From positions 1 to 35,896 of the forward strand of contig JAIECQ010000192.1 of assembly GCA_029068395.1 (NCBI GenBank): a DNA stretch of 35,896 bases. Reading direction: 5' to 3'. The position numbers and the translations under genes are program-made. Origin of the DNA: Rikenellaceae bacterium (GTDB lineage: Bacteria > Bacteroidota > Bacteroidia > Bacteroidales > Rikenellaceae). Shown here piece after piece: positions 1-35,896 of this stretch; the first letter of the stretch is position 1; each line of letters starts with the position of its first letter. The notes below the pieces were generated by a model that saw nothing but the letters and a program-made list of their open reading frames with translations, ran no database searches and was not told the DNA's origin.

Positions 1-242
1 GGAACTCATCCGATTATGGATATATCAAGTTCACCTCCGGCTCTAATTCCGTGGAGTTTCCCGCTGTCGGTTACCGCAACTACTCGGACGGTTCGTTGAG
101 CAGCGCGGGTGCGTACGGGCGTTATTGGTCGTCAGTTGCGTATTATTCTAACGACGCGTACAACCTGTACTTCAGTAGCAGTAATTTGAGCGTGAGTAGC
201 CGCAATAAGCAGCTCGGTCGTAGCGTGCGTTGTGTCCGCTAA
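1..242 (+). CDS. 3' end of a FISUMP (Fibrobacter succinogenes major paralogous domain) type protein, variable cassette C1; 5' end lies outside the window
   Basis: In-frame translation from nt 3: NSSDYGYIKFTSGSNSVEFPAVGYRNYSDGSLSSAGAYGRYWSSVAYYSND...GRSVRCVR*. Colinear with the longer copy at 3695-4237. Confidence 0.75.
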   Translation, partial: NSSDYGYIKFTSGSNSVEFPAVGYRNYSDGSLSSAGAYGRYWSSVAYYSNDAYNLYFSSSNLSVSSRNKQLGRSVRCVR

Positions 243-466
243 ATATTAATACTTTGGTTCTTTGATTTCTTTGATTCTTCCCCGAGGGCTTGCGTAAGAG
301 GCAGAGGTGGGGTAAGAGAGCGGTTTGGGTTATGCGGTGAGGCTGATTGTGTGGCGTAACAATTGAAGAGGGGTGATGTCAGGTGTCGGCAACCGGCATA
401 ACATGTGTGCAAGTTGTTCACAAGGTGTTTTGTAATGTCTCGATAACGATTTACGTATTTAATTCT

Positions 467-474
467 TATATTTG
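467..474 (+). promoter_or_regulatory. Bacteroidetes-type -7 box (TATATTTG) upstream of the exonuclease gene
   Basis: Matches TAnnTTTG 7 nt before the ATG at 482. Confidence 0.45.
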
Positions 475-481
475 CAGACAA

Positions 482-1237
482 ATGGAGAACAGAGAGGGAA
501 AATATCGGGCCAGCATCTCTAACGAAGAGGTTAACGACCTGTCTTTGACGGCTTTCGACGGTGAGATAATCATTGTCGACGGTCCTGATCAGAGTCAGGC
601 CGCCGCTTATTTGTCCTCGTTGGATGTCATAGGCTTCGACACAGAGAGCCGTGTGGTATTTGTAAAGGGTGTCAGAAGCACCATATCGCTGGTACAGCTA
701 TCGGGACCAGACCGCGCATACCTCTTCAGGGTCAACCTGTGTCCGTTGTCGTCAGAGATAGTAGAGGTGCTTCAGAGCCGCACAATAGTCAAGGTGGGTT
801 TGGCCATAGGCGACGATATCAACCGCATGCAGACGGTAAACCGCACTCTCTGTCCGCAAAACTTTGTAGACTTGCAGTCATTGGTCGGCCATTTCGGCAT
901 AGAGGAGATGGGGCTTAAGAAGATATGCGCCATAGTGCTTGGCTTGCGTATATCAAAGGCCCAGCGTCTTAGCAACTGGAATGCTGTCAATCTCACCGAG
1001 GCGCAACGCATATATGCCGCTACCGACGCGTGGATATGCCTCATGATATACAGAAAGCTCATGGCCGACAGAAAAGATATACCCGTTGCTGTTGTCAATG
1101 CAAGTGTCACTGCGGCTAAAAAGAATGTCAAAGAGAGTCCTCGACGCCGTTACCGTCACCGCCGCAAAAAAGCGTCTGACACAGACAAGCAATCGACTGT
1201 ACAGCCAGAGAAATACAGTGTCAAGAGCGGAGAGTGA
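482..1237 (+). CDS. 3'-5' exonuclease domain protein (RNase D-like)
   Basis: IGFDTESRV...GPDRAYLFRV...KVGLAIGDDI...VDLQSL...LTEAQRIYAATDAWICLMIYRKL: DEDD-type exonuclease motifs. The ATG at 482 is preferred over the ORF-track start at 383. Confidence 0.85.
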   Translation: MENREGKYRASISNEEVNDLSLTAFDGEIIIVDGPDQSQAAAYLSSLDVIGFDTESRVVFVKGVRSTISLVQLSGPDRAYLFRVNLCPLSSEIVEVLQSRTIVKVGLAIGDDINRMQTVNRTLCPQNFVDLQSLVGHFGIEEMGLKKICAIVLGLRISKAQRLSNWNAVNLTEAQRIYAATDAWICLMIYRKLMADRKDIPVAVVNASVTAAKKNVKESPRRRYRHRRKKASDTDKQSTVQPEKYSVKSGE

Positions 1238-1289
1238 TGTCAATGTCCGTTTCCGGACTTTTGCCCCGTAAGACTGTCAGAATGGGGCT

Positions 1290-1536
1290 TTGATTCCCTC
1301 GGGGAAGAATCAAAGAAATCAAAGAACCAAAGTATTAATATTTAGCGGACACAACGCACGCTAAAACCGTAGTGCATACTGTAGTAATTGCCCACGTACA
1401 AATCACTGCCACCGAAGTACAGGTAGTACGCGCCGCCGGAACTGCGCGCAACTGACGACCAATAGTAGCCCTCGCGCCCCTCGTATGTCAACGAACCGGA
1501 CGAGCCGCTACGGCCACCGACAGCGGGAAACTCCTC
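1290..1536 (-). pseudogene. Silent FISUMP variable cassette C2 plus conserved tail
   Basis: Reverse strand reads EFPAVGGRSGSSGSLTYEGREGYYWSSVARSSGGAYYLYFGGSDLYVGNYYSMHYGFSVRCVR*, with in-frame TAG just upstream (TAG GAG GAG TTT). Not in the ORF track because it has no start. Confidence 0.75.
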
Positions 1537-1586
1537 CTAATTGAAAACAGTTGTGTGTCTGAAGGGCACAGGGAAAACAAAAGCGG

Positions 1587-2099
1587 TTACATATCGTCTT
1601 TGACCACCTCTTCTATTGCGTTTAGGGCCTCTTCATATCCGAATCCTCGTGAGGCGGCAAATCTGAGCAGTTTGCCTTTAAGGTCGTAATCGTTCTTGGC
1701 GTTAATGCCGCGCTTTTTGTATGACAGCATCTCGACCAGCCTGCGGTGTCTCTCATCACTGTCTGAAAAGAGTTCTATTGCCGCATCTATCAACTCGTCA
1801 TCTATGCGTTTGGCTCTGAGGGCTGCTCGTATCTTATAGTCGCCCCAGCCCGAGAAACGTATCTTGTCTTCCACAAAGGCGTGTGTGTAACGTTCCTGGT
1901 CGATGTAACGCTGTTCGACCAACATATCTACAATGTCACGTTGTGCCTGAGCATCAACACCCCAGCGCGTCATCAGCCTTATGGCATCATAACAGCACCT
2001 CTCGCCACGCGAGCAAAGTACCATTAGTTTGTCTGCCGCCTCCGACGGGGTCACTTCCCGTTTGACGACATCTTTTTTATATCCTCTCTTATATCTCAT
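1587..2099 (-). CDS. recX: Regulatory protein RecX
   Basis: 170 aa; RGERCCYDAIRLMTRWGVD...LVEQRYIDQERYTHAFVEDKIRFSGWGDYKIRAALRAKRID is characteristic of RecX. Confidence 0.85.
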   Translation of the reverse strand: MRYKRGYKKDVVKREVTPSEAADKLMVLCSRGERCCYDAIRLMTRWGVDAQAQRDIVDMLVEQRYIDQERYTHAFVEDKIRFSGWGDYKIRAALRAKRIDDELIDAAIELFSDSDERHRRLVEMLSYKKRGINAKNDYDLKGKLLRFAASRGFGYEEALNAIEEVVKDDM

Positions 2100-2129
2100 A
2101 ACCGGTAATATATGCCTATTGTCTTGTTA

Positions 2130-2137
2130 CAAAGGTA
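2130..2137 (-). promoter_or_regulatory. -7 box TACCTTTG upstream of recX
   Basis: TAnnTTTG on the minus strand ~30 nt upstream of the recX start. Confidence 0.4.
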
Positions 2138-2145
2138 ATAATGCC

Positions 2146-2988
2146 CTATTTTTTGACTGCGCTGACAAAACGCTCTTTACCGAACATGTCGCGATATATC
2201 TTGACGTCAGAGAGTCCGGCCCTCACGCACACATCGGCGGTCTCTGCACCGAAAGCCTCGTTTATCTCGAAGTATAGCATGCCTGATGGCGACAGCGACG
2301 CCGCAGCAAGGGTGGCTATCTTGCGGTAGAACAACAGAGGGTCGTTGTCGGGTACAAAGAGGGCCAAGTGGGGCTCATGTTCCAACACGGTGTTGCTCAT
2401 CTCATTGCGTTCGCTGTGTCGTATGTATGGCGGATTGCTTACTATTATGTCAGCCATATCGAGTGAGTGACATTTGAGTATGTCGCACCGGCAGAAACGC
2501 ACCTGACGGCATCCGAGTCGCCGGCTGTTCTCTTGCGCTACGGCAAGAGCTCCTGCGCTGATATCCAGTCCCAGGGCCTCGGCACCAAGCTCTTGCGCAA
2601 GGGTTATGGCTATCACTCCGCTGCCGGTGGCTATGTCGGTCAATCGTAATTTATCGACACCGCGCCATTGTTCTGCAATCATGGATACCAGCTCTTCGGT
2701 CTCGGGTCGTGGTATCAGCACATTGTTGTCAACCGAAAACCTGCGACCCATGAAAAATGTGTATCCGGTGACATAACGCACGGGTTCTCCCTGCTTGATT
2801 CTCGTTAACGCACTCTCCACATCGTACTGCGATGCGACACATTCGCGTTCGGGATGGGCTATAAGATCTGTTCTGTCTGCCGTCTCGAAATGGTCGAGCA
2901 GCACCATGGATACAGCCGCCGCCTCACGACGATCCATAACCTCGGACAGTGATGCCGATATGTGGCTGTAAAGTTCGCTTAATGTCAT
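2146..2988 (-). CDS. prmC: Peptide chain release factor N5-glutamine methyltransferase
   Basis: DIATGSGVIAITLAQELGAEALGLDIS ... IIVSNPPYIRHSE: HemK/PrmC motifs. Confidence 0.92.
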   Translation of the reverse strand: MTLSELYSHISASLSEVMDRREAAAVSMVLLDHFETADRTDLIAHPERECVASQYDVESALTRIKQGEPVRYVTGYTFFMGRRFSVDNNVLIPRPETEELVSMIAEQWRGVDKLRLTDIATGSGVIAITLAQELGAEALGLDISAGALAVAQENSRRLGCRQVRFCRCDILKCHSLDMADIIVSNPPYIRHSERNEMSNTVLEHEPHLALFVPDNDPLLFYRKIATLAAASLSPSGMLYFEINEAFGAETADVCVRAGLSDVKIYRDMFGKERFVSAVKK

Positions 2989-3016
2989 GACAATGTCTTA
3001 GCTGTATTACCGGTTA

Positions 3017-3024
3017 CAAAGATA
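3017..3024 (-). promoter_or_regulatory. -7 box TATCTTTG upstream of prmC
   Basis: TAnnTTTG on the minus strand ~29 nt upstream of the prmC start. Confidence 0.45.
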
Positions 3025-3039
3025 TGTTTTTTGTGACTA

Positions 3040-4229
3040 TTTCTGCACCGACAGGCTTTGGCCCCGGCAGGCTGTCAGAAGGGGTCTGTGCCCCCCTCGG
3101 GTAAGAATCAAAGAAATCAAAGAACCAAAGTATTAATATTTAGCGGACACAACGCACGCTAAAACCGCCCTGCCTATTGTAGTAGCCCACGCCCAAATCA
3201 CTGCTAAGGAAGAGCAGGTAGTACGCGCTGCTAGAACTGGCCGCAACTGACGACCAATAGTAGCCCCACGTACCCGCATTGTTCAACGAACCGGACGAGT
3301 AGTTACGGTTACCGACAGCGGGAAACTCCACGGAATTATAGAGACATTATTGGTTGGGCAGAATAATTCTGCACCGGCAGGGCGGCCGAGGCACGAGGCC
3401 GCAACGGGCCTCGCCTCCCCCCGCGGAGGCCCGTAATCCCGCCACGCAATTGTAGGCAGTGACTAAGTCACGGTAGTGAAATGCGTCACTTTCACGCTTG
3501 CCTCCGCAGGCTCGGCCCGTGGCTCCTTCACGCTAAAGGGGCGTTAAGTGCGCAACCTGAGCAGCCGCCCTGCCTATTTCACGCCTCACTGCCAAAGTTC
3601 ACCATGTACTTGCCCCCGCTCCGGCAGACTATCGAAAGGGTCTGTGACCCCTCGGGGAAGAATCAAAGAAATCAAAGAACCAAAGTATTAATATTTAGCG
3701 GACACAACGCACGCTACGACCGTACTGCTTATAGCCGCTAAGTCCAGCACCCAAATCGCTGTTATTGAAGTTCAGTCTGTATGCCTCAGAAGAGCTTTTC
3801 GCAACAGACGTCCAATAGAGTCCGCTCTCACCCGCGACATACAACGTCCCGGACGAGACGTAACGCTCTCCGACAGCGGGAAACTCCACGGAATTAGAGC
3901 CGGAGGTGAACTTGATATATCCATAATCGGATGAGTTCCATCCTCCTCCGCGACTGACAGTACTGCCATTAATGAGATTCTGGAACTCTGTGTTAGTAGG
4001 CAGACGGTAACCCTCCGGGCACGGGTGGGTATTCCAGTTGCTGGGGTAAGTCGACGTGTTCCATGACCCGCTCGGAGTGGCGCCGCCTAACGCACCTGTG
4101 GTATTCCACGCCACATTGATGCCCCACTGGTAGAATTTGCCGTGTGACTCCGCGCGTGTACCATTGCACTCAGATGGCAGCTTGGTGGCGAAAGTAGCGC
4201 CGCCGGAGGCCTGTTTGGGGTTGGCGAGG
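3040..4229 (-). repeat. Composite repeat carrying two tandem FISUMP cassettes (C3 and C4) on the minus strand
   Basis: Shared tails (aatcaaagaaatcaaagaaccaaagtattaatattta), shared GC-rich block 3380-3560 also found near 14220-14400, 21440-21600, 30610-30770 and 35710-35880 (reverse complement). Confidence 0.8.
3140..3331 (-). pseudogene. Silent FISUMP variable cassette C3
   Basis: VEFPAVGNRNYSSGSLNNAGTWGYYWSSVAASSSSAYYLLFLSSDLGVGYYNRQGGFSVRCVR*; in-frame TAA five codons upstream of GTG (CAA TAA TGT CTC TAT AAT TCC GTG). Confidence 0.75.
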
Positions 4230-4237
4230 TCAGAGCA
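3695..4237 (-). pseudogene. 5'-truncated FISUMP gene, longest cassette C4
   Basis: Open frame LANPKQASGGATFATKLPSECNGTRAESHGKFYQWGINVAWNTTGALGG...CPEGYRLPTNTEFQNLI...SVRCVR*. FYQWG and CPEGYRLPT are typical of FISUMP proteins. No signal peptide; abuts and slightly overlaps the patatin stop codon. Confidence 0.7.
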
Positions 4238-6641
4238 CTATTCCTTTGGGTTTGAAGAGCAGCACGCCTATATTGAACATTACATAGTTGCGTCTCATTT
4301 GCGAGAGTGTGTAATAGGAGTAAGATAGGCTTATAGGACCTATCAGCGACTGGTACACTATCGAGACGTCGACAATGTATTTCATGTTTGAGCGCAGGTT
4401 GCTCCAGTTCTCTATGTTGGGCTTGAAGCAATATGCCGAGGCTTTGAGGTATGCCTCTTCGTTTATCTTGAATATTGGCATTATGCCGGCGGCAATATAG
4501 CTGTTGTTGTGAAACTCTGGTGTAAACAGGGTCTTGCTGTGGGGTGTGGGGGTGAAGGCCGGTGCAGACACTGCGGCAATGTAACTGTTGGAGTAACGCG
4601 GTGTTGTAGAGTATATTGCGTCGATGCTGTAGCCGATGTTGAAGTGGCGTCCTAATATGAAGTAGTCATCGCGCGAGAATCGGGCGCCGGCCCAGAAGCT
4701 GCGGTGAAACGACAGTTCGAGGCCTTGGTCCATAGAGACTGAGCCGGGCTGATATTTCTCGCGCTGTGAGGTGGCAAAGATAGAGATGTTCTGGTGGAGT
4801 CCCTGTGTGGGATATACGGGATAGTTGAGAGAGTTGCGCTCCAGCGACAGGTTGGCCGTGAAGTAGTTGAAGCCCGATATGTCGTATGTCTGGTTGTCGG
4901 TCACCGCCTGTGCGGGGAAATAGCCGTAGCGGTCGTGCCCCAGGGCGGCACGAAACTCCATTTTAGAGAGCCGGCCCACAGGGGTGCCTATGGCGGCGCT
5001 AAGATAGAGGTCGTTGTAGCGCAGGTAGTGCTGCGACGGCTTTTTATATGTTATGCTTTGGGTGTTGCCGCGGCCATAGTCGTAAAAGTTGTACGACAGG
5101 GCATTCTCGACGTAAAACGGGGTGCGGCCGCCATAAAAATTGAAGCGTGACGACAGTTGGGCGGCCGAATAGAAGCCGCCTATGTAACCGTCGAGTGTGG
5201 CCGTGAGGCTTATGCGTCCCAGGTTGTGGTACTGAAAGCCGAGATAGGCCTGGTTGACCGATGTTGATGATATGTTGACCCCGAGCATGGCCTTGAAGTC
5301 GGGTTTGTTGTGTATGTGCAGACGCAGGCGGTAACCGTCAAGAGAGTCGCAGTAGTTGGCCACGGGCAGTCCGCATGTGAGGAATCCCTCTGACACTATC
5401 TTGAAATAGTCGGCCTTGAAGGTGTCCATGTCTATCTCTTCGTCTTGACCGTCGCCGTTGCGGTCAGACAGCTGTCTTTTGATGTATAGCTTCTGGGCGG
5501 GTGTGAGTCCTTCTATCTTGAGCGACTTGATTGTCTCTTTGGGCAGCTGCGAACGGTAAAAGGCGCGCATGTCTTCAACTCTCTCTTTGGGTACGCGTCG
5601 TTTTATGCGCTCCATTATCACGGGCATGGAGGCTATGGCGTCGTCATAACCGCGGCTTATGATATACTCGGCCTTGCGGAAGTCCATCACTCCCACGTCC
5701 ATGGCGCGCGATATGGTTATGCCTATCGAGTCGGGTATTGAGTAATCGGTCTTGTTGGTGGTGAGCATCTCTATCTGGCCCGAGAAGGTCGATATGTCGG
5801 GTTTGCCCGAGACGCAGATGCTGCCTATGAGTATGTCGGGAGAGAACTCGGTAAGGGTCTCTCGCCAGGGATAGTTGTTGACAATGCCGCCGTCATACAT
5901 GAGCATGGAGTCGACGGTAACGGGCGGGAATACCAACGGTATGGCCATAGACGAGCGTATGGCGGTGCCAAGGTCGCCCGACGACCACAGATGGGGTGTT
6001 TTGCCGTATATGTTGGTCGACACGCAGCGGAAAGGTACGAACAGCTTGTTGAAATCGCCGCCCGAGTATGCTGTTGACGAGGTGAAGTAGGCGAGCATGG
6101 CCACGTCGAGCGATGTGGTGCTGATGAGTGACATTGAGGGCGACGACTCCTTGGAGGCACTCTGACGCGAGAACGAGAAGGCAATGCGTCCTTTGGGCTT
6201 GCGGCGCAGGGTGTCTGAGGGTGCGGAAGCATGCCACAGGCTGTCGTTGTAGATGAGGTGCTCGTCGAGCATGTCAGAGCGGTCGATGTTGAAGTCGATG
6301 TTTATCTGTGAGGGGGTGACGGGCTGCTTCTTGTAGAAATAGAGATAGCGATCTTCTATCTTGCCCGACACCCATGCGAGCACCTCGGGCGAGTTGAATA
6401 TCTCCTCCATCTGCTCGGGCGAGTATCCCGCCGCATACAGACCCCCTATTATGGCGCCCATTGATGTGCCGGTGATGTAATCGACAGGCACGCCGTTCTC
6501 TTCCAGCGCCTTGAGTACGCCTATGTGGTAAAGTCCTTTGGCGCCGCCGCCGCTGAGCACAACACCCACATTCTGGGCATAAGAGGTGGCCGAGATGGCA
6601 AAAAATAGCAGTAGCCAGGTCAGTATTATTGTCTTTTTCAT
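4230..6641 (-). CDS. Patatin-like phospholipase with C-terminal beta-barrel (surface antigen / PlpD-like) domain
   Basis: Signal peptide MKKTIILTWLLLFFAISATSYAQ; GVVLSGGGAKGLYHIGVLKAL; GTSMGAIIGGLYAAGYSPEQ; DGG motif; C-terminal barrel-like repeats. Confidence 0.88.
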   Translation of the reverse strand: MKKTIILTWLLLFFAISATSYAQNVGVVLSGGGAKGLYHIGVLKALEENGVPVDYITGTSMGAIIGGLYAAGYSPEQMEEIFNSPEVLAWVSGKIEDRYLYFYKKQPVTPSQINIDFNIDRSDMLDEHLIYNDSLWHASAPSDTLRRKPKGRIAFSFSRQSASKESSPSMSLISTTSLDVAMLAYFTSSTAYSGGDFNKLFVPFRCVSTNIYGKTPHLWSSGDLGTAIRSSMAIPLVFPPVTVDSMLMYDGGIVNNYPWRETLTEFSPDILIGSICVSGKPDISTFSGQIEMLTTNKTDYSIPDSIGITISRAMDVGVMDFRKAEYIISRGYDDAIASMPVIMERIKRRVPKERVEDMRAFYRSQLPKETIKSLKIEGLTPAQKLYIKRQLSDRNGDGQDEEIDMDTFKADYFKIVSEGFLTCGLPVANYCDSLDGYRLRLHIHNKPDFKAMLGVNISSTSVNQAYLGFQYHNLGRISLTATLDGYIGGFYSAAQLSSRFNFYGGRTPFYVENALSYNFYDYGRGNTQSITYKKPSQHYLRYNDLYLSAAIGTPVGRLSKMEFRAALGHDRYGYFPAQAVTDNQTYDISGFNYFTANLSLERNSLNYPVYPTQGLHQNISIFATSQREKYQPGSVSMDQGLELSFHRSFWAGARFSRDDYFILGRHFNIGYSIDAIYSTTPRYSNSYIAAVSAPAFTPTPHSKTLFTPEFHNNSYIAAGIMPIFKINEEAYLKASAYCFKPNIENWSNLRSNMKYIVDVSIVYQSLIGPISLSYSYYTLSQMRRNYVMFNIGVLLFKPKGIVL

Positions 6642-6958
6642 AACCCTGTGTGATAAATCGTCTGTCAGGCGGGCGGTGCCGTGTGCAGACGTTTTGTGAC
6701 CGACCGTCATCTGCCGTCGCTTCATGAACATCGGTTTATTCACGGTGTCTGTGTCGGCAACGCTCCTGTCCGAGGCTCCAAAAATAAGCAATATTGGGCT
6801 AAGATGGTGCCGGAGTTCTTAAAAAGACCAACAAAAGGCACAAAAAGGAGTGTCATTAAGAGTGTGCATGTGGCTGGCGCTTTGAAAATTGGCAGAAAAA
6901 GACTATTTTTGTCGCGCGCCGAGGCGTTGTCTTGGCTGTGAACGAAAAAATGTGATAT

Positions 6959-8047
6959 ATGGCAGATAAATCTATGTTGTCCAAGTTAGAGGGCATAAAA
7001 GCCAAATATGAAACCATCGCCGAGCAGATAACCGACCCTGAGGTTATCTCTGACATGAAGCGTTATGTGCAGCTCAACAAGGAGTACAAGGAGCTGGGTC
7101 CTGTGGTTGAGGCAAGCGAGCGTTATCGCATAGCCCTCAGCAACTTGGCTGAGGCCAAGGATATCGTGGCGCAGGAGAAAGACGAGGAGATGCGCGAGAT
7201 GGCCAAGGGCGAGATAGAGACACTCGAACCGCAGATAGAGGCGCTTGAAGAGGAGATAAAGCTGATGCTTATACCTGCCGACCCACAAGACTCCAAGAAT
7301 GCCATATTGGAGATACGCGGCGGTGCCGGCGGTGACGAGGCTGCCATATTCGCGGGCGACCTGTTGCGCATGTACACGCGTTATTTCGAGAAGAGAGGCT
7401 GGCGCTGCGAGACCACGAGCGTGAGCGAAGGCACCTCGGGCGGATATAAGGAGATTGTGCTCAAGGTGAGCGGCGATAACGTCTACGGCACCCTCAAGTA
7501 TGAGTCGGGCGTGCATCGCGTGCAGCGTGTGCCTCAGACCGAGACTCAGGGACGCGTGCATACATCGGCGGCGTCGGTGGCGGTGTTGCCAGAGGCCGAA
7601 GAGTTTGACATAGACCTTAAGATGGAGGATATACGCAAAGATACATTCTGTGCCTCGGGTCCGGGCGGACAGTCGGTCAACACCACCTATTCGGCCATAC
7701 GACTTACGCACATACCCACGGGTATTGTGGTGCAGTGCCAAGACCAGAAATCGCAACTCAAAAACTTTGACAAGGCATTGGAAGAGCTGCGTACACGTAT
7801 ATATAACCTTGAATATCAGAAATATCTCGACGAAATATCGTCCAAGCGTAAGACCATGGTATCTACCGGCGACCGCTCGGCCAAGATACGCACCTACAAC
7901 TATCCGCAGGGGCGTGTGACCGACCACCGCATAAATCTCACCATGTATAACCTCGGCGCCATAATGGACGGCGACATACAGGAGATAATAGACAAGCTTC
8001 AGTTTGCCGAGAATGCCGAACGCCTCAAAGCGGCGGCCGAAGAGTAG
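6959..8047 (+). CDS. prfA: Peptide chain release factor 1
   Basis: [33 protein letters not shown]: class I release factor GGQ motif; RF1-type length (362 aa). Confidence 0.93.
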
Positions 8048-8218
8048 GCGGCTCCTGAAGAGGTTGCAGGGGGGCACGGCCTGGCGTGGTGGCTTGACTT
8101 GTACAGGGAGAGAGTAGGGCTGAGGCCAAACAGATATCAGGGAGTTGTGGCAATAGGCAAGTGCTGAGGCAGTGGGGGCCGGCGGGTGTTTACAGATGAG
8201 TCAATTAAAACAAGGGAT

Positions 8219-9043
8219 ATGACATCGGAGGAATTATTCGGGCAGATTGTTGCCAAAAAGAGTTTTTTGTGCGTGGGGTTGGATACCGACATACGCAAGT
8301 TGCCCGGCCATTTGAGCAAGGATGGCGACGGCATGTTTGATTTCAACCGCGCCATTGTCGATGCCACGGCACCCTGTTCGGTGGCGTACAAGCCCAATCT
8401 TGCCTTTTACGAGGCGGCAGGCTTGGAGGGATGGCGGGCATTTGAGCGCACGGTGGAGTATATACGTCATAAATATCCCGAGATATTTATCATTGCCGAT
8501 GCCAAACGCGGTGACATAGGCAACACCTCCAAGATGTATGCCCGCACCTTTTTCGAGACGGTCGACGTGGATGCGGTGACACTGTCGCCCTACATGGGCC
8601 TTGACACCGTCGCGCCCTTTCTCGACTATAAGGGTCGCTGGGCTGTATTGCTGGCCCTTACATCCAATGCGTCGGCCTCTGACTTCGAGATGGAACAGAC
8701 GTTATCGGGACAAAGGCTCTATCAGACGGTTCTGGACAAGTCGAGCCGTTGGGGCAATGTCGACAACATGATGTATGTGGTGGGTGCCACCAAGGCCGAC
8801 ATGTTGGGCGATGTGCGCAAGATAGTGCCCGACCATTTCCTGCTTGTGCCGGGCGTAGGAGCGCAGGGCGGCAGCCTTGAAGATGTGGCCCGTTACGGCA
8901 TGAACGGAAAATGCGGGTTGCTTGTCAACTCGTCGAGAGGTATAATTTACGCCGATTCGTCGGCAGGATTTGCCGATGCGGCAGGGGAGGCTGCACGTCA
9001 GATGCGCGATCAGATGGCGGCGCTTCTGGATAGATATCTTTAG
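8219..9043 (+). CDS. pyrF: Orotidine 5'-phosphate decarboxylase
   Basis: [13 protein letters not shown]...[18 protein letters not shown]...VVGATKADM...[11 protein letters not shown]. Confidence 0.92.
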
Positions 9044-9151
9044 CAACGGAGTCGGTGTGCGGGGTTGATGTCCTGCCGCCGACAACTTTTTTGGGCGCCG
9101 TGGCGGCGGCATGTCGTGGGAAAATTTAGTTGCAATCATGGGAAAAATAAT

Positions 9152-9159
9152 TACCTTTG
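9152..9159 (+). promoter_or_regulatory. -7 box TACCTTTG upstream of the glycogen synthase/phosphorylase gene
   Basis: TAnnTTTG ~72 nt upstream of the ATG at 9231. Confidence 0.4.
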
Positions 9160-9230
9160 GGGTTTCTTAGTGCCCCCAAATGGGGGTGGTGTTGAAATAA
9201 AGTAACTGAAAAACAATAGCTTAACCCAAT

Positions 9231-12200
9231 ATGAGTGAACCTGTGTACAAATACCCCGACTATCTGTTCGAGACAGGCTGGGAGGTATGCAACAAGATAG
9301 GCGGCATATATACCGTCATATCGACCAAGGCATACACGTTAAAAGAAAGATTCTCAGACCATTACATAACCATAGGCCCCGACTTGGGGCGCGACAACAA
9401 AGCCCAGGGCCTTGAGTTTGAAGAGGACACCGAGATGTTCAAGCAGTGGCGCATGAACGCTTACGGCGACGGCATGCGTCTGCGCATAGGCCGCTGGAAG
9501 ATCGAAGGCAGCCCCATTGTGATATTGGTCGATTTCGCAAGTTACATATCCAAGAAAGACGAGTTGCTCGGTCGTCTGTGGGACGACTATAAGGTCGACT
9601 CGATAAGCGGCGGGTGGGACTACATAGAGCCTGTGCTGTTCGGTTATGCCGCCGCTCGCGTTATAGAGAGTTTCGTGTCGGCCAACTGCCGTCCCGAGCA
9701 CAAGGTGGTGGCTCAGTTTCACGAGTGGATGACATGCAGCGGCGTGCTCTATCTTAAGAAGGCCGCACCGTCAATAGCAACCGTATTTACCACCCATGCC
9801 ACGGTGTTGGGGCGCAGCATTGCCGGCAACGGGCTTAACCTTTACAGCGACATAAACTCATTCAACCCCGACGAGATGTCGCACCGTTTCGGCGTCAGGG
9901 CCAAGCACTCGATAGAGGCGGCGGCGGCCAACAACTGCGACTGTTTCACCACCGTGAGTGCCATAACGTCAGAGGAATGCAAGGCGCTGCTGGGCAAGGC
10001 TGCCGACGTGATAACGCCGAACGGCTTTGAAGAGAACATGGTGTGGGACAAGGCCATGTTGGAGGTCAAGCGTCGCCAGGCCCGCGAGTTGTTCATACGC
10101 ATTGCCGAGACCGCTTTCGGCAAGAAGTATGACAAAGAGCCTTTCATCATAGGCACAAGCGGTCGTTACGAGTTCAAGAACAAGGGGCTTGACGAATACA
10201 TAGACTCTTTGGCGGCCCTTAACAACGACGGCTCGCTTGAACGCGACGTGTTGGCATACATACTGGTGCCGGGGTGGAACTTAGGTCCGCGTAAAGATTT
10301 GCAGACCTATCTGGCAGGCGGTGATTTCCAGGCCGACGGTTATGTGATACGCAACGTCACCCACTATATGGGCGATTACGACAACGACGCCATAATAACG
10401 CATCTGCGCAACAGCGGCCTGCTTGAAAGCACCGGCAAGGTGAACGTCATGTTCGTGCCGGCCTATCTCAACGGAGCCGACGGCATATTTGACAAGCATT
10501 ACTATGAGATGCTGCCGGGCTTTGACATGACGGTGTTCCCGTCATATTACGAGCCGTGGGGCTACACCCCCTTGGAGAGCATCGCCTTCGGCGTGCCGAG
10601 CATAACGACATCGCTGGCGGGCTTCGGTCGCTGGGTAATTGATCACTCTGAAAACCATGAGGGCGTGTGCGTGATAGAGCGTAGCGACTTTGACGACGGC
10701 TCGGTGAGAGAAGACATAGCCCGTCAGTTGAGGCTATATGCCAACAGCTCGCCCGAAGAGCTGGAGCGTCTGCGAAATGAGGCACAAAACCTCGCCAAGA
10801 GCGCGCTGTGGAAAAATCTGATAGTAAACTATTATAAAGCATATCAAATGGCAATGAACGAATCGGACATGAACATAAGCCAGTCTGTAATGGACGGCGG
10901 CGAGATACACGAGCAGGCAACATATTTGCGTCAGCAGAGCATACTCGGCTCGGCTCCCTCATGGAACCGCGTGCTGATAGAACGAGACCTGCCCGAGAGG
11001 TTGCGTCCTTTAGACGAGCTGTCGCACAACCTGTGGTGGTCGTGGACCCTTGAAGCCCGCGATCTTTTCGAGTCGATAGACCCCAAACTGTGGCTTGAGC
11101 TGGAGCGTAACCCCATAGCTCTGTTGGACAACCTGACACTGGCGCGTCTGCAAGAGCTGGAAAACGACGCCGACTTCCTCGGCCGCATGGATGCCGTATA
11201 TGGCGCCTTCCGCGACTATATGGCGCAGAAAGCCAATGCCACAGGTCCCCGCATAGCCTATTTCAGCATGGAGTATGGCATTCACAGCTCGCTTAAGATA
11301 TATTCGGGTGGTTTGGGCATACTGGCCGGCGATTACCTCAAAGAGGCCAGCGACAAGAACATACCCATGGTGGCTGTGGGCCTGCTTTACCGCTTCGGTT
11401 ACTTCACGCAGAAGATATCGTCGAGCGGCGAGCAAGAGGCCGGATATGAGCCTCAGAACTTCTTCAAGCTGCCCATAACACCGGTGCGCGGTGGCGGCGG
11501 CGAGTGGATGACCATAAGCCTCGACTATCCCGGCCGTGAGGTCAAGGCGCGTCTGTGGCGTTGCGATGTGGGTCGCACAGAGCTGTACCTGCTCGACACC
11601 GACGACAACCTCAACATGCACGAAGACCGAACCATAACATATCATCTCTATGGCGGCGACTGGGAGAACCGCCTCAAGCAAGAGATACTGTTGGGTATTG
11701 GCGGTATCAAGGCGTTGAACCAGATGAACATATCAGCCGACGTATATCACTGCAACGAGGGTCATGCCGCCTTCATAGGCTTGCGTCGTGCCATCGACCT
11801 TATAGAGCGTAACGGCTTGTCGTTCAGCGAGGCGCTCGAAGTGGTGCGCAGCTCGTCGCTCTTTACCACCCACACGCCCGTGCCTGCCGGTCACGACTCT
11901 TTCCCCGAGGATATGATACGTCAGTATATGAACCGTATGCCCGAAGATCTTAAGATAACATGGGAGCAGTTCATAAACCTGGGCAAGATCAATCCTCACG
12001 ATCCCAACGAGCGCTTCTCAATGAGTTTCCTGGCATGTAACATGTCGCAGGAGGTCAACGGCGTGAGCTGGTTGCACGGCGAGGTGTCGAAAGATATATT
12101 GGGAGGCTTGTGGCCCGGTTACTTCAAGCCCGAGCTTCACATAGGATATGTGACCAACGGCGTTCACTTCCCCACGTGGACGGCATCCAACATGCAGGAG

Positions 12201-13493
12201 ATATACAAGCGTGTGATGGGTGATGCCCTCACGTCGCACTACTATGACCAGTCTATATGGCGCGGTATTTACAACGTGCCCGACAAGGAGCTGTGGGATG
12301 CCCGCATGGTACTCAAAGAGAAACTGGTGGCGCACATCAAACGTCGCGTCAAGAACCGCGCCCTCTATCGTTTCGATTCGCCCACACAGATGGTCAAGAT
12401 ACTTGAGCAGTTCAATCCGCAGACCCTTACCATAGGTTTCGCACGTCGTTTTGCCACCTACAAGCGCGCATATCTGCTATTCACCAACCTCGACCGTCTG
12501 GCAAGCATCGTCAACAACCCCACACGTCCCGTGCAGTTCGTATTCGCCGGCAAGGCCCACCCCAACGACAAGCCGGGGCAGGACCTCATCAAGCGCATAG
12601 TGGAGGTGTCGGCAATGCCTCAGTTTGAGGGTAAGATAATATTCCTGCAAAATTACGACATGGAGGTGGCCCGCCGCATGGTACAGGGTGTCGACGTCTG
12701 GATGAATACCCCCACCCGTCCCCTTGAGGCTTCGGGTACATCGGGCGAGAAGGCCGTGATGAACGGCGTGTTGCACTTCAGCGTACTCGACGGTTGGTGG
12801 GTTGAAGGTTACAAGAAAGATGCCGGCTGGATGTTGCCCATGGAGCGCACATTTGAAGACCAGCGCCGTCAGGACGAACTCGACGCCGAGACCATTTACA
12901 CCCTCATTGAAGAGGAGATAGCACCCGCATATTACAACAAGGACGCCGAGGGCGTATCTTCGCAGTGGGTCGGTTACATCAAGAACTCGATATCTGATGT
13001 CGCATCCAACTTCACAACCAAACGCATGATAGAAGATTATCAGGACCGCTTCTATGGCAAGTTGTCGGAGCGCAATCACGAGATGGTGGCCGACAACTTC
13101 TCGAAAGCACGCCGCATTGCCGCTTGGAAGCGTCGCATAAGTCGCGGCTGGGACACCATGCACATTGTCGAGTCTAAGACATACGATGTGGCTAAAGAGG
13201 CCATTGTGACAGGACATACCTACAAGTCTGAGGTGGTCATAGAGCTCGGCGACCTCTCCGTAGGCGACATAGGCGTAGAGATGGTCGTGGCTCGAACCAT
13301 TGTCGACAACAACCCCGTCGACCTGATAGAGGTGTTGCCTCTCAATTGTACCAAGAGCGAAGATGGCAAGGCTTATTACTCGGCCGAAGTGTCGCCTCAG
13401 AAAACAGGCTCGTTCGACGTGGCAATAAGGGTATATGCCTACAACCCCGAGCTGCCTAACAGAATGGACTTCGCCCTCGTCAAGTGGTCTTAA
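9231..13493 (+). CDS. Bifunctional protein: N-terminal GT3-like glycogen synthase fused to C-terminal GT35-like alpha-glucan phosphorylase
   Basis: N-term LFETGWEVCNKIGGIYTVISTKA (eukaryotic-type glycogen synthase). C-term RIAYFSMEYGIHSSLKIYSGGLGILAGDYLKEASD...TNGVHFPTW...MNTPTRPLEASGTSGEKAVMNGVLHFSVLDGWW (alpha-glucan phosphorylase). Confidence 0.9.
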   Translation: MSEPVYKYPDYLFETGWEVCNKIGGIYTVISTKAYTLKERFSDHYITIGPDLGRDNKAQGLEFEEDTEMFKQWRMNAYGDGMRLRIGRWKIEGSPIVILVDFASYISKKDELLGRLWDDYKVDSISGGWDYIEPVLFGYAAARVIESFVSANCRPEHKVVAQFHEWMTCSGVLYLKKAAPSIATVFTTHATVLGRSIAGNGLNLYSDINSFNPDEMSHRFGVRAKHSIEAAAANNCDCFTTVSAITSEECKALLGKAADVITPNGFEENMVWDKAMLEVKRRQARELFIRIAETAFGKKYDKEPFIIGTSGRYEFKNKGLDEYIDSLAALNNDGSLERDVLAYILVPGWNLGPRKDLQTYLAGGDFQADGYVIRNVTHYMGDYDNDAIITHLRNSGLLESTGKVNVMFVPAYLNGADGIFDKHYYEMLPGFDMTVFPSYYEPWGYTPLESIAFGVPSITTSLAGFGRWVIDHSENHEGVCVIERSDFDDGSVREDIARQLRLYANSSPEELERLRNEAQNLAKSALWKNLIVNYYKAYQMAMNESDMNISQSVMDGGEIHEQATYLRQQSILGSAPSWNRVLIERDLPERLRPLDELSHNLWWSWTLEARDLFESIDPKLWLELERNPIALLDNLTLARLQELENDADFLGRMDAVYGAFRDYMAQKANATGPRIAYFSMEYGIHSSLKIYSGGLGILAGDYLKEASDKNIPMVAVGLLYRFGYFTQKISSSGEQEAGYEPQNFFKLPITPVRGGGGEWMTISLDYPGREVKARLWRCDVGRTELYLLDTDDNLNMHEDRTITYHLYGGDWENRLKQEILLGIGGIKALNQMNISADVYHCNEGHAAFIGLRRAIDLIERNGLSFSEALEVVRSSSLFTTHTPVPAGHDSFPEDMIRQYMNRMPEDLKITWEQFINLGKINPHDPNERFSMSFLACNMSQEVNGVSWLHGEVSKDILGGLWPGYFKPELHIGYVTNGVHFPTWTASNMQEIYKRVMGDALTSHYYDQSIWRGIYNVPDKELWDARMVLKEKLVAHIKRRVKNRALYRFDSPTQMVKILEQFNPQTLTIGFARRFATYKRAYLLFTNLDRLASIVNNPTRPVQFVFAGKAHPNDKPGQDLIKRIVEVSAMPQFEGKIIFLQNYDMEVARRMVQGVDVWMNTPTRPLEASGTSGEKAVMNGVLHFSVLDGWWVEGYKKDAGWMLPMERTFEDQRRQDELDAETIYTLIEEEIAPAYYNKDAEGVSSQWVGYIKNSISDVASNFTTKRMIEDYQDRFYGKLSERNHEMVADNFSKARRIAAWKRRISRGWDTMHIVESKTYDVAKEAIVTGHTYKSEVVIELGDLSVGDIGVEMVVARTIVDNNPVDLIEVLPLNCTKSEDGKAYYSAEVSPQKTGSFDVAIRVYAYNPELPNRMDFALVKWS

Positions 13494-13677
13494 CCCACTT
13501 GACAATACGGAACTGCCGGGGATGACTTGCCGGTACTGCCGGTGATGGTTTGCTGGCACTGCCGTTATGTTGCTGGCACTGCCGTTATTTTGCTGGCACT
13601 GCCTCCGGCGGCCCTTCCGGGGGAGGGGTCACGGACCCCGTTTTGATATGTTTGAGGGCAAACTAAGCGGATAAGTA

Positions 13678-13736
13678 CGAAAGATAGGAGTAAAGGTGTT
13701 TCGACTTTAGTCTCACACCTTTACCCCTATCTTTCG
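13678..13736. repeat. Long hairpin H1 with conserved core TTTCGAC-N4-GTCTCA
   Basis: cgaaagataggagtaaaggtg / cacctttacccctatctttcg arms, one mismatch. Confidence 0.85.
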
Positions 13737-14113
13737 TTTTTTGCCCTTGGGCTGAGTGCCTGGAAGATATTCAACATGGGCCATGACTCTCGACGGAAAG
13801 GGTGCGGAAACAAAACAGAAAATCATAACAGCAGAGCGGTAACCATAAGCCGCACAGCCGCAACCACCGGCACAGCGGAGAGCGGCGCGGAGCCTGCGGA
13901 GGGCACAGCGTGAAAATGAAGAGCATCACTGCCGCCCCTAATTCACTGTCATATATGTTGCTGTGCGGGGCTGCGGCCCTCCGTTGGGCGGAGGCTCCGG
14001 GCCGCTCGGGCTTCGTTCCTCAGCCCGGGCATAAGGAATTCTTGCTTACGGCATACTTCGTTATGCCGGCGATAAGGAATAGTGTGCGGTTTCGTTTCAC
14101 TCAGACCGCGGTG

Positions 14114-14133
14114 GGCCGGCGCTGGCGCCGGCC
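14114..14133. repeat. Short perfect hairpin GGCCGGCGC-TG-GCGCCGGCC
   Basis: 9-bp self-complementary arms; homologous copies at 21234, 30427 and 35550 differ in sequence but stay paired. Confidence 0.8.
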
Positions 14134-14578
14134 TCATCGGCGAGGAGGTCGAGGGCGTGATGATGGTCTGGCGTGGTGAGTGACAAAGACGTGCAGCACC
14201 TTGGGTTGGCCGGTACGTGCCTTTGGCGTGGAGGAGCCACGGGCCGAGCCTGCGGAGGCAAGCGTGAAAGTGACGCGCATAACCGCCGCGACTTAGTCAC
14301 TGCCTATAATAGCGTGACGGGATTACGGGCCTCCGCGGGGGGAGGGTCGGCCCGTTGCGGCTCGTGCCTCGCCGCCCTGCCGGTGCGGTAGCCATGCGGT
14401 ACAAAAACTACCTGTGCGAAAGCCCCCGCGGAACAAAACTACTTGGTCAAATAATAGTGAGGTTCCGTTACTATCAAACCGCCCTGCCGGGTGTAAAGCC
14501 ATGCGGGCAAAGCTTTCCGAAACAAAAAACACCTAACCCCAAAAACCTGCACCCAACTAATAACGCCCCTCTAATTCC

Positions 14579-14773
14579 GTGGAGTTTCCCGCTGTCGGTT
14601 ACCGTTACTACTCGTCCGGTTCGTTGAGCGGTGCGGGTACGTGGGGCGGCTATTGGTCGTCAGTTGCGCTTGGTTCTAGCAGCGCGTACTACCTGTACTT
14701 CGATAGCAGTGGTTTGTACGTAGATGGCGGCAATAGGCAGACCGGTTTTAGCGTGCGTTGTGTCCGCCAATGA
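14579..14773 (+). pseudogene. Silent FISUMP variable cassette C5
   Basis: VEFPAVGYRYYSSGSLSGAGTWGGYWSSVALGSSSAYYLYFDSSGLYVDGGNRQTGFSVRCVRQ*; in-frame TAA TAA CGC CCC TCT AAT TCC precedes GTG. Confidence 0.75.
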
Positions 14774-14976
14774 TTAATTCTTTGGTTCTTTGATTTCTTT
14801 GATTCTTCCCCGAGGGCTTGCGTAAGGGTTAGAGTTGGCCCGGCGCTGGCTGGTGATTCAGTTGTGCGTGCTTTGCCTCTCTGCTGTTATGCTTTGCCGA
14901 ACTTCTTCCGCACTCTTTTCCGTCGAGAGTCCTGCCCCTGCCTAATATCATTTAGGACCACTCCTTAGGCCCAAAA

Positions 14977-15034
14977 CGAAAGATATGGATAAAGGTGAGA
15001 GACGATAGTCGAACGCCTTTATCCATATCTTTCG
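14977..15034. repeat. Long hairpin H2 (right end of E4)
   Basis: cgaaagatatggataaaggtg / cgcctttatccatatctttcg arms; core in same orientation as H1 relative to the inverted repeat. Confidence 0.85.
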
Positions 15035-15415
15035 TACTTCTGTTCTTAGTTGTTCCTCAAACATATCAAAACGGGGTCCGCGACCCCTCCCCCGGAAGGG
15101 CCGCCGGAGGCAGTGCCAGCAAAATAACGGCAGTTCCAGCAAACCCGTAACGGCAGTGAAGCCAATACATAGCGGGCAGTGCAGTGTGTTAGTAGAAGCG
15201 GCAATACCGCAAGTGATGTCCGGTAAAAAATAGGTTAGGTGTATAATAAAAGAATATTCTCAGCGATATTATATTAAACAAAAAAATCACAGTTCTGCAT
15301 GTTGAGACAGTAATCACGTATTGAGTGGTAAGGTTTTTGAGGGATGGGGAGTGGTTTGGGGTTAGACAGGGAATAATATTAATAACTTCATATAATAAAT
15401 CAATAGCATCAAGAT

Positions 15416-16090
15416 ATGAAAAGAGGTCCTAAGAAGAGCATAAACGGTGTGGAGGTGGGACATTCGGGCATCTCCACCAGGCAGATGATTTTAGACAAGG
15501 CGAGCGAGCTTATAAACGATGTTGGCATGTCGGAGTTCAGGGTTGACACTCTGGCGGCGTCGCTTGAGTTGAGTCCCGGCAATATAACATACCATTTCCC
15601 GCGTAAGGAGGACATAGGCAATGCCATATGGATGAATGCGGTGCAGGATATCACCGCATCGCTTGATCATTACATATCGCCTTTGCTCGACATAAAGCAG
15701 CTGTTTCTGTTTTACAAATATGTGGTGTCTACCATCTACAAACACCGCGGCACTTTCATGCCGAAGCTTGGCGACACCGGACTGATAAAACGCAATGCCA
15801 TGCTTGGCGACACATTAAAGACGGTTAACTATGCCTATGACAAGAAGGTGGAGTGGCTTAAGGCCGGGGGCTATATCGACCTTAAGGCATACGCCTTTTA
15901 TGGCAAGCAGGTGTTTGAGAGTCAGGTGACATGCTTGGGGTGGTGGCTTACCGGTCTGTCGCCTGAGCAGGAGCCGGCAATGGTGTCTGACAAGTATGCC
16001 ATCATGCTCATCACCCTCATGGAGCCGGTGTTGTCAGACAAGGGGCTGAGGCAGCTCAGTGAGATATACTCTCTGGTGGGACATAAATAG
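15416..16090 (+). CDS. TetR/AcrR-like transcriptional regulator
   Basis: STRQMILDKASELINDVGMSEFRVDTLAASLELSPGNITYHFPRKEDIGNAIW: TetR-type N-terminal HTH. Confidence 0.75.
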   Translation: MKRGPKKSINGVEVGHSGISTRQMILDKASELINDVGMSEFRVDTLAASLELSPGNITYHFPRKEDIGNAIWMNAVQDITASLDHYISPLLDIKQLFLFYKYVVSTIYKHRGTFMPKLGDTGLIKRNAMLGDTLKTVNYAYDKKVEWLKAGGYIDLKAYAFYGKQVFESQVTCLGWWLTGLSPEQEPAMVSDKYAIMLITLMEPVLSDKGLRQLSEIYSLVGHK

Positions 16091-16135
16091 TCATACCAAA
16101 GCGATTGAAATATTTTATATAAAAAAACAGACTTT

Positions 16136-16834
16136 ATGATGACTACAATGAAATCAGAATATGGCGACAAGATGCCCTCCACGCGCCGCATGATACTTGA
16201 CAAGGCGTTGCAGACGGTCAATCAGGTGGGCGAGGCCGATTTTAGGATAGACGCCCTTGCCGGCGAGCTGGGGTTGAGTCCCGGCAACATAACATACCAT
16301 TTCGCCAAAAAGGACGATATATGCACCGCTTTGTGGAACGAGCTGCTTGACCGGTTCGGCACTTTTGACGTGATGTTTTCGGGCATGCTTGACCTCAAGC
16401 AGTTATATCTCATAGTGAGGGCCATGAACGGGTTGTTGTGGAGCTATCGCGGGGTGGTCATGTCGCGGGGCGGTGATATAAGGCTGGCTGCCGGCTCTGA
16501 CAAGCCTGAAGGGCAGTCCATCTCGCAGATGACCTATACCTTTTTCGAGAGGGCGCACGATATATTGCGTCGTAACGGTTACCTGCGCGACAATGTGCCC
16601 GATATGATGATGCGGTCGGTGCTCGATGGCGAGAATATAATGCTACGCTCGTGGATAAACTTACAGGTGGTGACGCAGGCCTGCGACAGGGAGCATGACC
16701 TCGACCAGAGCCGGTCGATAAACAGAGGTGCCCTTACCACCATATATGTGATGTATCCTATACTGACGCAAAAGGGCAAAGACGAGTTTGCCGAGATATG
16801 CAGAAAGGTGGAAGAGGGTATGATAGATGCCTGA
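16136..16834 (+). CDS. TetR/AcrR-like transcriptional regulator (tandem paralogue)
   Basis: STRRMILDKALQTVNQVGEADFRIDALAGELGLSPGNITYHFAKKDDICTALW; clear paralogue of the preceding gene. Confidence 0.75.
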   Translation: MMTTMKSEYGDKMPSTRRMILDKALQTVNQVGEADFRIDALAGELGLSPGNITYHFAKKDDICTALWNELLDRFGTFDVMFSGMLDLKQLYLIVRAMNGLLWSYRGVVMSRGGDIRLAAGSDKPEGQSISQMTYTFFERAHDILRRNGYLRDNVPDMMMRSVLDGENIMLRSWINLQVVTQACDREHDLDQSRSINRGALTTIYVMYPILTQKGKDEFAEICRKVEEGMIDA

Positions 16835-16866
16835 ATAGTACCGCTTCAGCTTAAGGTGACATACGA

Positions 16867-16902
16867 CAAGGCCGTCTGTATATTCCCCTACAGACGGCCT
16901 TG
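16867..16902. terminator. Bidirectional intrinsic terminator-like hairpin between convergent genes
   Basis: CAAGGCCGTCTGTA-tattcccc-TACAGACGGCCTTG, 14-bp perfect stem between the TetR-2 stop and the mqnE stop. Confidence 0.6.
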
Positions 16903-16923
16903 CTGTATGAGGGGAATGGGTTT

Positions 16924-18021
16924 TCAGTCATGTGCGGTCACCTCGTTGTAAAAGGTGTCGCGTTCTACGGGCACGAAACCCGCCTCGGCAGCCATGTCGC
17001 GTAATCTGTCGAGCGTAAGTCCCGGCGACCTTACCCCGGCCATGGAGTATATCCTGGTGGTGTCGGCCACTGTTCCGTCTATGTCGTCGGCGCCGTAAGA
17101 GAGGGCCGAGCGCGTGGCCTCCGCACCATACATGGGCCAATAGGCCTTTATGTGGGGTATGTTGTCTAAAAACAGTCGGCTGACGGCCAGTGTGCGCAAA
17201 TCCTCTTCAAGCGAACATTCGCCAAGGTGCGACATGCTGTTGCCGGCATGGCGATATTTGAGCGGTATAAAGGCGTTGAATCCGCCGGTGATATCTTGCA
17301 GACGACGTAGCAGCTCCATGTGCGATATGCGGTCGGCATGCGACTCTATGTGTCCGTAAAGCATGGTGGCGTTGGTGGCTATGCCCAGCTTGTGGGCCGC
17401 CTTGTGAAGCTCAAGCCAGCGTTCGCCCGACGGCTTGTCGGGGCAGATGCGTTCTCGTACCGACGGCTCGAATATCTCGGCGCCACCGCCTGTGAGGGTG
17501 TCCATGCCGGCATCTGAAAAGCGTTTGAGTCCCTCTTCAAACGATATGCCCGCCTTGTCGAAGACGTATATGTGTTCTATAGCCGAAAAGGCCTTTATGG
17601 ATGCCTGGGGCATCATGCGGCGCACCAGACGCACAATGTCGAGATAGCCCTCCAAGGTGGCCTGGGGGTGGACGCCGCCCACCAGATGCACCTCGGTTAT
17701 GCCGCTTTGGGCATGACTGGCCACCTGACGGGCAATCTCGTCCAGCGACATGTTCCAGCCGTCGGGGTCTGATATCGAACGCCGGTAAGAACAAAAACGG
17801 CAGTTGTATCGGCATATATTGGTAGGCTCTATGTGGAAATTGTTGTTGTAATAGACCCTGTCTTTCGATATGCGGCGCTTTACCTCCACGGCGGCAGAGG
17901 CAAGAGCCTCAAGAGGGGCATGGTCAATAAGCACCAGAGCATCGCTGCAACTGAGCCTCTCGCCCGATATGACTGAAGATAGAATAGATTCCGCAGAGCG
18001 GCCTGATATGTTTGCTGACAT
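16924..18021 (-). CDS. mqnE: Aminofutalosine synthase (radical SAM, futalosine menaquinone pathway)
   Basis: HIEPTNICRYNCRFCSYRR (CxxxCxxC), HLVGGVHPQ, ...LTGGGAEIFEPSVRERICPDK..., ATMLYGHIES, FIPLKYRHAGN. Confidence 0.88.
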   Translation of the reverse strand: MSANISGRSAESILSSVISGERLSCSDALVLIDHAPLEALASAAVEVKRRISKDRVYYNNNFHIEPTNICRYNCRFCSYRRSISDPDGWNMSLDEIARQVASHAQSGITEVHLVGGVHPQATLEGYLDIVRLVRRMMPQASIKAFSAIEHIYVFDKAGISFEEGLKRFSDAGMDTLTGGGAEIFEPSVRERICPDKPSGERWLELHKAAHKLGIATNATMLYGHIESHADRISHMELLRRLQDITGGFNAFIPLKYRHAGNSMSHLGECSLEEDLRTLAVSRLFLDNIPHIKAYWPMYGAEATRSALSYGADDIDGTVADTTRIYSMAGVRSPGLTLDRLRDMAAEAGFVPVERDTFYNEVTAHD

Positions 18022-18044
18022 GGTGTGATTGAAAAAATATGTAA

Positions 18045-18052
18045 CAAAGGTA
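18045..18052 (-). promoter_or_regulatory. -7 box TACCTTTG upstream of mqnE
   Basis: TAnnTTTG on the minus strand ~24 nt upstream of the ATG. Confidence 0.45.
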
Positions 18053-18143
18053 TCTTTTTTTGGTAAAATACGAATTATTTAGATATTTTTGTGTGCACAA
18101 ATATTTTTATTTCATTGTGGATATAGTCCTTTCTAATTACAAC

Positions 18144-19280
18144 ATGGTCGAGCTGTCGCTTGCCATCGCCTCAGGGGCGTCATTCCTCGTTTTTTTGTGT
18201 TACTATCTGGTGGCGTTTCTTGGAACGGCCAATCACCGTCACTCTAAAAAAATGGGAGCTTTGAGCCAGTTAGGGCCACAACCTGTGTCGATCATAGTCG
18301 TCATCAACAACGATTACGATTACATAGAGAACCGCTTGCCCATACTGCTTTGCCAAGACTATCAGGCACCTTATCAGGTTGTTGCCGTGTGCGACACTCC
18401 CGAAAACGACCGCGGTCCCGAGATGCTCAAAGAGCTGGCCACGCATTACAAAAACCTATATGTGACGGTCATACCTGCCGACCACAAGTTCGGACACACC
18501 AACAAACTGGCTCTTACCGTGGGTATGAAGGCCGCCATGTATGACAATGTCATCATAACATCGTCACAGGCGGTGCCCGTGAGCAAAAACTGGCTCGGCA
18601 TCATGGCTTACGGTTTTACCTCAGACCATGTGCTGATAAGCGGTTACAGCAAGGTGGGGCGCGCTCCCGGATTCTTCAACAAGTTTCAGCGCGCCATCAA
18701 CATACACGAGTCTTTGATGATGCTATCACGTGCTGTTGCCGGTCATCCCTATCGCATAAGCCGTCACAACGGAGGCCAGAGCCGGGGCGTATTCTTCTCT
18801 AACAGAGGTTTCACCGAGCATCTGAGGCTCAATGTGGGCGAGTCTGACCTATACGTGCAGCAGATAGCCCGCAATGTAGAGAGCAATGTCATACTCAATC
18901 CTGAGGGCGTAACCGAGAGCATCCCTTATGACAGTCTGTCGGTGTGGTACAACAGGCGTAAGTTTTTCAGCTATCCGTTTCGTTACTTCAATCTGGGGCC
19001 GCGTCTGTTCGTCTCGGCAAGCTATATATTCACCGCCATATTCTGGGTGGCGTCAGTGTGGCTGCTGGTGCTATTCCCTGAGGTGTTAGGCATTGCCGCC
19101 GCCGCCATGATAGCTCTGCGATGGATTGTGATAGCGGCCGTGAATCACCGTTTCGCTCGCCGCACAGGAGACAAGCCTCCGTATGGCGCCATATTGTTGT
19201 ATGACCTGATATCGCCGGCAGAGATAATGATTCTCAGCATAAGCCGCAACGTAGTGTCGTTGAAAAACCTGTGGATATAG
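18144..19280 (+). CDS. Membrane-associated glycosyltransferase family 2
   Basis: Hydrophobic N-terminus, PVSIIVVINNDYDYIENRLPILLCQDYQAPYQVVAVCDTPEND, C-terminal TM segments; internal ATG preferred. Confidence 0.8.
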   Translation: MVELSLAIASGASFLVFLCYYLVAFLGTANHRHSKKMGALSQLGPQPVSIIVVINNDYDYIENRLPILLCQDYQAPYQVVAVCDTPENDRGPEMLKELATHYKNLYVTVIPADHKFGHTNKLALTVGMKAAMYDNVIITSSQAVPVSKNWLGIMAYGFTSDHVLISGYSKVGRAPGFFNKFQRAINIHESLMMLSRAVAGHPYRISRHNGGQSRGVFFSNRGFTEHLRLNVGESDLYVQQIARNVESNVILNPEGVTESIPYDSLSVWYNRRKFFSYPFRYFNLGPRLFVSASYIFTAIFWVASVWLLVLFPEVLGIAAAAMIALRWIVIAAVNHRFARRTGDKPPYGAILLYDLISPAEIMILSISRNVVSLKNLWI

Positions 19281-19290
19281 CAGCATATTT

Positions 19291-19851
19291 ATGGATAACG
19301 ATGACAACACCGCACTGGAGCAATCTTTGACAGAGAGTGCCCGAGGCGGTGACAGAGAGGCTTTTGAAAGGCTGTTTGACTGTCACCGCAAGGTTGTCAT
19401 GTCTATGCTCACACGCCTTACAGGCAATAAATACGATGCCGGCGACCTTATGCAGGAGACCTTTATCAAGGCCTTTCTCAACATGTCGAAATATGACAGC
19501 CGCTACCGCTTTTCTCAGTGGATTGTGACCATAGCCCGCAACACATTCATAGACCACTGTCGCCATCGCGACACACGCGACGACACTGTTACCATAGACC
19601 CCGCTCGCACAGGCGACCTGGCCGTTGACAATCCTGAAGAGAAGATAATAATAGACGAACAACGACGCGAGATAGAGCATAACATAGACGCCCTGAGCTG
19701 TAACTATAAGAAGATAATAGAGATGCGTTACTATCAGGGCCTCTCGTATGAGGAGATTGCCGAAGAGCTATCCATACCGGTGGGAACCGTCAAGACAAGA
19801 CTCTATCGCGCCAAAGAGCGGCTCAACGAGCTGATAGGCAAAAAGAGATGA
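19291..19851 (+). CDS. ECF-type RNA polymerase sigma factor
   Basis: GDLMQETFIKAFLNMSKYDSRYRFSQWIVTIARNTFIDHCR (sigma70 r2); YYQGLSYEEIAEELSIPVGTVKTRLYRAKERL (r4). Confidence 0.9.
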   Translation: MDNDDNTALEQSLTESARGGDREAFERLFDCHRKVVMSMLTRLTGNKYDAGDLMQETFIKAFLNMSKYDSRYRFSQWIVTIARNTFIDHCRHRDTRDDTVTIDPARTGDLAVDNPEEKIIIDEQRREIEHNIDALSCNYKKIIEMRYYQGLSYEEIAEELSIPVGTVKTRLYRAKERLNELIGKKR

Positions 19852-19921
19852 GCCGCACTGCTGTCGCTTTTACTCCTCTTGCGACAAAGACCAACACCTT
19901 TGTCATCAAAAATAGAACATC

Positions 19922-20551
19922 ATGGAAGAGATACTCAGATATTTCCCCGACCTGACAGATAATCAGAAAAGGCAATTCATTGAGGCGGGCGACATATACA
20001 AGCGCCTCAATGCTCAGATAAATGTCATATCGCGCAAAGACATTGACAACATATACCCCCATCACATACTGCACTCGCTGGCCATTGCCAAAATCATGCC
20101 CCTGCCCGTAGGCTCGACAGTGATGGACATAGGATGCGGCGGCGGATTCCCCGGAATACCTCTGGCCATAATGTATCCCGACATCGACTTCAAACTCGTC
20201 GACTCCGTAGGCAAAAAGATAAAGGTCGTGACAGAGGTGGCATCGGCACTGGGCCTCCACAATGTCGAGGCCATCAACAAAAGAGCCGAAGAACTTGACA
20301 TCAAGGTCGATTACGTCGTCTCTCGCGCCGTCGCCGACTTACGTTCCTTCATGGGCTGGTGCTGGAACAAAATAAAGGGCGGAGAGGGACACGGCCTGCT
20401 ATACCTTAAAGGCGGAGACCTCACAGAAGAAATATCAAACGGAATAGCCCCTTTCAACGGAATAACCCTCTGCCGACTATACAAAATAGCCAACTACTTC
20501 CAAAACCCATATTTCGATACCAAAAAAGTACTCTACATAAGAAAAGGATAA
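19922..20551 (+). CDS. rsmG: 16S rRNA (guanine527-N7)-methyltransferase
   Basis: VMDIGCGGGFPGIPLAIMYPDIDFKLVDSVGKKIKVVTEVASALGLHNVEAINKRAEEL. Confidence 0.92.
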   Translation: MEEILRYFPDLTDNQKRQFIEAGDIYKRLNAQINVISRKDIDNIYPHHILHSLAIAKIMPLPVGSTVMDIGCGGGFPGIPLAIMYPDIDFKLVDSVGKKIKVVTEVASALGLHNVEAINKRAEELDIKVDYVVSRAVADLRSFMGWCWNKIKGGEGHGLLYLKGGDLTEEISNGIAPFNGITLCRLYKIANYFQNPYFDTKKVLYIRKG

Positions 20552-20704
20552 CCACCCCCCAGCCTGCCATTGCAGCCACGGTACCGAGATGACTTGCTGG
20601 CACTGCGGTTAATGATTTGCTGGCACTGCCTCCGGCGGCCCTTCCGGGGGAGGGGTCACGGACCCCGTTTTGATATTTTTGAGGAACAACTAAGCGGATA
20701 ATTA

Positions 20705-20763
20705 CGAAAGATAGGAGTAAAGGTGTTTCGACTCGAGTCTCACACCTTTACCCCTATCTTTCG
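20705..20763. repeat. Long hairpin H3
   Basis: cgaaagataggagtaaaggtgTTTCGACTCGAGTCTCAcacctttacccctatctttcg. Confidence 0.85.
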
Positions 20764-21233
20764 TTTTTGGCCCTTGGGCTGAGTGCCTGGAAGATATTCA
20801 ACATGGGCCATGACTCTCAACGGGAAGGGTGCGGGAGCAAAACAGAAACAATAACAGCAGAGCATAATGTCAGCACGGAAGCATAACAGCACAGCCGCAA
20901 CCACCGGCACAGCGGAGAGCGCCCCGGGGCCTGCGGAGGGCATAGCATGAAAGTGAAGAGCATCACTGCCGTCACTAATTCACCGCCATACATATTATTC
21001 ACCGATATGCGGCCCTCCGTTTGCGGAGGCTCCGGGCCGCTCGGGCTTCGTTCCTCAACCCGGTCATAAGGAATTTTTGCTTACGGCATACTTCGTTATG
21101 CCGGTGATAAGGAATAGTGTGCGGTTTCGTTTCACTCAGACCGCGGTGGGGTGCTTTAATTGATTAGTTATTTACTGCTGTTTTCATTCCTTGTGGTCTC
21201 ATTTCTTTTGCTTTCATTCCCTTGGTGGTTGTG

Positions 21234-21253
21234 AGCCGGCGCCAGCGCCGGCT
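21234..21253. repeat. Short hairpin AGCCGGCGC-CA-GCGCCGGCT
   Basis: Terminal pair is A-T where copy 14114 has G-C. Confidence 0.8.
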
Positions 21254-21803
21254 TCACAGGGAGAGTGCCGAGGGCATGATGAAATTGAGCCGTGAGGCAT
21301 GAAACAGGCGGGGTGGCTTTGGCTGTAGCTTTAGCTGTAGCTTTTGGCAAGGCTTTGTAGCTTACTATTTGGCTTTGGCTTGATGCCTGTGCTGGCGTGG
21401 TGGCTGCTTCGGTTGCTCACCTAACGCCACTTTGGCATGAAGGAGCCACGGGCCGAACCTGCGGAGGCAAGCGTGAAAGAGACGCGCATAACCGCCGTGA
21501 CTTAGTCACTGCCTATAATTACGTGACAGGATTACGGGCCTCCGCGGGGGGAGGGTCGGCCCGTTGCGGCTCGTACCTCGCCGCCCTGCCGGGCACAAAA
21601 GCCATGCGGTACAAAGCCTGCCGAACTAAAAGCCATGCATAGCAAACTACTTGGTCAAATAATAGTGAGGTTTCGTTACTCTCAAGCCTCCCTACCGGGT
21701 ACAAAAGCCTGCCGGCGCGGAAACCATGCGGGCCAAAGCTTTCCGAAAAAAACTCCCTAACCCCAAAACCCTGCCGCCCAACCAATAACACCCCTCTAAT
21801 TCC

Positions 21804-21998
21804 GTGGAGTTTCCCGCTGTCGGTTGGCGCAATAACGACTCGTCCGGTACGTTGTACTACGCGGGTGTGTACGGACTCTATTGGTCGTCAGTTGCGTATG
21901 ATTCTAACTACGCGTACAGACTGTACTTCAGTAGCAGTGATTTGGGCGTGATTGCTCCGGTTAGGCGTAACGGTTTTAGCGTGCGTTGTGTCCGCTAA
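21804..21998 (+). pseudogene. Silent FISUMP variable cassette C6
   Basis: VEFPAVGWRNNDSSGTLYYAGVYGLYWSSVAYDSNYAYRLYFSSSDLGVIAPVRRNGFSVRCVR*; in-frame TAA CAC CCC TCT AAT TCC precedes GTG. Confidence 0.75.
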
Positions 21999-22186
21999 AT
22001 ATTAATACTTTGGTTCTTTGATTTCTTTGATTCTTCCCCGAGGGGGGTCACGGACCCCTCTCGATAGCCTGCCGAGCAAAGTGAATCTGCTCCGTTATGT
22101 ATTGCCATGCTGTTCCTGCACCCTTTTCCGCGAGCGGTCATGCCCCTGTTGAATACCTTTCAGGCACAACCTCCCAGGGCCAAAAA

Positions 22187-22244
22187 CGAAAGATATGGAT
22201 AAAGGTGCGAGACGATAGTCGAACGCCTTTATCCATATCTTTCG
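22187..22244. repeat. Long hairpin H4 (right end of E5)
   Basis: cgaaagatatggataaaggtgCGAGACGATAGTCGAAcgcctttatccatatctttcg. Confidence 0.85.
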
Positions 22245-22381
22245 TACTTATGTTCTTAGTTGTTCCTCAAACATATCAAAACGGGGTCCGTGACCCCTCC
22301 CCCGGAAGGGCCGCCGGAGGCAGTGCCAGCAAGCCATTATCCGCAATGAACGCAAACCGGCAGTTCCAGCTACAAGGGCAT

Positions 22382-23758
22382 TCAGTTGTTAGCGATGTGT
22401 CGGGCGAGTTCTTCTATCTTGCCTACATATATCACTTCGATGTCGAACGACAGTTTGGATAGGGCTTTGCGGGCGTATGACGACACTACTATCCTGTCGA
22501 ATCCGAGTCGTGAGGCTTCGACAATGCGGGCTTCGGTGCGTGATGCGGGTCTTATCTCGCCCGACAACCCTATCTCGCCGGCAAAGGCGGTGCTTTCGGG
22601 TATTGGTCTGTCGAGTGCCGACGACAACACCGATGCCACTACGGCGGCGTCGAGCCCGGGGTCGTTGACCTTGAAACCACCGGCGATATTGAGAAACACA
22701 TCCTTTGAGCCCATGCGGAAGTTGAGCCGCTTTTCTATCACGGCCAGCAGCATGCTCAGGCGTTTGCCGTCAAAACCTGTGGTGGTACGTTGCGGTGTGC
22801 CGTAAGCGGTTGTCGACACCAGAGCCTGTGCCTCTATCAGATAGGGGCGGGCGCCGTCGAGGGTGGCGCCTATGGCTATGCCGCTCAGGGGTTCGTCGTG
22901 GTGGGTGAGAAGTATCTCCGAGGGGTTGAGCACCTCAACGAGTCCTTCAGAGCGCATCTCGAATACGCCTATCTCTGAGGTGGCGCCAAAGCGGTTCTTT
23001 ATACTTCTCAACAGGCGGTATATGTTGTTGGGGTCGCCCTCGAACTGGAGCACCACATCGACGATGTGTTCCAGTATCTTGGGTCCGGCAATGGTGCCGT
23101 CTTTGGTTATGTGACCTATTATGAATATTGGTGTGGCGGTCTCTTTGGCGTAGCGCATCAGTATGGCGGCGCATTCGCGTATCTGGGCTATGCCGCCGGG
23201 CGACGACTCTATGGTGTCGCTGTAGAGGGTCTGAATGGAGTCTACTATAACCATGCCGGGCTTCATCTGGCGCATGCTGTTAATGATGACGTCGCATGAT
23301 GTCTCGGCCAGAAGGTAGCAGTTGTCGCTTATGTTGCCCAACCTGTCGGCACGTATCTTTATCTGCTCGGGGCTCTCCTCGCCCGACACATATAGCACGG
23401 TAAGTCCGTGAGGCTGCATGGCCAGCTGAAGACTGAGTGTCGATTTGCCTATGCCGGGCTCGCCACCCAGCAGTATAAGAGAGCCGGGCACCAGTCCGCC
23501 GCCCAGCACGCGGTTGACCTCGCCGTAACCCATGTCTATGCGTATGAGGTTTTGCTGCTGAACCTCACCGAGCAACACGGGACGTGACCGTTCGGCTACG
23601 CCCGGGGCCTGCTCGCCGTAACGTGTCCGCTTGGGATCTGATGCCACCACCTCCTCGACGAAGCTGTTCCACTCGCCGCAGGCGGGACACCGGCCCATCC
23701 ATTTGGGTGACTCGTTGCCGCAATTCTTGCAAAACCAGCATTTCTTTACTTTGGCCAT
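22382..23758 (-). CDS. radA: DNA repair/recombination protein RadA
   Basis: N-terminal Zn finger CKNCGNESPKWMGRCPACGEWNSF; GGEPGIGKSTL; KNRFG motif (IKNRFGATSEIGVFEM); Lon-like C-terminus. Confidence 0.95.
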   Translation of the reverse strand: MAKVKKCWFCKNCGNESPKWMGRCPACGEWNSFVEEVVASDPKRTRYGEQAPGVAERSRPVLLGEVQQQNLIRIDMGYGEVNRVLGGGLVPGSLILLGGEPGIGKSTLSLQLAMQPHGLTVLYVSGEESPEQIKIRADRLGNISDNCYLLAETSCDVIINSMRQMKPGMVIVDSIQTLYSDTIESSPGGIAQIRECAAILMRYAKETATPIFIIGHITKDGTIAGPKILEHIVDVVLQFEGDPNNIYRLLRSIKNRFGATSEIGVFEMRSEGLVEVLNPSEILLTHHDEPLSGIAIGATLDGARPYLIEAQALVSTTAYGTPQRTTTGFDGKRLSMLLAVIEKRLNFRMGSKDVFLNIAGGFKVNDPGLDAAVVASVLSSALDRPIPESTAFAGEIGLSGEIRPASRTEARIVEASRLGFDRIVVSSYARKALSKLSFDIEVIYVGKIEELARHIANN

Positions 23759-23867
23759 ATATCTTAAGTTGTTTTGTCTTCGGTTGTTAAATTGTGCCTT
23801 TCGTTTTGACGGGGCGTAGATGTGCCGGGACTTGTCTTGCCCGGCATATTTGTGCCGATAGGGTCTT

Positions 23868-25634
23868 TCAAAGGGCTTTTATCTCGAATGGCATGAGCGC
23901 CATCACCTTGTTGTTGGCGCGTGCCATGCGGCGCAGGCGTTCGCCAGTGCGTTGCATGAACAATGCGATGCCGTCGTCGGCAGTCTGCGCATTGTCTGCA
24001 AACAGCCTTAGCAGCATGTTTATATGTCTCTGGCTGTTGCTGCGGGTGGTTATGGTGTATTTGTCGAGTCCGGCGGCGTCGGCTGCCAGCAATACGGCTT
24101 CAGACAGTCCGCCATAGGTGTCGACCAGGCCTATGTCGGCGGCGTCGGCACCGCTCCACACACGCCCCTGGGCAATGCTGTCGACATAATCGCGGCTGAG
24201 ATTGCGGCCCTCTGCCACCACGTCGACAAAACGGTCGTATGTGCGGTCTACTGACGATTGCAGCCTCTTTTGTTCATAACGGTCTATGGGTCTTAGCATG
24301 CTGCCCATGTCGGCGTATGCGTTGCTTTTGACGGTGGAGTGAGTCACTCCGAGATTGTCTTCAAGGGCCTGGCCTATGTCAAAGCTGACTCCGAATACCC
24401 CTATTGAGCCTGTGATGGTGGCGCGGTCGGCACATATTATGTCGGCAGGGGCGGCGATATAATAGCCTCCCGAGGCCGCATAGTCGCCCATAGACACCAC
24501 AACGGGCTTCTCTTTCTGCAACAGGCTGACCTGACGGGCTATTATATCGGCGGCCATGGCCGAGCCTCCCGGACTGTTGATGCGCAACACCACCGATTTG
24601 ACTTTGTCATCGTCGCATGCCTCTGCCAAGGCCTCACACAGAGACTGGCTGCCGACCTCGCCCCGTTGGCCTGTGCCGTCGACTATATCACCCTCGGCAT
24701 ATATCACCTCTATGCGGTTGCCTGCTGCCGACGAGCTGGCCGAGCAGAGGTCCACATAGTCGGCAAAAGGTATCAGGATGCGGTTTTCGCCCAACATAGA
24801 GGCCAGCATGTCGTTCATCTGGTCGCGGTAAAGAAGCGAGTCTATCATGCCTGTCTCGACACCTTTTTGGGGCGAGTATATGCTAAGTCTGTCGGCATAA
24901 CTCTGAAGCAATGCCGAGTCTATGTCGCGTGAGGCCGATATCTCTGAGACGATATTGCCCCATATCGAGTTTATGAGCACCTCTGACTGGTGGCGGCTCT
25001 CCTGGCTCATGTCCGTCTCGGTGAAAGGCTCTATGGCGCTTTTGTAGCGTCCGTGACGTATTATCTGGGGGTGAACATCCGTCTTGTCGAGCAGCCCTTT
25101 GTAAAATATGACCTCAGAGGCCATGCCCTGCCATTCGAGCGAGCCTATGGGGTTCAGATATATGTGGTCAGAGACCGAGCATAGGTAATAAGAGCCTTGC
25201 GAGTAACTGTCGGCATAGCTTATTACGGGCTTGCCCGAGGAGGCAAACAGGCTCAGCGCCTTGCGTATCTCTGACAAAGAGGCTATGCCTATAGATAAAG
25301 GGGTGTCTATGTTGAGGTATATGGCCTCTATGCGGTTGTCTGTGGCTGCTGTCTCTATGGCTGTCACAACATCGAGCAGGGCCATCTGTCTGTTTACCGA
25401 CACCCTGCCGGTAAAGAGCGAGGCCGACACCGGAGGCTGTGACGGATTGTCTGAGATGTTCTCGCTGAGAGTGATCTCAAGCACGCTGCCCTTTTTGATA
25501 TGCTTATGGCCGCTGTCTGAGTTATATGACGATTTGAGTATGGCAATAACCATCAGCATACAGAACGTATTGACAATGCTGCATGCGACAATGGCGACAA
25601 TACAGGCGAGAACGGTTTTTAAAAACTGCTTCAT
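23868..25634 (-). CDS. sppA: Signal peptide peptidase SppA (67K-type, two repeats)
   Basis: 588 aa; VVLRINSPGGSAMAADII...KPVVVSMGDYAASGGYYIAAPADIICADRATITGSIGV. Confidence 0.92.
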   Translation of the reverse strand: MKQFLKTVLACIVAIVACSIVNTFCMLMVIAILKSSYNSDSGHKHIKKGSVLEITLSENISDNPSQPPVSASLFTGRVSVNRQMALLDVVTAIETAATDNRIEAIYLNIDTPLSIGIASLSEIRKALSLFASSGKPVISYADSYSQGSYYLCSVSDHIYLNPIGSLEWQGMASEVIFYKGLLDKTDVHPQIIRHGRYKSAIEPFTETDMSQESRHQSEVLINSIWGNIVSEISASRDIDSALLQSYADRLSIYSPQKGVETGMIDSLLYRDQMNDMLASMLGENRILIPFADYVDLCSASSSAAGNRIEVIYAEGDIVDGTGQRGEVGSQSLCEALAEACDDDKVKSVVLRINSPGGSAMAADIIARQVSLLQKEKPVVVSMGDYAASGGYYIAAPADIICADRATITGSIGVFGVSFDIGQALEDNLGVTHSTVKSNAYADMGSMLRPIDRYEQKRLQSSVDRTYDRFVDVVAEGRNLSRDYVDSIAQGRVWSGADAADIGLVDTYGGLSEAVLLAADAAGLDKYTITTRSNSQRHINMLLRLFADNAQTADDGIALFMQRTGERLRRMARANNKVMALMPFEIKAL

Positions 25635-25679
25635 ATATTTATTTTTAGTAATAATTCAATTTTGTAAAAATAAATAAAA

Positions 25680-25687
25680 TATCTTTG
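25680..25687 (+). promoter_or_regulatory. -7 box TATCTTTG upstream of the Mrp-family gene
   Basis: TAnnTTTG in the divergent intergenic region. Confidence 0.4.
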
Positions 25688-25807
25688 TATTTGGCTATCG
25701 GGCTGCTTTTTGTTTAAAAATAGGTGTCACAGGGGGTGCGCACCCGTTTCGACAGCTTGATGTTCAGCGGGGTGGCATGGCACTATGCGACAGTAAACAC
25801 AAGATAT

Positions 25808-26854
25808 ATGACTAACGAGGAGATAATAGCTCTGTTGTCGACCGTAGTTCATCCCGAACACGGTTGTGACATCGTCTCTGCCGGCATGGTAGAGAGCCTT
25901 GAGGCCGATGGCGGCAAGGTGCGTTTCACATTGGCGCTGACCCGTGCGCGCGATCCCTTTGCTCCGGCCGTCAAGAAGGCGGCAATCGCGGCGATTGAAG
26001 AGGTGTTTCCAGGCACACAGATAACGGTGCTCATCAAGGAGCCGGCCCCCAAGGCCGTCAAGAAAGAGACGCCGGCGCCCGCCGAGAGGACCGTAAAACA
26101 CATAATAGCCATATCGTCGGGCAAGGGCGGCGTGGGCAAGTCGACGGTGACGGCATCGCTGGCTGTGACCCTCTCGCGGCTCGGTTACAGGACGGGTGTG
26201 CTCGACGCCGACATATACGGTCCCAGCATGCCCAAGATGTTCGCTTTGGAGGGTTATCTGCCTGTGGCCTCCGGTCAGGAGGAGCATGAGTCTATCGAGC
26301 CGGCCGAGCGTTACGGCGTCAAGGTGATGTCGATAGGCTTCTTCATAAAGCCCGAGGATGCTTTGGTGTGGCGCGGACCTATGGCCACCAACGCACTGCG
26401 TCAGCTTATGAACCAGACGGCATGGGGTGAGCTTGACTTTCTGCTGATAGACCTGCCCCCGGGAACGGGCGACATACACCTGACGGTCATACAGGAGCTG
26501 GGCATAGAGGGGGCGCTTATAGTGAGCACACCCCAGCAGGTGGCGCAGGCCGATGTGCTCAGGGGCATATCCATGTTCAGGGCAGAAAAGGTTAATGTGC
26601 CCGTGTTGGGCATTGTCGAGAATATGTCGTGGTTTACCCCGCGCGAGTTGCCTGACAACCGCTATTACATATTCGGACGCGAGGGTGTGGCTCCACTGGC
26701 CGAGCGCGAGGGTGTGGAGCTGCTGGCACAGGTGCCTCTGATAATGGGCGTGGCAGACGGTGGCGACACCGGAGAGCCTGCCGCCCTGACCGAGCCGCAG
26801 ACCACTCGCATATTTGAAGAACTTGCAAACAGACTGATCGTAAAATTGGGATGA
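25808..26854 (+). CDS. Mrp/NBP35 family Fe-S carrier ATPase
   Basis: DUF59-like N-terminus, SSGKGGVGKSTVTASLAVTLSRLGYRTGVLDADIYGPSMPKMF, DLPPGTGDIHLT; ATG at 25808 preferred. Confidence 0.9.
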   Translation: MTNEEIIALLSTVVHPEHGCDIVSAGMVESLEADGGKVRFTLALTRARDPFAPAVKKAAIAAIEEVFPGTQITVLIKEPAPKAVKKETPAPAERTVKHIIAISSGKGGVGKSTVTASLAVTLSRLGYRTGVLDADIYGPSMPKMFALEGYLPVASGQEEHESIEPAERYGVKVMSIGFFIKPEDALVWRGPMATNALRQLMNQTAWGELDFLLIDLPPGTGDIHLTVIQELGIEGALIVSTPQQVAQADVLRGISMFRAEKVNVPVLGIVENMSWFTPRELPDNRYYIFGREGVAPLAEREGVELLAQVPLIMGVADGGDTGEPAALTEPQTTRIFEELANRLIVKLG

Positions 26855-28089
26855 TACTTTATAATCTGGCTTTGGAGCTTTATGCTCTTGTTGTAAGACT
26901 TTTATCGCCGTTCAACCCCAAGGCTGCGGCGTGGACCAAAGGCAGGCGTCGCATATTCGCCCGCATGAGAGAGAGCATAGCGCCCACCGACCGTGTGGCG
27001 TGGTTTCATGCCGCCTCGTTAGGTGAGTTTGAACAGGGGCGTCCCCTTATGGAGGAGTTTGCCAAGCGTTATCCCGGTCACAAGATATTGCTGACATTCT
27101 TTTCGCCCTCGGGCTATGAGGTGCGCAAAGATTACAAGGGGGCCGATTATATCTTCTATCTGCCTTTGGATACGCCCGGACGTGTGCGTCGCTTTCTCGA
27201 CATTGCCCATCCCGAGGTGGCGGTGTTCATAAAGTACGAGTTCTGGAAGAATTACCTTACGGCGTTGAGGCGTCGCGGGGTGCGCACCTATGTGGTTTCG
27301 GCCATCTTCTCGCCCTCACAGCTATTCTTCCGCTATTACGGAGGCGCTTATCGCAAGCTGCTGCGCTGTTTCGACCACCTCTTCGTGCAGAACGAACAGT
27401 CGCGTCTGCTGCTGGCCTCTGTGGGGGTCGATAATGTCACCGTGTGCGGCGACACCCGTTTTGACCGCGTGATAGAGATTGTCGAGGCCGCCGCTCTGCC
27501 CGATGCACGCGTTGTGCACTTCGTGGGCGACGACAAGGTGTTTGTGGCCGGCAGCACATGGCCACCCGACGATGACATTATTATAGGGCTGATAGCCGCT
27601 TATCCCGACATTCGCTTTATCATAGCTCCCCATGAGCTGGGAAGGGCCAAGATAACATCGCTTTGTGAGCGCATAGCGTCACTCGGGGCATCGGTGGTGC
27701 GCTTCACCGACTATGACGCTGTCGGGCAGACGACTCCGGCACGGGTGATGATTCTCGACACCATAGGTCAGCTCTCGCGTGTTTACCGTTATGGCTTTGC
27801 TGCCTATATAGGGGGCGGTTTCGGCGTGGGCATACATAACACTCTTGAGGCGGCAACCTTTGGCATGCCTATAGCATTCGGGCCCAATTACAAGCGCTTC
27901 AGCGAGGCGATAGGATTGATAGAGGCGGGGGCGGCACGGTCGCTATCGTCGTCTGACGAGGCGATAGCATGGCTCGGCCGGCTGCTCGGCAACCCCGATA
28001 TCATGCGCTCAGGAGCCGAGGCGGCCCGCAGTTTTGTGCTCGGCGGCAAAGGGGCCGTCAAGAAGATTCTCGACCACGGCTTGTTGTAA
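26851..28089 (+). CDS. waaA: 3-deoxy-D-manno-octulosonic acid (Kdo) transferase
   Basis: WFHAASLGEFEQGRPLMEEF...ILLTFFSPSGYEVRK...FIKYEFWKNYL...IGGGFGVGIHNTLEAATFGMPIAFGPNYKRF; ATGA overlap with the upstream gene. Confidence 0.92.
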   Translation: MILYNLALELYALVVRLLSPFNPKAAAWTKGRRRIFARMRESIAPTDRVAWFHAASLGEFEQGRPLMEEFAKRYPGHKILLTFFSPSGYEVRKDYKGADYIFYLPLDTPGRVRRFLDIAHPEVAVFIKYEFWKNYLTALRRRGVRTYVVSAIFSPSQLFFRYYGGAYRKLLRCFDHLFVQNEQSRLLLASVGVDNVTVCGDTRFDRVIEIVEAAALPDARVVHFVGDDKVFVAGSTWPPDDDIIIGLIAAYPDIRFIIAPHELGRAKITSLCERIASLGASVVRFTDYDAVGQTTPARVMILDTIGQLSRVYRYGFAAYIGGGFGVGIHNTLEAATFGMPIAFGPNYKRFSEAIGLIEAGAARSLSSSDEAIAWLGRLLGNPDIMRSGAEAARSFVLGGKGAVKKILDHGLL

Positions 28090-28176
28090 GATTCTGTCAT
28101 GAAGGGTTTCGAGGTTTTTTGTCGGGTTGTGCGGCTTGCGGCCTTTCATGCCCGTCATGAATAATAAAAGACAGAT

Positions 28177-29313
28177 ATGAAGATAGTTTTTCTTGGTACG
28201 GCCCATCCCTATCGCGGGGGCATAGCTTCGTTCAACGAGATGTTGGCCCGTCAGTTGTCTGCTCTCGGGCATGAGGTCGAGATAATAACCTTTACGCTTC
28301 AATATCCATCTTTTCTATTCCCCGGCAAGACCCAATACAGCGATTCGCCCGCACCCGACGACCTCGTAATAGACCGTATGCTTAACTCGATAGCTCCGTG
28401 GAGCTGGCTAAGGACGGCCTGCGAGATAAAACGCCGCCGTCCCGACATGCTCTTCGTGCGTTACTGGTCGCCATATCTCGCCCCGGCGCTCGGCTCCGTG
28501 TGTCGCATGGTGCGTAAGGCAGGCATTGAGGTGGTGGCATTGGCCGACAACATAATACCGCATGAACGTCACTTCTATGACAATATGCTCACGCGTTACT
28601 TTATCGGCTCGGCAGATCGTTTTGTCTGCATGAGTCGTCAGGTCGAAGGCGAGCTGGCCATGTTCGGTAGCGGCAAGCCCGTCTCTTTCGCTCCGCATCC
28701 CATATATTCCAATTACGGTGACCCCATAGACCGCACACGGGCATGCGACCTCATAGGGCTCGACCCGTCAGAGCGTTATGCCCTCTTTTTCGGCCTTATA
28801 CGTGACTATAAAGGTCTGGACCATTTGCTCGATGCCTGGGCCGATTATAAAAAGCACGATGGCGCCAATGGCAAGAAACTATTGGTGGCAGGCGAGTTTT
28901 ATGCCGACAAAGCAGCATACATGCAGCAGATCGCTCATCTTGGCATATCTGACAGCGTGGTGATGCACGACAGATTCATACCCGACGCCATGGTGGCAGC
29001 CTATTTTTGCGCCTCCGATATGATAGTGCAGCCTTACAAGACGGCAACACAGAGCGGAGTGACTCAGATAGCCTATCATTTCGGCACCCCCATGATAGTG
29101 TCCCCTGTGGGAGGATTGCCCGAGATAGTGCCCGACGGCAAGGTCGGTTATGTGGTCGAAAAAGACAGATTGCCGGAAGCGATGGAGCGATGCTTCGACG
29201 CCGGCATCAACGCCATCCTAAAGGCTAACATAGCCATCGAAAAAGAACGATTCTCGTGGCGCCGCATGGCAGAAACAGTGATATCACAGCCGTGTTGCAG
29301 CCACGGCCGGTGA
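28177..29313 (+). CDS. Glycosyltransferase family 4
   Basis: GTAHPYRGGIASFNEMLARQL...DMIVQPYKTATQSGVTQIAYHFGTPMIVSPVGGLPEIV. Confidence 0.85.
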   Translation: MKIVFLGTAHPYRGGIASFNEMLARQLSALGHEVEIITFTLQYPSFLFPGKTQYSDSPAPDDLVIDRMLNSIAPWSWLRTACEIKRRRPDMLFVRYWSPYLAPALGSVCRMVRKAGIEVVALADNIIPHERHFYDNMLTRYFIGSADRFVCMSRQVEGELAMFGSGKPVSFAPHPIYSNYGDPIDRTRACDLIGLDPSERYALFFGLIRDYKGLDHLLDAWADYKKHDGANGKKLLVAGEFYADKAAYMQQIAHLGISDSVVMHDRFIPDAMVAAYFCASDMIVQPYKTATQSGVTQIAYHFGTPMIVSPVGGLPEIVPDGKVGYVVEKDRLPEAMERCFDAGINAILKANIAIEKERFSWRRMAETVISQPCCSHGR

Positions 29314-29428
29314 TGGTTTGCTGGCACTGCCGGAAATGCCTTGCCGGCACTGCCTCCGGCGGCCCTTCCGGGGGAGGGGTCGCGGACCCCGTTTTGATAT
29401 TTTTGAGGAACAACTAAGCGGATAAGTA

Positions 29429-29485
29429 CGGATAATGTGATAAAGGCGTTTCGACTATCGTCTCACACCTTTATTGCATTATCCG
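29429..29485. repeat. Long hairpin H5 with different stem sequence
   Basis: cggataatgtgataaaggcgTTTCGACTATCGTCTCAcacctttattgcattatccg. Confidence 0.85.
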
Positions 29486-29676
29486 TTTTTGGCCCTTGGG
29501 CTGAGTGCCTGGAAGATATTCAACAGGGGCAGGACTCTCGACGGAAAGAGTGCGGAAGCAAAGCAGAAAACATAACAGCAGCGTAGCAAAGCATTACGGG
29601 CGGCACGGAAGCATAGCAGCACAGCCGCAACCACCGGCACAGCGGAGAGCGGAACGGGGCCTGCGGAGGGCACAGT

Positions 29677-30395
29677 ATGAAAGTCATGTGCATAATCACC
29701 GTTCCTGATTCACCGCCATACATATTATTCACCGATATGCGGCCCTCCGTGGGGCGGAGGCTCCGGGCCGCTCGGGCTTCGTTCCTCAGCCCGGACACAA
29801 GGAATTTTGGTTTACGGCATACTTCGTAATGCTGGGCATGCAGCAAGCAGAACAGCAGCGCTGCAACCACAAGCAGCACAGCCGAACCACCAGCACAGCG
29901 GAGAGCGGCGCGGAGCCTGCGGAGGGCACAGCATGAAAATGATGGCATCACTGCCGTGACTAATTCACCGCCCTACATATTATTCACCGATATGCGGCCC
30001 TCCGTTGGGCGGAGGCTCCGGGCCGCTCGGGCTTCGTTCCTCAGCCCGGACACAAGGAATTTTGGCTTACGGCATACTTCGTTATGCCGGGCATGCAGCA
30101 AGCATAACATTAGTGCTGCAAACATAAGCAGTATTGCCGCAACCACCGGCCACCAGCACAGCGGAGAGCGGAACGGAGCCTGCGGAGGGCACAGCAAGAA
30201 AGTTATGTGCATCACTACCGCCGTCCCTAATTCACCTCTCTACATATTACTCACCGATGTGCGGCCCTCCGTTGGGCAGAGGCTCCGGGCCGCTCGGGCT
30301 TCGTTCCTCAGCCCGGACATAAGGAATTTTTGCTTACGGCATACTTCGTAATGCCGGACATAAGGAATAGTGTGCGGTTTCGTTTCACTCAGACC
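29677..30395. repeat. Tandem triplication of a structured ~260-nt block
   Basis: Repeat starts at ~29677, ~29933 and ~30196, each containing ...attcaccgatatgcggccctccgt...cgggccgctcgggcttcgttcctcagcccgg...aaggaatttt... Confidence 0.8.
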
Positions 30396-30426
30396 GCCCT
30401 GCCTGTTTCCCTGCCGGAGCGGGGTG

Positions 30427-30446
30427 GGCCGGCGCCAGCGCCGGCC
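30427..30446. repeat. Short hairpin GGCCGGCGC-CA-GCGCCGGCC
   Basis: 9-bp perfect arms. Confidence 0.8.
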
Positions 30447-30964
30447 TCACGAGGAGGACTTCAAGGCGTGATGAAATTCGGCCATGAGGCGGGAAGCGGG
30501 CAGGGACGCTTTGGCTGTTGCTTTTGGTAAGACTTTGTAGCTTACAGGTTGGCTTTATGCCTGTGATGGCGGGGCGGCTGTTCGGGTTACGCACCTAACG
30601 CCCCTTTAGCGTTAAGGAGCCACGGGCCGAGCCTGCGGGGGCAAGCGTGAATGTGACGCGCATAACCGCCTACCCTTAGTCACTGCCTATAATTGCGTGG
30701 CGGGGTTACGGGCCTCCGCGGGGGGAGGCGAGGCCCGTTGCGGCTCGTGCCTCGCCGCCCTGCCGGTGCAAAAGCCTGCCGGCGCAAAACAACCTGTGCA
30801 GAAAGCTCTCGCAAAAGCATCTCGGTTAAATGAAAGTGTGCGGTTTCGTTACTCTCAAGCCGCCCTGCCGGTGCAAAACCTACCTGTACAAAAAGCCCAC
30901 GCGGAACAAAGTTTCCTAAAACCACTAACCCCTGCCGCCCAACTAATAACGTTCCTCTAATTCC

Positions 30965-31159
30965 GTGGAGTTTCCCGCTGTCGGTTACCGCTACTACTCG
31001 GGCGGTTCGTTGAGCAGCGCGGGTGTGTACGGCCACTATTGGTCGTCAGTTGCGGGCAGTTCTGGCGGCGCGTTCAGCCTGTGGTTCGGTAGCAGTGATT
31101 TGGGCGTGACCAGTGGCAACCGTAAGCGTGACGGTTTTAGCGTGCGTTGTGTCCGCTAA
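30965..31159 (+). pseudogene. Silent FISUMP variable cassette C7
   Basis: VEFPAVGYRYYSGGSLSSAGVYGHYWSSVAGSSGGAFSLWFGSSDLGVTSGNRKRDGFSVRCVR*; in-frame TAA TAA CGT TCC TCT AAT TCC precedes GTG. Confidence 0.75.
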
Positions 31160-31447
31160 ATATTAATACTTTGGTTCTTTGATTTCTTTGATTCTTCCCC
31201 GAGGGCTTGTGTAAGTGACAGAGGAGGGGGAGGCTTGTTCCGTTGCTGTTCGAGCCATGCTGCCATACCGAATCAAAAACACTGTAAAATAAGACCTGTG
31301 AAGCAATCCCATGCCGGCATAAAACATGCTGAGGCAAACCCTGTAGGCCAAGTCCTGCTGTCAAAAAAACTTATGCAGTACATAAAGACACGAATGTGAC
31401 AATGCTCGGCTGATGCAGATGTGGGAAGGAGACGATAGACAAATAAA

Positions 31448-31476
31448 AAAGGCGACACCTTAATGATGTCGCCTTG
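31448..31476 (-). terminator. Intrinsic terminator downstream of tRNA-Gln
   Basis: Minus strand AAGGCGACATCATTAAGGTGTCGCCTTTTTT. Confidence 0.8.
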
Positions 31477-31547
31477 TTGAGCTACAAGGACTCGAACCTT
31501 GAACAACAGGACCAGAATCTGTCATGTTACCATTACACCATAGCTCA
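31477..31547 (-). tRNA. tRNA-Gln (anticodon CUG)
   Basis: TGAGCTA acceptor, GTGTAATGGTAACAT D-arm, anticodon loop TTCTGGT, GTTCGAGTC T-loop; no encoded CCA; one A/C mismatch at the base of the anticodon loop. Confidence 0.85.
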
Positions 31548-31698
31548 ATAGTGTCTGTCACTTTCAAATGACACTGCATAGTTAGTGACTTTTTTTCAAT
31601 CCACCAAATTTTACAGCCTATTTTTTACGCGGAGCGAGCGCAAATAATTGTGTGTCAATATGTTGTAAATATGCGTAAAAATAGATGAAACACCTCTG

Positions 31699-33768
31699 TC
31701 AAGTGAGATAACGGCTGCCTTCGTCGAGGGCTTGGGCCGGATAATAGAGCATGATGCTTCGTCCAGAGGCGTGGCGGTTGAGCCATGACAGGGCATACGG
31801 CATCTGTCTGTTGTAAGATATGCCATCTCTGCGGCTGGCAACCATCCATATATTGTCGCCTTTGTCTATCGGTGACAATATCTTTGACAGATTGCTCCAG
31901 TCGTCGTATGTGACATACTTAATGTCAGAGGCGCGATTGAGGCGGTCGCCTATGGCGGCAATGGTCAAGGCGGTGGCATAAACGGTAACCTTACCTCCCG
32001 TACTTGCCAATATGTTGCCCAAGCGGTGCACCATGTTGTCGAAGCCTATCTCTTTCTCTCCTTCCGGAGGTATTATGGCATGGTGCCGTTTTATTGTGGA
32101 GAGGGGCAAGGCGGGCTTGTATATCAATATGTCGACATCGCTGTGGGTGAGAATACCCTGGGCTATGTGTTCTGAAAATATGGCCGAGAAGCTTTTTTCA
32201 GATTCGCCGCGCAGGCCGAGTACTATGTCGGTTATGCCGCGCTCTAATATTACGCTGGTGACGGCGTTGGCAATGCTCAGATCGTACCGTAATATCTGCT
32301 CTATGCGGGTGTCGGCGGCTGCCGCCGTCTTCGTGGCTTTGGCAAGCAGCGTTTCGGCTCTTTTGAGGCGTATCTCCTCGGGGTCGCTGTTGTCTATGAC
32401 GTTGAGGGCATAGAGAGTGCTGCGGTCGCCCTTGCAGGTGGCGGCAAGGCTAAGGCCTACAAGCTCTTCTACCGTCTCGTCGTTAGACACAGGTATCAGT
32501 ATGTGCTCTTTGCGGTTGTTGTGCTGGCTCTCAGACGTCGTTTTCTCGTTCATGGCTATGTTATAGGCCCCTCTCTGAGTGGCAAACGAGGCTATGGTGC
32601 ATGTCACCAATATCATGAGTATGGTGCCGTTGAGCACACTCTCGCCCAAAAGGCGCACAGGCATACCGTCAGGAGTGGTGCCTAAGATGACGTTATAGCC
32701 CACCATCACGGCGGCAAGGGTGGCTGCCGCCTGCGAGTTGCTGAGTCCGAAGATGATGCGGCGTTGGTCGGCAGACAGGCGAAAACTCTTTTGGGTGAGC
32801 CATGCGGCTATCAGTTTGGCCACTGTGGCTACGGCTATCATGACGGCGCCCACCTTAAGGGTCTCTATGTTGGTGAAGAAGGCGCGATAGTCGACAAGCA
32901 TGCCCACGCTTATGAGAAAGAACGGTATGAAGATAGAGTTGCCCACAAACTCTATCCTGTTCATTAGCGGCGAGTTGACCGGTATCAGCCTGTTGAGCGC
33001 CAGCCCGGCCAGAAAGGCACCTATGATAGACTCTATGCCTGCCGCCTCGGCCAGAAAGGCGCCGAAGAAGAGCATCACCAGCACGAAGATATATTGCGAT
33101 ATGTTGTCGTGCACCAGCTTGAAGAAGCTGCGCGATATTACGGGGAAGACAAAGAGCACGAAGAGGGCGAACGCAACGACAGAGACGCCGAGTCTTATCC
33201 AGAAAAAGCCGTTGGCAACGCCTGTGGTCATGCCCACTATTATGGTGAGCACCAGAAGAGCGAGGGTGTCGGTTATCATGGTGCCGCCCACGGTTATCAC
33301 CACGGCGCTGTTTTTGGTTATGCCAAGCTTGCTTATTATGGGATATGTTATGAGGGTGTGCGAGGCGAACATGCTGGCCAGAAGAACAGATGTGGCGGTG
33401 TTGAAGCCGAGCACCCACAGACCGACGGCTGTACCCAAAATCATGGGGACACTGAAAGTGTAGATGCCGAAAACCAGACTACGGGTGCTGTTGCGCCTGA
33501 AGTCGCCCATGTCTATCTCTAAGCCCGCCAGAAACATGATGTAGAGAAGTCCGGCGGTGCCCGAGAGTATGATGCTGCTGTCGCGAAGCACCAGATTGAA
33601 TCCGTTGGGACCGATCACGGCACCGGCAATGATAAGGCCCAGCAGATGGGGTATTTTGAGCCTGTTGAGCAACAGAGGTGCTGCCAATATTATGAGCAAT
33701 ATCAGCAGAAATTTGAGCACAGGGTCGGCAAGCGGCAGTGTGAAGTCTATGGCCAGTAATGTTTGCAT
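31699..33768 (-). CDS. Cation:proton antiporter (Kef/CPA2 type) with C-terminal UspA-like cytoplasmic region
   Basis: LKIPHLLGLIIAGAVIGPNGFNLV...LLYIMFLAGLEIDMGDFRRN...; multiple TM segments; C-terminal EHILIPVSNDETVEELVGLSLA. Confidence 0.88.
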   Translation of the reverse strand: MQTLLAIDFTLPLADPVLKFLLILLIILAAPLLLNRLKIPHLLGLIIAGAVIGPNGFNLVLRDSSIILSGTAGLLYIMFLAGLEIDMGDFRRNSTRSLVFGIYTFSVPMILGTAVGLWVLGFNTATSVLLASMFASHTLITYPIISKLGITKNSAVVITVGGTMITDTLALLVLTIIVGMTTGVANGFFWIRLGVSVVAFALFVLFVFPVISRSFFKLVHDNISQYIFVLVMLFFGAFLAEAAGIESIIGAFLAGLALNRLIPVNSPLMNRIEFVGNSIFIPFFLISVGMLVDYRAFFTNIETLKVGAVMIAVATVAKLIAAWLTQKSFRLSADQRRIIFGLSNSQAAATLAAVMVGYNVILGTTPDGMPVRLLGESVLNGTILMILVTCTIASFATQRGAYNIAMNEKTTSESQHNNRKEHILIPVSNDETVEELVGLSLAATCKGDRSTLYALNVIDNSDPEEIRLKRAETLLAKATKTAAAADTRIEQILRYDLSIANAVTSVILERGITDIVLGLRGESEKSFSAIFSEHIAQGILTHSDVDILIYKPALPLSTIKRHHAIIPPEGEKEIGFDNMVHRLGNILASTGGKVTVYATALTIAAIGDRLNRASDIKYVTYDDWSNLSKILSPIDKGDNIWMVASRRDGISYNRQMPYALSWLNRHASGRSIMLYYPAQALDEGSRYLT

Positions 33769-33814
33769 GGCGGCAGTGGTTTACCGGTGTTTATTGTCGG
33801 TGAGTTGAGGCTGA

Positions 33815-34810
33815 TCAGTATTTCTCGTTGGCCAAGTTCCATGAATTGAGGAACGATGCCTTGGTTATCTCCACTATTTTAGACCAATTGAGCTTGTCGG
33901 GGTGGTCTGAGGGTTGGTGATAGTCGGTATGACCGTCGGTGTGGTACCATATTATGGGTATTCCCGCCTTGGCGAACGAGGCGTTGTCACTGCCGCTTAT
34001 GGGCGACTCCCAGGCATTGTAGTGGGGTGTGAGCTTGAGGTCGTATCGTTTTATGTCGTCGCGCAGCCACCTTTCGAACACGGGGTAAGAGGCGGTATAG
34101 AAGTACACCACATGGTCGGGACGCCCTTCGTCAGTGTTTCGCCCTATCATGTCAAAGTTAAGGTAACCTTTGACCCTGTCTATGAAGGGACATGTGAGCA
34201 CGAAGGCTTTGGAGCCGAGCAGGCCTATCTCTTCGCCGTCCCAAAAGGCGAATATCACATTGCGTTCGGGTTGCTCTCCCGATGCGACAAAGGCACGGGC
34301 TATCTGGAGGACGGCCGACACACCAGAGGCATTGTCGTCGGCACCGTTATATATCTTGTCGTTCTCAAGAGCCTCGTCAATGCCGAGATGATCGAAATGT
34401 GCTCCCACTATCACATACTCATCGCGGTTCTTGCCCGGTATCATGCCTAACACGTTGGAAAGGCTCAGCTTGCGGTGCACTCCTTGCGATATGAGCGCCA
34501 TGGAGTCGGGATGCACCTCGAAACGTCCCCTCTGTGAACGCTCCTTTCGGCATGCCTCGAACGGATGGAAATAGCTGTCGCCAAGAGGCTCTATGCCCAT
34601 CCATTCAAGCTGTGACGCTATATAACGGGCCGCAACTCGTGAACCATGACGACCCGCCTCGCGCCCCTCCAGCTCGTCAGAGGCGAGGAACCTTACGACA
34701 GATTCGGCAGAAGAGCGATTGATGCTCTCAAGTCCTTTTTCAACAGCACTCTGTCCATGTGCCGACAAGAATACCAATGAGAGAACCGCTGTAATCACAA
34801 AATTTCTCAT
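33815..34810 (-). CDS. M28 family metallopeptidase (secreted aminopeptidase)
   Basis: Signal peptide MRNFVITAVLSLVFLSAHGQ; VIVGAHFDHLG; NGADDNASGVSAVLQIARAF; FAFWDGEEIGLLGSKAF. Confidence 0.9.
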   Translation of the reverse strand: MRNFVITAVLSLVFLSAHGQSAVEKGLESINRSSAESVVRFLASDELEGREAGRHGSRVAARYIASQLEWMGIEPLGDSYFHPFEACRKERSQRGRFEVHPDSMALISQGVHRKLSLSNVLGMIPGKNRDEYVIVGAHFDHLGIDEALENDKIYNGADDNASGVSAVLQIARAFVASGEQPERNVIFAFWDGEEIGLLGSKAFVLTCPFIDRVKGYLNFDMIGRNTDEGRPDHVVYFYTASYPVFERWLRDDIKRYDLKLTPHYNAWESPISGSDNASFAKAGIPIIWYHTDGHTDYHQPSDHPDKLNWSKIVEITKASFLNSWNLANEKY

Positions 34811-34826
34811 AATAATGTTTTTGATA

Positions 34827-34834
34827 CAAATGTA
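34827..34834 (-). promoter_or_regulatory. -7 box TACATTTG upstream of the M28 peptidase
   Basis: TAnnTTTG on the minus strand. Confidence 0.4.
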
Positions 34835-35027
34835 ACCAAAAAAACCTATCTTAAAGATACCCCACAACAAAAAACAACCATCTCGGAGATGTGTCCCGGT
34901 CAATGCCTGTGATGCCTTGCTGGCACTGCCGGTATTGTATTGCTGGCACTGCCTCCGGCGGCCCTTCCGGGGGAGGGGTCACGGACCCCGTTTTGATATT
35001 TTTGAGGGCAAACTAAGCGGATAAGTA

Positions 35028-35082
35028 CAGCTATCCTATAAATGTGTGAGGCGTATGTCGAAACACATTTATAGGATAGCTG
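35028..35082. repeat. Long hairpin H6, different stem and inverted core
   Basis: cagctatcctataaatgtgTGAGGCGTATGTCGAAAcacatttataggatagctg: perfectly paired 19-nt arms; core is the reverse complement of the H1/H3/H5 orientation. Confidence 0.85.
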
Positions 35083-35549
35083 TTTTTGGCCCTTGAGCTG
35101 AGTGCCTGAAGGATATTCAACAGGGGCCATGACCTCAACGGAAAAACGCGAAAGCAAAACAGAAAGCATAACAGTAGCACGACAAAGCATGGCGGGCAGC
35201 ACCGCAACCACAAGCAGCACAGCCGCAACCACCGGCACAGCGGAGAGCGCCCCGGGGCCTGCGGAGGGCACAGCGAGAAAGTTATGTGCATCACTGCCGT
35301 GACTAATTCACCGCCCTACATATTACTCACCGATATGCGGCCCTCCGTGGGGCGAGGCTCCGGGCCGCTCGGGACTCGTTGCCTCGTCCCGGGCACAAGG
35401 AATTTTGGCTTACGGCATACTTCGTAATGCCGGTGATAAGGAATAGTGTGCGGTTTCGTTACACTCAGACTGCGCGGAGGGTTGCCTTAATTGCCATAGC
35501 TATTTACTGGTGCTCTCATTTCTTTTGCTTTCATTCCTTGGTGGTTGTG

Positions 35550-35568
35550 GGCCGACCGTAGGTCGGCC
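35550..35568. repeat. Short hairpin GGCCGACC-GTA-GGTCGGCC
   Basis: 8-bp perfect arms at the position homologous to the GGCCGGCGC hairpins. Confidence 0.8.
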
Positions 35569-35896
35569 TCATAGGGGAGGGTGTCAAGTGCATGGTTAAT
35601 TTTGGCCGCGAGGCGTGAAACAGGCGGGGGCTTTGTGCCTGTGCTGGCGGGACGGCTGGCTGACTGGAAATTTTGGGCGGTGGTTTGGCTGATTTCTGTT
35701 GCGCACCTAACGCCCCTTTGGCGTGAAGGAGCCACGGGCCGAGCCTGCGGAGGCAAGCGTGAAAGTGACGCGCATCACTGCCGTCCCTAATTCACTGTCA
35801 TATATATTACTTGGTGGGGTTACGGGCCTCCGCGGGGGGAGGGTCGGCCCGTTGCGGCTCGTGCCTCGCCGCCCTGCCGGTGCGATAGCCTGCCGG

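Follow-up and report, generated by a model that had tools for sequence, protein, structure and literature searches.

In Treponema denticola, at most seven target genes of a diversity-generating retroelement (DGR) have been described (PMC4891356), and an early DGR survey found at most four variable regions (VRs) (PMC3521204). Yan et al. (2019) reported "highly repetitive" DGRs, among them that of Pseudomonas costantinii with 91 pairs of template repeat (TR) and VR, in which few A-to-N changes are seen and the VRs lie within one giant adhesin (PMC6642488). The domains Fib_succ_major and Lcl_C have both been reported as DGR targets (PMC4159848, PMC8143477), and BPP-1 requires an inverted repeat downstream of its VR (PMC3240598). 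In our literature search, no paper was found that uses DGR and FISUMP together.

Here, we describe a system in a gut-type bacterium, a relative of Alistipes, that goes beyond ordinary DGRs in the tandem TR arrays seen in several relatives, its mostly orphan VRs, and its mosaic VRs with selected truncated fragments. The genome is a metagenome-type draft of 2.08 Mb in 202 contigs (84% complete, contamination 0.15%). The stretch of DNA that was analyzed (35,896 nucleotides, hereafter "the window") is the entire contig G000:C104 and holds 7 of the about 125 VR copies that we estimate for the genome.

Results

A DGR-type reverse transcriptase lies beside an A-rich template

The first-pass annotation had proposed that the FISUMP cassettes of the window form a DGR-derived variable-region family, and had suggested a search for an A-rich template and a DGR-type reverse transcriptase (RT). 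Both were found on contig C108, where a TR with 17 AAY codons (L001:224-410) ends 38 bp upstream of the start of the RT gene directly downstream of it (L001/L134:448-1851). The RT carries an SQ motif, GLPIGNLTSQLFSNIYLN (motif 4), and YVDD; it matches RVT_1 and PHROG 1423 "Reverse transcriptase" (E 1e-88), and its best PDB match is 8ub7 (328-aa RT, E 1e-31), which we take to be the Bordetella phage DGR RT. VR and TR sequences differ directly 3' of the repeat (IMH versus IMH*), with CGCTAAATATTAATAC or CGCCAATGATTAATTC at VRs and CGCCAAGAATTT at the TR. Together with the genome-wide concentration of VR changes at adenines described below, the RT and the template support the proposed family, and the identity of the system as a DGR is near certain.

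No match to PF05635 above the cut-off, i.e., no Avd accessory gene, was found in the 84% complete genome. To our knowledge, Avd is not universal among DGRs, and we therefore did not count its absence as excluding one. In the viral contigs searched, the matches were confined to a phage replication gene that is unrelated. Besides the TR on C108, the genome has a second one, on contig C80. Since the assembly is incomplete and contigs frequently break at VRs, the template array is only partly resolved; there is also a small chance of chimeric contigs in the draft.

In several relatives, tandem TR arrays stand upstream of the RT and adjoin matches to the Rfam RT-7 RNA (RF03028). Such matches directly precede the TR at the locus itself, in the sister genome G032, and in several relatives, some of which have one match per TR-like unit. 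The match at the locus itself scores 38 bits, below the curated cut-off of 117, and one relative reaches 125.5; L090 has no Rfam RT-7 match, though its spacers are similar by eye. In the relative G012, the VR at 3863 differs from the TR at 9777 by eight changes, all eight of them at A, and another VR differs from the TR at 9341 by seven changes at A and one elsewhere. In this relative, two array members each template a different VR. The presence of several templates, like the location of most copies outside genes, had not been foreseen by the annotation of the window.

The window holds seven cassettes with A-directed differences

All seven cassettes claimed for the window were found at the positions given for them. 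One of their shared flanks, TATTGGTCGTCAGTTGCG, occurs seven times in the window versus 0.04 times by chance, and the other, CGTGCGTTGTGTCCGC, has seven exact occurrences in addition to one chance match with three mismatches. The cassettes at 1342-1536 and 14579-14773 are correctly placed, but the former starts with GAGGAG instead of the claimed GTGGAG, and the latter ends in CGCCAATGA instead of CGCTAA. Blocks described as fixed in most copies deviate (TATTGGACGTCTGTTGCG) in the copy at 3695-4237, which alone among the window copies has a long upstream FISUMP part. The variable codons are mostly NNY. Compared with six TRs, the window VRs show 100 new bases at template-A columns and 25 at non-A columns (71 A versus 129 non-A columns; Fisher p about 1e-26).

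VR 1 (53..239, + strand) is cut upstream by the contig start, and from base 3 on it shows a FISUMP part that belongs to the 3'-fragment kind; its 3' flank (240..289, +; TAAATATTAATACTTTGGTTCTTTGATTTCTTTGATTCTTCCCCGAGG) is common to most cassettes and ends sharply at about +50. VR 2 (1345..1534, − strand) is a VR-only orphan directly downstream of a recX-like gene (1587-2099), and its common 3' flank (1292..1344, −) contains a perfect 9-bp inverted repeat (CTTTGATTC/GAATCAAAG). A sister species has a VR of different sequence on the same side of recX. VR 3 (3143..3329, −; common 3' flank 3090..3142, −) is likewise a VR-only orphan. The copy at 3695..4237 (−) is a start-less, 5'-truncated FISUMP fragment that runs from about domain codon 14 and abuts the stop of a patatin-like gene (4230-6791). 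Its VR 4 (3698..3887, −; common 3' flank 3645..3697, −) looks frozen: it is 93.6% identical to a sister-species VR (L226) and has 10 changes at non-A template columns versus 17 at A.

The remaining three VRs are orphans on the + strand, two of them within islands bounded by inverted repeats. VR 5 (14581..14767, +), which has the second flank type (CAATGATTAATTC) and a common 3' flank at 14768..14817 (+), lies between a left arm at 13507..13745 (+) and a right arm at 14968..15185 (−). VR 6 (21806..21995, +; common 3' flank 21996..22048, +) lies between arms at 20594..20839 (+) and 22111..22355 (−). Upstream of VR 7 (30967..31156, +; common 3' flank 31157..31209, +) there is a left repeat arm (29318..29548, +), for which a search found no partner.

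Most VRs of the genome lie outside complete genes

Genome-wide, we found 129 VR ends, as against none in the reversed control; adenine bias, frames, and context were counted in 116 VRs. Over these, variation falls at template adenines with odds of 9.3, the rate of change being 0.19-0.21 per A column versus 0.02-0.035 at other columns, and the bias is similar across orphans, truncated copies, and the VRs of tandem genes. Almost no changes hit adenines other than those of AAY codons, in orphans too, and a stop or frameshift occurs in 0 of the 116 VRs. The RT, the TRs, the A-directed differences, the copy number, and the truncation classes described next are thus established at the level of sequence.

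VR-only orphans account for 63 of the 116, and about 30 further VRs belong to start-less, internal FISUMP fragments truncated at the 5' end. That most VRs lie outside complete genes suggests that they are a store of variants and not ordinary targets. Many orphans and fragments are located in intergenic islands with inverted-repeat ends, where the 5' arm points the same way in 21 of 22 cases and the 3' arm in 17 of 22, at near-constant positions. The right edge of the cassettes is sharp at +50, and the left edges fall at recurrent places, with one common left edge for the VR-only copies. Translation of orphans from the first GTG was considered and rejected, as stops lie just upstream and no ribosome-binding site was seen by eye. 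Hairpins with stems of 7-12 bp follow several tandem-gene VRs; orphans in a cruciform test were mostly not above the shuffled control, and most cassettes do not retain a long inverted repeat downstream of the VR.

A few VRs stand at the ends of FISUMP domains repeated in tandem within large proteins, some of which have a clear lipoprotein signal. This handful of genes likely encodes the expressed products, which would presumably be exposed at the surface. The cassette domain matches Pfam Fib_succ_major and Lcl_C, the latter above the cut-off in the tandem genes. The FISUMP profile had no match among PDB sequences, and the predicted structure of the variable domain (pLDDT 80) has as its best PDB match the Legionella Lcl C-terminal domain, which is partial and weak (E 0.2).

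Truncated bodies show purifying selection and VRs are mosaic

Start-less fragments that share a junction have a pN/pS of 0.17 at a pS of 0.33, and their non-coding flanks differ by 0.19; among 68 FISUMP domain matches, there is one stop. The truncated bodies therefore show purifying selection, and the low pN/pS may in part be inherited from the gene family from which the cassettes came.

Several observations point to recombination. VR pairs were found that are recombinant mosaics, and neighboring VR modules are linked while distant ones are independent, with 56 combinations among 93 VRs. In the pair L123/L095, flanks that are 96% identical enclose bodies with about 50 differences. Because several templates create linkage of their own, the significance obtained by column shuffling alone is too generous, and our argument for mosaicism is limited to extreme pairs and flank/body discordance. 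In L142, a gene of the expressed type, domains 2 and 3 are identical over 280 nt and then diverge at GYRLPT, where about ten silent fragments start, so that a half-domain appears to have been swapped exactly where many cassettes begin. The best donor candidates reach 83-86%; no near-identical donor for this half-domain was found, and donation from silent cassette to gene is therefore not seen directly. Mosaicism, purifying selection on truncated bodies, and one half-domain swap are established as far as comparison of sequences allows.

Discussion

The reading that we consider probable is that the DGR writes into a dispersed library of silent cassettes, which is shuffled by gene conversion and whose orphans donate to genes. 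The RT on C108 would reverse-transcribe the RNA of A-rich templates arranged in tandem upstream of it, with miscopying at the adenines of AAY codons; the resulting cDNA would overwrite any VR end that carries the roughly 50-bp 3' flank, of which there are about 125. Orphan VRs would form a silent library that is rewritten in place, would exchange segments among themselves by gene conversion, and would donate 3' half-domains to expressed genes. We infer that VR writing is still ongoing and that donation from orphan to gene is the function of the library. More tentatively, the whole may be a two-tier system, in which a multi-template DGR hypermutates more than 100 silent, dispersed cassettes and homologous recombination brings the variants into a small number of expressed surface proteins with tandem domains.

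An account that we regard as unlikely, and still weigh seriously, is that the orphans are by-products with no role, their VR ends having been spread by mobile or duplicating intergenic elements and being overwritten by the DGR only as look-alikes of its targets. The near-constant arms of the inverted-repeat islands and the single left edge of VR-only copies would be expected from such spreading, and non-AAY adenines are unmutated in orphans too. The intact VR frames would need no selection, since writing at AAY alone cannot create stops. However, the FISUMP bodies outside the VR, which are beyond the reach of template overwriting, still have a pN/pS of about 0.17 and almost no stops, and an expressed gene shows a swap at the cassette start point; both argue against this account.

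It is improbable that the RT itself inserted the truncated fragments at new sites as copies of target mRNA, with a fixed 3' end and variable 5' truncation, as in LINE pseudogenes. The 3' edge is indeed fixed at +50 and there are several different 5' edges, but the latter recur at a small number of points and have upstream island sequence in common, which fits a history in which a few truncated founders were duplicated better than one of many separate insertions. In addition, we know of no report that a DGR RT integrates at new sites. Even more improbable is an artefact of assembly or binning that mis-joined the repeats of several strains. Many contigs of this metagenome-type draft do end in a VR, but contamination is only 0.15%, many orphans lie well inside contigs beside ordinary genes, and 23 VR ends occur in settings of the same kinds in the sister genome G032, which was assembled independently. 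Finally, ordinary divergence of a paralogous FISUMP family, to which some difference columns without adenine (including part of the copy at 3695-4237) might be ascribed, is refuted for the family as a whole by the RT, the A-rich template, and the adenine bias over the 116 VRs.

If the library reading is true, the reach of DGRs extends beyond in-place editing of a single gene or a handful of genes. A DGR could then maintain variants in store across the genome, each tested only after its transfer into an expressed gene, and a protein in use would be spared the cost of constant mutation. As nearly selection-free records of what the RT writes, orphan VRs would allow its preferences for base and context to be measured in nature, and the tandem templates beside the RT-7 RNA give this Rfam family a testable role.

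The system resembles the C-type-lectin-type DGRs (BPP-1, T. denticola TvpA, and Bacteroides phage DUF1566/Fib_succ_major) in its RT with DGR motifs, its A-rich TR, its A-directed VR differences, the placement of the VR at the 3' end of a domain of the ligand-binding type, and its remote targets. Unlike them, it comprises about 125 VRs within a single genome of 2 Mb, most of them outside complete genes, as well as several tandem templates and no Avd found. With the highly repetitive DGRs (PMC6642488), it shares very many TR/VR-like repeats and several TRs; it differs from P. costantinii in that its copies are dispersed, with strongly A-directed changes. As in Borrelia vls (PMC2632889, PMC11499132), there are few expressed sites, many start-less partial copies, conserved edges, and segmental exchange, but here the cassettes are dispersed, reverse transcription generates their diversity at adenines, and donation is something that we infer. 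A two-tier system, if true, would separate mutation from expression as the Borrelia silent cassettes do, except that the diversity would arise by reverse transcription.

Cassettes match the variable repeats of a retroelement

We recovered all seven cassettes where the first-pass annotation had placed them in the window (contig C104), with slightly different edges and against a chance expectation of 0.04. Searching the 2.08-Mb draft (202 contigs, 84% complete, 0.15% contamination) with the 3' end of the variable repeat (VR) yielded 129 matches (57 on the plus and 72 on the minus strand; reversed control, 0). Since 3 of the 129 are template ends, this genome carries about 125 VRs. Among the 268 family genomes searched, many VR ends are confined to this genus, with 130, 23, 14, and 1 per genome.

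The single reverse transcriptase (RT) match in the genome, on contig C108, bears YVDD and the SQ motif, a signature of diversity-generating retroelements (DGRs). Its closest solved structure is 8ub7 (328-residue RT, E 1e-31), which we take to be the DGR enzyme of a Bordetella phage; many phage RTs also match it, at 30–38% identity. Among named genomes sharing this RT, an uncultured Alistipes is the closest (70% identity), which makes the organism probably a relative of Alistipes. A 187-bp repeat 38 bases upstream of the RT start codon carries the cassettes' fixed blocks with AAC/AAT at the variable codons, and is the template (TR1). Contig C80 has a second template at its end, and the start of C108 is the end of yet another copy. 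Two template pairs occur in the sister species (G032), one of them in the chromosomal position that C80/C108 holds here; no RT was found in that genome. A template pair on its contig C43 (L224, 5040–5450) has no adjacent RT within the fetched stretch.

With six templates as reference, and an A column defined as one with A in some template, new VR bases numbered 1629 at 71 A columns versus 388 at 129 other columns (odds 9.3). The RT, the A-rich template, and the A-directed changes bear out the earlier proposal of a DGR-derived family, and we are nearly certain that the cassettes are DGR variable repeats. One of them, window VR 3698–3887, matches a sister-species VR (L226, 5717 region) at 93.6% identity in unrelated surroundings; it seems to be no longer written, and is either old and not rewritten or exchanged between the two species.

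Gene context and dispersal of the VRs

The 116 complete VRs comprise 12 in tandem-FISUMP genes, the likely expressed class, 41 with some FISUMP backbone (including some cut by contig ends), and 63 with none (VR-only). Tandem-FISUMP proteins have up to four FISUMP domains, each ending in a VR, and include lipoprotein-like starts (L126 and L143, judged by eye). Truncated copies, which lack a start, begin at recurrent domain points, most commonly codons 14–20, then 81–86, with a few others. All copies share a 3' flank up to about +50, after which similarity falls at once; the sister species, which diverges from this one by roughly 10–20% in the DNA of aligned genes, has the first part of this flank as well.

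Many orphans (VRs outside any complete gene) sit in intergenic islands of 1.5–2.5 kb with long inverted arms (window 13507–13745/14968–15185 and 20594–20839/22111–22355). Relative to the VR, orientation is constant in 21/22 upstream and 17/22 downstream arms, which suggests that orphans were dispersed as part of a repeat element. The arms contain a 20–23-bp hairpin (window 13677–13737, 20704–20764, and 29428–29486; L113 2499–2557; L219 6806–6862) whose sequence varies among copies while its two sides stay complementary, as if structure were kept rather than sequence. The outer island ends (e.g., window 13507–13600) consist of degenerate ~24-bp tandem units (TTGCTGGCACTGCCGGTGATGG), variable in number, that abut unique sequence. 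Gene-order breaks between the two species (L219 of G032 versus C177 and C106 of this genome [L159, L132, and L133]), among them one apparent inversion, coincide with VR cassettes; rearrangement driven by the dispersed VRs may explain this, as may mis-joined contigs.

Selection and mosaicism

The reading frame is intact in 116/116 VRs, for which AAY-only writing is a sufficient explanation. Truncated-copy bodies lie outside the template; same-junction pairs gave pS 0.33 and pN 0.055 (ratio 0.17), with a non-coding flank divergence of 0.19, and nearest pairs gave a ratio of 0.16. Nearly identical flanks around different bodies, as in L123/L095 and other pairs, indicate body replacement. VR pairs mix long identical tracts with unrelated ones (e.g., L102/L156, L123 6773/10776), and linkage of VR length modules is limited to near neighbours. 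In an expressed-type gene on L142, domains 2 and 3 are identical over 280 nt and diverge from GYRLPT, after which domain 2 is of the other backbone type; no donor was found for this segment, the closest matches (82–86%) being dispersed cassettes and another gene domain. Altogether, selection and mosaicism are best read, from sequence, as most cassettes forming a silent library that would feed expressed genes.

Template arrays and RT-7 RNA in relatives

In the relative G012, a row of ten TR-like copies precedes the RT. Eight changes, all at A, separate one VR from the last copy; a second VR has seven changes at A and one elsewhere relative to the penultimate copy, and each VR is far from the other copies. 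Different array members thus act as templates. Other relatives have tandem repeats of about 180–240 bp upstream of the RT, adjoined by matches to RT-7 RNA (RF03028). Specifically, in L185 RT-7 directly precedes TR-sized repeats on the minus strand (2915–3077 before 2724–2907, 3340–3484 before 3143–3330, and 3733–3902 before 3541–3725). Our own locus (L134) has one match, at 61–210 just before TR1, under the curated Rfam cut-off, which is exceeded in one relative (L190). RT-7 stands beside TR units of DGRs of this family in L185, L187, L188, L189, L190, L192, L193, and L134, often in 2–3 tandem copies, suggesting that DGR template transcripts include it.

Comparison with BPP-1

Either a preference of the RT or selection may leave adenines outside AAY codons unmutated in the VRs. 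An unmutated synonymous adenine (TCA) and the orphans argue for RT preference; however, the BPP-1 RT is reported to mutate A, with varying efficiency, in each of the 16 contexts tested (PMC12875486). BPP-1 target recognition requires the VR, the IMH, and a downstream hairpin, and no sequence upstream of the VR (PMC3240598); by this measure, the VR-only unit would resemble a minimal target.
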